The position numbers were made by a program, and so were the translations under genes. Under the pieces are notes generated by a model. The model searched no databases. It was not told the origin of the DNA and saw only the letters and a list, made by a program, of their open reading frames with translations. A stretch of DNA of 64,000 nucleotides from Runella defluvii (lineage in GTDB: Bacteria > Bacteroidota > Bacteroidia > Cytophagales > Spirosomataceae), in the NCBI RefSeq assembly GCF_014195535.1, contig NZ_JACIBY010000019.1, positions 1-64,000 of the forward strand. Reading direction: 5' to 3'. Shown piece after piece: positions 1-64,000 of this stretch (its first letter is position 1; every line of letters starts with the position of its first letter).

Positions 1-99
1 TCTATTTGCTGTGATTCACTTAGAATCGGTCTGTTTACTCGTCCCATTAGGACAAATTTACAAAATAATGCAAACTATTTATGAATCAGTACTTATTTT

Positions 100-312
100 C
101 ATTTATTCTAATACACACTGTCATGGAACACGATGATTTTTTTACACTTGGTGGTGTCTGCACCGCCAAGCCCCATGAAGTTGTTAAAAAACACCGCACG
201 GGCACGATATCGCTCGGGCAGCCTCAGCCGCTGCGGGCCCCGCAACTCCGGCAGAGAAGGTCCCAGATTCCGACCCGAAAGCGTTCGGATCAGAATGACA
301 AATCTATGATGA
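100..312. repeat. Repeat-like intergenic block with hairpin at window start
   Basis: The 318 bases before the first gene hold no convincing gene. Positions 147-156 and 161-170 form a 10-bp near-perfect hairpin (CTTGGTGGTG / CACCGCCAAG) with loop TCTG. From about 209 to 300 the DNA is richer in G+C than its surroundings and contains further short palindromes, such as TGCGGG-C-CCCGCA. Open frames on both strands through the block have no family resemblance. It looks like a copy of an interspersed intergenic repeat; only one copy lies in this window, so that is inference. Confidence 0.4.
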
Positions 313-318
313 TAGATA

Positions 319-2445
319 TTAACTGCTTTGACCAAACTTCACTCCTTTCATCGCCTCTTCTTTCATAAAAGGTTGGTTGTAAAGGCGTTTACCTGTGGCT
401 TTGAAAAAGGCATTGGCAAAGGCAGCAGCGGCAGGCGGTAGGGCGGGTTCACCCAAACCCGTGGGGTTGATGGCGCTGTCCATAAAATGCACCTCCACGG
501 CGGGGATTTCGTTGATGCGTATCAAGCGGTAGGTATTAAAGTTTTGTTGGTTGGGGATACCGTCTTTGAGCGTTACTTCGCCATATAAGGCGTGCCCCAA
601 GCCGTCGATGATGCCACCTTGCACTTGCTGGTACGCGCCGCTGAGGTTGACCACTACCCCACAGTCCACCGCTGCAATCATTTTTCGCAGCACTATACGA
701 CCCTTTACCTTCTCTATTTCAGCTACTTGTGCAATGTACGAGCCGTGCGAAAAATAGGCACTAAAACCTTGATAAACGTTTTTCTTTTTGCCCCAATTCG
801 CTTTTTCGGCTACCAGTTTTATCACTCCTTTCATCCGCTCAATGTCGTACTTGACCGCCCCAACGGGTTCTTTTTGGGCTTTTTCGAGGTATTCCAAACG
901 GTATTCGATGGGGTCGCGGTGGGCGGCGGTGGCGATTTCGTCAAAAAACGACTGCTCGGCAAACCCCAAAAAATTCTCGGAAGGTGCCCGCCACGGACTC
1001 GTCGTCACGGGGGATTTGTGGTCGATGGAGTCCACCTGAAAATTTGGCACTGCGCCCGCAGGGAAATGGTCAGGACGCGTGCTGTTACCTGAGTTGACGC
1101 CCACACCCCGCATTCGGTAGCCTATCCAATTGCCTTTTGCGTCTAATGCCGCCTCAAAACGGTAGCGCATTGCGGGTCGGTATTGCCCACCTCGCATGTC
1201 GTCTTCGCGCGTCCACATGAGCTTGACGGGTGCTTTGACCAAACTCGACAATTCGGCGGCTTCCATCGAATAATCCGAGCGCTGTCGGCGGCCAAAACCA
1301 CCGCCCATACGCGTCATTTCTAAGGTAACTTTCTCGATATCAACGCCCAATAGTTTTGCCACATTTTTTCGGGTATCTTCGGGCAATTGGGCAGGGCCAA
1401 TCAGTTCAACGCCGTCTTGTTTCACGTGCGCAAAGAAATTCATGGGTTCCATGCAAGCGTGAGACAAAAAAGGCGCTTGGTATTCGCGGGTAATAATTTG
1501 GGGGGCTGTTTTCAATACAGCCTCTACATCACCCTCTTTGCGCGACGGTTTTACGTCTGATTTTTCCAGCAATTGTTTCATAATGCGGTCGTGGTCAGCC
1601 GTGCTTTCAACCGCTTCTTCGGGTTCATAAGTTACTTTGAGTGCCTTGCGGGCGTTCATTACTTGCCACGTGGACTTACCCAATACCGCTACTTTGTTCT
1701 TAAACACAATCACTTCCACAACACCAGGCATGGCTTTGGCCGCTGCGGTTTCGACCGATTTTATTTTTGTACCAAACGGAGGGCGTTCAATCATCGCCAA
1801 CAACATCCCTTCCCGATAAATGTCCAAGCCATAGATTGGTTTTCCCGTAATGATGTCTGCGTTATCGACGTTGTGAATGGGTTTACCGACCAGTTTATAG
1901 TCTTTTTTCTCCTTAAACTTTACTTCTGTCGGTACGGGTAAGGCGGCGGCTTCGGTGGCCAATTCGCCGTAATTAAGTTTGCGGCCAGATTCTTTGTGCC
2001 ACACCCAGCCATTGTCCGTCGTCAACGTATGGTGAGCTACGTTCCAACGTTTGGCGGCGGCTTCCATGAGCATCCAACGGGCGGTAGCACCTGCTTTGCG
2101 AAGCCGATCCCACGAATGCTGCATGGCGCCGCTCCCCGCTGTGGCTTGGCGGTTGAATTTTTTGGTATCCAAATGGGCTTGAACGATTTTCACGTTCTTC
2201 CAATCGGCGTCCAGTTCTTCGGCCACAATCATCGGAAAAGCCGTTTTGATGTTTTGGCCTACTTCTGGATTTGGGGCAAAAATAGTGATGAAGTTATCGG
2301 GAGAAATGGAAAGGTAACTGTTGAAACTCACCTCCGCAGGCAACGTCGCTGCCACCGAATCATTTCCCCGAAAACTCAGTAAAATCCCCCCTCCCATCAT
2401 GGTGGAAGCCTTTATAAAATCCCTACGATTCAATTTGTTAGACAT
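319..2445 (-). CDS. Xanthine dehydrogenase-family molybdopterin-binding subunit (IorB-like), exported
   Basis: Large, molybdenum-cofactor-binding subunit of the xanthine oxidase/isoquinoline 1-oxidoreductase (IorB) family, which hydroxylates heterocycles or oxidises aldehydes. The N-terminus carries a Tat-type signal (RRDFIK at residues 7-12, then a glycine-rich hydrophobic stretch), so it should act in the periplasm. The glycine-rich MGGGFGRR motif, typical of the cofactor domain in this family, is in the middle. At 708 residues it is near IorB length. The usual small 2Fe-2S partner is not next to it: upstream is a cytochrome c dehydrogenase-like gene 24 bp away on the same strand, and downstream are repeats and the window edge. 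Substrate unknown. Confidence 0.85.
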   Translation of the reverse strand: MSNKLNRRDFIKASTMMGGGILLSFRGNDSVAATLPAEVSFNSYLSISPDNFITIFAPNPEVGQNIKTAFPMIVAEELDADWKNVKIVQAHLDTKKFNRQATAGSGAMQHSWDRLRKAGATARWMLMEAAAKRWNVAHHTLTTDNGWVWHKESGRKLNYGELATEAAALPVPTEVKFKEKKDYKLVGKPIHNVDNADIITGKPIYGLDIYREGMLLAMIERPPFGTKIKSVETAAAKAMPGVVEVIVFKNKVAVLGKSTWQVMNARKALKVTYEPEEAVESTADHDRIMKQLLEKSDVKPSRKEGDVEAVLKTAPQIITREYQAPFLSHACMEPMNFFAHVKQDGVELIGPAQLPEDTRKNVAKLLGVDIEKVTLEMTRMGGGFGRRQRSDYSMEAAELSSLVKAPVKLMWTREDDMRGGQYRPAMRYRFEAALDAKGNWIGYRMRGVGVNSGNSTRPDHFPAGAVPNFQVDSIDHKSPVTTSPWRAPSENFLGFAEQSFFDEIATAAHRDPIEYRLEYLEKAQKEPVGAVKYDIERMKGVIKLVAEKANWGKKKNVYQGFSAYFSHGSYIAQVAEIEKVKGRIVLRKMIAAVDCGVVVNLSGAYQQVQGGIIDGLGHALYGEVTLKDGIPNQQNFNTYRLIRINEIPAVEVHFMDSAINPTGLGEPALPPAAAAFANAFFKATGKRLYNQPFMKEEAMKGVKFGQSS

Positions 2446-2469
2446 GGTGTGTACGAAATATAGTACTTT

Positions 2470-5250
2470 TTAATTTTGACCAAAAACCTTCAGTTGTCGC
2501 ATCGACCACGGAACCTCATCGCTGTCTTGGGCCAAGTCTTCGTTGAGTTTTAGGCGTACAAACTTGGTTTTAACATTGCCCAAAGAAACTACGTTTTCCC
2601 CTTCTTTTCCCTTCAACTGGACCAAGGACTCCTTCCAAGTTGCCCCATCAGACGACGTCTCAACGGTATAAGCCCTTGGGTAAGACTGAACCATCGGAGG
2701 TGGAGTTTGGGGAGCTTTGGGGTTGCGCTGCCAGCCTTTTTTGATACCGGCAGGTGCCACAAATTGCAGTTCAGTTAGGTTCACTTCTTTTGGAAACTCA
2801 ATTTGGTACCACATTCCTTTGGACTGACGACCACCCGTGGTCCAACCTTCGTACGTAAAAGCACTTTGAGGAGAGACATTTCCCCCAATACGGGTCGAAG
2901 TGGTGTGGCTCGCCGTTATTTTCCAACTTTCTTGTGGTTGCAGTTCGTGCGGCACGGTTTTTATTAATTTTTCGTACGGATACATCCCTTTTTGATCGGC
3001 CGTTTTAGCCCGAATGCTCGCCACTTGCTGCGGCGTCACCAACGATGCGTCGTTCGACAACCCATTTCTGATGTACGAAATGACATCAGCGACCCATTCG
3101 TCCGAATGTTCTTTCATCGAAGTCATCATTCCGCCCGCGTAGGTTTTTCCGTCAATCGCCCCTTCCATTCCGTGCAAAACTACCCGAACAGCATACTCGG
3201 GATGCGACTGAATACGGGCCGACCCTGCCAACGCGGGAGCAATCAACTTACCACCGCCTGCGGGCGTTCCTTGGCCATTGTTACCATGACATTGAGAGCA
3301 CAACTCACTGTAAATCAGCAATCCTCTATCCAAAGAAGCCTGTTGTTCTTTGTTCAGCGCTCCCCCACCAAACGGCCCCATGTTTCTGGATTTAGGGGGT
3401 TCAATGATTTGCGAACCTACCAGTTTTACGCCCGCTGCATTGTTCTTTTCCGTGGCGGCTTTGATACCGCTTTCCATGTTTGGCAACTTCAAAAACTTGG
3501 CCGTCATCATGGTTTGAATCACCACGTTGGCGTCGGGGTCGTTGAGTAGATTTGCATAAGTCGTTTCTAGACTTTTTTCGCCTGCTTTATAAAGGGTTTC
3601 ACTGGCACGAATGGCCTGAATACGGACGCGCGGATTGAGGTCTTGCATCAACTTTTGCACCAAATTTACTTTCAACGCTCCCAATCCCTCCAACGACCAC
3701 AACGCGTGAAAGCGGGCGACGACACTCTTGCTAGTCAGCGCCATAGAAGTCAAAGCGGGCACAACAGAAAGGTCTTTTTTGAGTACGATTAGCTGTTGAG
3801 CGGCATCGCGACGCCAGCCGTTGGGGTGCTCCAAATGTTTGACCAAAGCCGCCGAATTTTCGTTGAGCATTTTTGGTGCTGCTTTATCACGTTCTTTTCC
3901 GTCGTAGGTAACGCGCCAAATTCGACCCAGTCCCACCACTTTGTCCAGTTGATATTGCTCAATTTTGGTACGGAGGTACGTTCCTTTTTGGGTCCATTGC
4001 CCTTCCTGAATAATGCCGTGGTACATATCCACAATATACATCGTTCCGTCGGGGGCAGTGGCCATGTCAACGGGGCGAAAAAGCGGGTCGGTAGAGCGTA
4101 AAAACTCCGATTTTTGGTCTTGGAAAGCATTGTGCAGCGTTGTCAATCCTTCCGTGACGACGGGGTTGATTTGACGAACAATTCGCGCCACGGGCTCCCC
4201 GTAAAAATACTGTCCTTTGATATTTTCGGGCAAACGATCGCCGCGATATACGTCATTTCCTGCCGCACCCGTCACTCGATTTAACGAACCATCAGGCTGA
4301 CGCACTTCGTCCATTCCACCCTGCATATCAGCCAGTTTGACGGGCGCCCCCCACGGTACATCAAATCCTTTAGCAAATTCGTTGGGAACGTCAAAATTGC
4401 CGTAATGAATCGGAAACTGAAAGTACGAAGGTAAGCCACTTGCCCCACCCTGAAACCACAATTTTCCGTCGTCGTCGTGCGTAACGCCCCATTGGGCACG
4501 GTTAAAGCCCGTTTTTTCACGAATCACCCCATTGGGCGTTTCCCGCACCCGAAAAGCGTTGACGGTACTGTATAGCCAGTTGTCCATGCCATAATACATA
4601 AACGCCTGCTGGTGCTCCACATTCCCAGACCGACCGTATTTGGTGGTAAACAGTTCTTTTTTATCGGCCTTTCCATCGCCGTTGGTATCGGTATATTTAT
4701 ACACATTATCGGCGTCAGACTCCATGGTGAGGATGCAGTCTTTGCCGTAGGGCAGTACAAAACGGGGGAAGATTAAATTATCCAAAAAAGTCGTTCCTGA
4801 CTCATACACGCCGTCGTTGTTTTTGTCTTCCCAACGCGAAATACGACTGGTAGGCTCTAGCTCATTTTTTGAATCGGCGTCGAGCATGTACGAACGTAGT
4901 TCCAAGACATACATACGTCCGTTGCCATCAAAGGCAATGGCACCTGGTTGTTGGATGGCGGGTTCGGTCAAAACAGGCTCAATGCGGTAACCTGGCGGCA
5001 GTAAAAACCGACTTTGCTCCTCAGCCACACCGAGCGGTCGAACGGGGGCTTTGGGTTCTAAATCAATCCCTTTCCAATCTTCGCTTTCGGGGTCAACCCC
5101 AGGCGGCAGCTTTACTTTGGTCAAGGTATCCGATTGATTTTCGTACACCTTTTTCAGCAATTCATTTGGAGGAACAGAAACCATGAAAGAGCAAAAAGCA
5201 AGTGCTAAACAGGCACTTACCAAGCCAAGTTTTAACGTAGAGGTTTGCAT
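2470..5250 (-). CDS. Secreted PVC-type dehydrogenase: beta-propeller, HEAT repeats, cytochrome c and discoidin-like C-terminus
   Basis: A 926-residue exported multidomain protein. A signal peptide covers about residues 1-25. Residues 85-440 form the membrane-bound dehydrogenase/sorbosone-dehydrogenase-like propeller, with acidic calcium-loop-like turns (DKNNDGVYE, DTNGDGKADKKE). HEAT-like helical repeats follow at about 460-600. A cytochrome c domain has the heme motif C650-S-Q-C653-H654, and the last 150 residues look like an F5/8 type C (discoidin) carbohydrate-binding fold. Such proteins are thought to oxidise sugars or alcohols and pass electrons to heme. It precedes the molybdopterin subunit by 24 bp and is probably cotranscribed, so the two could share electron flow; this is inference. 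Substrate unknown. Confidence 0.8.
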   Translation of the reverse strand: MQTSTLKLGLVSACLALAFCSFMVSVPPNELLKKVYENQSDTLTKVKLPPGVDPESEDWKGIDLEPKAPVRPLGVAEEQSRFLLPPGYRIEPVLTEPAIQQPGAIAFDGNGRMYVLELRSYMLDADSKNELEPTSRISRWEDKNNDGVYESGTTFLDNLIFPRFVLPYGKDCILTMESDADNVYKYTDTNGDGKADKKELFTTKYGRSGNVEHQQAFMYYGMDNWLYSTVNAFRVRETPNGVIREKTGFNRAQWGVTHDDDGKLWFQGGASGLPSYFQFPIHYGNFDVPNEFAKGFDVPWGAPVKLADMQGGMDEVRQPDGSLNRVTGAAGNDVYRGDRLPENIKGQYFYGEPVARIVRQINPVVTEGLTTLHNAFQDQKSEFLRSTDPLFRPVDMATAPDGTMYIVDMYHGIIQEGQWTQKGTYLRTKIEQYQLDKVVGLGRIWRVTYDGKERDKAAPKMLNENSAALVKHLEHPNGWRRDAAQQLIVLKKDLSVVPALTSMALTSKSVVARFHALWSLEGLGALKVNLVQKLMQDLNPRVRIQAIRASETLYKAGEKSLETTYANLLNDPDANVVIQTMMTAKFLKLPNMESGIKAATEKNNAAGVKLVGSQIIEPPKSRNMGPFGGGALNKEQQASLDRGLLIYSELCSQCHGNNGQGTPAGGGKLIAPALAGSARIQSHPEYAVRVVLHGMEGAIDGKTYAGGMMTSMKEHSDEWVADVISYIRNGLSNDASLVTPQQVASIRAKTADQKGMYPYEKLIKTVPHELQPQESWKITASHTTSTRIGGNVSPQSAFTYEGWTTGGRQSKGMWYQIEFPKEVNLTELQFVAPAGIKKGWQRNPKAPQTPPPMVQSYPRAYTVETSSDGATWKESLVQLKGKEGENVVSLGNVKTKFVRLKLNEDLAQDSDEVPWSMRQLKVFGQN

Positions 5251-5303
5251 ACAACTTTGGGTTTTTCAAGTTGTACGTATAAGCCTAAATGGGTCAAAAT
5301 CTA

Positions 5304-5420
5304 CTAATTAGGATACATACGTTGAAAGTGGATGGCTTGGTGACATGCTTCAGGCGAAACACGGCCAATTCCCGAAGCAGCTCCTGTAACGAGCGCCACT
5401 TTGTTTTCAAATCGTTTCAT
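5304..5420 (-). pseudogene. Remnant of a short-chain dehydrogenase (N-terminus only)
   Basis: A 38-codon open frame with an ATG start. Its first 20 residues read like the start of a classical SDR, with the nucleotide-binding motif TGAASGIG right after a KVALV strand. It then switches abruptly to an unrelated 18-residue tail ending MYPN and stops. Full SDRs have about 250 residues, so more than 85 percent of the gene is missing, most simply through one internal deletion that stayed in frame. It lies between the start of the cytochrome c dehydrogenase gene and the Uma2 gene. Confidence 0.6.
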
Positions 5421-5444
5421 TTATTTTTGTAAAAATTTAAAGTT

Positions 5445-6050
5445 ATGAGTGAAATTACAAGCCTTTCACAATTAGACCTTTCCAACGACAAATACACCTA
5501 TGCCGACTATCTTTCGTGGAAGTTTGAGCAGACAGTTGAGTTAATCAAAGGCAAAATTTTCCCGATGTCGGGGCCAAGTCGTAGGCATCAAGATCTTTCA
5601 AGAGAGATTAATGGCATTTTTTACAACCATTTTAAAAATCACCGTTGTAAATTTTATGCTGCTCCTTTCGACGTTCGACTTTATGACAAACGTAAGGCTG
5701 CCAAAGGAGATAAAAATTTGTACAGCGTTGTCCAACCTGATATTTGTATTATTTGTGATTTAGATAAACTTGACGATAGAGGCTGCAACGGTGCCCCAGA
5801 TTTGGTGATTGAGATACTTTCGCCAGGAAATTCTTCCAAAGAAATGAAGCTCAAAAAAGACCTTTACGAGGAAAATGGCGTACGAGAATACCTTATTATT
5901 GACCCCGAACACGAGAACGCTTTCCAGTTTCACTTGACGGAAGCGGAGGTGTACAGTCCAGCTACGATTTACGTGGATGATGAGGTGTTAACAAGCGTCA
6001 TTTTTCCTGATTTACAACTCAACCTCAAGGAAGTTTTTAGTGCTTCTTAA
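5445..6050 (+). CDS. Uma2-family (DUF820) PD-(D/E)XK nuclease-fold protein
   Basis: A 201-residue protein of the Uma2/DUF820 family, which has a restriction-endonuclease-like fold. Visible signatures are the substrate-side VQPDICI strand, then GAPDLVIEILSPGNS with the acidic and E-x-L elements of the nuclease core, a lysine-rich helix, and the C-terminal strand EYLIIDPE. The family is common in cyanobacteria and Cytophagales, and its biological role is not established. It starts at an ATG 24 bp from the SDR remnant and its stop overlaps the cupin remnant on the other strand. Standing between two gene fragments, it could have arrived by insertion, or the neighbours could simply be decaying. 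Confidence 0.85.
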   Translation: MSEITSLSQLDLSNDKYTYADYLSWKFEQTVELIKGKIFPMSGPSRRHQDLSREINGIFYNHFKNHRCKFYAAPFDVRLYDKRKAAKGDKNLYSVVQPDICIICDLDKLDDRGCNGAPDLVIEILSPGNSSKEMKLKKDLYEENGVREYLIIDPEHENAFQFHLTEAEVYSPATIYVDDEVLTSVIFPDLQLNLKEVFSAS

Positions 6051-6148
6051 TGAATCATACATTCCTCCAACGCCATCCCGTTCACCACAAAAAAAACCGT
6101 ACCGTCTTCGGTATGGCCTGTTACGACGCGTCGAATGGGGTTAGTCAT
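6047..6148 (-). pseudogene. Remnant of a cupin-domain protein (N-terminus only)
   Basis: A 33-codon frame with an ATG start beginning MTNPIRRVVTGHTEDGTVFF. This resembles the usual opening of small cupin proteins (P-x-R-R-V-V-T-G-H-x-x-x-G) that precedes the metal-binding cupin barrel. It then runs into an unrelated tail and stops inside the end of the convergent Uma2 gene. Whole proteins of this type have about 150-190 residues, so the barrel is gone. It is a broken gene rather than a functional peptide. Confidence 0.5.
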
Positions 6149-6273
6149 ATATTTTGCAGAGAGCTAGGTTAATTTCTCACAAAAGTATATTTCTTTCTTG
6201 GGAAGGTACTATACAAAAAACGGCAGAATATTGACAAAATCAGGCAATATCGCTTGCCAAATTTTGAATTTTT

Positions 6274-6309
6274 AAGCGTTGAGTAGGGCTTTTTCTCTAC
6301 TCAACGCTT
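6274..6309. terminator. Perfect 13-bp stem-loop downstream of the ThuA gene
   Basis: AAGCGTTGAGTAG (6274-6286) is perfectly complementary to 6297-6309, with a 10-nt loop. It lies 14 bp beyond the ThuA stop codon. A short T run follows only on the plus strand, so it may serve as a weak bidirectional terminator or mRNA 3' end between convergent genes. Confidence 0.6.
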
Positions 6310-6322
6310 TTATCAGCGCGTA

Positions 6323-7300
6323 TTACTCCACAAACTTACGCTGACTCACCGCTGTTTCCGTAGGAAAATCGGCAGGAATCGGGATATCAACTTTGCCCGT
6401 TGCCGCCCACTGTGCTCCGCGCTGAAGAGAAATAATAAAGCCCACGCACTCTACCGAATAATCAACGTGCCCAAGCGGCGTGTGAAAAATACGACCCTTC
6501 CCTTGTTTAATGGTCATCAGCATGGGTTCGTGGCGGTCGGTACCGCGATTGTCTTTCGGAGAAAAAGCCGTGGCCAGTACCTCCATATTTTCGGCAGGCC
6601 CACGCAAGCGGTCGTACATTTCGTCTTTGGAGTGCATCCAATTCAGCGGCATTCCCTTCGTAATTGGGTGTTTTGAATTGCGCACCGTAATCAAAAACTC
6701 CTTTTGCGCCCCGTGCGAGCCCGCCCGTCCTGGGCTTGTATCCCGCACCAATTTCCCCTCTTTGTCATAATACACAAACGGGCCATCTTTTTCGGTGCGA
6801 TCGCCCCAACCACCCAAACCAATCATGCGGTTGTAAGCAGGCCACATCGGAAACGAATTATCGGCGGCATGAACCACCACTAGCCCACCTCCATTATTAA
6901 TGTATTTTTCAAAATCTGCTTGCGTACCGTCCGACCAAGGGGCCGCGTTCCAACCAAAATTACAGATAACGACATCGTACTTGAAAAAATCGGGGTGATA
7001 GGCTGAATCCATCTTAGGTTTGGGCAACGATTGCGTCGCAGGAAGACCTTTGATTGGGTACTTTGCTTCCAAATCGCCTCCGTTCCACGTATAATAGGTA
7101 CGCTGTACGTCCACGGTAAATTTACCCGTTTCCTCCAAGTAACGCTTCATCATGTAGGTGATTTTAGGCCATTGTTCGTGGTTATTTTGACCATCAATAA
7201 TCAGTGCCTTTAACACTTTTTTTGAGGGATTAGCTACCGAAACATGACTAGCATAGATGCCTATCACTAGCACAAGAAGCAAAAAACTGAATTTCTTCAT
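6323..7300 (-). CDS. Secreted ThuA-domain protein
   Basis: A 325-residue protein with a cleavable signal peptide (about residues 1-23) and one ThuA domain, the glutamine-amidotransferase-like fold named after the Rhizobium trehalose-utilisation gene. The strand-turn GGGLVVVHAADNSF, placed where class-I amidotransferases have their nucleophile elbow, and the closing segment GRIFHTPLGHVDYS are typical. The canonical cysteine is absent, as is usual in ThuA proteins, so this is likely a sugar-related binding or hydrolytic protein of unknown reaction. Such genes often sit near secreted dehydrogenases of the kind encoded at 2470-5250. It starts at an ATG and is probably monocistronic. Confidence 0.85.
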   Translation of the reverse strand: MKKFSFLLLVLVIGIYASHVSVANPSKKVLKALIIDGQNNHEQWPKITYMMKRYLEETGKFTVDVQRTYYTWNGGDLEAKYPIKGLPATQSLPKPKMDSAYHPDFFKYDVVICNFGWNAAPWSDGTQADFEKYINNGGGLVVVHAADNSFPMWPAYNRMIGLGGWGDRTEKDGPFVYYDKEGKLVRDTSPGRAGSHGAQKEFLITVRNSKHPITKGMPLNWMHSKDEMYDRLRGPAENMEVLATAFSPKDNRGTDRHEPMLMTIKQGKGRIFHTPLGHVDYSVECVGFIISLQRGAQWAATGKVDIPIPADFPTETAVSQRKFVE

Positions 7301-7392
7301 TGGTTTTTCTGGGGTTTAAAGTACATTTTACCTTTAGGTAGGTAAAGCAAAAAATACCTGCTTCCTATCTATTGTTTTGGGATTGATTTTTG

Positions 7393-7452
7393 AAACCCTC
7401 CCGAAAGTTTCATTTTAAAACCTCCCGAAAGTTTTAGAACTTTCGGGAGGTT
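7393..7452. repeat. Perfect 15-bp palindrome (copy 1) with an extra half-copy
   Basis: AACCTCCCGAAAGTT (7419-7433) and its exact reverse complement (7438-7452) flank the loop TTAG. An additional half-copy, CCCTCCCGAAAGTTT, ends at 7410. A nearly identical hairpin lies at 7791-7824. The matching loop shows the two are copies of one element. Confidence 0.8.
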
Positions 7453-7527
7453 GCTGTTATCTTTAAGAACTGAACCCACCTACTGTAAAACTGCCACAAC
7501 GAGGACTTTATATATTAGACAATCACC

Positions 7528-7765
7528 ATGTATAAACAGAAACTTTCTATATCAATTAACTCTACTTTTGACAGAAACAAGCTTTGTGATGAGTTTGAAA
7601 TTCTGATGAGTAATTTTTGCAAAACAGGACAGATAATTGGGGATTACAAAACCCCTTACATTACTGACAATGAACTCATTGCTTATCAGACAACTTCTTG
7701 ATTTTTATGACTTTAAATGTGAAAAATGCAAATTACTGTCCACTTTTTCACTTGTAACATTTTGA
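7528..7765 (+). pseudogene. Frameshifted remnant of a small zinc-ribbon protein (DUF2310-like)
   Basis: An ATG opens a 57-codon frame (7528-7701) beginning MYKQKLSISI and ending IAYQTTS. In the next frame (+1) the reading continues without a gap as LDFYDFKCEKCKLLSTFSL to a stop at 7763-7765. This restores a C-x-x-C knuckle as in zinc-ribbon proteins. The composition and opening resemble the zinc-ribbon DUF2310 family, of which only the beginning would remain. Both the frameshift and the early end indicate decay. Flanked by the two matching hairpins at 7393-7452 and 7791-7824. Confidence 0.5.
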
Positions 7766-7790
7766 AAAACCCTTTGCGGTATGATTTCAA

Positions 7791-7824
7791 ACCTTCCCGA
7801 AAGTTTTAGAACTTTCGGGAAGGT
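7791..7824. repeat. Perfect 15-bp palindrome (copy 2)
   Basis: ACCTTCCCGAAAGTT (7791-7805) and its exact reverse complement (7810-7824) flank the loop TTAG. It differs from copy 1 by a compensated C-to-T change in both arms, so pairing has been preserved. That suggests the structure matters or that the element was copied as a hairpin. It lies just upstream of the small gene at 7859. Confidence 0.8.
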
Positions 7825-7858
7825 GATGTAATTCCCCATAAACTAATTTCCAGAACCC

Positions 7859-8155
7859 ATGAAAGAAGAAACCATTCAGACGCTTCATCCAAAAGAAGGG
7901 AAGGTCAACAAGAAAATATCATTAGAAAAATACAACTTCATCCGAAAAAACTTGCTGCAAATTTTGGAGAAAGATGAGCTTACTCACACCGAACTCATGG
8001 AAAAATTGTACGAAAAGATAAAAGATGATTTTGTGGGTGGCGTGCAATGGTACGGCGAAACCGTTAAACTTGACCTAGAAGCCAGAAGCATCATTTTCAG
8101 AACGAAGTCAAGGCCCGAAAAATATACGTTGAAAGGAAAAGAGCAAACACAATGA
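7859..8155 (+). CDS. Small conserved protein, DUF6958-like
   Basis: A 98-residue charged protein without a signal peptide or membrane segment. The pattern of an opening TLHP motif, a Y-x-x-(I/V)-R-x-x-L-L helix, a winged-helix-like middle, and the closing WYGETVKLDLEAR-x-I-x-R matches what I recall of the DUF6958 family (about 100 residues). The family has no known function; a small DNA-binding-like fold is possible but not shown. It is monocistronic, starts at an ATG, and is followed by a shared hairpin terminator. Confidence 0.65.
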   Translation: MKEETIQTLHPKEGKVNKKISLEKYNFIRKNLLQILEKDELTHTELMEKLYEKIKDDFVGGVQWYGETVKLDLEARSIIFRTKSRPEKYTLKGKEQTQ

Positions 8156-8156
8156 A

Positions 8157-8186
8157 AAAGAGGCGATTATCACTAACCGCCTCTTT
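8157..8186. terminator. Bidirectional terminator between the DUF6958-like gene and kdgD
   Basis: AAAGAGGCG (8157-8165) pairs perfectly with CGCCTCTTT (8178-8186), with A runs on the left and T runs on the right. It starts one base after one stop codon and ends 5 bp before the stop of the convergent kdgD gene, so it can end both transcripts. Confidence 0.75.
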
Positions 8187-8191
8187 CCATT

Positions 8192-9097
8192 TTAACTATT
8201 AGCTTTTATAATTTTTTCAAGCTCAGCATAGTCAGCCTCAGTAGGCATCGATAACGGCGGACGAACATCGCCTGCGCTTTTACCAATTATTTTTGCCCCT
8301 GCTTTAATCAAACTGACCGCATAGCCGTTTTTCTTGCTCCGCAAGCGTACCAACGGAATGTAAAAACTCTTGGTGATTGCAGCGACGGCTTCGGTATCGC
8401 CCGCGCGGAGGCTATGGTAAAATTTATTTGCCAATTCGGGCACAAAATTAAACGCCGCCGACGAATACGTATTGACTCCAATCGACAAATAGGCTTCGGC
8501 AATAATCTCAGCCGTAGGCACACCTCCGATGTATGACAACCGCTTTCCAACGGTTTTGATGGTGTCGTTCAGGTCTTGCATGTTGCCCGTACCGTCCTTT
8601 AATCCTATAAAATTGGGACAGGCATCTGCTAGTTTTTGAATGTATTGCGTTGATAAAACACCGTTGCCACGGTTGTAATAAATGACGGGCAACGTGGTAT
8701 TTTGAATAATCGTTTTGGCGTATTCAAACACCCCGTCTTGCGGGCATTCGGTCAGGTAAGGCGGGAAGAGCAACAACGCATTGATGCCCGCTTTTTCGGC
8801 CATTTTTGCAAAGGCAATGGCTTCGGGAATGCTACGCCCCACGCTCGAAATGACGGGTACGCGTTCGGCTACAACCTTCGCCGAAAGGTTGACAATCTGC
8901 TCATATTCTGCCGCCGAAAGCGAGAAAAACTCCCCCGTTCCCCCTGCTACAAACACCGACGAAACATCATGACTCACAAACCATTCGAGACGGTCGGCAT
9001 AAGTTTCGGCGTTAAATTCTCCATTTTCGTCAAAATCAGTAATTGGAAACGAAAGAAGCCCGTCTTCGAGCGATGATTTTATTTTTGAAAGTTCCAT
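8192..9097 (-). CDS. kdgD: 5-dehydro-4-deoxyglucarate dehydratase (EC 4.2.1.41)
   Basis: A 301-residue member of the DapA-like class-I aldolase barrel family. It dehydrates and decarboxylates 5-keto-4-deoxy-D-glucarate to 2,5-dioxovalerate in the cytoplasm. Features seen are the opening LLSFPITDF, the phosphate-loop analogue GGTGEFFSL at 52-60, the catalytic tyrosine region IYYNR at 139-143, and the Schiff-base lysine K167 in GLKDGTG. GLKDG, GGVPTAE and VYSSA-type segments separate this enzyme from dihydrodipicolinate synthase. It is the last gene of the minus-strand aldarate cluster, 21 bp after gudD, so the product of GudD feeds directly into it. Confidence 0.93.
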   Translation of the reverse strand: MELSKIKSSLEDGLLSFPITDFDENGEFNAETYADRLEWFVSHDVSSVFVAGGTGEFFSLSAAEYEQIVNLSAKVVAERVPVISSVGRSIPEAIAFAKMAEKAGINALLLFPPYLTECPQDGVFEYAKTIIQNTTLPVIYYNRGNGVLSTQYIQKLADACPNFIGLKDGTGNMQDLNDTIKTVGKRLSYIGGVPTAEIIAEAYLSIGVNTYSSAAFNFVPELANKFYHSLRAGDTEAVAAITKSFYIPLVRLRSKKNGYAVSLIKAGAKIIGKSAGDVRPPLSMPTEADYAELEKIIKANS

Positions 9098-9118
9098 GTT
9101 TTTTTAGTGATGAGTGAT

Positions 9119-10432
9119 TTACCAACGTGTTGCCATAAATTTCCAGCCTGGTACTACTTTTTGCATTTCGATTTCGTCGTCGCGTTTGGTCAGGCCGCAT
9201 TTTAGGTAGTTTTCGTGCAATTTTGCCAAGGCCACTTTGTCCAACTCCACGCCCAAGCCTGGGCCTTCGGGAACGGCAACGGCGCCTTCTTCAAACTTCA
9301 AGCGACCACCTACCACAATTTCGTCCGACTGCCATGGATAATGCGTATCAAGGGCATAACGTAGGTTAGGAATAGCCGCCCCTAAATGCACCATCGCCGC
9401 CAATGAAATCCCCAAATGCGAGTTGGAGTGCATCGACAAATCACGCCCAAAGGTTTCGCAAACGCTGGTAAGTTTCATCGATTCTTGCAAGCCCCCCCAA
9501 AAATGGTGATCGCTCAAAATAATGTCCTCCGACCCTAACTCAATCGCCTTGGGAATATCACCAAACGAAGTCGTACACATATTGGTTGCCAACGGTGTTT
9601 TGAGCGCTTTCCGAACCGTCGCCATGTTTTGCTGACCTCGGCAGGGGTCTTCCAAATACTCAAGTACGCCCTCCATTTCTTTCCCGTATTGAATAGAAGT
9701 TTCTACCGTCCAAAGGGCATTTGGGTCTAAACGCAAAGGCACATCGGGGCCAAAAGCGTTGTGCAAGGCCAAAATAGCATCTACTTCTTGGCGCGGGTCA
9801 AATACGCCTCCTTTGAGCTTAATCGACTTAAAACCAAACTCTTTGCACATGGCATGTGCTTGGGTAACAATCTCTTCGGGATTGAGCGCACTCGCCTGAC
9901 GAGCCGCCGCCCAACCCGTGGCATTGGGGTCGGTGCCAAACTCAAGTTCACCCCCTGCTCCTTCGTATTTATAAAACAAATAGGCAGAAAACGGTACTGC
10001 ATCGCGCCGACGCCCGCCTAACAAATCGACGACGGGGCGGTTGATGATTTTACCAATAATGTCCAAACACGCTACTTCAATGGAGCTAAACACGTGCACA
10101 ACCGTACGTTGGTCCCAAGGAGTAAACCCACGGTCGGCGGGTTTTTCTGTGCCAAATTCGGCTTGCAGAATGTCCTTGATTTTATTGAGTTGAAACGGGT
10201 CTTGGCCAATGATTAGGCGTTTGCTACGCTCCAGTGCCTTATCGATGTCGATATTGCCAGGAATTTCACTGATTCCTACGATGTTGTCGTCGGTGATAAG
10301 TTCTACCACCGTACGCAACGCATAAGGCGCGTGAAGTCCCGCCGCATTGAGCAAAGGCGGGTCCACCACCGCGATGGGTGTAATGTTAAATTCTTTAATT
10401 CGTGGTCCTTGGGAGGGAAGGCTGATTGACAT
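9119..10432 (-). CDS. gudD: Glucarate dehydratase (EC 4.2.1.40)
   Basis: A 437-residue enolase-superfamily enzyme that converts D-glucarate (and L-idarate) to 5-keto-4-deoxyglucarate. The catalytic base motif K205-L-K207 is present, followed by metal-ligand regions LRLDPN (D236) and EYLEDPC (E261), the DHHFWGG segment (D308), and the second base H339 in SNSHLG. K205, K207 and H339 fall at the numbers I recall for the E. coli enzyme, so the alignment must be nearly gap-free. Cytoplasmic. It lies between the exported mannonate-dehydratase-like gene and kdgD. Confidence 0.94.
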   Translation of the reverse strand: MSISLPSQGPRIKEFNITPIAVVDPPLLNAAGLHAPYALRTVVELITDDNIVGISEIPGNIDIDKALERSKRLIIGQDPFQLNKIKDILQAEFGTEKPADRGFTPWDQRTVVHVFSSIEVACLDIIGKIINRPVVDLLGGRRRDAVPFSAYLFYKYEGAGGELEFGTDPNATGWAAARQASALNPEEIVTQAHAMCKEFGFKSIKLKGGVFDPRQEVDAILALHNAFGPDVPLRLDPNALWTVETSIQYGKEMEGVLEYLEDPCRGQQNMATVRKALKTPLATNMCTTSFGDIPKAIELGSEDIILSDHHFWGGLQESMKLTSVCETFGRDLSMHSNSHLGISLAAMVHLGAAIPNLRYALDTHYPWQSDEIVVGGRLKFEEGAVAVPEGPGLGVELDKVALAKLHENYLKCGLTKRDDEIEMQKVVPGWKFMATRW

Positions 10433-10452
10433 AAAAAGTTGAATAAATTGGT

Positions 10453-10520
10453 AAAGACGTACGATTGATTAAAACGAATTACTTTTTAAAAGCGCTTCTT
10501 GTGCCCAATCTTACGTCTTT
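10453..10520. repeat. Inverted repeat in the gap upstream of gudD
   Basis: AAAGACGTACGAT (10453-10465) and ATCTTACGTCTTT (10508-10520) are complementary at 12 of 13 positions, with a 42-nt loop. It lies in the 112-bp gap between the mannonate-dehydratase-like gene and gudD. It could be an mRNA processing or attenuation structure, or another interspersed repeat. Confidence 0.45.
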
Positions 10521-10544
10521 GGGGTCTTTTTTTTATCAATGATA

Positions 10545-11663
10545 CTAGGCGGTTTCGCTGGCAACTACTTGCAACAAACCTTTGATGTAACCGTAACAAA
10601 ACGCAAAGGCTTCTTGAGTACTGTTAGCTGCATGGTGGTGCGGTACGTGGTCGGGCATAACCATCCCCGAATAACCTACATCCCGTAATGCTCTGATGAC
10701 TTTGACAAAATCCATTTCACCGTTGTCGGGATAGACTTCTTGGAAATTATTGAAACTGCCTTTGATGTTTCTTAGGTGAACGTTAAAAATCTGATTGCGC
10801 TCTCCTACCCATTTGATGATGGGATAAATTTCGTTTTTGGGGTCTTTTAATCCCTCCGCAATGGAGCCAATGCAAAAGTTAAAGCCATGGTATTCGTTGT
10901 CGTACAATTTGGCAAAACGCTGAATCCCTTTAAACACATCGGGGCTGTTCCAACGCATCACACCACGGTAAGCCGCTGGCACTGGTGGGTCGGCAATGTG
11001 GTTGGCGAGTTTGACTTTGTACTCTTTGGCCACGGGAAGTAATCGGTCGAGCAAATACGTAATTCGCTCAAAAATTTGGTCGATTGATACATCTCCTGCT
11101 ACCGTTTTGGGGTCATTCCTTTTCAATGCTTCTTCGTAATTCCAAACACTGTATTCGGCATTTCCGCGCTTGGGATCGGTGTATTTTCCCGTCCGCAGTA
11201 CGGGCAATATGGTCGTATTGTAGTTCAGTACTTTGATGCCCGATTTGCCCGCCACTTGAATCATTTGTTGTAAATACTCAATCTCACGGTCGCGCTCAGG
11301 GCTTTTTCCCAACATAATATTGGGGTAAATCACTTTGTCAATTCCCGCCGAACTCAAGGGGTAATGGTACGCGTCCAAACTGATTCCGTACTTTTCGCAG
11401 GCTTCTTTTTTGGCCAACGAATCTTCCAAATCCCAGCCTTTACCTGGAATTACTTTTGGGGCACCACCGTCGATATTAAAGATACCATGACGGGCCTTAA
11501 ATTCGAGATTTTCAACGCTCGTCCCGCCCGATTGGCAGCCTGCTTTCATCAATACTTTTTTGGGAGGCGTAACAAGCGACGCCGCATGGGTCTTTTCGCC
11601 CCCTGTTACCGAAGCACTTACCGAACCTACGGCAACTGCTTTGAGAAAATTACTACGTTTCAT
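10545..11663 (-). CDS. Exported mannonate dehydratase-like (UxuA-type) TIM-barrel protein
   Basis: A 372-residue protein resembling D-mannonate dehydratase. The UxuA-like landmarks are LANHIADPP, the FCIGS cysteine segment, FNVHLRNIKG, a Y-P-D-N-G-E-M loop and MPDHVPHH. Classical UxuA is cytoplasmic. This one begins MKRSNFLK followed by a small-residue hydrophobic stretch and THA-A, which looks like a Tat-like leader (KR instead of RR). It would therefore act in the periplasm, perhaps on uronate or aldonate breakdown products before uptake. That localisation is inference. It lies 21 bp downstream of a GntP permease and upstream of gudD. Confidence 0.75.
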   Translation of the reverse strand: MKRSNFLKAVAVGSVSASVTGGEKTHAASLVTPPKKVLMKAGCQSGGTSVENLEFKARHGIFNIDGGAPKVIPGKGWDLEDSLAKKEACEKYGISLDAYHYPLSSAGIDKVIYPNIMLGKSPERDREIEYLQQMIQVAGKSGIKVLNYNTTILPVLRTGKYTDPKRGNAEYSVWNYEEALKRNDPKTVAGDVSIDQIFERITYLLDRLLPVAKEYKVKLANHIADPPVPAAYRGVMRWNSPDVFKGIQRFAKLYDNEYHGFNFCIGSIAEGLKDPKNEIYPIIKWVGERNQIFNVHLRNIKGSFNNFQEVYPDNGEMDFVKVIRALRDVGYSGMVMPDHVPHHHAANSTQEAFAFCYGYIKGLLQVVASETA

Positions 11664-11684
11664 CTTATTTTAAACGGTTATTTT

Positions 11685-13115
11685 TTATACCAATGGAAAC
11701 AAAGCCGCTCCAATCATAATGACAATCAAACCCGTCAACCCCATCACTACCAGCAACGGCGAAATGGTTTTGAGGGCTTCTTTTTCTGTAAGATTGCTCA
11801 ATTTACAGATAATCCAAAAACCAGCATCATTCATCCAAGGCACTAATTTTGACCCACATCCAATCGCTAACCCTAAATAAACAGGGTGAAACGACAGGTT
11901 GGCGTTGCTGGCCATTCCTGACAAAATACCCGAGGCTGTAATCAAGGCTACCGTAGCCGAGCCTTGGGCGGTTCGAACCACGGCCGCAATAAAAAATGCC
12001 ATTGGAATAAGTGCCATTTGGTATTCTTTGGTCATATCAGCAATGCGGCTACTGATGCCCGTTTGCTGCAACATTCCCCCAAACACACCACCCGCCGCTG
12101 TAATCAAAATAATACCGCCGCCACTCATCAAAGCCGACTGCACAAAAGGCGTTAATCCGTCTTTTTTAGCGTCCTTTTTCTGACTTGCCAACACCCACAA
12201 CGCAATGAACCCTCCCGTGAGAATGGCAATGTTTTTGTCGCCAAAAAATTTCACAATAGCCACCAAAGTAGTAGGGACTTCACTTGCTTTAAAAAACGCG
12301 CTAAAAGCCGTATCGAGGCAAATAAAAAACAAAGGAACAGCTACGGGCAACAACGAAATACCCAACGAAGGGAGTTGTTTGGTTTCTTTAGCCGCAATCG
12401 ACTTCATGTCTTCCAGTTTCGCATCCAACGAATCGCGGAGTTCAATTGGCCATTTTTTATTGGCCCAAAGGGCAAAAAAGTAGCCCGAGGTAATGGTAAA
12501 AAGCCCCACAATGACACCCGTCACCATCATCAAACCCATCGGAATGTGCATTTCGCCAATCAGGAACAACGGACCAGGCGCAGGGGGCACCAGCGAGTTG
12601 GCCATTGCCGCCCCCGCCATGATACACAACACCAACAAAAGGTAATTTTTACCAATGCGGAGGGTCATGGCTTTGGCAAGAGGCACCATCAAAAACAAAA
12701 CGGTATCAAAAAAAACGGGGATTCCGAGGAAAAAACTGCTTAGTAGAAAGGCAATCGGGGCTTTTTCGATGCCCGTTAGACGAAGAATCGACCGAATGAT
12801 GCGCTCGGCCGCTCCGCTTTCAAGCATACATTTTCCAATAATAGCGGCCATCGCTATCAGAATGCCTATTTTGGCGCAGGTATTTCCAAACTCGGTGGCA
12901 ATGCGCTCACCTACGCTCTTTTTGGCCATCGCCAAGGCCGCAGCGGGAGCCGTTCCTTTGGACAATGCGTATTGCTCAATGACTTCGGGTGGTGTCAGCA
13001 TCGCAACGGCCAAGGCTCCTAACAACAGAGCCAAAAATGGATGCAGCTTAGCGCCAATGATTCCACCCACCACAATCAACACGCCCACCGACAAGATAAA
13101 TAAGGGGTCAGACAT
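11685..13115 (-). CDS. GntP-family sugar-acid:H+ symporter (copy 1)
   Basis: A 476-residue inner-membrane protein of the gluconate permease family, with about 12-14 hydrophobic segments. It opens with the typical GVLIVVGGIIGAKLHPFLALL. Family landmarks are FGNTCAKIGILIAM, the PPAPGPLFL loop, the AQGSATVALITASG motif and LVPWMNDAGFW near the C-terminus. The likely substrate is glucarate or a related sugar acid, judged from the neighbouring gudD and kdgD. A close paralogue is encoded at 22030-23469 next to garD, so the two may divide substrates. It follows the SusD-like gene after a palindrome-rich 157-bp gap. Confidence 0.9.
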   Translation of the reverse strand: MSDPLFILSVGVLIVVGGIIGAKLHPFLALLLGALAVAMLTPPEVIEQYALSKGTAPAAALAMAKKSVGERIATEFGNTCAKIGILIAMAAIIGKCMLESGAAERIIRSILRLTGIEKAPIAFLLSSFFLGIPVFFDTVLFLMVPLAKAMTLRIGKNYLLLVLCIMAGAAMANSLVPPAPGPLFLIGEMHIPMGLMMVTGVIVGLFTITSGYFFALWANKKWPIELRDSLDAKLEDMKSIAAKETKQLPSLGISLLPVAVPLFFICLDTAFSAFFKASEVPTTLVAIVKFFGDKNIAILTGGFIALWVLASQKKDAKKDGLTPFVQSALMSGGGIILITAAGGVFGGMLQQTGISSRIADMTKEYQMALIPMAFFIAAVVRTAQGSATVALITASGILSGMASNANLSFHPVYLGLAIGCGSKLVPWMNDAGFWIICKLSNLTEKEALKTISPLLVVMGLTGLIVIMIGAALFPLV

Positions 13116-13146
13116 TCAGGGTTTTAGGTTTAGGTTTTTTAATTTT

Positions 13147-13277
13147 TCAAGGCTTGCCAAACGACTTGCCAAGTCTTTACTTTTATCGGTAGTGAGACTT
13201 GGCAAGTCGTTTTACCAAGTAGTGAGACTTGCCAAGTCTTGTTATCTCTTTTTCCAGACTTGGCAAGGCTTTTTATT
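13147..13277. repeat. Cluster of nested palindromes (CTTGCCAAG units)
   Basis: Between the SusD-like and GntP genes, CTTGCCAAG or its complement CTTGGCAAG (or a half of it) occurs five times. The best arms, 13161-13176 and 13195-13210, are a perfect 16-bp inverted repeat. AGTGAGACTT occurs twice as a direct repeat (13191-13200 and 13221-13230). Outer arms near 13149-13160 and 13261-13272 also pair. On the minus-strand transcript this would fold into several alternative hairpins between susD and gntP. Likely an interspersed palindromic repeat that also acts as an operon-internal structure. Confidence 0.7.
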
Positions 13278-14823
13278 TTTTATCCCACCAGATGCGGGTA
13301 TCCAACAAGTTAGGCCCTTGGCGGTCGATGGCCTTTTGGACGTTCACTTTATTGACGTTCAACTCAGCATCAGTATAAGTCAAACGACGAATAAATGGCT
13401 CGGTTTTAAGGTCTTTTCCTGGATACGTATTCGGTGTTAACACAGGAAAATCGCTTCTTCGGAAGTTTGCCCACGATTCGGGGCCGTTCAGAAACGTGGC
13501 TACCCAATATTGTGTATTGATTTGTTCCAACTCTTTTCCTACTGCTAACGGATTCGCCTTTACGTACGTATCTATCGCCGCGTCGGCAATGGCCGAACTT
13601 GTGCCGTAGTTGGCATATTGCTGCATGTTGGCCTTTATCCCGTTGGCATACAGTGTAGCGGCATCGCCCGTTGTCCATTTCCGATACACTGCCTCTGCCA
13701 ACAACAATTGGGTTTGGGCATACGTCACCAAAAAGCTAGGCGCCGTTAAGCCGCCCATACGCGTACGATCTAATTGACTATAATCCCACAAACTTGCCAG
13801 TTTTTTAGCGGTGACTGCGGTGCTTATTGTTGTGTTGTCGTAGCCTTGAGGCGCCCCAATCTGAACCGCAGACGTACGATTGGCCCGCGACTCCACCTGC
13901 TGAGCACCGCTCGTTGCGCCCACGTAACGCACAGCAATTGAAGCTAAACGCGGGTCGTTGTTTTTATTCAAATACTCCACAAAATCTTCGGAAAGGTAAA
14001 AGAACGCCGACTGCCCTCCGTTGAGTTGTGAGCCAATGGGGTTAGTAAAACTCGCATTGTGACGAATAATCGCATTGTCAGCGTTGGATTGCATTACCCC
14101 GCCCGTCACGGCCTTGGCCACGTATTCTGCCGCTTTTGCAGGGTTTACTTTTGATAAACGCATGGCCGCTCTCAACAAAAGTGAGTACCCCAAGCGCTTC
14201 CATTTGGTGACGTCACCATCGTACAACAAATCGGTAGTTGCTTTGGCTTTAGAGGCATCCAAAGCCGCCGAAGCGCCGTCTAATTCGCTTAAAATCGCCA
14301 TATATACCGACTCTTGGGTATCGTAAATTGGCGTTGAGATGCCTTCCAAATAGTTTCGTCCTGCTTGGGTGTAAGGAATATCGCCGTAGGTATCGGTCAA
14401 AATCATGAACGAATATGCCTGCCAAATCCGAATCAAGTTGTAGAGGTTCGAGCGTGCGGGAATATCTTTGGTTTTAGCAAGGGCGTCTGTCAGTTCTTTG
14501 ATGTTGGTTTGGTAATAGGTATTCCAGTTGCCCGACGCTACCCCCCGATTGTCTTGGTTAAAATTAGCCGCCGACCCTTGCCCGCTAAAGGGCGTTATCA
14601 TCTGTTTGACGATGGTGGTTTCGTAACTCAAGTTCCCGTAGGCAGGTGCCGTATTGACAATGGCCGTATTGAGTTGATAGCCAGGGTCAACGGCCGTAAG
14701 GGCAATGGGGTTTACGTTCATTTCATCAAACCCTTTATCGCAGCCAACCAAGCCCCCCACTCCAACAACGATTGTCGTCCAAAAAGGGAGCGAAAAAGCC
14801 AATTTTCTGATTATATTTTTCAT
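13273..14823 (-). CDS. SusD/RagB-family outer-membrane lipoprotein (SusD-like_2)
   Basis: A 516-residue lipoprotein; the lipobox LVGC puts the lipidated cysteine at C28. The SusD-like tetratricopeptide framework shows in segments such as LYNLIRIWQAYSFMILTDTYGDIPYTQA and FLVTYAQTQLLLAEAVYRKW. SusD proteins sit on the cell surface as lids over SusC channels and bind oligosaccharides or other ligands for TonB-dependent import. It lies 65 bp downstream of the SusC gene. In this cluster the ligand is more likely a sugar acid or acidic oligosaccharide than starch; this is inference from the enzymes encoded nearby. Confidence 0.92.
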   Translation of the reverse strand: MKNIIRKLAFSLPFWTTIVVGVGGLVGCDKGFDEMNVNPIALTAVDPGYQLNTAIVNTAPAYGNLSYETTIVKQMITPFSGQGSAANFNQDNRGVASGNWNTYYQTNIKELTDALAKTKDIPARSNLYNLIRIWQAYSFMILTDTYGDIPYTQAGRNYLEGISTPIYDTQESVYMAILSELDGASAALDASKAKATTDLLYDGDVTKWKRLGYSLLLRAAMRLSKVNPAKAAEYVAKAVTGGVMQSNADNAIIRHNASFTNPIGSQLNGGQSAFFYLSEDFVEYLNKNNDPRLASIAVRYVGATSGAQQVESRANRTSAVQIGAPQGYDNTTISTAVTAKKLASLWDYSQLDRTRMGGLTAPSFLVTYAQTQLLLAEAVYRKWTTGDAATLYANGIKANMQQYANYGTSSAIADAAIDTYVKANPLAVGKELEQINTQYWVATFLNGPESWANFRRSDFPVLTPNTYPGKDLKTEPFIRRLTYTDAELNVNKVNVQKAIDRQGPNLLDTRIWWDKK

Positions 14824-14864
14824 TGTTTGTATCCTTTTATTGTTTCCCCGAAAGCTTTGTATTT

Positions 14865-14889
14865 AGCCCCCATCGGGGGTTTGGGGGCT
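14865..14889. repeat. C/G-rich hairpin in the SusC-SusD gap
   Basis: AGCCCCC (14865-14871) pairs with GGGGGCT (14883-14889), and an internal CCCCC-ATC-GGGGG offers an alternative pairing. It lies directly at the SusC stop codon, in the 65-bp space before susD. It resembles the elements at 21901-21931 and 21971-22028. A structure here could set the SusC:SusD mRNA ratio. Confidence 0.6.
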
Positions 14890-17800
14890 TAAAACTTCAC
14901 ATTCAAGTTAAAGCCAATGTTTCTGGTAATCGGTAGGCCCGTCGCTTCGAGGCCCACGAGGTTATCCGACGGAAATCCAAACTGCTCTGGGTGAATGTTT
15001 GGCACCCATTTTTTGATGACTGCTACGTTGTTGGCGACAGCATTGAGGCGGATTCCTTTGACAAAACGGCGGTTGGCGGGCAACAACTTGCTCAAATCAT
15101 ACCCCAACGAAATCTGGCGTAGCTGCCAAAGACCTGCGTTATAAACAAACTCTTCGGCAATGTTTTGCGAGCGTACCGTTTCGTAATAAGCCTGAACAAC
15201 CGACTTGGTTTTGTTTACTTCTCCATTCGGATTTACGCCGTCTCCAATCACAAAATTCTCGGCCCGACCAACCAACGTGGCCTTGTGCAAACCATGACGC
15301 CACGCGTTGTGGTTGGTGCCAGAAATCATTTTATGACCCAATTTGAAGTCAATCAAAAACGATAACTCTACCCCTTTGAAGTTGAAACTATTGGTGATTC
15401 CACCCACCCAAAGTGGTAGGGCACTTCCAAACGGAATTTGGGTAGCAGTACGAAGTGGACGGCCATTGCCCGCGTCAAATACTTGGCGGCCTTGGGCATC
15501 GCGGAGGTAACCAAATCCGAACAATTGCCCCATCGGTTGCCCCACCACTTGGCGCAACTCTCCCGTAAATTCTCCCGTTCCGACGGTAATCATGTTATCG
15601 CTCACACCGCTTCCCAAATCCAGCACTTTGGTTTTGTTGTAAGCCGCGTTCAGAATCAGGCTCCAAGTGAGGTCTTCACGCCGAATGGGGTTGAGAGTCA
15701 CCAACATTTCGACACCTCGGTTTTGGCTCTGGCCTACGTTGATAAGTTGCGTTAAGTACCCACCTGCATTGGAGGTCTGCGCCCGCAAAATTTGGTCAGA
15801 AGACAGTTTGTCGTAATAGGTAAAATCAAGTCCCAAGAAATTGTTAAACAACTTCAACTCCAACCCAAATTCCTTCTCTGACACACGCATGGGGCGTAAG
15901 TCTGGGTTGGGCACGGTGCTTCCGCTAATAGTTGCCAAAGGCTGAGCCACTCCCGTTGGAGAGGGAAATTGCTGCGCATTGATGCTGTAAAAAAGGTTGT
16001 TGGCATAAGGTGACACGTCGGTATCGCTACCCACTTCAGCGTAGGCAGCCCTGATTTTTCCGAAATTAATCCAAGTGGGCAACTTCGTCGCAAAGGCTTG
16101 AGAAAAGACAAAACTTGCGGTAACCGATGGGTACAAAATGCTTCTGTTGGCTGGCGATAACGTTGAAAACCAATCGTTGCGCACGGTTCCGTTCAAAAAC
16201 AAATAATCTTTGTACGACACCTCAGCCGACGCATAGAGAGAGTTCACTTGGCGCTCAGAAAAATCGTACGTGGCATCACGCAAGCGACCGTTTCCAACGG
16301 TATATAGGTTTCTGGTATAAAAATCTTGCACAAACACATTGTGGCGGCTGATTCGGCGGTACATTTGGTTGCCCCCCACGTTTACGTTCATCCCAATGAC
16401 TCCAAACGTACGATTGGCTCCCAACAGAAAATCGGCATTGAGCTCGCGTACACTGCGCGCATCTTGTACGAATTGCCCATTTACAAAACCTGCGGGGGCG
16501 GCGGGCTGTCGCTGCGTACCTGTGGGCAAGTTATAATCTTGCTCTCTCGAATAGTAATCTTGCCCTACCCGACCTTGCAAAAACAACCAGTCCGTAAAAT
16601 TGTAGCGGGCGGTTAGGTTGCCAAAAACACGGTCATTATGAATATTATCAAAGCGTTTGAGGGCAAAATAAGGGTTAGTACGGTTCGTAAATCGCGACCA
16701 AACCACTTCGTTTCCGTTGGCATCTTCCGCATTTTTTTCCAATAAATCGAGCGGCATCGAATTGGCCATGTTGAAAATAATTACGGGACTGTAATCTTGT
16801 TCGGCAATGTTGGGGGGATTTTTACGGTATTCGTTTGAATAGTTTACGTTTCCCGAAACCGTCAGTTTTTTGGCAAATGTTTGGGTAAAACCAAGGTTGA
16901 TGGTTCGACGGTGATAGCCCGAATTTCGGAGAATGGTGCGGTTGTCAAGGTTAGATACCGAAAGACTAAATCCTCCATTTTCACCTCCCGAAGATAGCGT
17001 CATGGTGTTAGTCCAAGTGTATCCTTTTTGGTAAAACTGTGAGATTTGATTCCGCTGTGGCTCATACGGAACGGTAATGTTGTCGAATAAAACTTGCGTC
17101 ATTCCAGGCTGAAATTTTTCTCCAAAACTCCACTGCCCCGACGTAGGAAAGGCCGCCGTTGGACGCTGGCCGTTTTCGCCCTGACCGTATTCGTACTGGT
17201 AATCGGTGTAATCCAAGGGGGTTTCGGACGTAAAATTGGAATTATATGTCAAAGAAACGCCCGAGCCCGAACCACGATTTTTGGTCGTAATCATAATGAC
17301 GCCGTCTTTGGCACGAGAGCCGTACAAGGCCGAAGCCGCCGCCCCCTTCAAAACCGTCATCGACTCAATGTCGTCGGGGTTGATGCTACTCAAACCGTCA
17401 CCACCGTCGGAGGTACGGTTGCTTCCTTTTTCAGAAACATCACCGCGCGCGCCGTTGTTGGTATTATCGATGGGCACGCCATTGACCACAATCAAAGGTG
17501 AATTATTGCCCCCAAACGACGATTGGCCGCGAATACGAATTTTGCTCGTACCTGCGGGCCCAGACCCCAACGATGTGATATTTACCCCCGCCATTTTACC
17601 CTGCAACGCATTCATAAAATTGGCCGTGCGGTTGACCGTCATTTCGTCTGTTCCTACCGTTGCGGTCGCATAACCTACGCTTTTTGCTTGTTTTTTTATC
17701 CCCAAGGCCGTTACAACCACCTCACCCAACGACTTACTTTCGGGAACTAGCGAAATGTTGATGGCCGTTTGAGCACCTACGATGACTTCCTTGCTTTCGT

Positions 17801-18449
17801 ATCCGACGTAGCTAAAAACCAGCACCGCCGCGTTGTTGGGCACTTCCAATTGATAGGCTCCCTCAACGTTGGTGGTAGTGCCGCGTTGCGTACCTTTGAT
17901 TAAGACACTTACGCCTGGCAAACCTACGCCCTTTTCGTCGGACACTTTTCCTTTGATGAGTTCGGCTACTATTTCCATTTTTTCTACGGCTCTCACCACC
18001 GAAACCTCCGCCGTCAAGGGCTTCTCGGTGAGTTGAGGGGCAATGATGCTTTCTTGAAATCGGGCGTCAGCTTCCGCCGTTTTTTTGTTTTTTTTCGTTT
18101 CCAAAATCACGTAAGCCCCTTCTTTTACCTTCTTGTAGTTCAGTCCCGAAACTTTCAGGACTTTTTCTAAATTCGATTCCAACGAGGCTTTGTAATCAAC
18201 AAGGTCGGTAGGCACTACAAGGCCATCCACAAGCCCGCCTTCAAAAAGAATATCAACGCGATAATAGCTTTTAAGTTGGCTCAAAACTCCTTTTAATTTT
18301 TGAGTTTCAGGCGCCGTTTTTTGTTCGGGTCTTGGCGCAAGTTTATACGCTTTGGCATACACCTGCTGCGACCAACTTGGCCGCCCAAAGAGCAATAAGG
18401 CAAGTAGTAAACTACCTACCCAACTTGATTTTTGTAGGTTTGTCTTCAT
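14889..18449 (-). CDS. SusC/RagA-family TonB-dependent receptor with N-terminal STN signalling domain
   Basis: A 1186-residue outer-membrane transporter. Order of parts: signal peptide (to about residue 28); an STN (secretin/TonB N-terminal) domain at about 45-115; a carboxypeptidase-regulatory-like domain at about 164-230 (KGKVSDEKGVGLPGVSV, GAYQL, YVGY); a plug domain with the SusC signature RIRGQSSFGGNNSPLIVVNG; then a large beta-barrel ending in an aromatic-rich strand (ITRNIGFNLNVKF). An STN domain marks transducing receptors that contact a FecR anti-sigma factor, and a FecR gene lies 21 bp upstream. It should import the ligand captured by the SusD protein. Confidence 0.93.
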   Translation of the reverse strand: MKTNLQKSSWVGSLLLALLLFGRPSWSQQVYAKAYKLAPRPEQKTAPETQKLKGVLSQLKSYYRVDILFEGGLVDGLVVPTDLVDYKASLESNLEKVLKVSGLNYKKVKEGAYVILETKKNKKTAEADARFQESIIAPQLTEKPLTAEVSVVRAVEKMEIVAELIKGKVSDEKGVGLPGVSVLIKGTQRGTTTNVEGAYQLEVPNNAAVLVFSYVGYESKEVIVGAQTAINISLVPESKSLGEVVVTALGIKKQAKSVGYATATVGTDEMTVNRTANFMNALQGKMAGVNITSLGSGPAGTSKIRIRGQSSFGGNNSPLIVVNGVPIDNTNNGARGDVSEKGSNRTSDGGDGLSSINPDDIESMTVLKGAAASALYGSRAKDGVIMITTKNRGSGSGVSLTYNSNFTSETPLDYTDYQYEYGQGENGQRPTAAFPTSGQWSFGEKFQPGMTQVLFDNITVPYEPQRNQISQFYQKGYTWTNTMTLSSGGENGGFSLSVSNLDNRTILRNSGYHRRTINLGFTQTFAKKLTVSGNVNYSNEYRKNPPNIAEQDYSPVIIFNMANSMPLDLLEKNAEDANGNEVVWSRFTNRTNPYFALKRFDNIHNDRVFGNLTARYNFTDWLFLQGRVGQDYYSREQDYNLPTGTQRQPAAPAGFVNGQFVQDARSVRELNADFLLGANRTFGVIGMNVNVGGNQMYRRISRHNVFVQDFYTRNLYTVGNGRLRDATYDFSERQVNSLYASAEVSYKDYLFLNGTVRNDWFSTLSPANRSILYPSVTASFVFSQAFATKLPTWINFGKIRAAYAEVGSDTDVSPYANNLFYSINAQQFPSPTGVAQPLATISGSTVPNPDLRPMRVSEKEFGLELKLFNNFLGLDFTYYDKLSSDQILRAQTSNAGGYLTQLINVGQSQNRGVEMLVTLNPIRREDLTWSLILNAAYNKTKVLDLGSGVSDNMITVGTGEFTGELRQVVGQPMGQLFGFGYLRDAQGRQVFDAGNGRPLRTATQIPFGSALPLWVGGITNSFNFKGVELSFLIDFKLGHKMISGTNHNAWRHGLHKATLVGRAENFVIGDGVNPNGEVNKTKSVVQAYYETVRSQNIAEEFVYNAGLWQLRQISLGYDLSKLLPANRRFVKGIRLNAVANNVAVIKKWVPNIHPEQFGFPSDNLVGLEATGLPITRNIGFNLNVKF

Positions 18450-18470
18450 TATAACACAGGTTTGGGTCTA

Positions 18471-19472
18471 TTATTTATCAGTAAGAAGTACAGTATCACC
18501 CACTTTGGTGATTTGGAGGTTAAATATTTCGGAAACAATTTCAAGCAATTCGTCGGCATTATTGGCTCGAAACGATCCCACTAGCGTCCGTTGAGCCAAG
18601 GAATCGTCGGCGATAATTACTTTTAAACCATAATTATCCGCCATAATTCGGACAAACTCTTCCAAGGTTGTATCGTCAAACACAAAGCGGTGTTCTTTCC
18701 ATGCCGTGTATTTTTCAGGTTGCTCGGTAATTTCTTTTTTGAGGTGATTACTTTGGTCAAACGTCACCAATTCTCCTGGCTTCATCATTAGCTCTTTCTG
18801 CGTTTTTCCTTCTTGGTAGCGCAACTGAACTTTGCCTTTATTCAACACCACTTTGGCTTCTTTACGGCGGGCATAAACCGAAAATTCTGTCCCCAAAACA
18901 ACCACCTCCACGCCTTTTTCGGTTTTTACTACAAATCGTTGGTTATCAACGGTATGCGTAACCGTAAAATTAGCTTCTCCCGTCAACCTAACTTGGCGTG
19001 TTTTTTTACCAAACCCGAATCGAGGAACTTCCAACGATGAGTTGGCATTGAGTGTTACTTGGGTACCATCGCTAAGGGTAATTGTTTGGGTTTCACCAAA
19101 TTCGGTGCGATGAGTTTTATACAAAAACGTATCTTGATAGACCCATCCAGTTACTAAAACACTGATTATTGAAGCTGCAATGGCCCACCATCGCCATGAA
19201 AAATGCGTAAATTCTTTTTCTTCCGATTCGGATAAAATCGACCAATCTGGGTTTTCATCAACTTGATTGGCCAATTGATTAAAACGGTCTAAACCAGCAG
19301 CTATATCGGTGCTATACTGCGGATTTTGACACTCATATTCGACCAACCATTTGTAAAACAGTTCTTCGTTTTCAGGTTTTTTAACCCAATCATCTATCAT
19401 TCGTTTTTGTAAGGCCGACGCGCGTCCCGACAAATAGTTAAATATAATTTCTTTTGTAATTTCTATGTTCAT
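18471..19472 (-). CDS. FecR-family anti-sigma factor
   Basis: An inner-membrane regulator of about 333 residues. A cytoplasmic N-terminal helical part binds the sigma factor. One membrane span (RWWAIAASIISVLVTGWVY) lies near residue 95. A periplasmic FecR domain follows (ITLSDGTQVTLNANSSLE, VVVLGTEFSVYA), then a C-terminal STN/DUF4974-like domain (RFVFDDTTLEEFVRIM). I place the start at the ATG giving MNIEITKE; the frame also opens 8 codons earlier at a GTG (19496). It lies between the sigma gene and the STN-containing SusC gene, the usual order for Fec-like surface signalling. It should release the sigma factor when the receptor is loaded. Confidence 0.92.
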   Translation of the reverse strand: MNIEITKEIIFNYLSGRASALQKRMIDDWVKKPENEELFYKWLVEYECQNPQYSTDIAAGLDRFNQLANQVDENPDWSILSESEEKEFTHFSWRWWAIAASIISVLVTGWVYQDTFLYKTHRTEFGETQTITLSDGTQVTLNANSSLEVPRFGFGKKTRQVRLTGEANFTVTHTVDNQRFVVKTEKGVEVVVLGTEFSVYARRKEAKVVLNKGKVQLRYQEGKTQKELMMKPGELVTFDQSNHLKKEITEQPEKYTAWKEHRFVFDDTTLEEFVRIMADNYGLKVIIADDSLAQRTLVGSFRANNADELLEIVSEIFNLQITKVGDTVLLTDK

Positions 19473-19513
19473 TGACGTAAGTAGTAAAAACCTCACAAAC
19501 GTGATAGTTTTGG

Positions 19514-20182
19514 TTAAAAAACGAGGCTTAACACGACTAAAACTTCAGAAAGTAACCACTTTCCTTTAAGTAGTGCTCGAATGTACTGATTGGCTCGATG
19601 AAGTTGTACATCCACTGTTTTTACTGAAAGATTCAGCTCATCCGCAATTTCTTGGTACTTTTTCCCTTCAAATTTTCGCATCAAATAAATTTTACGCCGC
19701 TCAATGGGTAATTTATTGACGGCTTCTTCCACATCATGGTACAGTTCTTCAAACTGACTGATATGGTCGGGCTGGTATTCATCAAGCATCGGTTTTTGGG
19801 CGGCTTCGAGCAGGTCCGCCTTACGGCTCAAATCCCAACGGAGGTGGTTATACGCTTTATTACGAACGGCCCGAAATAGGTAAAACCGATAAGAGGAAGT
19901 GATGTCGCTAAACGTTTTGTTGGCATACAGCTGAAAAAAGATTTCGGAGACAAGGTCTTCGGCCGTTTCTCGCGAACCAACATACTTCACCGCGTGGGTA
20001 CAAAGGGGTTGGTAATAGCGTTTGTAGAGCAAGGCCATTCCTTCCCGCGCATTGGTTTCAAAGGTTTTTCGGATAAACAATTCGTCATCAAACTCCACGA
20101 CTTTTTTATCGTCGGAAGAAGATAATGGTGTGGTAATAGGAGTACCCTTGGTTTCAATATAATTATTGTTGACCTGCTTCAT
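19514..20182 (-). CDS. ECF-type RNA polymerase sigma-70 factor
   Basis: An extracytoplasmic-function sigma factor of about 222 residues. Region 2 (LYKRYYQPLCTHAVKYVGSRETAEDLVSEIFFQLY) binds the core polymerase and the -10 element. Region 4 carries a helix-turn-helix (KYQEIADELNLSVKTVDVQLHRANQYIR). The first ATG gives MKQVNNNYIE; ten further codons upstream start with TTG (20212), so the ATG is preferred. The FecR anti-sigma gene is 41 bp downstream. It probably transcribes this same minus-strand cluster (FecR, SusC/D, permease, dehydratases) when substrate is present; this is inference from gene order. Confidence 0.92.
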   Translation of the reverse strand: MKQVNNNYIETKGTPITTPLSSSDDKKVVEFDDELFIRKTFETNAREGMALLYKRYYQPLCTHAVKYVGSRETAEDLVSEIFFQLYANKTFSDITSSYRFYLFRAVRNKAYNHLRWDLSRKADLLEAAQKPMLDEYQPDHISQFEELYHDVEEAVNKLPIERRKIYLMRKFEGKKYQEIADELNLSVKTVDVQLHRANQYIRALLKGKWLLSEVLVVLSLVF

Positions 20183-20296
20183 CGTGCTATGGTGTACTTT
20201 CTCTAAAGACAAGTTCGCACGAATACTTCCTTACACGAATTGAAAAATATTTTTATTTTTTTGAATTTTATTTAGAATAGCGGGGGCTTATTTTGT

Positions 20297-20317
20297 AACC
20301 ATATAAGAAATATAAGA
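20297..20317. repeat. 21-bp direct repeat (copy 1)
   Basis: AACCATATAAGAAATATAAG plus one more base occurs here, between garD and the sigma gene, and again identically at 33927-33947. In both places it is intergenic and just past the end of a gene or transcript. It is a candidate short interspersed repeat. Confidence 0.6.
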
Positions 20318-20366
20318 GATTATAAGGCAAACCGTAAACCCAAAACAGGAAACAGGAAACCCAACA

Positions 20367-21953
20367 CTAAGTCAAAGGCCCAGGGTTAAAGAGTACTAAG
20401 TCGTTGTAAAGGCCCAATTTATCGGTTGCTACTTTTTTGGTTCCACTGGCAACTTCCAAAATCAAGTGGAACAACTCCCAACCCATTTCTTCAATTGTTT
20501 TTTCGCCAAAAGCAACGGGGCCCGCGTCGAAATCAATCAAATCGTGCCAACGGTTGGCGAGTTTTGAGTTAGAGCTCACTTTTATCACAGGTACCATGTT
20601 TAGCCCATAAGGAGTGCCGCGCCCCGTGATGAAGACGTGCATGTTCATTCCTGCGGCCAATTGCAGCGTGCCGCAAGCGAAATCAGAGGCAGGCGTTGCG
20701 ACAAAATTTAGTCCTTTCTTGCTTACTTTTTCTCCTGGGGAAACCACATCCACAATCGGGCTTGTCCCCGACTTTGCGACCGAACCCAATGCTTTTTCGA
20801 CAATGTTACTTAGTCCTCCACCTTTGTTTCCTGGGGTTGTATTGGCGCTTCGGTCGGCTTGACCTTGGTAGAGGTAATTGTCGTACCAAGCCATTTCGTC
20901 TTTGAGTTTTTGGGCAACGGTTGCATCCATTGCCCGTGGCACCAACAAATGTATGGCATCGCGGACTTCGGTTACTTCCGAGAAAAACACCGTCCCACCC
21001 GCTTTCACAATCAAATCGGCGGCAAAACCTGACACAGGGTTGCCCGTCAAGCCCGAAAAAGCGTCGCTTCCGCCGCATTGCATCCCCACCACCAAATCGG
21101 CTACTGAACATTGCGTACGTTGGCGTTGGTTGAGTTTTTGAAGGTGCGTTTCTGCCATTTCCATGATTCCATCCACCATTTCATAAAAACCCTCAAAACG
21201 TTCATCTTGGAGGTAGAGAATGGAAGATTGGTTATCATTATCGGGGAGTAACCTTTCTGGTCTAAGTTTCTCACAACCAAGGCCAATAATCATCACTTCG
21301 CCGCCAAAATTGGGATTTTGCGCAATGTTTTTGATGGTTCGAATCGGCACAATTGCCCCAGGGGCATCAATCGCAATGCCACATCCATAACTGTGATTAA
21401 ACGCCACCACATCATCGACATTAGGGTACAAAGGCAGCAATTCTTTTCGTATTTTATTTTCAATAAAATTGGTGATACCTGCCACGCATTGTACACTCGT
21501 GGTGATTGCCAGTACGTTTTTTGTACCTACACTACCGTCAGCATTTCGGTAGCCCATGAAAGAAGCCTCCTTTAGCCCAACAGGGAGAGAAAGTGAACTA
21601 ACTCCGCCATTGGGGGCGGGAGGCGTTACATACTTAATATCTTCCAATTTGGGAGGTTCGGGTAGGCTGATATTTCCCTCATTTACCCAACTTCCTTTTT
21701 CGATGGTTCGGGTGGCATAGCCAATCACTTGTCCATAACGTCGTACTTCATCGCCCGTTTCAAGGGTTTGAAGCGCCACTTTATGTCCCATCGGAATATT
21801 CTCGACTAAAACCGTTGTGCCTAGCACAATACTCCCTCGTTTCAACCCCGATGGAGTTGCTACGATAGCGACATTGTCGTTGGGCGAGGTTTTGATAACA
21901 AGCCCCCTAGCCCCCATTGGGGAAGTTTGAGTATCTATTATAATATTTTTCAT
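20367..21953 (-). CDS. garD: Galactarate dehydratase (EC 4.2.1.42)
   Basis: A 528-residue UxaA/GarD-family enzyme that dehydrates galactarate to 5-keto-4-deoxyglucarate, the same intermediate GudD makes. It has an N-terminal SAF-like domain ([26 protein letters not shown]) and a C-terminal catalytic part with [47 protein letters not shown] and TGRGTPYGL. These segments follow the E. coli GarD sequence as I recall it much more closely than altronate dehydratase (UxaA). Residues 8-19 ([12 protein letters not shown]) are encoded by a repeat-like DNA segment and have no counterpart there. It follows a GntP permease by 76 bp. Confidence 0.94.
21901..21931. repeat. C/G-rich repeat inside the start of garD
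   Basis: On the minus strand this reads as an AACTTCCCCAATGGGGG head followed by CTAGGGGGCT. The same head and tail occur in opposite orientation at 21971-22028, on the other side of the garD start codon. Here the repeat is translated as part of the GarD N-terminus. See the matching finding. Confidence 0.65.
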
Positions 21954-21970
21954 TTTCTGATGTATATATT

Positions 21971-22028
21971 AAAACTCCCCCATTGGGACGGGTGGTTCGC
22001 CACTGCGACGCCGCGCGGGTGGGGGGCT
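21971..22028. repeat. C/G-rich repeat between the permease and garD
   Basis: Begins AAAACTCCCCCATTGGG and ends GGGTGGGGGGCT, with a GC-rich middle (CGCCACTGCGACGCCGCGCG). It fills most of the 76-bp gap and ends 2 bp before the permease stop codon. Head and tail match the segment inside garD in inverted orientation, and a shorter relative lies at 14865-14889. Confidence 0.65.
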
Positions 22029-22029
22029 G

Positions 22030-23469
22030 CTACACCATCGGCCACAACCAAGCCGCTATCATTGTCAAAAGTACCCCCGCCAATCCCATCAAACTTTGCA
22101 TGGGAGCAATGGTTTTGAGGGCTTCTTGCTCGGTTAAATTTGAGGTTTTACACATAATCCAAAAACCTGCGTCGTTCATCCAAGGAATCAGTTTTGCCCC
22201 ACTACCAATGGCTAAACACAGATAAACGGGGTGAAAACCAAGGTTAGCATTTTGAGCCATTCCTGCCAATATCCCCGAAGCTGTAATCAACGCCACCGTC
22301 GCCGAGCCTTGGGCGGTGCGCACTACTGCCGTAATTAAAAATGCCAACGGAATGAGCGCCATTTGATAATCTTTGGTCATGTCGGCAATGCGCTGACTAA
22401 TACCTGTTTGCTGCAACATCCCGCCAAAAGCACCGCCAGCGGCCGTAATCAAAATAATGCCTCCACCACTCATCAAAGCCGTTTGGGTAAATGCCGTCAG
22501 TTTGTCCTTGGTTGTTTTTTTCTGGCCTGCCAATACGTAAAGTGCAAAACAAGCACCCATAAAAATCGCTATATTTTTATCTCCACAAAACATCAGTACA
22601 TCCATAAATCCCTGACTAAAAGGCGATAAATTTTCATGGGGAATTTTAAATGCCTCCACCGCCGAGCGCACACAAATCGTTACCAATGGAAACACCGCAG
22701 GAAGCAGCGCCCATCCCAAAGCGGGGAGTTCTTTGTCTTCTTTGTTGGCAATAGCAGCAATGTCTTCCAAACGGGCATCGGGCGCATCACGCAAGGGAAT
22801 ATCGTATTTTTTATTGAGGTACAGCGCAATAAGGTAACCTACTGTAATGGTACAAAGCCCTAACAAAGTGCCGCAAACCATCATTAAACCAATGGGAACG
22901 TTTAACGCCCCAATGAGAAATAACGGCCCAGGCGAAGGAGGAACGTAAGAGTTGGCCATCACGGCACCCGCAATGACCGACAACGCCAGCAAAAGATAGT
23001 TTTTGCCTAAACGCATTCCCATCGCTTTGGCCAAAGGCATCATTAAAAAGATAACTGTATCAACAAAAACGGGAATCGTCAAAAAGAAACTGCTCAGAAT
23101 AAATCCAATGGGCGCATTTTTAACGCCTGTCACTTTTAGCATAGCACGAATGATTTTTTCGGCGGCTCCGCTGTCTAGCATCGACTTTCCGATGATAGCT
23201 GCCATCGCAATCAAAATACCTATTTTAGCGCAGGTATTTCCAAATTCGGTGGCAATACGTTCACCTACGCTTTTATGCGCTTGTTTCAACGCCTCAGCGG
23301 CAGACATTCCCTTAGCCAAATAAAATTGTTCAATCGCCGCCTCAGATGTGAGCAATGCCACCACCAGCGCTGCCGACAAAAGGGCCAAAAAGGGATGCAA
23401 TTTAAAACCGATAATTCCTCCGACAACAATCACAACGCCTACGAGCAAAATGAGTACAGGATCTAACAT
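22030..23469 (-). CDS. GntP-family sugar-acid:H+ symporter (copy 2)
   Basis: A polytopic inner-membrane permease of 479 residues from the ATG chosen here (MLDPVLILLVG). That start aligns with the start of the paralogue at 11685-13115; the open frame extends 17 codons further upstream without family resemblance. It shares with copy 1 the long blocks VGERIATEFGNTCAKIGILI and AQGSATVALITASGIL and the closing WMNDAGFWI. Placed directly before garD, it is a likely galactarate importer; this is inference. Divergent from the FAD-linked dehydrogenase gene, with 180 bp between them that could hold control sites. Confidence 0.9.
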   Translation of the reverse strand: MLDPVLILLVGVVIVVGGIIGFKLHPFLALLSAALVVALLTSEAAIEQFYLAKGMSAAEALKQAHKSVGERIATEFGNTCAKIGILIAMAAIIGKSMLDSGAAEKIIRAMLKVTGVKNAPIGFILSSFFLTIPVFVDTVIFLMMPLAKAMGMRLGKNYLLLALSVIAGAVMANSYVPPSPGPLFLIGALNVPIGLMMVCGTLLGLCTITVGYLIALYLNKKYDIPLRDAPDARLEDIAAIANKEDKELPALGWALLPAVFPLVTICVRSAVEAFKIPHENLSPFSQGFMDVLMFCGDKNIAIFMGACFALYVLAGQKKTTKDKLTAFTQTALMSGGGIILITAAGGAFGGMLQQTGISQRIADMTKDYQMALIPLAFLITAVVRTAQGSATVALITASGILAGMAQNANLGFHPVYLCLAIGSGAKLIPWMNDAGFWIMCKTSNLTEQEALKTIAPMQSLMGLAGVLLTMIAAWLWPMV

Positions 23470-23649
23470 GTTATATAAGTTAAGGATAACAACACTACTA
23501 ACATTTATAAAATCATACAAAGAATAATTTGTATTTTTTCACGCAATCGTTATCGGGAACGTTGTCAATGTACCCTCTTTTTTATACCCATAGTAAGTAA
23601 AAACATTTGTGGTTTCTACTTTAAAAATTCACAAAACCAACCTTTCCTC

Positions 23650-25032
23650 ATGACTTCAATTGTTGACCTCCTTATTCAAGCAGTTGGAAAAGACGCCATT
23701 TTAACCCAAATCGAAGCCGCCGAACGCCCTGCCAGCCGTTGGTTATCGACCGACAACCTTTCGTGCAAAGCATTAGCGCGTCCCAATACCACCGACGATG
23801 TGGCTACAGTCCTGCGACTTTGTTATGAACACGGCCAAACCGTAGTGCCGCACGGAGGTTTAACAAACGTGGTCGGCGGCGTGACCACTACCCACAACGA
23901 CGTTGCACTGAGTCTCGAACGAATGAATGTCATTGAGAAAATTGACCTTCAAAACAAAACAGTGACGGTACAAGCGGGCGTGATTTTACACGATTTACAA
24001 AAGGCCGTTGCGGAGGCAGGTTTATTGTTTCCGCTGGACTTAGGAGCCAAAGGAAGTTGTATGATTGGCGGTACTATCTCAACGAATGCAGGAGGCTTAC
24101 AAGCCATTCGTTACGGAGTTATGCGTCAGCTTGTCTTGGGCTTGGAAGTAGTTTTGGCCGACGGTACGGTTATTTCTTCCATGAATAAAATGCTCAAAAA
24201 CAACGCAGGCTACGACCTAAAACACCTCTTTATTGGTTCAGAGGGGACGTTAGGCATCGTCACCAAAGCTGTTTTAAAACTAGAAGATGCCCCCAAAAGT
24301 AAAAATACGGCGCTTATTGGCCTTTCCAGCTTCGACAAAGCAATCGCATTTCTGCAAACCGCCAAGCGTGAATTGGCCAATAAACTCACCACTTTCGAAA
24401 TCATCTGGCAAGACTATTACCGTTTGATGACCTCACCTCCCTCTAGTTTTACCCCTCCTCTTCCTCAAAACTACCCTTATTACGTGTTGCTGGAAGCATT
24501 AGGCCAACATCAAGAAGCTGACGAAGTTCATTTTCAAAATTTACTAGAACAATCGCTCGAAACTGGCCTTATCGAAGACGCCACGTTGGCACAATCTCAA
24601 CAAGAACTGGATTGGTTTTGGGGAATACGCGAAAAAGTGGACTTTGTGTTTCAAGTTCATCAACCTGTCTTTTTGTTTGATGTGAGTTTGCCCATCACTG
24701 ACATGGAATCGTACATTCACACCGTCATCCACGACCTTAAAGCGGTGTGGCCACAAGTTCATTTTTACAGTTTTGGTCACATGGGCGATGGGAATCTTCA
24801 CTTGTTTGTAAGCTGCGGAGAAAACAGCCCCGAAACTCGCCACCGCGTGGAAGAAATCGTATTTTTACCCCTTCAAAAAATTGGTGGTTCGATTACGGCC
24901 GAACACGGAATTGGGCTTGAAAAAAAACCGTGGCTTCACCTCAGCCGCACACCCGAAGAAATAGCACTTATGCGTACCCTCAAACAAGCACTAGACCCCA
25001 AAGGTATCTTGAACCCTGGAAAAGTGGTTTAA
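23650..25032 (+). CDS. FAD-linked 2-hydroxyacid dehydrogenase (GlcD/D-2-hydroxyglutarate dehydrogenase family)
   Basis: A 460-residue flavoprotein of the PCMH (vanillyl-alcohol-oxidase) family. The N-terminal FAD-binding domain (about 35-215) has PHGGLTNVVGG, the GGTISTNAGG stretch and GSEGTLGIVTKAVLKL. The C-terminal FAD-oxidase_C domain has the metal/substrate motif GHMGDGNLH and the ending ITAEHGIGLEKK...LDPKGILNPGK. Members oxidise D-2-hydroxyacids such as D-lactate, glycolate or D-2-hydroxyglutarate. The substrate cannot be read from sequence. Divergent from the garD operon, so it may handle a side product of aldarate breakdown. Confidence 0.88.
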   Translation: MTSIVDLLIQAVGKDAILTQIEAAERPASRWLSTDNLSCKALARPNTTDDVATVLRLCYEHGQTVVPHGGLTNVVGGVTTTHNDVALSLERMNVIEKIDLQNKTVTVQAGVILHDLQKAVAEAGLLFPLDLGAKGSCMIGGTISTNAGGLQAIRYGVMRQLVLGLEVVLADGTVISSMNKMLKNNAGYDLKHLFIGSEGTLGIVTKAVLKLEDAPKSKNTALIGLSSFDKAIAFLQTAKRELANKLTTFEIIWQDYYRLMTSPPSSFTPPLPQNYPYYVLLEALGQHQEADEVHFQNLLEQSLETGLIEDATLAQSQQELDWFWGIREKVDFVFQVHQPVFLFDVSLPITDMESYIHTVIHDLKAVWPQVHFYSFGHMGDGNLHLFVSCGENSPETRHRVEEIVFLPLQKIGGSITAEHGIGLEKKPWLHLSRTPEEIALMRTLKQALDPKGILNPGKVV

Positions 25033-25141
25033 TTTTACGAAGGTTGCGGAGCAACAAAACGCCTATAAGTCCTTCTATTTCATCAAGATAACAATTTAGT
25101 ATTAACCTTTTCGTTTCTACTAAAACCAACCCTTTACTCCC

Positions 25142-26566
25142 ATGAAAATCTTCTCCACTTTCTTTTTTTTCATTTTTACTTTCTTTACTCACGCGCAGCT
25201 GCCGAATGTATCTATTCATCTCCAAACACCTCAAAAGCCCAATGCGGCAGCTTACGTGATGATCTCCAATTTGATTTCGGGAGGTGACACCATCGCCAAA
25301 ACATCACTCAATGCGCTAGGAAATGGCTCCCTAAACTTTCACCTCGATCAACCAACATTTGCCGAATTAACCATTGAAAAATTCCAATTCACTTGTTTTC
25401 TTTCTCCCGACGACAACCTAAAGGTAATTGTGGAAACCAATGATAAGGCGACTTCGACCCAATTTTCGGGAAAAGGAGCTGAGGCCAATAATTACTTGGA
25501 GGAATCAAGTAATGTTTTCAATAAGCACTTTAGGATTGGGGGTAAACAAATCAATGAATTTCCACCCGAGGAATTTACCCATTCGTTGAATAAGATGAAA
25601 AGTGCTTTAGATGAGTTCCATCAAAGCTTCGTTCAAAAACATCCTTTGCCCGAAAAAGTCTCTAAATTACTGAAAATCAGCAATCTAATTATCCCTTTAA
25701 GTTTTAAACACAACTATATTTCGGCCCGCTATAACACAACAGAAGGGCGAATACTCATCCCTGAATTTTTAGAAAAAGTGTACGGAGAAATTCCACTAGA
25801 TGATGATTTCCTCAACGCCAAGTACTCCTACTATGGCTGGGTTTTGAAAGAATATTACTACAATCTATGTTTTGCATTGCTGGCTCAAAAAACTCCTGAT
25901 GGAAAAAAAATACCCTATGCAGAGTTTCCCGAAATGCTTGAGAAAATGATTAAAAATGGTAATTACTCCAAAGCAATGACAGAGTACTTGCTAGCGGTCA
26001 ATGTCAACGATGCACTCAATCAAGGATTAACTAGCGGTACGATGTCAATTTATGATTCATTTAAAAAGGAATATCCTCATTCCCTTTATCAGTTACCCCT
26101 TGACAAAAAGTACCAAAAATGGATTACTATTTCAAAGGGTGCTCCCGCCCCCAATTTTACAGGAGTTACTCCTGATGGGAGGAAGGTCTCTTTGAGCGAT
26201 TTAAAGGGTAAAATTGTCTATGCAGATATTTGGGCGACTTGGTGCGGACCTTGTGTAGAAGAATTACCAAAAGCAAAGGAAATTCAACAACAGTTTTCGG
26301 AGAACAATGACGTGGTGTTTCTATACGTCTCTATTGATAGCAAGAGTACAAATTGGAAGAATTTTTTAGAAAAAGACCCCGCATTTAAAGGTACACATAT
26401 CAATATTTCAGACGATGCGGAGGTTTCTAAACTTTATAAAGCATATCAAATGAGCGGTGTTCCTGCATACTTCCTCATTGACAAAGAGGGTAAAATTATT
26501 ACCGCCACCGCCTCCCGCCCATCGTCTGGTAAAGTGGAAGGAGAAATTCGAGCGTTGTTAAAATAA
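25142..26566 (+). CDS. Exported TlpA-type thiol-disulfide oxidoreductase
   Basis: A 474-residue protein with a signal peptide (about 1-18). The N-terminal 330 residues form a Bacteroidota-specific beta-sandwich plus helical extension (DUF4369-like). The C-terminal domain (about 333-474) is a thioredoxin-like TlpA/AhpC-TSA domain with active site WC368-G-P-C371 and the cis-proline region SGVPAYFLIDKEGKI. It probably reduces or rearranges disulfides in the periplasm. Single gene, convergent with the ABC permease, and followed by hairpins. Confidence 0.88.
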   Translation: MKIFSTFFFFIFTFFTHAQLPNVSIHLQTPQKPNAAAYVMISNLISGGDTIAKTSLNALGNGSLNFHLDQPTFAELTIEKFQFTCFLSPDDNLKVIVETNDKATSTQFSGKGAEANNYLEESSNVFNKHFRIGGKQINEFPPEEFTHSLNKMKSALDEFHQSFVQKHPLPEKVSKLLKISNLIIPLSFKHNYISARYNTTEGRILIPEFLEKVYGEIPLDDDFLNAKYSYYGWVLKEYYYNLCFALLAQKTPDGKKIPYAEFPEMLEKMIKNGNYSKAMTEYLLAVNVNDALNQGLTSGTMSIYDSFKKEYPHSLYQLPLDKKYQKWITISKGAPAPNFTGVTPDGRKVSLSDLKGKIVYADIWATWCGPCVEELPKAKEIQQQFSENNDVVFLYVSIDSKSTNWKNFLEKDPAFKGTHINISDDAEVSKLYKAYQMSGVPAYFLIDKEGKIITATASRPSSGKVEGEIRALLK

Positions 26567-26576
26567 AATAATGGTT

Positions 26577-26593
26577 CCGCTTCTCCGAAGCGG
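26577..26593 (+). terminator. Short hairpin after the TlpA gene
   Basis: CCGCTTC (26577-26583) pairs perfectly with GAAGCGG (26587-26593), 10 bp after the stop. No long T run follows, so it is a weak terminator or an mRNA 3' stabiliser. Confidence 0.45.
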
Positions 26594-26621
26594 GCATTTA
26601 TTTGCCTCATTTTTATTTCTA

Positions 26622-26675
26622 CAAACGTTTTGGCTTCTCCGAAGCAATTTGGGTTTCGGAGAAACGAAACGTTTG
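26622..26675. terminator. Long stem-loop between convergent genes
   Basis: CAAACGTTT (26622-26630) through CTTCTCCGAA pairs with TTCGGAGAA through CGTTTG (ending 26675). This gives about 19 base pairs with one small bulge. It ends 3 bp before the stop codon of the minus-strand permease gene. The CTTCTCCGAAGC core repeats that of the preceding hairpin. A likely bidirectional transcript end. Confidence 0.6.
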
Positions 26676-26678
26676 AAT

Positions 26679-29213
26679 CTACACATCTTGCCTTAGCACT
26701 TCCAAAGGAGAACGAGACAGAATGCCCCAACTGTTGGCAAGGCCAATAAAAACTGTCAATAAAGTAACCGTCAAAAACACCACGCCAACAGGCCAAAGAA
26801 CTGGATTAAAGGTCATTTCAAAACTCAACGTCGCCAGTGCCCAACTGCCTGCTACTGCCAGTAAAATTCCCGTAAAGGCGGCTAATGTCCCTAAAAAAAG
26901 ATATTCTAACGCCGTGATTATCAATATTTGGCGGCGACTTGCGCCTAGCGTTCTCAACAAAATACTTTCCTGAATCCGTTGGTATTTTGAAATCAGCACC
27001 GAAGCAATCAGCACAATCAGCCCAGTTAGGATACTGAATCCTGCCATAAAACGAATCACAAAACCAATTTTTGTTGAAATATCGTCTAAAACCGTCAATA
27101 TCAAGCCTAAATCAACCATCGACACGTTAGGAAACTGGCGCACCATGGTTTGCTGAAACTGCGCCGACACCGTCGTATTGGGTACGTGGGTGAGTAAAAC
27201 GTGAAATTGAGGGGCTTCTTCCAACACGCCTTTAGGGAAAAGTACCAGAAAATTGGTTTGTACACCTGCCCAGTCCACATCACGCAAACTTGCCACAACG
27301 GTAGTGAGCATCATTCCTTGCACATTGAACAAAAGCGTATCACCGATGTTGATGGTATTGCGTTCGGCGTAACCATCTTCCAACGAAATAGGTACAGGTT
27401 GACTCACATCTTTTACTTCACTTATCCACTTTCCTTTCACCACTTTCTCAGTCGAAATGAGCGAATCACGGAATGTTACGCGGTATTCCCGACTAAACAG
27501 CCCTCGCCAACGCTTGTTGGTTGTATCTTTCAGCGCTTCGGTAGAAGTTTGCCCGTTGAGTTGTTCCAACCGCATCGTAACAATCGAAACGTTTTGTAAA
27601 ATTGGCAATTTCTGACTTTTTACCACCTCCATTACAGCCTGTTTTTGAGGCGTTTGAATATCAAAAAGTACCATATTGGGCTGATCGCCGTCAGTTGATA
27701 GCTTGATTCGGTCAAGTAACAAGTTTTGGACAAACAAAAGGGTACAAATAAACATGGTACCAAGGCCAATCGATACCATTAAAATGGCGGTTTGGTTATT
27801 GGGACGGTACAAATTAGCCAATCCCTGCCGACTCAAGTAGCTCCATGAAGAAGGAAAAAATCGGCGAACTAACCACATCAAAAGCGTAGCCATTCCAAGT
27901 AAAAGTAAAAACGCAAAAGTAACACCCGCTGTAAATGCCACCGCATCCGTCCAACGCTTCATTTGCAGCCACGTAAAGCCAAACACAAATGCCAAAATCA
28001 ACGCATACACCAGCCATTTGAGTGGGTCTTTTCCCAAACCCGATTGCTCGTACGATGCCCGTAATACATTAAGAGGCGAAATTTTACGAATTGAAATCAG
28101 CGACAAAAGCGCAAACAAATTGGAAATAATTACGCCTAATAGCACCCCTTGGCCGATGGCCGTAAACGAAAGTGAAGTGGCTAGTTCGAAGGGTAAAAAA
28201 TCTTTGAGAACGAGGGGTAAAAATTGCTGAATCCCTGCTCCCAGCGCTGCCCCCAATAGAGAACCCAACAGGCCAATCCCCGAAATTTGAATGAGGTAAA
28301 TCAAAAATGCCTGCGACGCTTTTACTCCCAAACAACGAAGAATGGCAATGGAATTGATTTTTTCACGGATATAAATGTGTATCGCACTTGCGACACCCAC
28401 ACACCCCAACAGCAACGCAATGAATCCCACCAAACTCAAAAATCGAGTTAAATCGCGAAACGAGCGACCTGTATCTTCTTTTTGACTTTCTACGGTTCGG
28501 AAATTATAGTTTTCGGTTTCGAGTTTAGGTTCAATTTTCTTCACTAAAGCCTCGATATTAGTTTTTGGGGCAAATTTGTAATAGTATCGATAAACAATCC
28601 GACTCCCTTTTTGCGCCAATTTAGTTTGTTCCAAAAACGCCATCGGAATATACACCGACGGTGCGACAGTAGCCGCAATACCCGTTTGACCTGGGGCTTT
28701 TTTGAGAATTCCTGCAATTTTAAAGGTCATTTCACCCACTTTGATAGAATCTCCTACTTGGGCTTGGTATTGCAACATTAAGGTTTGGTCAACCAAAGCG
28801 GCTTGTTGGGTACGAAAGTCTTTTTCGGCAGTGAGTGGCTCCGTTTCAAGGGTACCATAGTACGGAAAATTACCTTCCAAAGCCCGAATTTGCGCCAAAC
28901 GTGTTCCACTGTTTTTGGGAAAATAAATCATCGAAGCAAAACTCATTTCCTTCGACTTTTGCCCTTTTAGTGAGTCCATCAGGGCCTGCATTTTATCATT
29001 GGGTGGCTGATTATCGGATAATTCCAAATCTGCACCCAATAATTCAGCTGCCTGACTGTCAATATTTTCCCGCAAATTATACCCCAAAGAATAAATGGCT
29101 ACCAATGCCGCAATGCCCAAAACGATGGACGAAACAAACAGCAACAATCTCGAATAATTTCGCCGACTATCGCGCCAAGCCATTTTTAAAAGCCAACTTA
29201 TGTTATTGTTCAT
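26679..29213 (-). CDS. ABC transporter permease, FtsX/MacB type (YbbP-like)
   Basis: An 844-residue inner-membrane permease. An N-terminal membrane span precedes a large periplasmic domain. Then come two FtsX-like blocks, each with three or four spans (FLSLVGFIALLLGCVGVASAIHIYIREK and, near the end, ILTGLIVLIASVLISKYQRIQESILLRTLGASRRQI), with further spans between them. This double-FtsX layout matches YbbP, the permease of the YbbA/YbbP system, which probably handles lipophilic or lipoprotein cargo. It lies 11 bp downstream of its ATPase gene. Confidence 0.9.
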   Translation of the reverse strand: MNNNISWLLKMAWRDSRRNYSRLLLFVSSIVLGIAALVAIYSLGYNLRENIDSQAAELLGADLELSDNQPPNDKMQALMDSLKGQKSKEMSFASMIYFPKNSGTRLAQIRALEGNFPYYGTLETEPLTAEKDFRTQQAALVDQTLMLQYQAQVGDSIKVGEMTFKIAGILKKAPGQTGIAATVAPSVYIPMAFLEQTKLAQKGSRIVYRYYYKFAPKTNIEALVKKIEPKLETENYNFRTVESQKEDTGRSFRDLTRFLSLVGFIALLLGCVGVASAIHIYIREKINSIAILRCLGVKASQAFLIYLIQISGIGLLGSLLGAALGAGIQQFLPLVLKDFLPFELATSLSFTAIGQGVLLGVIISNLFALLSLISIRKISPLNVLRASYEQSGLGKDPLKWLVYALILAFVFGFTWLQMKRWTDAVAFTAGVTFAFLLLLGMATLLMWLVRRFFPSSWSYLSRQGLANLYRPNNQTAILMVSIGLGTMFICTLLFVQNLLLDRIKLSTDGDQPNMVLFDIQTPQKQAVMEVVKSQKLPILQNVSIVTMRLEQLNGQTSTEALKDTTNKRWRGLFSREYRVTFRDSLISTEKVVKGKWISEVKDVSQPVPISLEDGYAERNTINIGDTLLFNVQGMMLTTVVASLRDVDWAGVQTNFLVLFPKGVLEEAPQFHVLLTHVPNTTVSAQFQQTMVRQFPNVSMVDLGLILTVLDDISTKIGFVIRFMAGFSILTGLIVLIASVLISKYQRIQESILLRTLGASRRQILIITALEYLFLGTLAAFTGILLAVAGSWALATLSFEMTFNPVLWPVGVVFLTVTLLTVFIGLANSWGILSRSPLEVLRQDV

Positions 29214-29224
29214 GCTTTTTCTTA

Positions 29225-29893
29225 TTAACCATTTACTTTTCCTCCTTTGATTCGGATAATACGCTGCGTTTTTGCGGCTAATTCCAAGTTGTGCGTCACC
29301 AGAATCAACGTCGTGCCTGCTTCTTTGTTAAGGTCAAACAGTAGTTTTTCGACCTTTTCACTTGTTTCGGCGTCGAGGTTACCCGTAGGTTCGTCGGCAA
29401 ACAAAATTTGAGGTTGGTTAGAAAACGCCCTTGCCAACGACACCCGCTGTTGTTCGCCACCGCTGAGTTGGGTAGGATAGTGATGTCCCCGTTCGGCCAA
29501 CCCAACTTTATCCAACAAATCCATCGCCCGACTTTTGATGTTTTTCTCTCCTCGAAGTTCGAGGGGAACCATGACATTTTCGAGGGCAGTTAGGGTCGGC
29601 AAGAGTTGAAAATTTTGAAAAATAAAGCCGACGTACCGATTTCGAACATCGGCGAGTTGGTCTTCATTGAGGTTGTTAAGGCGAATTCCGTTTAGTTCGA
29701 CACTTCCCGAAGTAGCACGATCGAGCCCCGCACACAGCCCCAACAACGTGGTTTTTCCACTCCCCGACGGGCCTACGATGGAGAGGGTAGCCCCCGCCTC
29801 TACCGAAAAATTAATATCATCAAGTACCTTGAGTTCACGGTTTCCACTGCGATATACCTTCGCTACGTGTTCAAGTTGCAGTATATTTGCCAT
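29225..29893 (-). CDS. ABC transporter ATP-binding protein (YbbA/LolD-like)
   Basis: A 222-residue ATPase. Walker A is GPSGSGKTT at 41-49, the signature LSGGEQQRVSLARA starts at 143, and Walker B is ILFADEP at 163-169, followed by LVTHN (H-loop). It pairs with the FtsX-type permease directly downstream. I use the ATG giving MANILQLEHV; the frame also opens 5 codons upstream at a GTG (29908), which falls in an inverted repeat. The divergent neighbour is a TesA-like esterase, the same gene set as E. coli tesA-ybbA-ybbP. Confidence 0.93.
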   Translation of the reverse strand: MANILQLEHVAKVYRSGNRELKVLDDINFSVEAGATLSIVGPSGSGKTTLLGLCAGLDRATSGSVELNGIRLNNLNEDQLADVRNRYVGFIFQNFQLLPTLTALENVMVPLELRGEKNIKSRAMDLLDKVGLAERGHHYPTQLSGGEQQRVSLARAFSNQPQILFADEPTGNLDAETSEKVEKLLFDLNKEAGTTLILVTHNLELAAKTQRIIRIKGGKVNG

Positions 29894-29905
29894 ATTATTA
29901 GGTTT

Positions 29906-29972
29906 CACACAACGCCACTGCTTCGTACAATAGGAATACTTTCTTTGTCAGAAACTTATGCGGCGTTGCGTG
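29906..29972. repeat. Inverted repeat between the divergent ABC and esterase genes
   Basis: CACACAACGCC (29906-29916) and GGCGTTGCGTG (29962-29972) are complementary at 10 of 11 positions and 45 bases apart. It sits in the only control region shared by the two divergent genes, so it may be an operator or an mRNA leader structure. Confidence 0.4.
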
Positions 29973-30009
29973 GGTTTATGTTTCGATGGTTTCCTAATCA
30001 AAATACAAT

Positions 30010-30705
30010 ATGCTTAAAATAGTTTCGCGTTTATCACTTTATTTTTCTGCCTTAGTACTTCTGGCCTGCAACACGAGCGAGAAAACGAGCACTGAGCAAT
30101 CAAAAACTACCGACACGGCGGCGGTTGCTGTTTCCCAAAAGGAAGTAAAAAATATCCTAATTTTTGGCAATAGCCTCACGGCTGGTTATGGACTCGAACC
30201 TGCACAAGCGTACCCTTCCGTTCTCCAAAACCGCATTGATTCTTTGAAATTACCCTATAAAATTGTGAATGCGGGTTTAAGCGGAGAAACCACTTCGGGC
30301 GGAAACAGTCGGTTGGATTGGGTGTTAAAAAACAAAGTCGATATTTTTATTTTAGAATTAGGAGGAAACGATGGTCTGCGCGGTATTGCTGTGACTGAAA
30401 CGCGTAAAAACCTCCAAGCGATGATTGATAAAGTGAAGGCAAAATATCCAGAAGCAAAAATTATTTTGGCGGGAATGCAAGTACCTCCGAGCATGGGTAA
30501 AAAATATGGGGAAGAATTTAAAGTGATTTATCCCGAATTGGCCAAAAAGAACAACGTTGGATTGATTCCTTTCTTACTCGAAAAAGTAGGGGGAGAAGTT
30601 AACCTTAACCAAAAAGATGGTATTCACCCCAACGAAGCTGGGGCGAAAATCGTGGCTCAGAATGTTTGGGAAGTATTGCAGCCCATGCTTACTCAAGCTG
30701 AATAG
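30010..30705 (+). CDS. TesA-like arylesterase/lysophospholipase, SGNH hydrolase lipoprotein
   Basis: A 231-residue GDSL/SGNH hydrolase. The lipobox LLAC predicts lipid attachment at C20. Block I is FGNSLTAGYG with nucleophile S55, block III is GGND (N120, D121), and block V is DGIHPNEAG with D203 and H206, so the catalytic set is complete. TesA-type enzymes cleave acyl esters and thioesters; here the protein is anchored in the envelope instead of free in the periplasm. Its stop overlaps the end of the convergent aminotransferase-fold gene by 17 bp. Confidence 0.9.
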   Translation: MLKIVSRLSLYFSALVLLACNTSEKTSTEQSKTTDTAAVAVSQKEVKNILIFGNSLTAGYGLEPAQAYPSVLQNRIDSLKLPYKIVNAGLSGETTSGGNSRLDWVLKNKVDIFILELGGNDGLRGIAVTETRKNLQAMIDKVKAKYPEAKIILAGMQVPPSMGKKYGEEFKVIYPELAKKNNVGLIPFLLEKVGGEVNLNQKDGIHPNEAGAKIVAQNVWEVLQPMLTQAE

Positions 30706-32038
30706 CCGCCTCGATGGTTTCAAGGATAAAATCGCACTGGTCTTGGGTCAGAATGAGCGAAGGACGAAGGGTGATTACATTGCCTTCGATGGTTTTGAAA
30801 GCCAAACCTCGTTCCATGCAGCGGTACATGATGCGTTCGGCGGCTTCGTAGGCTCGCTCTTTGGTTTTGGGGTCTTTTACTAAGTCAATACCAATGTGAA
30901 AACCTCTCCCCGCGACATTCCCGATAATCGGGTATTTTTCTTGCATTGCTCGAAATGACGCCATTAAATACTCCCCTTTTTCGGCGGCATTATTCACTAG
31001 ATTATGCTCTTCGATGTACTCGATTTCGGCCAAACCCGCTGCGGCACACAACGGATTTTTTTCGTGGGTAAAATGTCCAATCGAAAGATGTTGCAAGGTA
31101 TTGTAGGCCGATTTGGTGACGATTCCCGCAAATGGCAACATTCCACCTCCCAATGATTTACCCAACACCAACACGTCGGGCGTCACAAAATGCTCGCTGG
31201 CAAACATTTTACCCGTACGCCCAAAGCCTTCGATAATTTCGTCAAAAACCAAGAAAATACCCTCACTATCGCACAGGTTACGTACTTCTTGCCAGTAATT
31301 TTTAGAAGGAACAACGGGAGTTGAAGAAATTGGTTCGGCCACGATGGCAGCAATGTCAGGCTCGTTCCGAATGAGGAGTTTGATTTGGCGTAAATATTCT
31401 TCGTCGATGGCATCTTGATCGGTCCAATTCCACGGATTTCGGTAATAATTGGGAAACTCAACGTGCAGCGCTCCTGGCACCATCGGGCCATTTCCTTTCG
31501 TAAAGTGTGCTTGTCCGCTTACACTTGCCGCCTGATACCCTGTTCCGTGGTAAGCATCCCAAAACGAAATTGTTTTCCATTTTCCCGTAATTTGTTTTGC
31601 CAACATCACGGCCATTTCGATGGCCTCAGAGCCGCCTGGACAAAAAAGAACTTTATCGAGCCCTGCGGGTGTAATTTCTGTTAGTTTTTTGGCCAACTGT
31701 ATGGCTGGAATATTGGTATAACGGCGCGGCGTAAAAGCCAACGCTTCCTGCATCTGATGTTGAAGTGCTTCCACTACCTTGGGGTTATTAAAACCCGCAT
31801 TGTGGACGCCATTACCGTGCATGTCTAAGTATTTTTTTCCGCTCAAATCATAAATATACGCCCCTTCCGTTCGGGACAAAACGTTCATTACGGGGGTAGA
31901 AAGCGCTTGGTGTAAAAAATATTTGGCATCTTCTTCTAGCCAAAAGTGCGTTTGTTCGTCGAGCTTTTCGTAAAACAATTGGCGTTGTTGTGAGCTGTTT
32001 ATATCGCCTTGATCCTCAGAAATGGTATTTTTTGACAT
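30689..32038 (-). CDS. Class-III PLP-dependent enzyme, PbfA-like (aspartate aminotransferase family)
   Basis: A 449-residue class-III aminotransferase-fold protein. The PLP lysine is K294 in LVLGKSLGGGMLPFAG, the pyridine-nitrogen aspartate is D266 in VFDEI, and the cofactor phosphate loop is PGGSEA at 134-139. Its opening (E-x-D-A-K-Y-F-L-H-Q-A-L-S-T-P, then L-D-M-H-G-N-G-V-H) recalls (R)-1-hydroxy-2-aminoethylphosphonate ammonia-lyase, PbfA, more than ordinary ornithine-type aminotransferases. No other phosphonate gene is nearby, so the substrate stays open. Starts at an ATG. Confidence 0.75.
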   Translation of the reverse strand: MSKNTISEDQGDINSSQQRQLFYEKLDEQTHFWLEEDAKYFLHQALSTPVMNVLSRTEGAYIYDLSGKKYLDMHGNGVHNAGFNNPKVVEALQHQMQEALAFTPRRYTNIPAIQLAKKLTEITPAGLDKVLFCPGGSEAIEMAVMLAKQITGKWKTISFWDAYHGTGYQAASVSGQAHFTKGNGPMVPGALHVEFPNYYRNPWNWTDQDAIDEEYLRQIKLLIRNEPDIAAIVAEPISSTPVVPSKNYWQEVRNLCDSEGIFLVFDEIIEGFGRTGKMFASEHFVTPDVLVLGKSLGGGMLPFAGIVTKSAYNTLQHLSIGHFTHEKNPLCAAAGLAEIEYIEEHNLVNNAAEKGEYLMASFRAMQEKYPIIGNVAGRGFHIGIDLVKDPKTKERAYEAAERIMYRCMERGLAFKTIEGNVITLRPSLILTQDQCDFILETIEAAIQLE

Positions 32039-32145
32039 CTATTTAAAGGTTTGGTAAGGGTTGCATTTCCAAATATAAGCTGTTTCTTTTTGCAACATTG
32101 ATTGCTTCTTTTTTATTTTACTCAGCTAAACCCGATGTTACCGCT

Positions 32146-33915
32146 ATGCTATCTTCTACTACTCGTATATTCGACATTCTTGAGTACGCCGTTCGACCTC
32201 AAAACAAAGCCAACGTCCTAGCCTGTAAACGTAAAGGCGAATGGCTGACGTTTTCGGCCACCGATATTCTTCACCAGATTGACGAAATGAGTTTGGGGCT
32301 CATCGGCTTAGGGGTTAATGTCGGCGATCGAATTGCCATCGTTTCTGATGGTCGCCCCGAGTGGAATATTTTAGATTTTGCCATCCAACAGATAGGAGCT
32401 ATTTCGGTACCCATTTATCCTACCCTCACGCTCGACGATTTTCAATTTATTTTTCATGAATCAGAGGTAAAATTTGTATTTGTAGGCGATGCAAGTCTTT
32501 TCCGAAAACTCCTTGACATTGTTGCTACTGCGCCTAGCATCGAAGAAATGTACACCTTTGATTCCGTAAAGAGTGCTAAAAATTGGCTAGACGTACAAGC
32601 CCAAGCCAACGAAGCCCACCGTAGCGAACTGAATAGACGCAAAGCTAGCATTCAACCCGACGACCTTTTGAGTATTATTTATACCTCAGGTACAACGGGC
32701 AACCCTAAAGGGGTAATGCTCAGCCACCAAAACCTCATCAGCAACGTCATTGAAGGTTGTAAATTGATTGCGTTTGGTACTGAGGCGCGTGCGTTGAGTT
32801 TTTTACCCCTCAATCACGTCTTTGAGCGCATGGTACAATACGTGTATTTGCGCTCGGGAATTTCAATTTACTACGCCGAAAACGTAGCCACCATTGCCGA
32901 AAATCTCAAAGAGGTGCGCCCAACGGTACTTTCTACGGTGCCTCGTTTGTTGGAAAAAGTGTATGATAAAATTATCGCCAAAGGCTACGAACAACCTCGC
33001 ATTCAGCGAAATATATTTCTTTGGGCGCTTGATTTAGGTTTGAAGTATGCCCCAAATAACTCCATGGGATTTTTGTACAATGCTCAACTAAAATTAGCCC
33101 GTAAACTGGTTTTTAGCAAATGGCAAGAAGGGTTAGGAGGAAAATTGGAAATGATTGTAGCAGGGGCAGCCGCCACGCCGCCACGCATTGCACGAGTGTT
33201 TTGGGCCGCAGGTATTCCCGTTTGCGAAGGATATGGTCTGACTGAAACCTCGCCTGTTATTTCGTTTAATCGGCTTTTTCCTCAGCCCGAAGTTCGCATC
33301 GGAACAGTAGGACTAGTGATTGACGGGGTAGAAGTAAAATTGGCCGACGATGGAGAAATTTTGGTCAAAGGGCCCAATGTCATGAAAGGTTATTACCTAA
33401 AACCAGAACTCACAGCCGAAGTAATTGACGCGAATGGCTGGTTTCACACGGGCGACATTGGCGAATGGATAGATGGGCGTTTTTTAAAAATCACCGACCG
33501 TAAAAAAGAGATTTTCAAAACTTCCGCAGGAAAATACGTGGCACCTCAAGCCGTCGAAGCCAAACTCAAAGAATCATTTTTTGTTGAACAAGCGGTAGTA
33601 ATGGGTGATGGTCAAAAATACGCCGCGGCCTTGATTGTCCCGTCGTTTGAAGCCATCAAAGAATTTTGTCGGGTCGAAAACATCACTTATACCAGCGACG
33701 AAGAAATCATCAAGAATGAGAAAGTTGTAGCCAAACTTCGCGCGGAAATTGAAAACGAAAATCGGGAATTAGCTCCATACGAACGCATCAAAAAATACCA
33801 CCTATTATCAAGCCCTCTTTCGGTTGAAAATGGAGAACTAACCCCCACCCTCAAACCCAAGCGCCGTATAATTCAGGAAAAATACAAAGCGGAAATTGCG
33901 GGGTTGTTTGATTAG
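32146..33915 (+). CDS. Long-chain fatty acid-CoA ligase (AMP-forming)
   Basis: An adenylate-forming enzyme of about 589 residues that activates fatty acids to acyl-CoA. Visible motifs are the P-loop A3 YTSGTTGNPKG, A5 EGYGLTETSP, A7 GWFHTGDIGEW, A8 LKITDRKKEIFKTSAGKY, and the long C-terminal insertion typical of FadD15/ACSL-like ligases. Start: an in-frame TTG at 32098 opens a frame with a hydrophobic, non-homologous leader. The first ATG (32146, MLSSTTRIFD) gives the usual N-terminus and is used here. Divergent from the PbfA-like gene. Confidence 0.92.
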   Translation: MLSSTTRIFDILEYAVRPQNKANVLACKRKGEWLTFSATDILHQIDEMSLGLIGLGVNVGDRIAIVSDGRPEWNILDFAIQQIGAISVPIYPTLTLDDFQFIFHESEVKFVFVGDASLFRKLLDIVATAPSIEEMYTFDSVKSAKNWLDVQAQANEAHRSELNRRKASIQPDDLLSIIYTSGTTGNPKGVMLSHQNLISNVIEGCKLIAFGTEARALSFLPLNHVFERMVQYVYLRSGISIYYAENVATIAENLKEVRPTVLSTVPRLLEKVYDKIIAKGYEQPRIQRNIFLWALDLGLKYAPNNSMGFLYNAQLKLARKLVFSKWQEGLGGKLEMIVAGAAATPPRIARVFWAAGIPVCEGYGLTETSPVISFNRLFPQPEVRIGTVGLVIDGVEVKLADDGEILVKGPNVMKGYYLKPELTAEVIDANGWFHTGDIGEWIDGRFLKITDRKKEIFKTSAGKYVAPQAVEAKLKESFFVEQAVVMGDGQKYAAALIVPSFEAIKEFCRVENITYTSDEEIIKNEKVVAKLRAEIENENRELAPYERIKKYHLLSSPLSVENGELTPTLKPKRRIIQEKYKAEIAGLFD

Positions 33916-33926
33916 GCTATTTTAAC

Positions 33927-33947
33927 AACCATATAAGAAATATAAGA
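33927..33947. repeat. 21-bp direct repeat (copy 2)
   Basis: Identical to 20297-20317. It lies 12 bp after the acyl-CoA ligase stop, in the 70-bp gap before the end of the convergent sensor kinase gene. Confidence 0.6.
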
Positions 33948-33985
33948 CCAGATAAGTAACTATAAATCAATTAAATGCCTCATAT

Positions 33986-36900
33986 TCAATTGATTTCTCT
34001 GAAAGACACCAACCATTTCCGAAGTGATTCAATGACTTGTTTTACGTCCAGAAGCGATAATTCGGGGCGTTTTGAGGTCATGGGGATTTGAATAAAAACG
34101 GCATTTCCCTCCCCTACTTTTGGCGTCCAGACAATTTGTCCCCGCAAAACGGCCACCCTCGATTCGATATTCCCAATGCCAAGCCCTTGCTTTGCCTTGG
34201 CATAATCAAATCCTTTGCCATCGTCAAAATAATCAAAATGAATGATATCTTCATCTTGATGCGCACGAATGGTAATCTTCTTACAATCAGCGTGTTTTAG
34301 GCTGTTGTTCATTAACTCTTGGGTGATTCGGTACAAGCCCGTTTCGATTTCGGTAGGTAAACGTTCGGGCAGCCGAGAGGCATCCATTTCTACACCTACC
34401 ACGCCCGATTGGCTGATTTTGCGCACCAACTCTTCAATAGCCGCTGCATAACCGTATTGTTCCAGCACCCTCGGACTTAGCTCGCGCAGCATCCGTCGAA
34501 TGTCCACAATCGAGTCATTGATTATCTCCAATGTTTTACTTTTTATCTCCTGACTTTCAGGCTTTTTAGACAAATATTTTGTCATCGTGGACGCATAAAG
34601 CTTGAGTGTTGCAAGTCTTGCTCCCACCTCATCGTGCAGGTCTTGGGCTATTTGCTTACGTTCTTGTTCCTGCGCATCCAAAGCAATTCGTAGTCTTTCT
34701 TGTTCTTTTTCTTTCAAACGAACAAGTCTGTTTTTCCCTGCCACAAAAGCCACATAACCAAACAAACCTGTACAAACAAAATAGAACCACCACGTTTGCC
34801 AAAACGGAGGTTGTATCCGAATAAAAAGCTTCTTTTCATCATCACTCCACAGCCCATCACGGTTGGAGGCCATCACCCGAAAAACGTATCGACCTGGTGC
34901 GAGGTTAGCATACCGCACATAATTTTTACTACCACTGCGCACCCAATCATCGTCTTGCCCCTCCAGCCTATATTTGTATTCATTTCGGCCATTGCTGTAA
35001 AAATCAATGGCCGCAAATTCCAACGAAAAGGTATTTTGGGAATAGGGTAATGAAACGACATCGGTTTCGTTGATTTGTTTTTCCAATGGATAGGCTGCTT
35101 CATTTACACTAAAATTGTACAAATGAACACTAGGCTTAAAGGATAATTTCCGCATTCGTTCAGGATAAAAACTGTTAAAACCTTTTACCCCACCAAAAAA
35201 TATCTCTCCTTCACTGGTCTCCAAAAACGCATTCCCGTTATACTCGTATCCCTGAATGCCATCAGCTACATCAAAATTTCGGAACTGGTTTGTTTGCTGA
35301 TCAAAGTGCGAAATACCGTGATTTGTACTGAGCCACAAGTCTCTTTTTTTGTCGATAATTATCCCATAAATATACGAATTGGCTAGGCCATTTCGGTCGT
35401 TATAAAAGCGATAAACCCTATTTTTTGGATTTAGTTCGAGCAGCCCTTTCTCCGTACCAACCCAAAGCTTTCCACGAATTGTATCTTCACGTATCACATT
35501 GATATTGAAATACTTCATTCCATAATATACCTGCTTCCATTGGTTGTTTCGGTAACGATATCCGTACAATCCATCAAAATAAGACGACACCCAAATGGTA
35601 CTATCTTTGGATTGAAACACCGAAAACACATTTCGATTTTTCAGCATGGGAGGACGTGAAAAAGTTGCCTTTTGGACATTAAAAATCCACGGGCCTTGCG
35701 GAGTTCCAAGTAAAAATAAACTGTCAGAAAGTTCAGTAATGTTTCGTGTATAGTTGTTTCGAGAAGGGTTTTTGTCAAACTGAAAAAGCGTAAATTTTTC
35801 TGCCTTTGGATCAAAATACATAATGCCACCGTACGTGCCTAACCACATCCGATTATGGCTGTCGCGAAGCAACGATTTTATAAAATTTAACGAAGGAATG
35901 GTTGGCATAGCAGCCTTCGTCAGGTATCGCTTGATGATGGTGCGGTTCTTGGGTTGATATACGTTTAAACTACCTTCGGTGCCCACCCACACGTTCCCAT
36001 CGGGACTTTGGGCAAAACACCGAACCGAAAAATTATCCAAACGCCTTTCATCTGGCGAATCGGGGCTATCGGTTATTTTTCGCAAAACAGAAGCATTCGG
36101 AATTACTTTTAAAAGCCCATCTGGGTCAACGTTCGCCCAAATAATTCCTCTATTGTCAACGTAAATACGGGTAATCTCGTAATTGTCTAATTTTCGGGGT
36201 GTGACCAAGGGCAACGACAAAGGTTGCAGGGTCAATTTGGCGGGATTCAAAATCCAAAAACCATTTCGTTGGGTTCCTATCCACAATTTTTTATTGATGC
36301 CCTCAGCAATGCTATACACTGCCCCAATCGGCTGTCCTTCTGCCGATTTATCAAAGAATTGAAAAGTTGTATAGGTATTGTCAATACGAATGACGCCGTT
36401 TAACGACCCCAGCCAAACCGTATTTTTGGCGTCCACGTACAAACAAATGATATTAAGTGGAGTTCCGAGTTCGTTTTTGGGAGATTGGCTAAAATAATAA
36501 TGGTATTTTTTTTCTTTGATATTATACCTCACTACCCCTTTGTCACCCACCATCCAAACATCTCCCGCAGACGTTCGCGTGGTCCAATCAATGTAGTCAA
36601 AATCCTGAGAAATAAATACCTCTGGCGCAATCACCCGATGGGTTTTGGTTTTGAAGTGATACGCCAACATCCCCTCACCTTCTCTGATATACCAAAGCTC
36701 GTCTTGATCGGCATAAAACGGAGCGGTTCGTTTTTTGATACCCGCGTGTTTTTTGTCAACAATGAGGGTAAAGTGCTCTGTCGAACGTTCATAACAATTC
36801 AACCCTTCCTCGGTACCTAGCCAAATATTGCCACGGCGATCTTCAACGATGCCCGCAATATTTACCCCATGAAGCGTATAAGGGTTGTTGGGGTCTGGTT

Positions 36901-37108
36901 TATATACCTTAAACGAATGTCCATCGTAACGATTCAAACCATCTTGCGTACCAAACCACATAAACCCCCGTGAGTCTTTGAGCATGTGATACGGCGAACC
37001 TTGTGATAGCCCTTTTTCTACCCCAATATGTTCCACCCGATAATCCTGCGCAAACAAGCATCGGCTTACCAACTGAATTCCTAAAAAGAAGAGGAATAAT
37101 CTGTACAC
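33986..37108 (-). CDS. Propeller-type sensor histidine kinase (HisKA_3, two-component regulator propeller)
   Basis: A 1040-residue membrane sensor. Signal peptide at 1-20; a periplasmic double seven-bladed propeller of Reg_prop repeats (for example DSRGFMWFGTQDGLNRYDG and DRRGNIWLGTEEGLNCYE) to about 680; a Y_Y_Y domain to about 755; one membrane span (WWFYFVCTGLFGYVAFVAG) at about 770-790; HisKA_3 with phospho-acceptor H825 (IAQDLHDEVGA); then HATPase_c with N-box ELMNNSLKH and G-box DDGKGF. The start is a GTG directly after a stop codon, so no earlier start exists, and it is needed for the signal peptide. No response regulator adjoins, so it is an orphan kinase. Ligand unknown. Confidence 0.92.
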   Translation of the reverse strand: MYRLFLFFLGIQLVSRCLFAQDYRVEHIGVEKGLSQGSPYHMLKDSRGFMWFGTQDGLNRYDGHSFKVYKPDPNNPYTLHGVNIAGIVEDRRGNIWLGTEEGLNCYERSTEHFTLIVDKKHAGIKKRTAPFYADQDELWYIREGEGMLAYHFKTKTHRVIAPEVFISQDFDYIDWTTRTSAGDVWMVGDKGVVRYNIKEKKYHYYFSQSPKNELGTPLNIICLYVDAKNTVWLGSLNGVIRIDNTYTTFQFFDKSAEGQPIGAVYSIAEGINKKLWIGTQRNGFWILNPAKLTLQPLSLPLVTPRKLDNYEITRIYVDNRGIIWANVDPDGLLKVIPNASVLRKITDSPDSPDERRLDNFSVRCFAQSPDGNVWVGTEGSLNVYQPKNRTIIKRYLTKAAMPTIPSLNFIKSLLRDSHNRMWLGTYGGIMYFDPKAEKFTLFQFDKNPSRNNYTRNITELSDSLFLLGTPQGPWIFNVQKATFSRPPMLKNRNVFSVFQSKDSTIWVSSYFDGLYGYRYRNNQWKQVYYGMKYFNINVIREDTIRGKLWVGTEKGLLELNPKNRVYRFYNDRNGLANSYIYGIIIDKKRDLWLSTNHGISHFDQQTNQFRNFDVADGIQGYEYNGNAFLETSEGEIFFGGVKGFNSFYPERMRKLSFKPSVHLYNFSVNEAAYPLEKQINETDVVSLPYSQNTFSLEFAAIDFYSNGRNEYKYRLEGQDDDWVRSGSKNYVRYANLAPGRYVFRVMASNRDGLWSDDEKKLFIRIQPPFWQTWWFYFVCTGLFGYVAFVAGKNRLVRLKEKEQERLRIALDAQEQERKQIAQDLHDEVGARLATLKLYASTMTKYLSKKPESQEIKSKTLEIINDSIVDIRRMLRELSPRVLEQYGYAAAIEELVRKISQSGVVGVEMDASRLPERLPTEIETGLYRITQELMNNSLKHADCKKITIRAHQDEDIIHFDYFDDGKGFDYAKAKQGLGIGNIESRVAVLRGQIVWTPKVGEGNAVFIQIPMTSKRPELSLLDVKQVIESLRKWLVSFREIN

Positions 37109-37179
37109 TTACCTGGGAGTTTAGGCCATAACTTCCTCTGTCAAAAGGCAGAGATAGGGCAAGTTACAGAAAAATATAC

Positions 37180-38088
37180 TTAGGAGTCAAAACACAAGCG
37201 AGTATTTTCGGACGTCACTTCCAGCAGCGCATGTCGTCCGACTACCATGGCACGGTTATCAGCGACGTGCCCGACGGGAAAATCAAAGGCAACGGGATAA
37301 TCAAATTCTTGCACGTAGTCACTGATAATTTCGAAGTGATTTTTACCAAAAGAAGCAGATTCGTTGTCTTTGAGGTCGGTAAATTGCCCCACGACGATGC
37401 CCGCCAGTTGGTCTAGCTTACGCGCTCGTTTCAATTGAACCATCATGCGGTCGAGGTTGTAATAGTATTCTTCTACATCTTCGATAAATAAAATTTTACC
37501 GCGTGTATCTATCTCAGAACGTGACCCTAACAAATGCGCTAAAAGGCATAAATTACCACCCACTACTGTTGCCGCTGCTTTGCCATTTCTGTTGTACGGA
37601 TGAGCAGGCACATCATACGCAAGTTGCTCTCCCCAAAGCGCTTTACGCAGCGATTCAAGCGCATTTTCAGCACCTTCTTGGCCAAATAGCTTGGGCATAG
37701 TAGCATGCAAACTCTCAAAACCAAGGCGATGCAAGTGGCAGTGTACGGCCGTAATATCGCTAAAACCTACCAGCCATTTGGGCGATTTTTTAAACTTTTG
37801 AAAACGGAGGGTATCAATAATTTTTGAACTACCATAACCACCTCTCGCCGAGAAAATAGCCCTAACGCTCGGGTCATCAAGCATGTGTTGTAAGTCTTGG
37901 CGCCGCTCCTCGTCGGTTCCTGCAAACTGGTTGTAATGAGAATAGAGGGTGTGACCTTCAACTACCTCAAGCTCCCAGTCTTCTCGCAAAATTCGCAACC
38001 CCTCTTCCAAGGATGGGTACGACACTTTACTGGCCATTGCCACTACCCCTACTCGGTCTCCAGCTTGTAAAAATGATGGTCTTATCAC
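37180..38088 (-). CDS. LD-carboxypeptidase, peptidase family S66 (LdcA-like)
   Basis: A serine peptidase of about 302 residues that trims the terminal D-Ala from murein tetrapeptides during cell-wall recycling. Nucleophile S87 lies in ARGGYGSS, the glutamate region is LFIEDVEEYYYNLDRM, and the histidine is in FPVGHVADNRAMV; together they form the S66 Ser-Glu-His triad. I start at the GTG giving VIRPSFLQAGDRVGVVA, which matches the family's compact N-terminus. An ATG 28 codons upstream (38172) would add an unrelated leader and overlap the nuoJ-like gene by 38 bp. anmK, another murein-recycling gene, is at 51018. Confidence 0.88.
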   Translation of the reverse strand: MIRPSFLQAGDRVGVVAMASKVSYPSLEEGLRILREDWELEVVEGHTLYSHYNQFAGTDEERRQDLQHMLDDPSVRAIFSARGGYGSSKIIDTLRFQKFKKSPKWLVGFSDITAVHCHLHRLGFESLHATMPKLFGQEGAENALESLRKALWGEQLAYDVPAHPYNRNGKAAATVVGGNLCLLAHLLGSRSEIDTRGKILFIEDVEEYYYNLDRMMVQLKRARKLDQLAGIVVGQFTDLKDNESASFGKNHFEIISDYVQEFDYPVAFDFPVGHVADNRAMVVGRHALLEVTSENTRLCFDS

Positions 38089-38134
38089 GTAAAGTCTAGC
38101 TTCTTTAAGTTCAAAAAATCCTGTTTTAATTTTT

Positions 38135-38665
38135 CTATTTTTCTCGCTTAACGGCCAAATAGGTAGCGCCAATCAGGGCCATGAGCAACAAAATACCTAT
38201 TACTTCAAAAGCCCAAACGTGGGTTGTCATTAGATGAATCCCAAACTGACGTAGTGTTGTACTTCTAACGGCTGGGTCAATCACATCGTCGGGGCCGTGT
38301 AGAATAAGAAAATTGGCATGAACAATCAACCAGAATAAACCGCCAAAAATGGCCAACGCCACCACAGTTCCCCAAAAATGGTTTATGTGGGTCGTCAGGA
38401 CAATATTCGCCTGTTGGCTATCCGTTCGGTCGGCTCGGTGCGTCAGCATGACCCCAAAAATGAGGAGAATCAACACCCCACCTACGTAAATAAGTAACTG
38501 AGCCACTGCCAAAAAATCGGCTCCTGCCAAGACAAACAGCGCCGCAACCCCCAATAAAGTAATAAACAAACTCAAAGCGGCATACATCACATTGCGGGTA
38601 AAGAGTATCGTAAGGGCTGCTCCCACTGCAAGTGCTGAAAAGCCATAAAATGCTATTTCTTCCAT
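38135..38665 (-). CDS. Second NADH-quinone oxidoreductase subunit J-like protein, outside the nuo operon
   Basis: A 176-residue membrane protein with five predicted spans. The conserved NuoJ core is present: A-L-S-L-F-I-T-L-L-G-V-A-A-L-F-V, then DFLAVAQLLIYVGGVLILLIFGVML. It is clearly different from the NuoJ of the main operon (50461-51006), sharing mainly the core pattern. It lies 7 bp after a small outer-membrane protein gene and before ldcA, with no other complex I gene beside it. It may supply NuoJ to a second, separately encoded complex, or be a relic of one. Confidence 0.85.
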   Translation of the reverse strand: MEEIAFYGFSALAVGAALTILFTRNVMYAALSLFITLLGVAALFVLAGADFLAVAQLLIYVGGVLILLIFGVMLTHRADRTDSQQANIVLTTHINHFWGTVVALAIFGGLFWLIVHANFLILHGPDDVIDPAVRSTTLRQFGIHLMTTHVWAFEVIGILLLMALIGATYLAVKREK

Positions 38666-38671
38666 TCTCCG

Positions 38672-39160
38672 CTATTTTTTTCCAAAGGTGTAAATCAGCC
38701 CAAAGTTACTTTTTAGAATGCCCGACTCAAACTTTCGCTCGACGTAAGGGGCAATTTCTAACGCAATTTTTACTTGGGGCACTGTTTTAAAGGGCGAAAC
38801 GCGCGTTCCGATATTGAGCGAATAGCCCTCCACCACATTTTTTGTTTGATTGGCCAACACCCCAATAAAATTAAATCGTACGCCGCCGCCTGCATAAAAT
38901 TGAGCGGCGCTTGTTTGTTTAAAATTAAACAAAGGCAACACCTCCGTACTAAGGCTTCCAAACAAGGTGTTGGTTTGTAGGCGAGCATCCAGCCAAAAAA
39001 CCTTGGCAGGGTTTGTACTCACCGAAATCAGGCCATTCCAAGGGTAGTATCCTACCGATTGAGCTTTCACCTGAGCCATTCCCAAGAATAAGCCTAAAAA
39101 AAGCCCCGTTCGGAGAAGAGTCCGAGCGGGGTTTAATGATTGGTTCTGCGTTAAAAACAT
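38672..39160 (-). CDS. Small predicted outer-membrane beta-barrel protein, unknown function
   Basis: A 162-residue protein. A signal peptide (about 1-34, hydrophobic GLFLGLFLGMA, cleavage after VKA) leads into alternating strands rich in aromatic and glycine residues (AQFYAGGGVRFNFIGVL, VKIALEIAPYVERKF), ending in FGLIYTFGKK. This fits a small outer-membrane barrel. I do not recognise a family. It starts 12 bp after the ffh stop. Codons 9-22 of its signal peptide contain a terminator-like hairpin, so its expression may depend on read-through from ffh. Confidence 0.65.
   Translation of the reverse strand: MFLTQNQSLNPARTLLRTGLFLGLFLGMAQVKAQSVGYYPWNGLISVSTNPAKVFWLDARLQTNTLFGSLSTEVLPLFNFKQTSAAQFYAGGGVRFNFIGVLANQTKNVVEGYSLNIGTRVSPFKTVPQVKIALEIAPYVERKFESGILKSNFGLIYTFGKK
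39096..39134 (-). terminator. Intrinsic terminator of ffh lying inside the next gene
   Basis: On the minus strand, arms 39134-39121 and 39114-39101 pair at 12 of 14 positions around the loop CTCTTC, followed by seven T residues (39102-39096). This is the form of a rho-independent terminator. It lies 39-77 bp past the ffh stop but within the signal-peptide coding part of the downstream gene. Confidence 0.75.
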
Positions 39161-39172
39161 TTGAAAATGGTT

Positions 39173-40486
39173 TTATCTCATTTTAAGTTTACCCATTTTT
39201 TCCATTGTATTCATCTTTTTCATCATTTTGCGCATTTCGTCAAACTGTTTCAAAAGATTATTTACTTGCTGTAAAGATGTACCACTACCTGTTGCAATAC
39301 GTTTCTTACGGCTATTGTCAATCATGTCTGGGTTTTCGCGTTCTTTCGGAGTCATTGACTGGATGATGGCCTCAATCGGTTTGAAAGAATCGTTGTCGAT
39401 ATCCATATCTTTCACGGCACTTCCCATGCCTGGAATCATTCCCAACAAATCTTTGACGTTACCCATCTTTTTGATTTGTTGTAATTGTCCCAAGAAGTCG
39501 TTGAAATCGAACTTATTTTGACGCATTTTGGCGTTCAAACGCTTCGCTTCGTCTTCGTCAAAGGCTTGTTGAGCGCGTTCTACCAACGAAAGTACGTCTC
39601 CCATTCCCAAAATACGGCTCGCCATACGATCAGGGTGGAAACTATCAAGGGCTTCCATTTTCTCGCCCGTTGAGATAAACTTAATCGGTTTATCTACAAT
39701 TTGGCGAATTGAAAGCGCCGCTCCCCCACGAGCATCACCGTCTAACTTGGTAAGCACAACCCCGTCAAAGTTCAAACGTTCATTGAACGTCTTGGCCGTA
39801 TTTACCGCATCTTGCCCCGTCATTGAGTCAACAACGAACAAAATTTCGGAAGGTTTTAGGGCTGCTTTGATATTTTCAACCTCACGCATCATGACCTCGT
39901 CAACGGCCAAACGACCCGCTGTATCGACAATCACAATTTTCTTGCCCGACTTTTTGGCGTGGGCAATGGCGTTTTGGGCAATTTCTACTGCATTTTTATT
40001 TTCTGGCTCGGCAAAAACTTCTACACCTATTTGCTCACCAAGCACTTTCAGCTGGTCAATCGCCGCAGGACGGTAAATATCACAGGCCGCCAACAACACC
40101 TGACGCCCTTGGCGTTTGAGTGAGCTGGCCAATTTACCCGAAAACGTTGTTTTACCCGAACCTTGAAGACCCGCAATCAAAATTACGGCAGGATCACCTT
40201 TGGTATTGATACCTTCGGCATGCCCACCCATCAATTCAGTCAACTCTTCATGGACAATTTTCACGAACATTTGCCCAGGCTCAACCGCAATCAAAATCTT
40301 CTGATCGAGGGCTTTATCTTTGATTCTGTCCGTAATTTCTTTGGCAACTTTGAAGTTAACGTCGGCGTCCACCAAGGCGCGGCGCACCTCTTTAATCGTG
40401 GCGGCTACGTTAATATCCGTAATTCTGTCTTTCCCCTTGAGGGTTCGAATGGCTTTGTTTAATTTATCCTGTAAGCTTTCAAACAT
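39173..40486 (-). CDS. ffh: Signal recognition particle protein Ffh
   Basis: A 437-residue SRP54-type GTPase that binds signal peptides of nascent membrane proteins together with 4.5S RNA. Order: N domain (1-90); G domain with P-loop GLQGSGKTT at 106-114, DTAGR and TKLDGDARGG; then a methionine-rich M domain (MGNVKDLLGMIPGMG, IATGSGTSLQQVNNLL, MMKKMNTMEKMGKLKM). Full length for the family. Divergent from the secreted esterase gene, with 138 bp between them. Confidence 0.97.
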   Translation of the reverse strand: MFESLQDKLNKAIRTLKGKDRITDINVAATIKEVRRALVDADVNFKVAKEITDRIKDKALDQKILIAVEPGQMFVKIVHEELTELMGGHAEGINTKGDPAVILIAGLQGSGKTTFSGKLASSLKRQGRQVLLAACDIYRPAAIDQLKVLGEQIGVEVFAEPENKNAVEIAQNAIAHAKKSGKKIVIVDTAGRLAVDEVMMREVENIKAALKPSEILFVVDSMTGQDAVNTAKTFNERLNFDGVVLTKLDGDARGGAALSIRQIVDKPIKFISTGEKMEALDSFHPDRMASRILGMGDVLSLVERAQQAFDEDEAKRLNAKMRQNKFDFNDFLGQLQQIKKMGNVKDLLGMIPGMGSAVKDMDIDNDSFKPIEAIIQSMTPKERENPDMIDNSRKKRIATGSGTSLQQVNNLLKQFDEMRKMMKKMNTMEKMGKLKMR

Positions 40487-40624
40487 AGTAAACGCAAATA
40501 AAATGAGGCCACAAATTTAGTGAAACAAGTCTGGAAACCATAATAACTTTGAATAGCAGTGTGAAAAGTAGTGTGATAATTTTAAATTTGCGCCGCAAAA
40601 AACTTAAAAATCGAAACGTCCGTC

Positions 40625-42796
40625 ATGATTATGCAGAGAAGAACAACTACTTACTGGCGCTGGTTGAATGTGTTACTGATTGTGTTTATGACAGTAGGTA
40701 CGTTGATGGCCCAAGTCAAAATTACTTTTCCCGTCGAAAGAGCCATTTTTCAGCGTAACAACGCCAACCAAGCAGTTATTTCTATTGGCGGCTACTATAC
40801 ACAAGCAGTTGACCGCATCGAAGCACGGCTAGTACCTGTGCTCGCAGGGCAAGGACAAGCCACTGACTGGACTACCATTCAAACAAATCCCAGTGGAGGC
40901 ACTTTTTTAGGTACTTTGACAGGCCGTGGGGGTTGGTACACGCTAGAAGTAAGGGGATTTTATGGTCCAAACCAGATAGGACGTGACGCCATCAGTCGGG
41001 TAGGTGTTGGGGAAGTATTTCTGATTGCAGGCCAATCCAATGCCCAAGGCTTCTTCGATTTTGGCGCTCCCGCTGCCACTGATGACCGCGTAAATGCCGT
41101 AACTTGGGACAATCAAAACTCAGACAAAACCAACAATCCGACACTTACTTTCGCTCAGGTTACCGCCAATATGGTCATTGGACCTCGTGGACGCAGCGCT
41201 TGGTGCTGGGGTGCCTTGGGAGACTTGCTCGTCAGAAAGCTCAATGTTCCAGTGATGTTCATGAACGCCTCTTGGTTTGATACTTCCACCCAAAACTGGT
41301 TAGATGCCGCCAATGGCAAGCCCGTTGAGAGCCGAGTTCCAGGCGTATTCTTACCTCCAGGCATGCCTTATGCTAACCTCAAAGCATCGCTCCAATACTA
41401 TGGTTCTATCTTAGGATTACGGGCTGTTTTATGGTTGCAAGGAGAAAACGATGCCGCCGCCCGTGTAACAAAGGCAGCTTACCAAAATTCATTACAAGGC
41501 TTAGTAAACGTTGCTCGCATTGAGCAAGGAGAAGTGTTATCTTCACTCCCTTGGGTGTTGTCGCGCACTTCTCGTTATGCCTTCAACAGCGCCTCGTTTG
41601 TATCTCAAGATGTAATTGACGCCCAAACAGCCGTCATTAATATTCCATTTAACAAATGCTACGGTGGGCCTTTCACTGATAATATTCAAGTACCACGACT
41701 TGCCAAAAATCCCGTCAATGGCGAAGACGACTACGTTCACTTCCAAGGACAAGGCTTGGTAGATGTAGCACGGGCGTGGGATAATTCTCTTCCTCCAAGC
41801 TTTTTTGCCACCGTGGTGCCCGTTATGGCACGGACAGTTTTACCCATTTCTATCAGTTGCAATACCCCTGCTGTTAGTTTTAATGCCAAAGCGCCCAATG
41901 GCTTTTCTTCTTACTTGTGGAGTACTGGCGAAACTACCCAAATCATTACGGTAAAAGGAGCAGGTACCTACCAAGTTACGATGAAAGATAACGCTGGGAA
42001 TACCTACCTAACTGCTCCCATCACAGTGACCGAAAACGTTGAACCACCTGTTCCAACCATTACACCAAGTGGCGAACAAGTAATTTGTGCTGACTCGACC
42101 ATCACCTTGTCGGTCAATGTATCAGCTGTTAATACCGTTACTTGGAGTAATTCATTTGAAGGCAGAACTATTTCGGTAAAAAACCCAGGCCAATACACTG
42201 CTAGAATTTCAAATATTTACGGGTGTAGTTCTGCTGTTTCGTCACCAGTAACCATTAAAACTATCAGCATAAAAGCACCGTCTATTGTTCAATCAGGCCC
42301 TTACAGTGTACAAGCGGCTGTTGATTCTACGATTTATTCGTTTGCTGACTCAAAGGTTTCGGCCATTTCTTGGGACTGGCAACAAGGTAGCCGCGCACTG
42401 CCCAACAAGCAATCTGCCATCAAGACAACATCTATTGGTGCATTCAGTGTCCGTTCTCGGGTGACGTTTGTATCATCGACGGGCGGCAGTTCACGTACGT
42501 GTGTATCTCCTTTTTCTTCAGAAATAACCGTTCGCCCCGCTGGTGAGGAAGAAGGTTTAATAATTTATCCCAATCCGAGTCGTCATGGGAAAATTGCCAT
42601 TGAAACCTTCCAAGACCTGACAAATGTGCAGATAACCGTCGCCCACATTTCGGGTCAAGTGGTTTACCGTGAGAAACTTCCCGTGTTGGACGTCCGCAAA
42701 GTAGTGGATTTGTCGCACCTCCCAGATGGGGAATATATTTTCAAAATTTCGTCCACCACCCTCAACGATTCACGACGAATTATTATAGATTATTGA
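40625..42796 (+). CDS. Secreted SGNH/sialate O-acetylesterase-like protein with T9SS sorting tail
   Basis: A 723-residue protein. Signal peptide to about residue 30 (ending LMAQ). The catalytic region (about 125-400) has the SASA/SGNH motifs EVFLIAGQSNAQGF (nucleophile serine), LWLQGENDAA and EDDYVHFQGQG. PKD/Ig-like segments follow, with W-S-T-G-E-T-T-Q-I-I-T-V typical of Cytophagales surface proteins. The last about 75 residues are a type A T9SS sorting domain (YPNPSRHG, then LSHLPDGEYIFKI). It is secreted by the type IX system and probably removes acyl groups from glycans. Substrate unknown. Confidence 0.87.
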   Translation: MIMQRRTTTYWRWLNVLLIVFMTVGTLMAQVKITFPVERAIFQRNNANQAVISIGGYYTQAVDRIEARLVPVLAGQGQATDWTTIQTNPSGGTFLGTLTGRGGWYTLEVRGFYGPNQIGRDAISRVGVGEVFLIAGQSNAQGFFDFGAPAATDDRVNAVTWDNQNSDKTNNPTLTFAQVTANMVIGPRGRSAWCWGALGDLLVRKLNVPVMFMNASWFDTSTQNWLDAANGKPVESRVPGVFLPPGMPYANLKASLQYYGSILGLRAVLWLQGENDAAARVTKAAYQNSLQGLVNVARIEQGEVLSSLPWVLSRTSRYAFNSASFVSQDVIDAQTAVINIPFNKCYGGPFTDNIQVPRLAKNPVNGEDDYVHFQGQGLVDVARAWDNSLPPSFFATVVPVMARTVLPISISCNTPAVSFNAKAPNGFSSYLWSTGETTQIITVKGAGTYQVTMKDNAGNTYLTAPITVTENVEPPVPTITPSGEQVICADSTITLSVNVSAVNTVTWSNSFEGRTISVKNPGQYTARISNIYGCSSAVSSPVTIKTISIKAPSIVQSGPYSVQAAVDSTIYSFADSKVSAISWDWQQGSRALPNKQSAIKTTSIGAFSVRSRVTFVSSTGGSSRTCVSPFSSEITVRPAGEEEGLIIYPNPSRHGKIAIETFQDLTNVQITVAHISGQVVYREKLPVLDVRKVVDLSHLPDGEYIFKISSTTLNDSRRIIIDY

Positions 42797-42803
42797 TATT
42801 TTC

Positions 42804-42833
42804 GGGGCTTCTGTGGTGTACAGAAGCCTTTCT
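42804..42833 (+). terminator. Terminator after the T9SS esterase gene
   Basis: GGCTTCTGT (42806-42814) pairs perfectly with ACAGAAGCC (42820-42828) around a 5-nt loop, followed by TTTCTT. It lies 9 bp past the stop codon and separates this gene from the nuo operon. Confidence 0.75.
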
Positions 42834-42874
42834 TATTAATTTTACAGCGCCGTTCAAAAACCAAAGCCCTAACA

Positions 42875-42906
42875 TTTGGTTTACTTAACGGACATTCCTA
42901 ATTTTG
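42875..42906 (+). promoter_or_regulatory. Bacteroidota sigma-A promoter of the nuo operon
   Basis: TTTG (42875-42878), a 20-bp spacer and TAATTTTG (42899-42906) match the known Bacteroidota promoter TTTG-N19-21-TAnnTTTG exactly. The -7 element ends 38 bp before the nuoA start codon, giving a short leader. Confidence 0.65.
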
Positions 42907-42944
42907 AGTATTAAGTTAATCTGCATTAACCAATCCCCATACGA

Positions 42945-43313
42945 ATGAATTATTTACCTTCAGACTACCTACCTATCCTCATTCAACTAGGCTTGGCATT
43001 GGCCTTCATCGTGGTGACCATGATAGTAACGCACTCTATTGGTCCAAAGCGAAACAGTGAGCGTAAAGACGAAGCTTTTGAATGTGGTATCGAATCAAAA
43101 GGAGATGCGCGTACTCCTATTTCCATCAAGTATTTTCTAGTAGCTATTCTTTTCGTCTTGTTTGACGTGGAGGTTATTTTTATGTACCCTTGGGCGGTCA
43201 ATTTCCAAAAATTAGGGTCGCTAGGATTTGTAGAAATGATTTTATTCATGGGCTTGCTTTTGGCTGGCTTCTACTACATTATCCGCAAAGGTGTTTTAGA
43301 CTGGGAAAAATAA
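42945..43313 (+). CDS. nuoA: NADH-quinone oxidoreductase subunit A
   Basis: A 122-residue membrane subunit of complex I with three spans. The family motif DEAFECGIESKGDARTPIS lies in the first loop, followed by KYFLVAILFVLFDVEVIFMYPWA. It sits at the junction of the peripheral and membrane arms. First gene of the nuo operon, 20 bp before nuoB. Confidence 0.96.
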   Translation: MNYLPSDYLPILIQLGLALAFIVVTMIVTHSIGPKRNSERKDEAFECGIESKGDARTPISIKYFLVAILFVLFDVEVIFMYPWAVNFQKLGSLGFVEMILFMGLLLAGFYYIIRKGVLDWEK

Positions 43314-43332
43314 CAACGATTAACCATCAATT

Positions 43333-43878
43333 ATGGCAACTGATATAAAAATAGTAGAAGCCCCTGAAGGATTCGAAGGTTCGGGCTTCTTTGCTACCTC
43401 GTTTGATAAAGTAGTAGGTTTGGCCCGTAGCCACTCGTTGTGGCCATTGCCGTTTGCGACGTCTTGCTGCGGAATTGAGTTTATGTCCACCATGGCTTCG
43501 CGTTATGACTTGGCTCGTTTTGGTTCAGAGCGTCCTAGTTTCTCACCTCGCCAAGCTGACATGTTGCTGGTTGCAGGAACCATTGCCAAGAAAATGGCCC
43601 CTGTCTTGAAACAAGTTTACCTTCAAATGGCCGAACCTCGTTGGGTTATTGCCATTGGTGCTTGTGCTTCAAGTGGTGGTGTTTTCGATACGTACAGCGT
43701 TTTGCAGGGCATCGACCGCGTTATTCCTGTGGATGTATATGTACCTGGTTGCCCTCCTCGCCCTGAGCAAATTTTGGAAGGCATCATGCAAGTACGTGAA
43801 CTTACCCACAACGAATCACTCCGCCGTCGTAATGGTGCCGAGTATCAAGCACTTTTGGCATCGTATAACATTCAGTAA
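43333..43878 (+). CDS. nuoB: NADH-quinone oxidoreductase subunit B
   Basis: A 181-residue peripheral subunit that carries iron-sulfur cluster N2, the last electron carrier before quinone. The four ligands are visible: C45-C46 in TSCCGIEF, C111 in GACASSGG, and C140 in VPGCPPRPE. Starts at an ATG. Followed 15 bp later by nuoC. Confidence 0.97.
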
Positions 43879-43893
43879 TCATCGATTTTATCA

Positions 43894-44406
43894 TTGAGAC
43901 TTATGCTCAACAATCAATCAGTAGCAGAAGAAATCGTCAAGAAATTTGGGGATGATGTATATGATTTTGAAGAGCCATTTGGGTTGCTCACGTTGACTAC
44001 CACGCGTGAGCAGATTATTCCAATGCTCGAATACCTCAAAAATCACTCAGAATTTAAAATTGGCTTTCTAACAGATATTACTGGGGTACATTTTCCTGAC
44101 ACCACCCCCGCCACCGAATACTGTGTGGTATATCACTTGCACAGTTTTATTCACAATTTTCGGGTACGTATTAAAGTCTTTTTGGCAGAAGCCGATTTGC
44201 ACATTCCAACGGCCTCCGAAGTATATGCAAGCGCCAATTGGATGGAACGCGAAACGTTTGACTTCTTCGGAATCATCTTCGATGGCCACCCTAATCTAAT
44301 TCGTATCCTGAACATGGAAGAAATGGATTACCACCCAATGCGCCGCGAATATCCGTTGGAAGACGCTACCCGTGAAGATAAAATTGATGCTCTTTTTGGA
44401 AGATAA
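43894..44406 (+). CDS. nuoC: NADH-quinone oxidoreductase subunit C
   Basis: A 170-residue 30-kDa-type subunit. The family signature ERETFDFFGIIFDGHPNLIRIL and the ending MDYHPMRREYPLED are present. Here NuoC is a separate protein and not fused to NuoD as in E. coli. It shapes the connecting part of the peripheral arm and holds no cofactor. Confidence 0.96.
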   Translation: MRLMLNNQSVAEEIVKKFGDDVYDFEEPFGLLTLTTTREQIIPMLEYLKNHSEFKIGFLTDITGVHFPDTTPATEYCVVYHLHSFIHNFRVRIKVFLAEADLHIPTASEVYASANWMERETFDFFGIIFDGHPNLIRILNMEEMDYHPMRREYPLEDATREDKIDALFGR

Positions 44407-44424
44407 TTTTAAGTAAAACAAGAA

Positions 44425-45657
44425 ATGACCGAAGCTAACATTGCCAAATCAACTAGCGGTACTCTTGTCAAAGACGAACCAGTACAATACGTCAATGAAC
44501 TGACTACCCTCAACCTTGGCCCTACCCACCCCGCGACACACGGTATTTTCCAAAACGTGTTGACGATGGATGGTGAAAAAATCATTGCTGGGGAACAAAC
44601 AGTCGGGTATATCCACCGCGCTTTTGAAAAAATTGCCGAGCGTCGTCCGTTTTACCAAATTACGACCCTCACCGACCGCATGAACTACTGCTCTTCTCCT
44701 ATCAATAACATGGGATGGCACATGACGGTTGAAAAACTCCTCGGCGTTGAGGTTCCAAAACGGGCTCAATACATTCGCGTTATTATGATGGAGCTGGCAC
44801 GTATTGCCGACCACATCGTTTGTAACGGTATCTTAGGCGTTGATACAGGCGCATTTACGGGCTTTTTGTACATCTACGAGTACCGTGAAAAAATCTATGA
44901 AATTTACGAAGAAATGTGTGGTGCGCGTTTGACAACCAACATGGGTCGCGTAGGTGGAATGGAACGCGATTTGTCGAAAGAAGCGATTCGCAAAATCAAT
45001 GAGTTTTTGACGACATTCCCCCCTATTTTCAGAGAATTCGAACGGTTATTTAACCGCAACCGTATTTTTATGGATCGTACCGTTGGGGTTGGCGCTATCT
45101 CTGCCGAGCGTGCCATGAGTTACGGCTTTACGGGGCCAAACCTTCGTGCTGCTGGGGTGGACTACGACGTTCGGGTGATGAACCCTTATTCTTCGTACGA
45201 AGATTTTGAATTTGACATTCCAGTTGGACAACATGGCGATACTTACGACCGATTCATGGTTCGTGACGAGGAAATTTGGCAAAGCCTTCGCATCATTGAG
45301 CAAGCGTTGAAAAATCTTCCAGAAGGCCCTTATTTTGCCGATGCCCCCGAATACTATCTGCCTCCAAAGCAAGAAGTATATCGTAGCATGGAAGCACTCA
45401 TCTATCACTTCAAAATTGTGATGGGTGAAATCGACGCTCCTGTTGGCGAGGTGTATCATGCTGTTGAAGGCGGAAACGGAGAACTTGGATTCTACTTAAT
45501 CAGCGATGGTGGACGTACGCCTTACCGTTTGCACTTCCGTCGTCCGTGTTTTATTTATTATCAGGCTTATCCTGAAATGTGCGTTGGTAGCACCATCTCA
45601 GATGCTATCGTGACCATGAGTAGTCTTAACGTAATTGCAGGTGAGTTGGATGCTTAA
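44425..45657 (+). CDS. nuoD: NADH-quinone oxidoreductase subunit D
   Basis: A 410-residue 49-kDa-type subunit that forms the quinone pocket with NuoB. Signatures are [12 protein letters not shown] near residue 30, [15 protein letters not shown], the [12 protein letters not shown] segment and the C-terminal [24 protein letters not shown]. The ligand cysteines of related hydrogenases are absent, as expected. nuoE starts 6 bp after its stop. Confidence 0.97.
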
Positions 45658-45663
45658 TCGACT

Positions 45664-46170
45664 TTGAAAATGACTGAAACTACACATACTGTTGCTTTTA
45701 CTACCGAGCGTCTAGCCAAAGCCAAAGAAATCATAGCTCGCTATCCAGAAGGTAAACAAAAATCTGCCCTTTTGCCTTTGCTTCACCTTGCCCAAGAACA
45801 ATATGGCTGGGTAAGTCCTGAGGTGATGGATTATGTGGCTGGATTGCTCACTATTTTGCCCATTGAAGTATATGAGGTGGCATCGTTTTATACCATGTTT
45901 CACCTTGACCCCGTTGGCAAACACGTCATTGAGTATTGCCGTACGGGTCCTTGCTGCCTCATGGGTGGTGAAGATGTTTATGGATACCTCAAGACAAAAT
46001 TGGGAATTGATACGGGCGAAACCACTGCCGATGGCAAATTTACCATCAAAGAAGTGGAGTGCTTGGCTGCCTGCGGATGGGGACCCGTCTTTCAGGTTCG
46101 TGAAAAGTACTACATGAACCTGACCAATGACAAGATTGACGAAATCATTGACGAATTAAGCAAAGACTAA
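45664..46170 (+). CDS. nuoE: NADH-quinone oxidoreductase subunit E
   Basis: A 168-residue thioredoxin-fold subunit with the 2Fe-2S cluster N1a. Ligands are C92 and C97 (CRTGPC) and C133 and C137 (CLAAC). The helical N-terminal domain has LLPLLHLAQEQYGWVSPE. A second possible ATG lies two codons downstream. Works with NuoF in the NADH-oxidising module. Confidence 0.96.
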   Translation: MKMTETTHTVAFTTERLAKAKEIIARYPEGKQKSALLPLLHLAQEQYGWVSPEVMDYVAGLLTILPIEVYEVASFYTMFHLDPVGKHVIEYCRTGPCCLMGGEDVYGYLKTKLGIDTGETTADGKFTIKEVECLAACGWGPVFQVREKYYMNLTNDKIDEIIDELSKD

Positions 46171-46191
46171 AAGATATTTCATCGATATACT

Positions 46192-47532
46192 ATGCCAGTA
46201 AAAATTCTTACCGAACACATAAATGTTCCCGGTATCGACACCTTCGAAGTCTATCGTAAGATGGGCGGTTATACTGCGGTAGAAAAGGCATTGAAAAAAA
46301 TGACTCCTGACGAAATCGTGGAGGAAGTCAAAAAATCAGGTGTCAGAGGACGCGGTGGAGCAGGTTTCCCGATGGGAATGAAGTGGAGCTTTTTGGCCAA
46401 ACCAGAAGGAGTTCCTCGCTACTTGGTCTGCAACGCCGATGAGTCAGAACCTGGTACTTTCAAAGACCACTACTTAATGAAAAACAACCCTCACTTGTTG
46501 ATTGAGGGGATGATTGTTTCAAGTTTTGCGCTTGGTGCCAACAAATCATTCATTTATGTACGTGGTGAATTGATGTATGTCATTCACATCCTTGAAAGAG
46601 CCATTGAAGAAGCAAAAGCTGCGGGCTTTTTAGGAAAAAATATTTTGGGAACTGGCTATGACCTTGAATTGGTCGTTCAACCAGGCGGTGGTGCTTACAT
46701 CTGCGGAGAAGAAACGGCCCTTCTTGAATCATTGGAAGGAAAACGTGGAAACCCACGCAACAAGCCACCATTCCCTGCCGTCAAGGGGCTTTACCAATGT
46801 CCTACGGTGGTTAATAACGTGGAGTCTATCTCAAATACACCTTGGATTGTCAACAACGGTGGTGAAGCTTATGCGGCACTTGGGGTAGGTCGTAGCACAG
46901 GAACGAAGCTTATTTCGGTTTCTGGCCACGTCAACAAACCTGGCGTTTATGAAATTCCATTAGGTATTACGGTTGAAGACTTTATTTATGCTGACGAATG
47001 GTGTGGCGGGATTCGCCCTGGGCACCACCTCAAAGCGGTGGTAGCAGGAGGTTCTTCTGTACCTATTTTGCCAGCCAACCTTATCCTAACATTGGCCAAT
47101 GGTGACAAACGTTTGATGACGTATGAATCATTGTCTGACGGAGGTTTTGCCACAGGTACCATGCTTGGATCGGGCGGATTTATCGTCATGGATGAAACCA
47201 CTTGTATCGTTCGCAATACGTTGACCTTTGCCCGTTTCTACCACCACGAGTCGTGCGGACAATGTTCACCTTGTCGCGAAGGAACTGGCTGGATGGATAA
47301 AGTGCTCGACCGCATCGAACACGGTAAAGGAAACATGCGTGACATTGACTTGTTGGTGGACGTTGCCAAAAAAATTGAAGGAAATACCATCTGTCCATTG
47401 GGAGATGCAGCAGCTTGGCCAATAGCGGCGGCCATTCGTCACTTCCGTCATGAATTTGAATGGCACGTGACCCATCCGCTCGAAGCAACAAAACCCGGTG
47501 CAGTGTACCGTGGTGAAATGGAATTAGTTTAA
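46192..47532 (+). CDS. nuoF: NADH-quinone oxidoreductase subunit F
   Basis: A 446-residue subunit that binds NADH and FMN and oxidises NADH. The nucleotide site is [14 protein letters not shown] (52-65), with the FMN-side segments [12 protein letters not shown] and [12 protein letters not shown]. Cluster N3 ligands are C355, C358 and C361 ([11 protein letters not shown]) and C401 (TICPLGD). Full length for the family. Confidence 0.97.
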
Positions 47533-47567
47533 GAGATTGAAGTTTGATTTTGAACTACGAATAATAC

Positions 47568-48677
47568 ATGGAAACTACTGCACCGCAGTTATTCAAAATA
47601 ACGTTTGACGGTATCGAAATCGAAGTGCCGCCTGGAACGACCATCATGCAAGCGGCCCGTAAAATCGCCGAAGCCGATCCTACAAAAATGCACCTTGCAC
47701 CTCCAGCTATGTGCTACTATGAGCCATTGAAGGGTTCGGGTGGAAAATGCCGTGCTTGCTTGGTAAAAGTATCCGCAGGGTCAGCCAAAGACCCGCGCCC
47801 TATGCCTAAGTTGGTACCTTCGTGTATTACTACGGTGCAAGATGGTATGATTGTTGAAAACACCACCAACGAAGCCGTGGTAGAAACCCGCAAGGGAATC
47901 GTGGAGTTTTTGCTCCTCAACCACCCGCTCGATTGCCCAGTGTGCGACCAAGCAGGCGAATGCCACCTTCAAGACTTTGCGTTTGAGCATGGTCGTGTTC
48001 AAACGCGCTACGAAGAAGACCGTCGTACGTTTGAAAAGCAAGACATTGGCCCGTATGTTCAATTACACATGACGCGTTGTATTTTGTGCTACCGTTGTGT
48101 GTTTACTGCTGACCAAATCACCAACAAACGTGTACATGGGGTGATGAACCGTGGCGACCATGCCGAAATTAGTACGTACATCGAAAAAGCCATTGATAAT
48201 GATTTCTCAGGAAACGTTATTGATGTTTGCCCAGTAGGTGCATTGACGGATAAGACCTACCGTTTCAAAAACCGTGTTTGGTTCACAAAGCCTGTAGATG
48301 CACATTGTGATTGTGAAAAATGCAGTGGTAAAGTGACGTTGTGGTACCGTGGAGATGAAGTAATCCGCGTAACTGCGCGCAAAAACGAATGGGGCGAAGT
48401 CAAAGAATTTATCTGTAATACCTGCCGTTTTGAACGTAAAAAAACCAGTGACTGGACCATCGAAGGCCCCATGAAAGTGGCACGTTACTCGGTGATTATG
48501 GCCAATAAATACCGCGCTGACTTGAAAAAACCAGAGTTTGGTTTGAAAGTAGCGGCCTCGCAATACAAGCAAATTGACGACTCTCGCCCGTTTGTCACTG
48601 ACAACAGCACCATTCGGGAACTGAGTAAAGAAAATAACGCGAAAGCCAATCAACGTTCATTGGCCGAGAACAACTAA
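47568..48677 (+). CDS. nuoG: NADH-quinone oxidoreductase subunit G, short form
   Basis: A 369-residue 75-kDa-type subunit. 2Fe-2S N1b: C49, C61, C64, C86. 4Fe-4S N5: H119, C123, C126, C132. 4Fe-4S N4: C171, C174, C177, C221. Beyond residue 245 it has only a reduced iron-sulfur start of the molybdopterin-type domain, with C247, C249, C252, C283 and C286. The 400-500-residue domain of E. coli-type NuoG is missing. The reading frame is intact and nuoH follows after 18 bp, so this is the short form and not a truncation by mutation. Confidence 0.93.
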   Translation: METTAPQLFKITFDGIEIEVPPGTTIMQAARKIAEADPTKMHLAPPAMCYYEPLKGSGGKCRACLVKVSAGSAKDPRPMPKLVPSCITTVQDGMIVENTTNEAVVETRKGIVEFLLLNHPLDCPVCDQAGECHLQDFAFEHGRVQTRYEEDRRTFEKQDIGPYVQLHMTRCILCYRCVFTADQITNKRVHGVMNRGDHAEISTYIEKAIDNDFSGNVIDVCPVGALTDKTYRFKNRVWFTKPVDAHCDCEKCSGKVTLWYRGDEVIRVTARKNEWGEVKEFICNTCRFERKKTSDWTIEGPMKVARYSVIMANKYRADLKKPEFGLKVAASQYKQIDDSRPFVTDNSTIRELSKENNAKANQRSLAENN

Positions 48678-48695
48678 AAAACAGTCACTTCGATT

Positions 48696-49799
48696 ATGGC
48701 TTTTTCAATAGACGCAGCTTTTATCATCAAGGCAATTATAATATTACTCATTTTTGCCATTACCCTGTTGATAGCAACTTACTCCACTTATGCAGAACGC
48801 AAGGTGGCAGCCTTTATTCAAGACCGTATTGGCCCTAACCGTGCAGGTCCGTTTGGGTTATTGCAACCCATCGCCGATGCCGTCAAAATGTTCTTTAAAG
48901 AGGACTTCATTCCATCACATGCCAGCAAATGGCTGTTTATTTTGGGCCCGTGTCTTTCCATGCTTACCGCCTTAATGACCAGCGCGGTTATTCCGTTTGG
49001 CGACAGCATCAAGTACGAAGCCGCCCCTGGTAAAGTTTGGGATGTGGCCGTACAAGCCATCGACGTTAACATTGGAATCCTATACGTGTTTGGAGTTGTT
49101 TCGCTTGGTGTGTATGGAATCATGGTGGGAGGTTGGGCTTCCAACAACAAATTCTCGCTTTTAGGCGCCATTCGTGCGGCTTCGCAGAACATCAGTTACG
49201 AAATCTCAATGGGTTTGGCTATTGTTGCCATTTTGATGATGACAGGGTCACTTTCTATCCGTCATATCGTGGAGCAACAGCACGGCGGCAACTGGAATAT
49301 ATTCTATCAACCGTTGGGTTTTGTTATTTTCATTACCTGTGCGTTTGCCGAGTGTAACCGTACTCCTTTTGACCTTCCTGAGTGTGAAACAGAGCTCATT
49401 GGTGGGTATCATACGGAGTATAGCTCAATGAAACTTGGTTTCTATCTCTTTGCTGAATACATCAACATGTTTGTTTCATCCGCAATGATTGCCAGTCTTT
49501 ACTTTGGTGGGTACAACTACCCGGGCATGGATTGGGTACAAGCCAAATTGATTGCTGCAACGGGAGAAATTACGGGTCACAACCTTGCTACGTTGGTAGG
49601 TACGTTGGCTTTCTTTGGTAAGTCATTGTTCTTTGTATTCTTCTACATGTGGGTACGTTGGACATTGCCTCGTTTCCGTTACGACCAATTAATGAACCTC
49701 GGCTGGAAAGGACTTATTCCATTGGCCATTGTCAATGTTATCTTGACGGGGGGCGCCATTTTGTACTTGAAACCCTTAGTAGTTTCACTTTTGAAATAG
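48696..49799 (+). CDS. nuoH: NADH-quinone oxidoreductase subunit H
   Basis: A 367-residue membrane subunit with about eight or nine spans, at the quinone entry site. Signatures are TYAERKVAAFIQDRIGPNRAGPFGLLQPIADAVK, the glutamate-rich loop AECNRTPFDLPECETELIGGYHTEYSSMK, and the C-terminal WTLPRFRYDQLMNLGWK. The gap to nuoI (70 bp) is the largest in the operon and contains CTGTAAAC repeats. Confidence 0.97.
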   Translation: MAFSIDAAFIIKAIIILLIFAITLLIATYSTYAERKVAAFIQDRIGPNRAGPFGLLQPIADAVKMFFKEDFIPSHASKWLFILGPCLSMLTALMTSAVIPFGDSIKYEAAPGKVWDVAVQAIDVNIGILYVFGVVSLGVYGIMVGGWASNNKFSLLGAIRAASQNISYEISMGLAIVAILMMTGSLSIRHIVEQQHGGNWNIFYQPLGFVIFITCAFAECNRTPFDLPECETELIGGYHTEYSSMKLGFYLFAEYINMFVSSAMIASLYFGGYNYPGMDWVQAKLIAATGEITGHNLATLVGTLAFFGKSLFFVFFYMWVRWTLPRFRYDQLMNLGWKGLIPLAIVNVILTGGAILYLKPLVVSLLK

Positions 49800-49831
49800 C
49801 TTACAAGTGTTACAGCTTACTAATTATCGCC

Positions 49832-49860
49832 CTGTAAACTGTAAACTAGGAACTGTAAAC
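49832..49860. repeat. CTGTAAAC micro-repeats between nuoH and nuoI
   Basis: CTGTAAAC occurs at 49832-49839, 49839-49846 (overlapping by one base) and 49853-49860. The same AACTGTAAAC string recurs over the nuoI stop codon at 50441-50450. This is a small array of unknown role, and it may be chance in AT-rich leader DNA. Confidence 0.35.
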
Positions 49861-49869
49861 CTTTGAGTT

Positions 49870-50448
49870 ATGCAACTTACGAATCGTTCAAAACAAGTTA
49901 GTAATAAAGAAATGACCTTTGCAGAGAAGATTTATCTTCCTGCCATCGTCACAGGTCTAGGGATTACGATTAAGCACTTTTTTCAGAAAAAAGTGACCAT
50001 CAGTTATCCTGAAGTTAAAAAGAACCTAGGCCCCGTATTTCGCGGGCGCCACGTCCTCAAACGCGACGACCAAGGCCGCGAACGCTGTACTGCCTGCGGT
50101 TTGTGTGCCGTAGCTTGTCCTGCTGAGGCGATTTCAATGGTGGCTTCAGAACGCCAAAAAGGAGAAGAAAATCTTTATCGGGAAGAGAAATACGCTGCCG
50201 TGTATGAAATCAACATGCTACGTTGTATTTTCTGCGGGCTGTGTGAGGAAGCTTGTCCAAAACAAGCCATTTACCTTCGTCACGATGAGTTTGTGCCCGT
50301 ATTTACTGAACGTGATCAAGTAATTTGGGGTAAAGACAAGTTGGCCGAAAATATGAACAACCGCTATTTACGCACCGCTTGGACCAGAGAAGAAGCGCAC
50401 GAACAAGATTTGAAAGGTATCGTAGCACAACCAAGAACACAACTGTAA
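49870..50448 (+). CDS. nuoI: NADH-quinone oxidoreductase subunit I
   Basis: A 192-residue ferredoxin-like subunit with two 4Fe-4S clusters, N6a and N6b. Ligand sets are C73, C76, C79, C83 (CTACGLCAVACP) and C119, C122, C125, C129 (CIFCGLCEEACP), the last cysteine of each set completing the other cluster. It passes electrons to NuoB. Confidence 0.97.
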   Translation: MQLTNRSKQVSNKEMTFAEKIYLPAIVTGLGITIKHFFQKKVTISYPEVKKNLGPVFRGRHVLKRDDQGRERCTACGLCAVACPAEAISMVASERQKGEENLYREEKYAAVYEINMLRCIFCGLCEEACPKQAIYLRHDEFVPVFTERDQVIWGKDKLAENMNNRYLRTAWTREEAHEQDLKGIVAQPRTQL

Positions 50449-50460
50449 ACTACCTTAAAG

Positions 50461-51006
50461 ATGGACTTTTCAACTTTTATTAATAACCTTACCCCCGCCG
50501 CTATTTTTTTCTACGTACTTTCGTTTTTGACGATTTTGTGCGGGCTAATGGTCGTTTTAGCAAGAAACCCGATTCACAGCGTACTTTTTTTGATTGGCAC
50601 TTTCTTTTGTTTATCAGGACATTATGTGCTTCTAAACGCCCAATTCCTAGCCGCTGTTAATATCATCGTTTATGCAGGTGCTATCATGGTACTTTTCTTA
50701 TTTGTCATTATGTTCTTGAACTTGCGTCAAGAAGACGAAGAATCGAAAACCAATTTAGTCAAAATCGCGGCAACCATTGTGGGTGGAACCCTCGGGGTTA
50801 TCATGGTCGGTGTGTTGCGTAAATCACAATTTGGCTCTTACAATCCTTACGAATTTGATTCACAAGTGGGGATGGTCGAAAGTCTCGGAAATGTACTTTA
50901 CAACGATTATTTACTTCCTTTTGAATTAGCGTCGGTATTGTTCCTTATTGCCATGGTAGGTGCCGTGATGTTGGGACGCCGCGAAGCTGGTGATAGACAT
51001 TTTTAA
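50461..51006 (+). CDS. nuoJ: NADH-quinone oxidoreductase subunit J
   Basis: A 181-residue membrane subunit with five spans. The conserved core is present: N-P-I-H-S-V-L-F-L-I, then A-A-V-N-I-I-V-Y-A-G-A-I-M-V-L-F-L-F-V-I-M with the pi-bulge helix. It is the last complex I gene here: anmK starts 11 bp after its stop, where nuoK would be expected. A divergent relative is encoded at 38135-38665. Confidence 0.95.
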   Translation: MDFSTFINNLTPAAIFFYVLSFLTILCGLMVVLARNPIHSVLFLIGTFFCLSGHYVLLNAQFLAAVNIIVYAGAIMVLFLFVIMFLNLRQEDEESKTNLVKIAATIVGGTLGVIMVGVLRKSQFGSYNPYEFDSQVGMVESLGNVLYNDYLLPFELASVLFLIAMVGAVMLGRREAGDRHF

Positions 51007-51017
51007 TCGACAGGCGA

Positions 51018-52214
51018 ATGAATGCAAACCTCAGTAAATTAGTTGAGATTGCACAAAAGCCAACGCGACGAATCATAGGGCTCATGTCTGGGACATCCAT
51101 GGATGGTTTAGACATAGCCCTATGTCGTTTTAGTGGGCATGGTGCAAAGACAACGCTTACCCTCGAAAAATTCGATACTATTGCTTTTGGTGATGACATC
51201 AAAGATGAAATTCGTCGGGTTTTTGCCAAAAAAGAAATTGATTTCCAACACCTTTGTCTCCTCAACCCGTGGGTGGGAAATTTGCATGGAAAACTCGTGC
51301 TGGATTGTTTGAAGAAATGGCAAATTGACCCGCAAGACATTGATGTTGTCGCGAGTCACGGGCAAACGGTTTTTCATGCTCCCAAAATTTTGCATCGGCT
51401 AGATAAATACCCCAACGCTACCCTTCAAATTGGCGATGGCGACCATATCGCCGTAACGACGGGCATTATTACCCTGAGTGATTTTCGGCAAAAACACTGC
51501 GCGGCGGGTGGTGAAGGTGCGCCTCTTGCTGTCTATGGCGACTATTTTATTTTTTCCAAAAAAGATGAAAACCGCATCATGCTAAACATGGGCGGAATAG
51601 CCAATTTTACGTATCTGCCAGGGTCGCTCAATGCCCAAGAGGTGTTCGTCACCGATACTGGGCCAGGCAACACCCTCATCGACGCTTTTATGCGTAAGTT
51701 TTTTAACTTGCCCTACGACCAAGATGGAAAAGTTGCTCTAAGTGGCCATGTCAATCAATCTTTGTTGGTCGCATTGAAAAAAGATGCCTTTTTTAAAGGG
51801 CCCTTTCCCAAGACAACGGGCCCCGAATTATTCAGTTTGGAGTACGTGCGAATTGCCCAGCAACGCAGCAATACCACCTCCTTATCTCCCGAAGATTTGG
51901 TCGCTACCCTTACTCAGTTTTCGGCAGAAACCATCGCCGAGGCCATTTTAAAAGTGTGCCAAAAAGACCAAGAATATCATTTGTATTTGAGCGGGGGGGG
52001 AATGCACAACCCTGCCCTCATTAAGGCACTTCGCAAATTACTGCCCGACTTTCCGATGGATGCCACCGATTCCTTAGGGATATCAGGGGATGCCAAAGAA
52101 GCGGTTTTGTTTGCCATTTTAGCCAACGAAACGCTTTGTGGAAATAACCTTGACTTTGGCACAAGAGAGGGAGTCCCCAGTGTTTCAATGGGAAAAATTT
52201 CATTCCCTAATTAA
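51018..52214 (+). CDS. anmK: Anhydro-N-acetylmuramic acid kinase
   Basis: A 398-residue sugar kinase that opens the 1,6-anhydro ring of anhydro-MurNAc and phosphorylates it, feeding murein fragments back to metabolism. Motifs are GLMSGTSMDGLD (phosphate binding), ASHGQTVFH, LNMGGIANFTYLPG and FVTDTGPGNTLIDAFM. It starts 11 bp after nuoJ and is probably cotranscribed with the nuo operon. The LD-carboxypeptidase at 37180-38088 belongs to the same recycling route. Confidence 0.95.
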   Translation: MNANLSKLVEIAQKPTRRIIGLMSGTSMDGLDIALCRFSGHGAKTTLTLEKFDTIAFGDDIKDEIRRVFAKKEIDFQHLCLLNPWVGNLHGKLVLDCLKKWQIDPQDIDVVASHGQTVFHAPKILHRLDKYPNATLQIGDGDHIAVTTGIITLSDFRQKHCAAGGEGAPLAVYGDYFIFSKKDENRIMLNMGGIANFTYLPGSLNAQEVFVTDTGPGNTLIDAFMRKFFNLPYDQDGKVALSGHVNQSLLVALKKDAFFKGPFPKTTGPELFSLEYVRIAQQRSNTTSLSPEDLVATLTQFSAETIAEAILKVCQKDQEYHLYLSGGGMHNPALIKALRKLLPDFPMDATDSLGISGDAKEAVLFAILANETLCGNNLDFGTREGVPSVSMGKISFPN

Positions 52215-52298
52215 GCCTTGGCATTTTGTGGGTGTACAAATAAATGCAGGATTTAGTAACATTCCCTTCCCTTTAAAACACAGAGAGGACAATTAGAA

Positions 52299-52365
52299 TA
52301 AACACATAGTAAACAAAGAAATCGGTCAGACGCATCGACCTTTAGATTTGTGTACTATGTGTTTA
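52299..52365. repeat. 19-bp inverted repeat in the gap after anmK
   Basis: TAAACACATAGTAAACAAA (52299-52317) pairs with 52347-52365 at 18 of 19 positions. The 29-nt loop contains a further GGTC/GACC stem. It is the first of three different palindromes in the 521-bp gene-free stretch 52215-52735, and it could act as an end for the nuo-anmK transcript. Confidence 0.65.
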
Positions 52366-52406
52366 ATTTTGCTAATCACCTAAAAGTCTCGTAAACCCTC
52401 CTTTGT

Positions 52407-52445
52407 TTAAGTCTTGAACTTTGACAAAGACCAAGGCTTAAATTA
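52407..52445. repeat. Imperfect palindrome in the gap after anmK
   Basis: TTTAAGTCTT near 52407 pairs with AAGGCTTAAA near 52435 at 9 of 10 positions, with CTTTG/CAAAG in the loop. Second of the three palindromes in this gene-free stretch. Confidence 0.4.
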
Positions 52446-52478
52446 AGTACGTTGTTTATTAAGTTTCTTTATAATTTA

Positions 52479-52597
52479 CCCGCAGATTTACGCTGATTCT
52501 AAAACCGCAGATAACCGCAGATTTTGGGTGATTAATTCGGCTAATGAGCTTATCTGCGCCAATCCGCGTTGAATTTTAATCTGCGTTTATCTGCGGG
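52479..52597. repeat. Interspersed repeat with CGCAGAT-type inverted ends
   Basis: The ends CCCGCAGATTTACGCTGATT (52479-52498) and AATCTGCGTTTATCTGCGGG (52578-52597) are inverted copies, matching at 17 of 20 positions. The inside has more CGCAGAT/ATCTGCG words. Elements made of these words are scattered through many bacterial genomes. Nothing in the rest of the 52215-52735 stretch looks like a gene. Confidence 0.65.
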
Positions 52598-52735
52598 ATA
52601 AAAAATATCATATTACTTTTCAAACAAGGCATTAAGTAGCAGAGCAAAAGTTTTAGGATATTTGCTTTAATGTAATTCGTTGATTTTGAACGGATAACGG
52701 TTAACCGCACGGGCGGCCCCGTTGTGCTTTAGCAC

Positions 52736-53992
52736 TTAAATCATTCTTTTCAACTGAAATTTGGCAAAATGAATGACTCCTTTGCGGCGAACTAGCATCG
52801 CAATTTCTTTGCCCTCCCCTTTTTGAAGAAGTTTGTATATTTCACTGATAATCAAATCATCGGCTGATTTGTTATTAATAAACAGAAGTTCGTCGCCTTC
52901 CTGCAAGCCCGCGTCCCAAGCAGGCGAATCTTCAACCACTTTATCAATAATATAATCCTTAAAATCTTGGCCTTTGGCGCGAAACTCAATCCCACTCATA
53001 TCGTGTTCAAAGGTTTCTTTCAAACGACGTTTGACGGGTTTGAGGACAATATACCGATCAGCATAATTGAACGTCACTTTAAAACGTCTTAAAAGTTCAC
53101 AGCCAATATTTCCTTGACGTTCGTTTCGACTAGCAAATTTCATCCCAAACGATAAACTATCAGGAAACGACGCCAAGACATTGTCTAGTTCGTATTTGCC
53201 AAAACGGACTTTATCGATTCGGCCAAGATTGCCGTTAATCACGCCGTTTAACCCCCTCCCAAGCTGCGCCCGAAGTACTTTTTCTGGAAGTCTAACTTGG
53301 TTATCAGCGTGTTTGTCAATCAACAACGCATGGCCAGCGCCCGTATCAATCACCACCCGAATGGGAAGCTCTTGGCCATTGTCCACCAGCGCAATCACGT
53401 CGGCATAGGGCTTGGTATCTTCCACCACTATCGGGTAGCGATCACCGTGGCGACTGCGGTATTTATAACTTTCAGGTTTGTTCAGCAACAATTCCTTGTT
53501 CACAAAATCAATTGTGACTACAAAGTTATTAAACACTTCGTAGCCAAAAATTCCATCAATCGGAATCCCTACGTATTCCGACAGCCGAAGCACATCTTGT
53601 TCAAGAACAACGATATTTTGGTACGTTGCTTTCATTTTCCCCATTTCGAGGGTATTACCGATGGCCACCGAAGCCGTCAACGACTCCCCTTCTCCAGCCC
53701 CAGTTAGAACCACTTTTCGGGTAAATTTCAGTTTTTCTCTTTTTAGTGAATTAGGATTCGTAATAATCACTGAGCTCACGCCCGTATCGAGAATAAAGTG
53801 AAGGGTATCTGAACCGTTGATGTGAACTGGTACAACGATTAGATTAGCGTGCATTTCAAAAGGGATGCGGGTAAACTTCATATTACCCTGCAAGAAGAAG
53901 CCAAATTTGTCTTCTTTTTTTTGGCCTCGCTGGGCCAAAAGTGAAAGTGGCAAACAACAGGCTATTGCGAAAGATAAAAACCACCGTCTCAT
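52736..53992 (-). CDS. Exported retropepsin-like aspartyl protease with PDZ domain
   Basis: A 418-residue protein. Signal peptide 1-20 (ends LLA-Q). Two retropepsin-like halves follow, each with an active-site triad D-T-G: D69-T70-G71 in FILDTGVSS and D216-T217-G218 in VVIDTGAGH. The single chain can thus form a complete two-aspartate site. A PDZ domain lies at about 330-400 (DSPAWDAGLQEGDELLFIN). Proteins with this layout are common in Bacteroidota and probably process periplasmic or surface proteins; the target is unknown. A good promoter lies upstream. Confidence 0.87.
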   Translation of the reverse strand: MRRWFLSFAIACCLPLSLLAQRGQKKEDKFGFFLQGNMKFTRIPFEMHANLIVVPVHINGSDTLHFILDTGVSSVIITNPNSLKREKLKFTRKVVLTGAGEGESLTASVAIGNTLEMGKMKATYQNIVVLEQDVLRLSEYVGIPIDGIFGYEVFNNFVVTIDFVNKELLLNKPESYKYRSRHGDRYPIVVEDTKPYADVIALVDNGQELPIRVVIDTGAGHALLIDKHADNQVRLPEKVLRAQLGRGLNGVINGNLGRIDKVRFGKYELDNVLASFPDSLSFGMKFASRNERQGNIGCELLRRFKVTFNYADRYIVLKPVKRRLKETFEHDMSGIEFRAKGQDFKDYIIDKVVEDSPAWDAGLQEGDELLFINNKSADDLIISEIYKLLQKGEGKEIAMLVRRKGVIHFAKFQLKRMI

Positions 53993-54021
53993 TGTCGTGC
54001 CGAAAAAAGGTAGGCTGTTAG

Positions 54022-54052
54022 TAAAGTTATGCTATTTTCTTAGAAAAACAAA
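54022..54052 (-). promoter_or_regulatory. Likely sigma-A promoter of the aspartyl protease gene
   Basis: On the minus strand, TTTG (54052-54049), a 19-bp spacer and TAACTTTA (54029-54022) match TTTG-N19-TAnnTTTG except for the last base. It lies 30 bp before the start codon. Confidence 0.5.
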
Positions 54053-54239
54053 AAATATACTACAAAAAGTGCCGTTTTGAATCAATTTATTCTTCTTAAC
54101 TTCGCATCGAGTTTAATTGTTTTAGAAGGTTTGAGGCGGATTCTTTGGCAATTTCGACTAAGCTCGATGTAATATTGCTAAATACACCCAAAAATCGAAA
54201 TAAAATTACTCCCAAAAACTTTTAAAAATCACCCATCCA

Positions 54240-55004
54240 ATGAGAAAAAAAATTGTAGCTGGTAACTGGAAAATGAACAAATCGCTTGAAGAAGCGTTGA
54301 GCCTTACGTCGGAAGTAGTAAATATGGTACGGGACGAGGTTCGTGGCGACGTTGAAGTCGTTTTGTGTACACCTTACATTTACTTGCCAGTTTTGCAGAA
54401 ATATGTACAAGAAGTAGATCGCATTTCCCTCGGAGCCCAAAACTGCCACCACAAGGCATCTGGCGCTTTCACAGGCGAAATTTCAGCTTCAATGCTTTCA
54501 GCGATTGAGGTTCCATACGTCATTATCGGCCACAGCGAACGTCGTCAGTACTTTGGAGAAACGGATGCGTTAATAGCACAAAAAGTAAAAATTGCGTTGG
54601 AAAACGGCTTGAAGCCCATCTTCTGCTGCGGCGAATTGTTGGAACAGCGTCAGAACGAGGATTTTATTGCCATCGTAAAAGACCAAATCACAGCAGCGTT
54701 GTTTGATTTGTCAGCTGAAGATTTTGGAAAAGTTGTCATCGCGTACGAACCTGTATGGGCCATTGGTACGGGCTTGACAGCCTCTTCTGCCCAAGCACAG
54801 GAAATGCACGCCGCACTGCGCGCGCACGTTGCTGAGAAATTTGGTGCTCAAGTAGCAGACGACACCACCATTTTGTACGGTGGCAGCTGCAACGAAAAAA
54901 ATGCGGATGAACTTTTTGCTTGTCCCGACGTTGACGGTGGTTTGATTGGTGGTGCTTCTCTTAAATCAAGAGAGTTCACAAACATCATCAAATCGCGCAT
55001 GTAA
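54240..55004 (+). CDS. tpiA: Triosephosphate isomerase
   Basis: A 254-residue TIM-barrel enzyme that interconverts dihydroxyacetone phosphate and glyceraldehyde 3-phosphate. The catalytic residues are visible: K11 in GNWKMNK, H98 in IGHSERRQYF and E170 in AYEPVWAIGTG, together with the phosphate-binding YGGSCNEKNA near the end. Full length. It starts at an ATG 247 bp from the divergent protease gene, with a strong terminator after it, so probably monocistronic. Confidence 0.98.
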   Translation: MRKKIVAGNWKMNKSLEEALSLTSEVVNMVRDEVRGDVEVVLCTPYIYLPVLQKYVQEVDRISLGAQNCHHKASGAFTGEISASMLSAIEVPYVIIGHSERRQYFGETDALIAQKVKIALENGLKPIFCCGELLEQRQNEDFIAIVKDQITAALFDLSAEDFGKVVIAYEPVWAIGTGLTASSAQAQEMHAALRAHVAEKFGAQVADDTTILYGGSCNEKNADELFACPDVDGGLIGGASLKSREFTNIIKSRM

Positions 55005-55030
55005 TTCGTTTCGATAACATTCAAAACGCA

Positions 55031-55079
55031 ACGGAGAAACCGAGATGCAACCTGTAGCTCCGTTTCTCCGTCTTTTTTT
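55031..55079 (+). terminator. Strong rho-independent terminator of tpiA
   Basis: ACGGAGAAACCGAG (55031-55044) pairs with 55058-55071 at 13 of 14 positions, followed by C and seven T residues. It starts 27 bp after the tpiA stop and ends 7 bp before the next start codon. Confidence 0.9.
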
Positions 55080-55085
55080 ACAGGT

Positions 55086-56177
55086 ATGAAAAAATTAACT
55101 CTTTACGCCATAGGGCTATTGGCTTTTGTAAGCTGTCAGCGCCCCGCAAGTCGTTCGATTTCAGGAGCTAGTATTGTCAAAGAAGGCTTTATTGACTGCT
55201 TTCAAGCGGGACTACAAGCCTCAGGCCGTGAGCTTTGGTGCGAAGCTTCTGCTGTTTTGTACGATGGCCAAAACCTCACTCTTGCTAACGACAAAGACAT
55301 GCCAAACAACGACGCTGCGGTGTTTTATTGGGCTTATTCTGAAACCGATATGTTTGCCAATAAACCAACCTATTTGACCCAAAACTTACTCAAAACTAGC
55401 CAGAAATACGAAGATTTTGCCCTTGCTCCGAATCGTTCTTTGGCCTTTTTAAGCACAGGTTTTGATCGTGTCAAAGAAGGAAGCAACGAATGGGATGGCT
55501 ATAATGCGCTTCTCTATTGGAAAGTTGGTGCCGACCCAAAAAACATTCAGCCCAAAGCTGCGCACTTGGTGGCGGGCGAAAAATTCTCCATGAGCCTTCG
55601 TAGTGCGTTGTCCAAAGCCCTCCGCTCCACCGATTTTCCTGACGGAATGCCTTATTTTAAAGTGGAAGGATTCGCAGCTACGCACGATAAGTTATATTTT
55701 GGAATCCGTGAAGAAGGAAAAAAATACGATGATTTTAAGTACAAAGCCAAAGTACTTACTGTCTCCTATCGCTTCGCCAATGATTCTTTGATGATTTCCA
55801 CTAATTTTGAAACATTGGCTGACATCGATATTGCAAGTTTAGAACCCAGTTTACCAAAGCCATTGGCGCTTTCGTGCATCGAATACGACGCCAAACGCCA
55901 GCTATTTTGGGTACTTACCTCGATGGAAAGTGAAACACAGGGAAATAGTGCCTATCTATGGTGGGCAACCGAAGCCGACCTGAAGGCCAATAAACTCACC
56001 TTGGTCAAAGACCGTTCGACAGGTCAGCCGTTGAAGTTTACCCACAAAGCAGAAGACCTCACGCCTGTTGGGTCAAATACGTTGTTTGTCATTCACGACG
56101 ATGACCGCAATCGCAGCAAAATTGGCGACCAAACCCGCCAACCTCATCAAGCAGCCTATTCAATTGTGGCGTTTTAA
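55086..56177 (+). CDS. Lipoprotein of unknown function
   Basis: A 363-residue protein with a lipoprotein signal (LLAFVSC, lipidated C17). The mature part has repeating strand patterns ending in short polar loops (FALAPNRSLAFLSTGFD, PYFKVEGFAATHDKLYFGIRE, LSCIEYDAKRQLFWVLTS, LTPVGSNTLFVIHDDD). These suggest a beta-propeller on the cell envelope. I do not recognise the family. The tpiA terminator ends just before its start codon, so it needs its own promoter or read-through. No enzymatic motif was seen. Confidence 0.7.
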   Translation: MKKLTLYAIGLLAFVSCQRPASRSISGASIVKEGFIDCFQAGLQASGRELWCEASAVLYDGQNLTLANDKDMPNNDAAVFYWAYSETDMFANKPTYLTQNLLKTSQKYEDFALAPNRSLAFLSTGFDRVKEGSNEWDGYNALLYWKVGADPKNIQPKAAHLVAGEKFSMSLRSALSKALRSTDFPDGMPYFKVEGFAATHDKLYFGIREEGKKYDDFKYKAKVLTVSYRFANDSLMISTNFETLADIDIASLEPSLPKPLALSCIEYDAKRQLFWVLTSMESETQGNSAYLWWATEADLKANKLTLVKDRSTGQPLKFTHKAEDLTPVGSNTLFVIHDDDRNRSKIGDQTRQPHQAAYSIVAF

Positions 56178-56221
56178 GGGAGTTTGAGCAGTCGAAAAAT
56201 CACAAATTTTAAAACGGGTCC

Positions 56222-57175
56222 ATGCTCCAACACTGGTCTAAATCCAAGTATCGTCAACTACGGAAGTTCTACCATTTTCTTCACCGTAAACGATTCTTTT
56301 CACTTTCAGTATCACTTGCCGACATCGTTACGATTCTGGTTGAAAAAATCCTTTTGTACAACATCGACCAACGCGCTACGGCTGTTGCTTATAATTTTAC
56401 GTTGGCGGTTTTTCCCGCCACGCTTTTTCTATTTACCCTCATTCCGTACATACCCATTGAAAACATGGAGGTACAAATCATGGGATTTATGCGCGATGCC
56501 ATGCCAGAGCCCCTCTATGAATTTGCCGCCACGACGATTTATGACATCATCAGCCGAAAACAAGGAGGCATTTTGTCGTTTGGTTTTATTTTAGCGCTTA
56601 TTACCGCCACCAATGGCATGGGCGCCCTCATGACCGCCTTTAACACCGCCGACCAAGCCTCTGAAAATCGAGGCTATTTTAAAACCAAAGGCATTGCAAT
56701 CATGCTGACGATTATGCTGTCTTTTGTGCTTTTTTTGGCAGTTTTGATCATTATTGTCGGTGGCTTTTTGGTCGATTGGCTTCACGACACCATTTTTCTC
56801 CGCGACAGCTTTACCGTTTTTTTATTAGATGTGGTGCGTTATGGCGTCATGTTTGCAACTTTTACGTTGGCAGTAGCCATTATTTATCGTTTTGCCCCCA
56901 AAATCAACCACGGCTGGCGATTTTTCAACCTTGGCGCAATCATCTCCTCTTTCTTGCTCATAGCATCCACCTACGGGTTTTCGTTTTATTTATCCCATTT
57001 TGGTAGTTACAATAAGCTCTATGGCTCCATCGGAACCATCATTGCGCTAATGATTTGGTTTTACCTCGTTGCTTTGCTATTGATTTTTGGTTTTGAATTA
57101 AATTTGAGCATTTGGCGGGCCAAATACGAAACATCTACGCCTCCGTCGAAGCTTACGAAGGGTACAAAAAAATAA
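56222..57175 (+). CDS. YihY/BrkB-family inner-membrane protein
   Basis: A 317-residue membrane protein of the YihY/virulence factor BrkB family (formerly annotated as RNase BN). About six spans are visible. The family pattern shows in RATAVAYNFTLAVFPATLFLF, LALITATNGMGALMTAFN, YRFAPKINHGWRFFNLGAIISSFLL and YGSIGTIIALMIWFYLVALLLIFGFELN. The role is unclear; flippase-like or lipid-transport functions have been proposed. A hairpin follows directly. Confidence 0.9.
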   Translation: MLQHWSKSKYRQLRKFYHFLHRKRFFSLSVSLADIVTILVEKILLYNIDQRATAVAYNFTLAVFPATLFLFTLIPYIPIENMEVQIMGFMRDAMPEPLYEFAATTIYDIISRKQGGILSFGFILALITATNGMGALMTAFNTADQASENRGYFKTKGIAIMLTIMLSFVLFLAVLIIIVGGFLVDWLHDTIFLRDSFTVFLLDVVRYGVMFATFTLAVAIIYRFAPKINHGWRFFNLGAIISSFLLIASTYGFSFYLSHFGSYNKLYGSIGTIIALMIWFYLVALLLIFGFELNLSIWRAKYETSTPPSKLTKGTKK

Positions 57176-57205
57176 ATGCCGTACGCAGCGCGTGTCGGCA
57201 TTTAT
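57172..57205. terminator. Stem-loop after the YihY gene
   Basis: ATAAATGCCG (57172-57181) pairs perfectly with CGGCATTTAT (57196-57205). The loop contains a further ACGC/GCGT stem. The left arm includes the stop codon. There is no T run, so it is a transcript end or stabilising hairpin. Confidence 0.55.
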
Positions 57206-57547
57206 GCACTACCCTAACCCATAAATATTGAAAGATGTTTTTCTACATCTTGATAAATACATAGAGAAAATCATGCCAAAGTTTTTCTTTATGTTGAATA
57301 AAATTTCTTCACTTTTAGCTCAAAAGCATTCAATCCCCTGTTTTTCAGAACACTTATCCTGCTTACTATTTTTTAAAAAAAAATTATTAGGCATTTTTCG
57401 CGGCGTTTTTTATGTCGAATAGATACACATACCGTTACCGTTTACTAAGAAGTAAGTATATCCTGAATAGAATTTGTAAATTTTAGATTACTTTTACTAA
57501 TCAAATAAATGCCCTTTTACGCAAAGAAATAGTCTCAACGCCTCCTT
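57206..57547. other. AT-rich gene-free stretch upstream of the glycosyltransferase
   Basis: No supported gene. A 64-codon frame at 57228-57422 has skewed, lysine/phenylalanine-rich composition typical of chance frames in AT-rich DNA. I see no hairpin or promoter match that I would defend. Confidence 0.5.
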
Positions 57548-58552
57548 ATGAATCCAGAAGTGTCTGTCATCTGTACTTGCTACAACCATGCGCCGTTTAT
57601 TTACGAGTGCCTGCAATCGGTTGCCAATCAAACGTATGACAATATTCAATTGATTGTAATTGATAATGCCAGTACGGATAACTCAAGACGGGTAATTTTA
57701 CAATTTATTGATCAGTACCCCAACACCATTTTTATCCGCAATGTCGACAATATTGGGCTGTGCAAAGCCTTTAATCAAGGACTGGGTGAAGCCAAAGGGA
57801 AGTACGTCATCGACTTGGCCGCTGATGACGTCATGCCTCCTCAACGCATCGCACAGCAGGTCAAAGCGTTTGAGGGACTTCCCAAAGACTATGCCGTTGT
57901 TTTTTCAAATGCTTCATACATAGACACTTCAGGAAAACTTATTGGCTACCATTATGCCTTAGGTAACGATGGAAAAGCTCAAGGAGTAGTTCCAACGGGA
58001 AATGTTTACAAAGAAATATTGCGGCGCTATTTTATCTGTACTCCTTCTATCATGATGCGAAAATCCGTATTGATGAAACTCGGTGGGTACGACGAAACGC
58101 TGAGTTACGAAGATTTTGATTTTTTTGTTCGCTCAGCCCACGATTATAAATACCATTACATTGATGAAGTGTTAATGAGCAAGCGCGTTCTCGATGGGTC
58201 GATGGCTTCGCAGTTTTATCTGGTTGGAAACGACATGTTGAAATCCAGTTGGGCAGTTTGCAACAAAGCCTACGACCTCAGCCGTTCTCAAGAAGAATAT
58301 GACTTATTAGCCGAAAGGATACGCCAATTCATCAAAAAGTGCTTCGTAGCAGAAGATGCCCAGCAAGCCACCGAATTTCGTAAGCTTCTCAATTACATCG
58401 AAGACCCTGGCTGGGAAACCGAATTGCTCGTTTTTTTATGCCGCCTCCACCTCCCAGTCAATTGGCTTTATCAATTTTACGCCAAGTGGCAAAGCAACCG
58501 AAAACGATCATTGATGCAGCAAGGTGTTCCGTTTGTACAGCTCGACTCTTAA
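57548..58552 (+). CDS. Family 2 glycosyltransferase
   Basis: A 334-residue GT-A fold glycosyltransferase. The nucleotide-sugar site opens with VSVICTCYNHAPFIYECLQS and LIVIDNASTDNS; the metal-binding DxD equivalent is LAADDV near residue 95; the acceptor side has GGYDETLSYEDFDFFVR, the ED motif. No membrane spans, so it acts in the cytoplasm on a lipid-linked or protein acceptor. It is probably an envelope polysaccharide enzyme; the donor and acceptor cannot be read from sequence. Confidence 0.88.
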   Translation: MNPEVSVICTCYNHAPFIYECLQSVANQTYDNIQLIVIDNASTDNSRRVILQFIDQYPNTIFIRNVDNIGLCKAFNQGLGEAKGKYVIDLAADDVMPPQRIAQQVKAFEGLPKDYAVVFSNASYIDTSGKLIGYHYALGNDGKAQGVVPTGNVYKEILRRYFICTPSIMMRKSVLMKLGGYDETLSYEDFDFFVRSAHDYKYHYIDEVLMSKRVLDGSMASQFYLVGNDMLKSSWAVCNKAYDLSRSQEEYDLLAERIRQFIKKCFVAEDAQQATEFRKLLNYIEDPGWETELLVFLCRLHLPVNWLYQFYAKWQSNRKRSLMQQGVPFVQLDS

Positions 58553-58653
58553 AGTTCGTTGAATGACTTTCGTTATTTGTGTTCTCCAAATAAAATGATA
58601 CGTTTGTAAAACAAAGCTTTTTCATTTGTTTCGGAAACCAACTGAGTTGTCGA

Positions 58654-59271
58654 ATGCCTGCAGAGTTCCTTAAAATACACCCCCAGAATCCCGAACCACG
58701 CAAAATTCAGCAGGTGATCCGCTGTCTTCAAGATGGTGGTTTGGTGATTTATCCTACCGATACGGTCTATGCCTTAGGTTGCGATATTCACAATGCCCGC
58801 GCCGTCGAGCGCATTGCACGCATCAAAGGCATCAAGCCCCAAAAAAATGATTTTTCTTTCATTTGCCACGACCTAAGCCACATTGCGGATTATGCCAAAG
58901 TGAGCAATTCGGCTTTTAAAGTCATGAAACGTATTCTGCCAGGGCCATTTACCTTTATCCTCTTGGCTGGTAGTCGCGTTCCAAAAGTATTGGCAAACCG
59001 CAAAACAGTGGGGATTCGGATACCCAACCACCCCATTCCGCTTCAAATTGTCCACGAATTGGGCAATCCCATCATCACTACGTCTATCAAAGACGACGAT
59101 GAGTTTATGGAGTACCCTACCGACCCCGAAATCATGTTCGAGCGTTTTCAACACCAAGTGGATATTGTAATCGACGGCGGCTTTGGAGGGCTTATCGCTT
59201 CAACCATTATTGACGCCACCACCGACGATTTTGAGGTCATTCGCGAAGGAGCGGGAGAATTTATTTATTAG
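58654..59271 (+). CDS. Sua5/YciO/YrdC-family L-threonylcarbamoyladenylate synthase-like protein
   Basis: A 205-residue protein of the YrdC-like fold. Motifs are GGLVIYPTDTVYALGCD, the basic RIKGIKPQKNDFSFICHDLS, LPGPFTFIL and VGIRIPNHPIPL. The shape, with a C-terminal VIDGGFGG and no Sua5 extension, is closest to the YciO subgroup. The threonylcarbamoyl-AMP role in tRNA t6A synthesis is established for YrdC/Sua5 and less certain for YciO. The DUF58 gene starts 1 bp after its stop, so the two are translationally coupled. Confidence 0.85.
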   Translation: MPAEFLKIHPQNPEPRKIQQVIRCLQDGGLVIYPTDTVYALGCDIHNARAVERIARIKGIKPQKNDFSFICHDLSHIADYAKVSNSAFKVMKRILPGPFTFILLAGSRVPKVLANRKTVGIRIPNHPIPLQIVHELGNPIITTSIKDDDEFMEYPTDPEIMFERFQHQVDIVIDGGFGGLIASTIIDATTDDFEVIREGAGEFIY

Positions 59272-59272
59272 C

Positions 59273-60604
59273 ATGAAAGTCATCAAAAACCTGTATTTTT
59301 CTCCGCTTTTCTGGGCACTACTGATTGTTTTGGTAGCGGCTTTTTTGGTCTCTTACCTTTTCATCGGGCTATTTGGTTTGGTAAAATTGGCGGCAGCGGT
59401 AGCTTTGGTGGTGACCCTTGTGGATGCTTTGCTGCTGTTTCGGGCCGAAAAAGGTATTTTTGCCCGTCGAGATGTTGCAGATCGGCTTTCCAATGGCGAC
59501 CCCAACCCCATCACTCTTCACCTTGAGAATCGTTATTCGTTCCGTACAAATCTTGACATCATCGACGAAATTCCTTTCCAATTTCAACGACGTGATGTGT
59601 TGTTTCAAACGAGTTTGGCGCCCAACGAAACCCAGCAACTTCGGTATGAACTCCGTCCCACCAAACGCGGTGAATATAGTTTCGGGGCCGTCAATGTTTT
59701 TGTTAAAAGTCCGCTTGGTTTGATAAAACGGCGTTACCAATTCTCGCAAGATAAAATGGTGGCTGTGTATCCTTCTTATTTACAAATGCGGCAATACGAA
59801 CTTTTGGCCATTTCCAACCGACTCACCGACATTGGCATCAAACGTCAGCGACGGCTGGGGCATAGTATGGAGTTTGAACAAATTCGACCCTACGTACAGG
59901 GAGATGATATCCGTACCGTCAACTGGAAAGCCACCGCCCGTCGCAACGAGCTGATGGTAAACGCCTTCCAAGACGAACGCTCGCAAGCAGTGTATTGCTT
60001 GATTGATAAAGGAAGGGTAATGAAATCGCCGTTTGAGGGTTTAACACTGTTAGATTACGCCATCAACGCGTCGCTTGTATTGAGCAACATTGCCTTATTG
60101 AAGCAAGACAAAGCAGGAATTTTTACCTTTTCGGAAGTAATTGGGCAAGTTCTTCCCGCCGACCGCCGAACGGGACAAATGCAAAAGATTTTGGAAGTAC
60201 TGTACAAACAAAAAACGCGGTATTTGGAAAGCGACTACGAAACGCTTTATAGCCACGTCAAAAACCAAATTCGCCAACGTAGTTTGCTTTTATTATTCAC
60301 CAATTTTGAAACTGTCAATGCCCTGCATCGTCAGTTGCCTTATCTACGACAATTAGCAAAGAATCACTTACTTATAGTCGTATTCTTTGAAAATACCGAA
60401 ACGGCTCAATTGCTAAAAACGCCCGCCGAAACAACCGAAACGATTTATCTGAAGACCATTGCCGAGCGGTTTTATTACGAAAAACGCCGTATCGTCAAGG
60501 AACTTGAACAATACGGCATTCAGTCGATTTTGACGGCACCACAGGACTTAAATGCGAATACCGTCAACAAATATTTGGAGTTAAAATCACGCGGGATGGT
60601 CTGA
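59273..60604 (+). CDS. DUF58-domain membrane-anchored protein
   Basis: A 443-residue protein with two N-terminal membrane spans (about 10-55) and a DUF58 domain carrying the hallmark GHSMEFEQIRPYVQGDDIRT-x-NWKATAR. The C-terminal half is a von Willebrand A-like fold (YCLIDKGRVM, LLLLFTNFETVNAL). DUF58 proteins usually accompany MoxR ATPases, but no MoxR gene is adjacent. The open frame extends 30 codons upstream into the preceding gene; the ATG at 59273 is the natural start, one base after the stop of the Sua5/YciO gene. Confidence 0.88.
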   Translation: MKVIKNLYFSPLFWALLIVLVAAFLVSYLFIGLFGLVKLAAAVALVVTLVDALLLFRAEKGIFARRDVADRLSNGDPNPITLHLENRYSFRTNLDIIDEIPFQFQRRDVLFQTSLAPNETQQLRYELRPTKRGEYSFGAVNVFVKSPLGLIKRRYQFSQDKMVAVYPSYLQMRQYELLAISNRLTDIGIKRQRRLGHSMEFEQIRPYVQGDDIRTVNWKATARRNELMVNAFQDERSQAVYCLIDKGRVMKSPFEGLTLLDYAINASLVLSNIALLKQDKAGIFTFSEVIGQVLPADRRTGQMQKILEVLYKQKTRYLESDYETLYSHVKNQIRQRSLLLLFTNFETVNALHRQLPYLRQLAKNHLLIVVFFENTETAQLLKTPAETTETIYLKTIAERFYYEKRRIVKELEQYGIQSILTAPQDLNANTVNKYLELKSRGMV

Positions 60605-60608
60605 TTTG

Positions 60609-62480
60609 CTACCAGCCAATTCCGTAATCTTCACCGTGGTTGCTTGAGCCTCCCCAAAAGCTACCGTGTTCCCAATCAAAATAAATGGCGTTGATGGGAC
60701 CACTGGTTCGTTCTTGGTAGTTGATTTTATACCCCATTCTTCCAAGGTCTTTTCGTGTCCAAGAAGGCATGGCTTCGTTGAGGGTTAAACCACCGTTGAT
60801 GCGTTCGTGGTTGCCAAACGTCGAGTACATCTGAAACGTTTTAAAACTTGGCGCTTCGCACGACTCCTGCACGGTCATGTCAAACTCCACCATATTGAGG
60901 AAAAACTGGAGCAATAACTGATCTTGTTCATCTCCTGCTTGTTTGGCAAAGGACAAGAAAGGCTTGCCATTTTTTAGGGCAAGGCTAGGGGTAAGTGTCA
61001 CCCGAGGACGTTTCCCTGGCTCTACCACGTTGAAAGGATTCTCTTTCGGGTCAAGCACAAACGACTGCATTCGTTGGCTCATTCCGATACCCGTATTTCC
61101 TGCAATACACGCAGGTACCCATCCACCACTAGGCGTCATCGAAACCACCCAACCTTCGGCATCTGCGGCCTCTACCGAGGTCGTTCCTGCCGTGAAACTT
61201 TCCTGGAATTTCTCGTCCAGTGTTGCATTATTTTTAGGAGCCGTTAAGCTTGCGCTTCCCCAGTTTTTGAGCAAATCTAGGTAAGGATTTGCTTTGCCCT
61301 CAAACGGATACGGGTCGCCTGGGCCAATTTTGGGGTCGTTCATATTGGGGTTTATCAACTTGCTACGCTCTTTGGCATATTCCTTAGAAAGTAGCCCTTT
61401 CATGGGTTCTTCGGGGCCAAACGCAGGGTCTCCGTAGTAAAAATCACGGTCGGCAAAGGCCAAATTCATGGCTTGGTACAGCGTATGCACGTAGCGAGTG
61501 GAGTTGTAACCCATGCTTTTGAGGTCGAAGTTTTCCAAGATATTCAACGTTTGAAGCATGGCAGGACCTTGCGTCCACTGTTGGAGTTTATATACTTCAA
61601 TTCCCTTGTAAGTAGTCATCATTGGCTCTTCGATTTTGACCTTCCAATTGGCCAAATCTTGTTCCGTAATCAAGCCTCCTTGCTCTTGGCAGCCCCGAGC
61701 AATTTCTTTGGCAATTTCCCCACGATAAAAAAGATCATTAGCGGCGTAAATTGCCTCTTTTCGAGATTTTCCTTTTGCCAACGCTTGCTGTTCGGCATTT
61801 ACCAATTTTTTGAGCGTTTCGAGCAAATCTTTTTGCACAAAAATCTCTCCTGCATCGGGCGCTTCGCGTTTGGCACCCAAATGCGGCAAAAATACCTTTT
61901 TGGAATACGGCCACTGTTTGATAAGGTCTTTTTTCCCTTCGATTGAATTGGCCGTTTGGGCTTCAATAGGATAGCCTTCTGCCAATTGCATGGCAGGTGC
62001 AAGCACTTCTTTGAGCGACATGGTTCCGTATTCGGCCAAAATGGTCATCAATCCGCCTGGCGTTCCTGGTGTCACGGCTGCCAAAGGCCCGTACTCAGGA
62101 GGATACTTCATGCCTTTGTTTTTGAAGAAATCGGCAGTGGCTCCCGTTGGTGCTACCCCCAAGGCATTAATGGCAATGACTTTTTTGGTTTTGGGATTGT
62201 AAATAAGGGCTTGCGTTTCACCGCCCCAACTGAGCACATCCCACATGGTGCAGGTAGCTGCCAACATACCACAAGCTGCGTCCACGGCATTTCCTCCTTT
62301 GGTAAAAATCATTGCTCCTGCCGTGGCAGCCAAAGGTTTACCCGTAATAGCCATCCAGTGCTTTCCGTGCAAGGGTGGTTTTTGGGTAACAACAGGCAGG
62401 TTATTGAACGACTGAGCATGGGTTTGTGCCCAAATCGCCACCAGTAAAAAAGTAAAAGGTAAAAGTTTTGTCCACTTCAT
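60609..62480 (-). CDS. Exported gamma-glutamyltransferase-family protein
   Basis: A 623-residue Ntn-hydrolase of the GGT family. A signal peptide (1-22) sends it to the periplasm. The large-subunit part has G-G-N-A-V-D-A-A (62-69) and the PGTPGGL segment (138-144). The autocleavage point is T433 in GTTSVEAAD, which would give the small subunit. The usual TTH(F/Y)S there is replaced by TTSVEAAD, so it is a divergent subgroup, and transpeptidase activity on glutathione is uncertain. Convergent with the DUF58 gene, 4 bp apart. Confidence 0.85.
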   Translation of the reverse strand: MKWTKLLPFTFLLVAIWAQTHAQSFNNLPVVTQKPPLHGKHWMAITGKPLAATAGAMIFTKGGNAVDAACGMLAATCTMWDVLSWGGETQALIYNPKTKKVIAINALGVAPTGATADFFKNKGMKYPPEYGPLAAVTPGTPGGLMTILAEYGTMSLKEVLAPAMQLAEGYPIEAQTANSIEGKKDLIKQWPYSKKVFLPHLGAKREAPDAGEIFVQKDLLETLKKLVNAEQQALAKGKSRKEAIYAANDLFYRGEIAKEIARGCQEQGGLITEQDLANWKVKIEEPMMTTYKGIEVYKLQQWTQGPAMLQTLNILENFDLKSMGYNSTRYVHTLYQAMNLAFADRDFYYGDPAFGPEEPMKGLLSKEYAKERSKLINPNMNDPKIGPGDPYPFEGKANPYLDLLKNWGSASLTAPKNNATLDEKFQESFTAGTTSVEAADAEGWVVSMTPSGGWVPACIAGNTGIGMSQRMQSFVLDPKENPFNVVEPGKRPRVTLTPSLALKNGKPFLSFAKQAGDEQDQLLLQFFLNMVEFDMTVQESCEAPSFKTFQMYSTFGNHERINGGLTLNEAMPSWTRKDLGRMGYKINYQERTSGPINAIYFDWEHGSFWGGSSNHGEDYGIGW

Positions 62481-62516
62481 CGGTTTTCGGTTAGGTTAGA
62501 TGATGATTTACTAAAA

Positions 62517-63203
62517 TTAATGTACCAAATACGGCGAGCTTGCGGCATCACCAAGGTTCATAGAAGGCGGGATGTGCTGCGGTAAGGCTTCAAAACGATA
62601 CCCAAGGCTGGAAAAATGTTCTAGCATTCTAGGAAGGACGTAACTCATATTACGCCACGCTTTTAGGCTATCGTGCAACACCACAATCGAGCCTGCTTTG
62701 GTATATTTCAACGTTTTTTCAAGGCAACGCTCAGGGCTAAGGTATTTTTCAAAATCGCCCGTTAGTACATCCCACATCACTACATGATAATTATTAAGGA
62801 GAGGCCGCGCTTGGCTCAGCTTTATTCGCCCGTAAGGTGGACGGAAAAGGGACGTATCTACGGGTAAGATGTCACTACACTGCTTTACGTTTTCGAGGTA
62901 AGTCTCATCCTCCGTATTCCAACCTTTCAGATGGTTAAAGGTATGATTTCCAACGCTATGTCCTTTGTCAAGCAAGCTGGCAAACAACTCAGGGTATTTA
63001 CGAACGTTATCGCCAATGCAGAAAAACGTGGCTTTTGCCAAATAAATGTCCAGTTGCTCCAACACCCACTCAGTTACGTCAGGAATAGGGCCATCGTCGA
63101 ATGTCAAATAAATCACGGGTTCTTCCGTTGGAATTTCCCAAACGAAAGGCGAATAAAATGACTTCAAGATTCGGGGCGACTTATGGACAAACAATGGAAT
63201 CAT
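62517..63203 (-). CDS. Polysaccharide deacetylase (NodB-type, CE4)
   Basis: A 228-residue carbohydrate esterase of family 4 that removes N-acetyl groups from chitin-like or peptidoglycan glycans. Motif 1 is TFDDGP with D36/D37, the metal histidines are H87 and H91 (GNHTFNH), motif 3 is RPPYGR at 121-126, and the late histidine motif is VVLHDS. There is no obvious signal peptide. Lies 36 bp upstream of the GGT-like gene on the same strand. Confidence 0.9.
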   Translation of the reverse strand: MIPLFVHKSPRILKSFYSPFVWEIPTEEPVIYLTFDDGPIPDVTEWVLEQLDIYLAKATFFCIGDNVRKYPELFASLLDKGHSVGNHTFNHLKGWNTEDETYLENVKQCSDILPVDTSLFRPPYGRIKLSQARPLLNNYHVVMWDVLTGDFEKYLSPERCLEKTLKYTKAGSIVVLHDSLKAWRNMSYVLPRMLEHFSSLGYRFEALPQHIPPSMNLGDAASSPYLVH

Positions 63204-63323
63204 AGCTGTTGATGATGTTAGTTAAGACCCGTTAATGATTGTAAAACTTTGGTTAAATTCTGCGAAATTTGCGGCTTTAAAGCTGCGAAAATCAGGGGGT
63301 AAAATCACTATTGCGGAGGCAAT

Positions 63324-64000
63324 TTAACGCAAATTTCGCCCTTTCCAAACATAGCCTTTTCGTTGAGCTGCCAGTCCAAAAAACAGAACGTATATTGGAT
63401 AAAAAAGTTGCACTATGGGAATGTAGCAATCCCAGGATTTTCTCCCCAAAAATCTGATAATCAAACGTAAAAACAAAAATTCAGGCACATATTTTAACAA
63501 TAGAATTGTACAAAACTCAAAAGGCACTACATTTTCGTAGAATGGTGCTATTAACAAAATTAGCGTCAGCAAATTGACTAAAAATACCCAAACCGCAACC
63601 AGCATTGTGGCAAGGCGTTTATTGACTGCCCATTTGCTGGCCCAACGAATGCGTTGATGGTAAAAACCTTGCCAAGAATCTTGCGCGTGGGTTGAGACGA
63701 CAGCAGCCTCATTTTTTAGGAAATAAAGCTTTTCCACGCCAAAATGTTTTGAAATTTTTTGAAGTAAAAACTCATCATCGCCCGACGCAATTTGCTCTAC
63801 CCCTGCAAATCCTCCTACAGCTTCAAAGGCGGCACGTTCATACGCCAAATTTGCCCCGTTGCACATGGTTGGGTGACCCGCTTCGAGCAGACAAGCCCCC
63901 GTGCCAATCAAGCTGGCAAATTCGATGGTTTGAGCCACCTCTCCCATCCATTCTACGACACTGGTAGGCGTTGTTTTCAAGAACGTTACGGGGCCGCTTA
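63324..64000 (-). CDS. Family 2 glycosyltransferase, membrane-anchored (partial, cut by window end)
   Basis: The C-terminal part of a larger GT2 enzyme. The frame stays open to the last base of the window and continues upstream, so the first in-frame start-like codon (TTG at 63980) is not the true start. Present are the acceptor-side segment NGANLAYERAAFEAVGGF, the D-D-E motif (ASGDDEFLLQKI), Q-x-x-R-W as QRIRWASKW, typical of processive or polymer-linked GT2 enzymes, and two or three C-terminal membrane spans. Confidence 0.87.
   Translation of the reverse strand, partial: SGPVTFLKTTPTSVVEWMGEVAQTIEFASLIGTGACLLEAGHPTMCNGANLAYERAAFEAVGGFAGVEQIASGDDEFLLQKISKHFGVEKLYFLKNEAAVVSTHAQDSWQGFYHQRIRWASKWAVNKRLATMLVAVWVFLVNLLTLILLIAPFYENVVPFEFCTILLLKYVPEFLFLRLIIRFLGRKSWDCYIPIVQLFYPIYVLFFGLAAQRKGYVWKGRNLR

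Follow-up and report, generated by a model that had tools for sequence, protein, structure and literature searches.

A probable sugar-diacid uptake, sensing and breakdown locus around a SusCD importer in Runella defluvii

What does a SusCD outer-membrane importer with a sigma factor of its own carry when its gene neighbours encode enzymes of sugar-diacid (aldarate) breakdown? SusCD pairs are habitually annotated as glycan importers, and a pair with conserved ties to aldarates would widen the range of their cargo and offer a small, defined ligand for tests. We studied such a locus in the window, the whole stretch of 64,000 nucleotides analysed here. It is probably a unit for the uptake, sensing and breakdown of aldarates that arose by the merger of two older units.

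Open-reading-frame calls and family profile scores confirmed ten minus-strand genes between positions 8192 and 23520, in the order GntP2, GarD, ECF sigma, FecR, SusC, SusD, GntP1, UxuA-like, GudD-like and KdgD. Three other Runella genomes carry the same ten genes in unchanged order with 84–99% protein identity, and the arrangement is therefore not due to chance. The type strain of Runella limosa has this locus too. A preliminary description had drawn the locus from 8192 to 25032; its sigma factor, FecR, SusC, SusD, two GntP permeases and enzymes were all recovered on one strand up to 23520, but the plus-strand FAD oxidase at 23650–25032 lies outside the ten-gene unit, and the UxuA-family gene at 10545–11663 had been omitted. 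A terminator-like hairpin of 15 pairs (8155–8188, minus strand), the longest of the scan, stands directly 3' of KdgD; the terminator scan of the region returned 22 sites against 24.1 in shuffled sequences, showing no excess, and a generic sigma-70 promoter scan was of little use (24 sites against 21.2).

The enzymes fall into families whose reactions we assign, presumably correctly, from the family names. GarD, galactarate dehydratase (20367–21953), exceeds the equivalog cut-off of TIGR03248 with 804 against 731 bits. KdgD, the decarboxylating 5-dehydro-4-deoxyglucarate dehydratase (8192–9097), reaches 399 bits against a cut-off of 278 for NF002958, falls slightly short for TIGR03249 (372.4 against 373.95) and finds its best PDB match in keto-deoxy-galactarate dehydratase (4ur7, E 1e-78). 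The preliminary identification thus stands for GarD and, with one cut-off passed and one narrowly missed, probably for KdgD, whereas the protein named GudD (9119–10432) scores 337 bits against the 828.7 required by the glucarate dehydratase model TIGR03247. Since this is far below the cut-off, we call it GudD-like, a divergent sugar-diacid dehydratase of the enolase superfamily; its nearest solved chains are 3vdg, named a probable glucarate dehydratase, and 3vc5, and its family placement also draws on the tree described below. Both permeases match PF02447: GntP1 (11685–13115), an inner-membrane sugar-acid permease, is retained in the SusCD block of relatives, and GntP2 (22030–23520, with an ATG at 23469) accompanies GarD, which it adjoins in most relatives retrieved.

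The 2,5-dioxovalerate dehydrogenase expected to complete the pathway had been reported absent from the window, and indeed no PF00171 aldehyde dehydrogenase was matched anywhere on the contig; all nine matches in the genome lie on other contigs. Our candidate (contig C17, L269) resembles the NADP+ aldehyde dehydrogenase 3v4c (E 1e-138), and a 48% homolog adjoins KdgD in Arcicella (G052, C6:4803–6242). Co-occurrence cannot assign the candidate, because a relative occurs in 146 of 150 genomes. The NCBIfam models for 2,5-dioxovalerate dehydrogenase, scanned against eight of the nine enzymes, match two others below cut-off, at 371–380 against 750–770, and at 357–372.

The UxuA-like protein (10545–11663, PF03786) belongs to the conserved block described below and has a Tat-like N-terminus, which would imply a putative export. 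Residues H222, C264, H296 and D338, which we take to be metal ligands, align with UxuA and are invariant across the relatives compared. The protein does not reach the mannonate dehydratase cut-offs (88 of 191 bits for NF003027 and 55 of 200 for TIGR00695), and its predicted structure is poor (pLDDT 58.9). We rejected a role as a GudD substitute in three genomes of genus g13 (G107, G115 and G146), each of which has GudD elsewhere. Nor is the gene phylum-wide: it was found in two of 395 sampled genomes, both Runella. The family was represented in that sample by just four genomes, and a Saprospiraceae copy (L038, 67–68% identical) adjoining GntP and GarD escaped it.

The remaining genes form an importer with its own regulators. 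The SusD-like_2 surface lipoprotein (13273–14823, PF12771) has a visible lipobox-like GGLVGC, and it adjoins a SusC TonB-dependent transporter (14889–18449) that scores 624 against the TIGR04056 cut-off of 368. Directly upstream lie a FecR-like anti-sigma regulator (18471–19496, PF04773 and PF16344, with its likely start at ATG 19472) and an ECF sigma factor (19514–20212, TIGR02985, 134 against 126), the layout of an ECF/FecR-controlled SusCD locus. The STN domain previously ascribed to SusC lies below the Pfam cut-off (13.1 against 28.4); however, the predicted fold of approximately residues 48–118 (pLDDT 68.6, core blocks 76–88) matches the FecA structures 2d1u and 1zzv (E 6.5e-3 and 8.4e-3, probability 1.00), so that the assignment rests on a modelled fold of the FecA type rather than on the profile score. 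A search of the ten proteins against profile families returned no glycoside hydrolase, lyase or esterase match, and in this respect the locus does not qualify as a polysaccharide utilization locus.

A candidate ECF promoter, TGTAAGGA-N15-TTGTCTT, is located at 20206–20235 on the minus strand and is its sole exact match in the genome. Because the element overlaps TTG 20212, ATG 20182 is the more likely start of the sigma gene. Between SusD and GntP1, four 13-bp palindromes GACTTGSCAAGTC, one of them imperfect, are spaced 30–33 bp apart (13163–13269), giving seven strand matches where 0.1 would be expected. We rejected them as a conserved operator, as exact copies were found in two of six Runella genomes searched (G000 and G095), and a single shorter core in two more.

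Is the importer tied to aldarate genes beyond this window? Among 150 genomes of the family, SusD orthologs were defined as the 32 sequences with at least 67% identity, below which a gap extends down to 58%; the set includes a single fragment, from G146. These 32 genomes carry what appears to be an older, separate block, in the order sigma, FecR, SusC, SusD, GarL (where present), GntP, GarR (where present), UxuA-like and GudD, and the UxuA-like gene occurs in all 32. GudD is likewise universal, within the same block in 28 genomes, cut off by contig ends in two and on another contig in two. All 25 GarL-bearing genomes among the 32 have both GarL and GarR within the block, and protein identity is at least 62% in the blocks with gudD and in those with garL and garR. 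GarR passes the TIGR01505 cut-off in both members scanned, and GarL falls below its own (190 against 407). The preliminary description, which tied the importer to aldarate genes, had taken separation of the SusCD/FecR/sigma block from gudD and garD in most relatives as the sign against such a tie. For gudD, linked in 28 of 32, the opposite was found; garD is linked in only five of 32, a local arrangement. The main idea is thus supported, except that the partner which stays constant is GudD and not GarD.

GarL and GarR provide the second known route onward from the expected product of GudD, and every one of the 32 genomes has exactly one of KdgD (seven) or GarL (25). At the cut-offs used, the two never occurred together in the 150 genomes (P = 3e-4, a value that ignores phylogeny); the switch represents at least two events, in Runella and Spirosoma, and not 32. 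Four of the seven genomes whose block has no GarL carry KdgD in the locus, and three (G086, G119 and G136) carry it in a separate GarD operon devoid of GudD. Since GarL and GarR accompany the block in 25 genomes and KdgD is found in the remaining seven, an aldarate role for the importer is supported beyond the gene order of the window. With their mutually exclusive exits, these genomes illustrate cleanly how one pathway can replace another while the uptake system stays constant. At least three genomes (G103, G016 and G148) have the catabolic half (GarL, GntP, mostly GarR, UxuA-like and GudD) but no SusCD orthologs, and in G011, G104, G137 and G143 GarL has a GudD close by but no UxuA-like gene, so that the pathway can run without this importer.

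A tree of 49 of 50 GudD rows, one duplicate from G103 being left out, grouped GudD of the window's clade with 14 GudDs from GarD operons (18 rows, 100/99), apart from the block GudDs of other Runella; the GarD-linked GudDs of G126 and G014 lie outside this clade. This grouping indicates that the window's locus was formed by merging the SusCD block with a GarD-GudD-KdgD operon. The wider survey covered 42 of 80 loci.

The other end of the block seems to have been exchanged as well. In comparisons and a tree of 30 of the 32 SusC rows, two under 1000 residues being left out, residues 165–1186 keep 76–90% identity outside the window's clade, and SusC residues 30–120, FecR and the sigma factor, where recovered, fall jointly to 15–29% in 16 loci; no sigma reading frame was recovered in G050, G003, G023 and G024. 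G115 is intermediate (STN 30%, FecR 42%, sigma 36%). The promoter element, with a spacer of N15 or N16, keeps its position and is present in 12 of 14 genomes on the window's side and in none of seven tested on the other, out of 16 genomes of that cassette type; a reversed control had no match in all 21. These sequence patterns indicate that the sigma factor, FecR, the signalling domain and the candidate promoter vary jointly around a constant SusC barrel. Because the joint change of sigma factor, FecR and STN maps to a single branch of the SusC tree, it is best taken as one event; repeated exchange of the cassette was rejected, the tree requiring one exchange only. The two natural variants within one importer lend themselves to testing STN/FecR/sigma pairing.

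We infer the substrate, its import, the signal, the target of the sigma factor and the role of the UxuA-like protein. A hexarate-type substrate, either as such or as its lactone or a simple conjugate, would cross the outer membrane by way of SusD and SusC. Once loaded, SusC might use its FecA-like N-terminal domain to signal to FecR, which would set free the ECF sigma factor; this factor would then transcribe its own operon, sigma through KdgD, starting from the element at 20235–20206. GntP1 and GntP2 would carry the acid across the inner membrane; GudD would yield 5-keto-4-deoxyglucarate, and GarD, encoded in a separate unit, the same product from galactarate. KdgD would convert this product to 2,5-dioxovalerate, and an aldehyde dehydrogenase encoded elsewhere in the genome would complete the conversion to 2-oxoglutarate. 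In its most specific form, which we propose tentatively and regard as short of probable, SusCD has become an importer dedicated to a monomeric sugar diacid or its lactone, with signalling of its own, in a utilization locus that has no glycan-cutting enzyme. It would be a stable core with both ends replaced as cassettes, at the front (promoter, sigma, FecR and STN) through a swap within susC, and at the catabolic exit as either GarL with GarR or KdgD. No such locus was found in the literature searched.

Free aldarates, at about 210 Da, are smaller than the usual ligands of SusCD pairs, which are commonly oligomers, so that a conjugate could be the ligand. Alternatively, the cargo might be a bigger acidic molecule, for instance an acidic oligosaccharide or an aldarate ester from plants, that has an aldarate at its end or yields one on cleavage; the enzymes for this release would be encoded elsewhere. 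Sunxiuqinia indica (L035) has an unrelated SusCD pair together with a GH88 hydrolase, GntP, GarD, a DHDPS-family enzyme, a MOFRL protein and a GarR-like reductase. The SusCD-less catabolic half in G103, G016 and G148 would also suit an importer needed for the bound form only, and an Amidohydro_2 protein with weak kinship to lactone hydrolases occurs in six of the 32 block genomes; its gene lies in the SusD-GarL interval in five of them, and downstream of GudD in the sixth. Yet the ten window proteins include no match to a glycoside hydrolase, lyase or esterase, and the constant extra genes in relatives are GarL, GarR and the UxuA-like gene, which leaves this explanation somewhat unlikely. It is improbable that the substrate of the SusCD/FecR/sigma genes is a different one and that the aldarate genes are no more than neighbours: with 45 PF07980 matches the genome is rich in other SusD genes, which makes accidental adjacency possible, garD is rarely linked and the catabolic half does without the block in a few genomes, but gudD has stayed with the block in 28 of 32 genomes and garL with garR in 25, at no less than 62% protein identity, and where garL and garR are missing, kdgD is there instead in seven of seven cases. 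Aldarates also chelate metals, and by analogy with ferric citrate the FecA-like predicted fold might suggest that a metal-aldarate complex is sensed or imported. We consider this highly improbable, as the partner genes belong to carbon catabolism, no metal uptake or reduction family is represented among the ten proteins, and SusCs under ECF sigma/anti-sigma control are known from glycan loci in the available text of PMC7782687.

The aldarate unit proposed here combines features of several known systems. The enterobacterial glucarate/galactarate pathway consists of GarD, GudD, GarL, GarR and GarK; GarD and GarR exceed their curated cut-offs here as well, and the GudD-like and GarL-like proteins belong to their families below the equivalog cut-offs, whereas the GntP permeases and linkage to a TonB-dependent importer that has a sigma factor of its own set the present loci apart. 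The oxidative KdgD route leads to 2-oxoglutarate and is matched by a KdgD close to its equivalog cut-off and above the subfamily one, and by adjacent GudD and KdgD genes, although the final dehydrogenase lies outside the locus. Control by an ECF sigma and anti-sigma factor and STN domains have been described for SusCs of glycan loci in the same portion of PMC7782687. As in such polysaccharide utilization loci of Bacteroidota, the sigma factor, FecR, SusC with its signalling domain, SusD and catabolic genes follow in one strand order; unlike in those loci, the catabolic genes here encode sugar-diacid dehydratases and sugar-acid permeases, and neither a glycoside hydrolase nor a lyase is among the ten products. 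A galactarate/glucarate operon of Halomonas, reconstructed with TctABC and GguR in the part of PMC5507952 available, likewise joins aldarate genes to their own transporter and regulator, but these are of the TTT and GntR families; for TonB-dependent transporters that text names sucrose and beta-glucosides. The predicted SusC N-terminal fold, FecR with its C-terminal domain and the upstream ECF sigma factor resemble FecIRA/PupB cell-surface signalling, with no iron gene among the ten. Signalling domains proved exchangeable in the PupA/PupB chimera, as described in the accessible section of PMC9249621; in Runella and its relatives, the exchange would be a natural one, in a presumed carbon-source importer, with FecR and the sigma factor exchanged together.

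The ten genes on the minus strand at 8192-23520 are real and are transcribed in the order GntP2, GarD, ECF sigma factor, FecR, SusC, SusD, GntP1, UxuA-like, GudD-like and KdgD, where GntP1 is the permease of the SusCD block and GntP2 the one accompanying GarD. The preliminary description had missed the UxuA-like gene and wrongly included 23650-25032, a GlcD-type FAD oxidase gene on the plus strand that lies outside the unit and adjoins it only in the window and its three closest Runella genomes among the 29 loci compared. GarD scored over its curated cut-off, and KdgD passed one curated cut-off and missed another by 1.6 bits. GudD fell far short of the curated cut-off for glucarate dehydratase; the solved chain closest to it is named probable glucarate dehydratase. 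The final 2,5-dioxovalerate dehydrogenase is indeed absent from the window, as had been stated, with no PF00171 match on the contig and nine elsewhere in the genome; the best candidate by likeness lies on contig C17 of this genome, but it is not specific. Elsewhere in the window, a class-III aminotransferase-family protein (30689-32038) scored over the cut-off of PbfA, (R)-1-hydroxy-2-aminoethylphosphonate ammonia-lyase (666 vs 525 bits), and at 319-5250 a molybdopterin-dependent oxidoreductase adjoins a PVC-type haem-binding CxxCH protein with DUF7133.

Orthologs of the window SusD at 67% identity or more occur in 32 of the 150 Spirosomataceae genomes, all of which also carry the UxuA-like gene (37/150 overall). 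The conserved order in the fetched regions is sigma, FecR, SusC, SusD, a 257-aa protein, GntP1, a 286-aa protein, UxuA-like and GudD. The 257-aa protein belongs to the HpcH/HpaI aldolases and is called GarL from its context, because both its GarL (190 bits) and HpaI (208 bits) scores fall under the cut-off; the 286-aa protein exceeded the cut-off for tartronate semialdehyde reductase, GarR, in the two members scanned (361 and 355 vs 341 bits). GudD lies within the block in 28 of the 32 genomes, is separated from it by contig ends in two and is on another contig in two. The preliminary description had named, as the finding that would speak against a single locus, SusCD/FecR/sigma genes unlinked to gudD and garD in most relatives; the link to gudD stands (28/32), whereas that to garD fails, and the interpretation is upheld on its central claim. 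Downstream of GudD, six genomes from a single genus (L238, L240, L242, L243, L251 and L252) carry a same-strand ORF of about 1380 aa that resembles, by sequence, a hybrid two-component regulator, so that a second regulator may act there. An Amidohydro_2 protein joins the block at L234:7188-8147, L248:7125-8156 and four further block loci; it has an export-like N-terminal sequence and weak likeness to 2-pyrone-4,6-dicarboxylate and sulfomuconolactone hydrolases, and could be an opener of aldarolactones.

The GudD product has a second known exit, through GarL and GarR. At the cut-offs used, KdgD was found in 28 and GarL in 34 of the 150 genomes, and both together in none, an absence of overlap with a chance of 3e-4 under independence of genomes, a condition that does not hold here. 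Exactly one exit enzyme is present in each of the 32 block genomes (KdgD in 7, GarL in 25) and in each of the 29 GarD genomes (KdgD in 24, GarL in 5). Three genomes (G086, G119 and G136) have a block without GarL, GarR or KdgD, and their KdgD lies in a separate GarD operon without GudD. Because every block genome has KdgD or GarL, the block seems to require some consumer of the GudD product, with either enzyme sufficing. A switch of exit enzyme is seen inside Runella and again inside Spirosoma, which suggests two or more events. These exclusive exits, which are independent of the gene order in the window, are the strongest evidence for the SusCD block feeding 5-keto-4-deoxyglucarate.

The catabolic half also occurs without SusCD orthologs, as GarL-GntP2-GarD-GarR-UxuA-like-GudD in G103 and as GarL-GntP1-UxuA-like-GudD in G016 and G148, the latter with GarR. 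The pathway can therefore run without this importer, whose contribution may be confined to low concentrations or to a bound form of the substrate. In four genomes (G011, G104, G137 and G143), GudD lies no more than 4 kb from GarL and the UxuA-like gene gave no match; G066 carries GarL-GntP2-GarD-GarR without GudD.

GarD orthologs (E below 1e-100) were found in 29 of the 150 genomes, and the window was compared with the other 28 neighbourhoods, which were fetched. GntP2-GarD-GudD-KdgD occur together in this order in 12 of the 28, two of them with an intervening ORF; the remainder are short of one gene, truncated at a contig end or arranged differently. The orthologous SusCD adjoins GarD only in G075, G095 and G129, Runella genomes with the order of the window, and in G111, with the order sigma-FecR-SusC-SusD-GarL-GntP2-GarD-GarR-UxuA-like-GudD. 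A 300-aa ORF lies between GarD and KdgD in the operons of G086 (L142, from about 2436) and G119 (L146, from about 2508), and its relative in G133 lies between GudD and KdgD. A tree of 49 GudD proteins groups the GudDs of the window and its three same-order relatives with 14 from GarD operons (18 rows, support 100/99), apart from those in the blocks of other Runella species; the GarD-linked GudDs of G126 and G014 are placed elsewhere. No GarL match was found in the window's genome. On the simplest reading, the sigma-to-UxuA-like block was inserted into a GarD-GudD-KdgD operon, separating GarD from GudD, and the block's own GudD, GarL and GarR were lost.

The STN domain ascribed to SusC scored under the Pfam cut-off (13.1 vs 28.4), whereas its predicted fold is of the class expected of STN. 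In Foldseek searches with the AlphaFold model (mean pLDDT 68.6, core blocks 76-88), the sole match below 0.001 was the methylesterase BT1017 (6goc, E 2.3e-4), followed by the FecA signalling domains 2d1u and 1zzv (E 6.5e-3 and 8.4e-3, probability 1.00) and then by a Parabacteroides anti-sigma factor, PupR, FpvA, PupA, PupB and secretin N0 domains. Across 30 loci, SusC residues 165-1186 share 76-90% identity with the window outside its own clade. The front end is of the window type in 13 loci (STN, SusC residues 30-120, 51-100%; FecR 56-100%; sigma 69-100%) and of another type in 16 (STN 15-23%, FecR and sigma at most 29%), with G115 intermediate (30, 42 and 36%); the sigma ORF was not recovered for G050, G003, G023 and G024. 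SusC identity rises in a step near residue 150. The SusC barrel tree unites the window type and G115 in a single 14-member clade, and therefore one front-end exchange is indicated.

A segment about 40 bp long, upstream of sigma, is conserved in the 10 aligned window-type loci, and this element is a candidate promoter. The two boxes within it, TGTAAGGA-N15/16-TTGTCTT, are present in 12 of the 14 genomes of the window-type clade (absent from G115 and G017) and in none of the seven tested with the other front end; the reversed control gave no match across all 21. In 11 of the 12, the single genome-wide match lies just upstream of sigma, with one extra match elsewhere in G095; in G050 and G003, it lies 531 and 573 bases outside the fetched sequence, past the end at which the sigma gene is truncated. 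GntP2-GarD would be a separate unit because the candidate promoter lies between GarD and sigma. Between SusD and GntP1, the window has four palindromes of 13 bp, GACTTGSCAAGTC, repeated every 30-33 bp (13163-13269), with exact copies only in its own genome and G095 among six Runella genomes.

Most likely, loaded SusC would signal to FecR via its FecA-like domain, the released sigma would raise transcription of its own operon, and GntP, GudD and KdgD would finish uptake and breakdown to 2,5-dioxovalerate, with the last dehydrogenase step probably left to an enzyme coded elsewhere in the genome. The UxuA-like protein, also encoded in a Saprospiraceae GntP-GarD cluster (L038), has a Tat-like start lacking the full twin arginine, and four kept residues align with UxuA, presumably at its metal site. 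Our guess is that it epimerises or dehydrates the substrate in the periplasm.

Among the matches listed from open-licence literature, we found no aldarate locus with SusC, SusD or TonB-dependent transport, nor such a locus under Runella or exit enzymes, or under FecR, SusC and domain exchange. In Sunxiuqinia indica (L035, 526-14658), an unrelated SusCD pair, its SusC bearing an STN domain that Pfam recognises and its SusD belonging to another family, is preceded by sigma- and FecR-like genes and followed by GH88, GntP, GarD, a DHDPS-family protein, MOFRL and a GarR-like reductase; a Mangrovibacterium locus (L033) has similar genes. This independent SusCD-GarD link suggests that aldarate genes joined SusCD systems more than once, and its GH88 points to an acidic oligosaccharide. 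Among known systems, passages of PMC7782687 describe STN domains in SusCs controlled by ECF sigma and anti-sigma factors, part of PMC9249621 reports signalling domains exchanged by engineering between PupA and PupB, and an aldarate locus with a different kind of transporter appears in a portion of PMC5507952.
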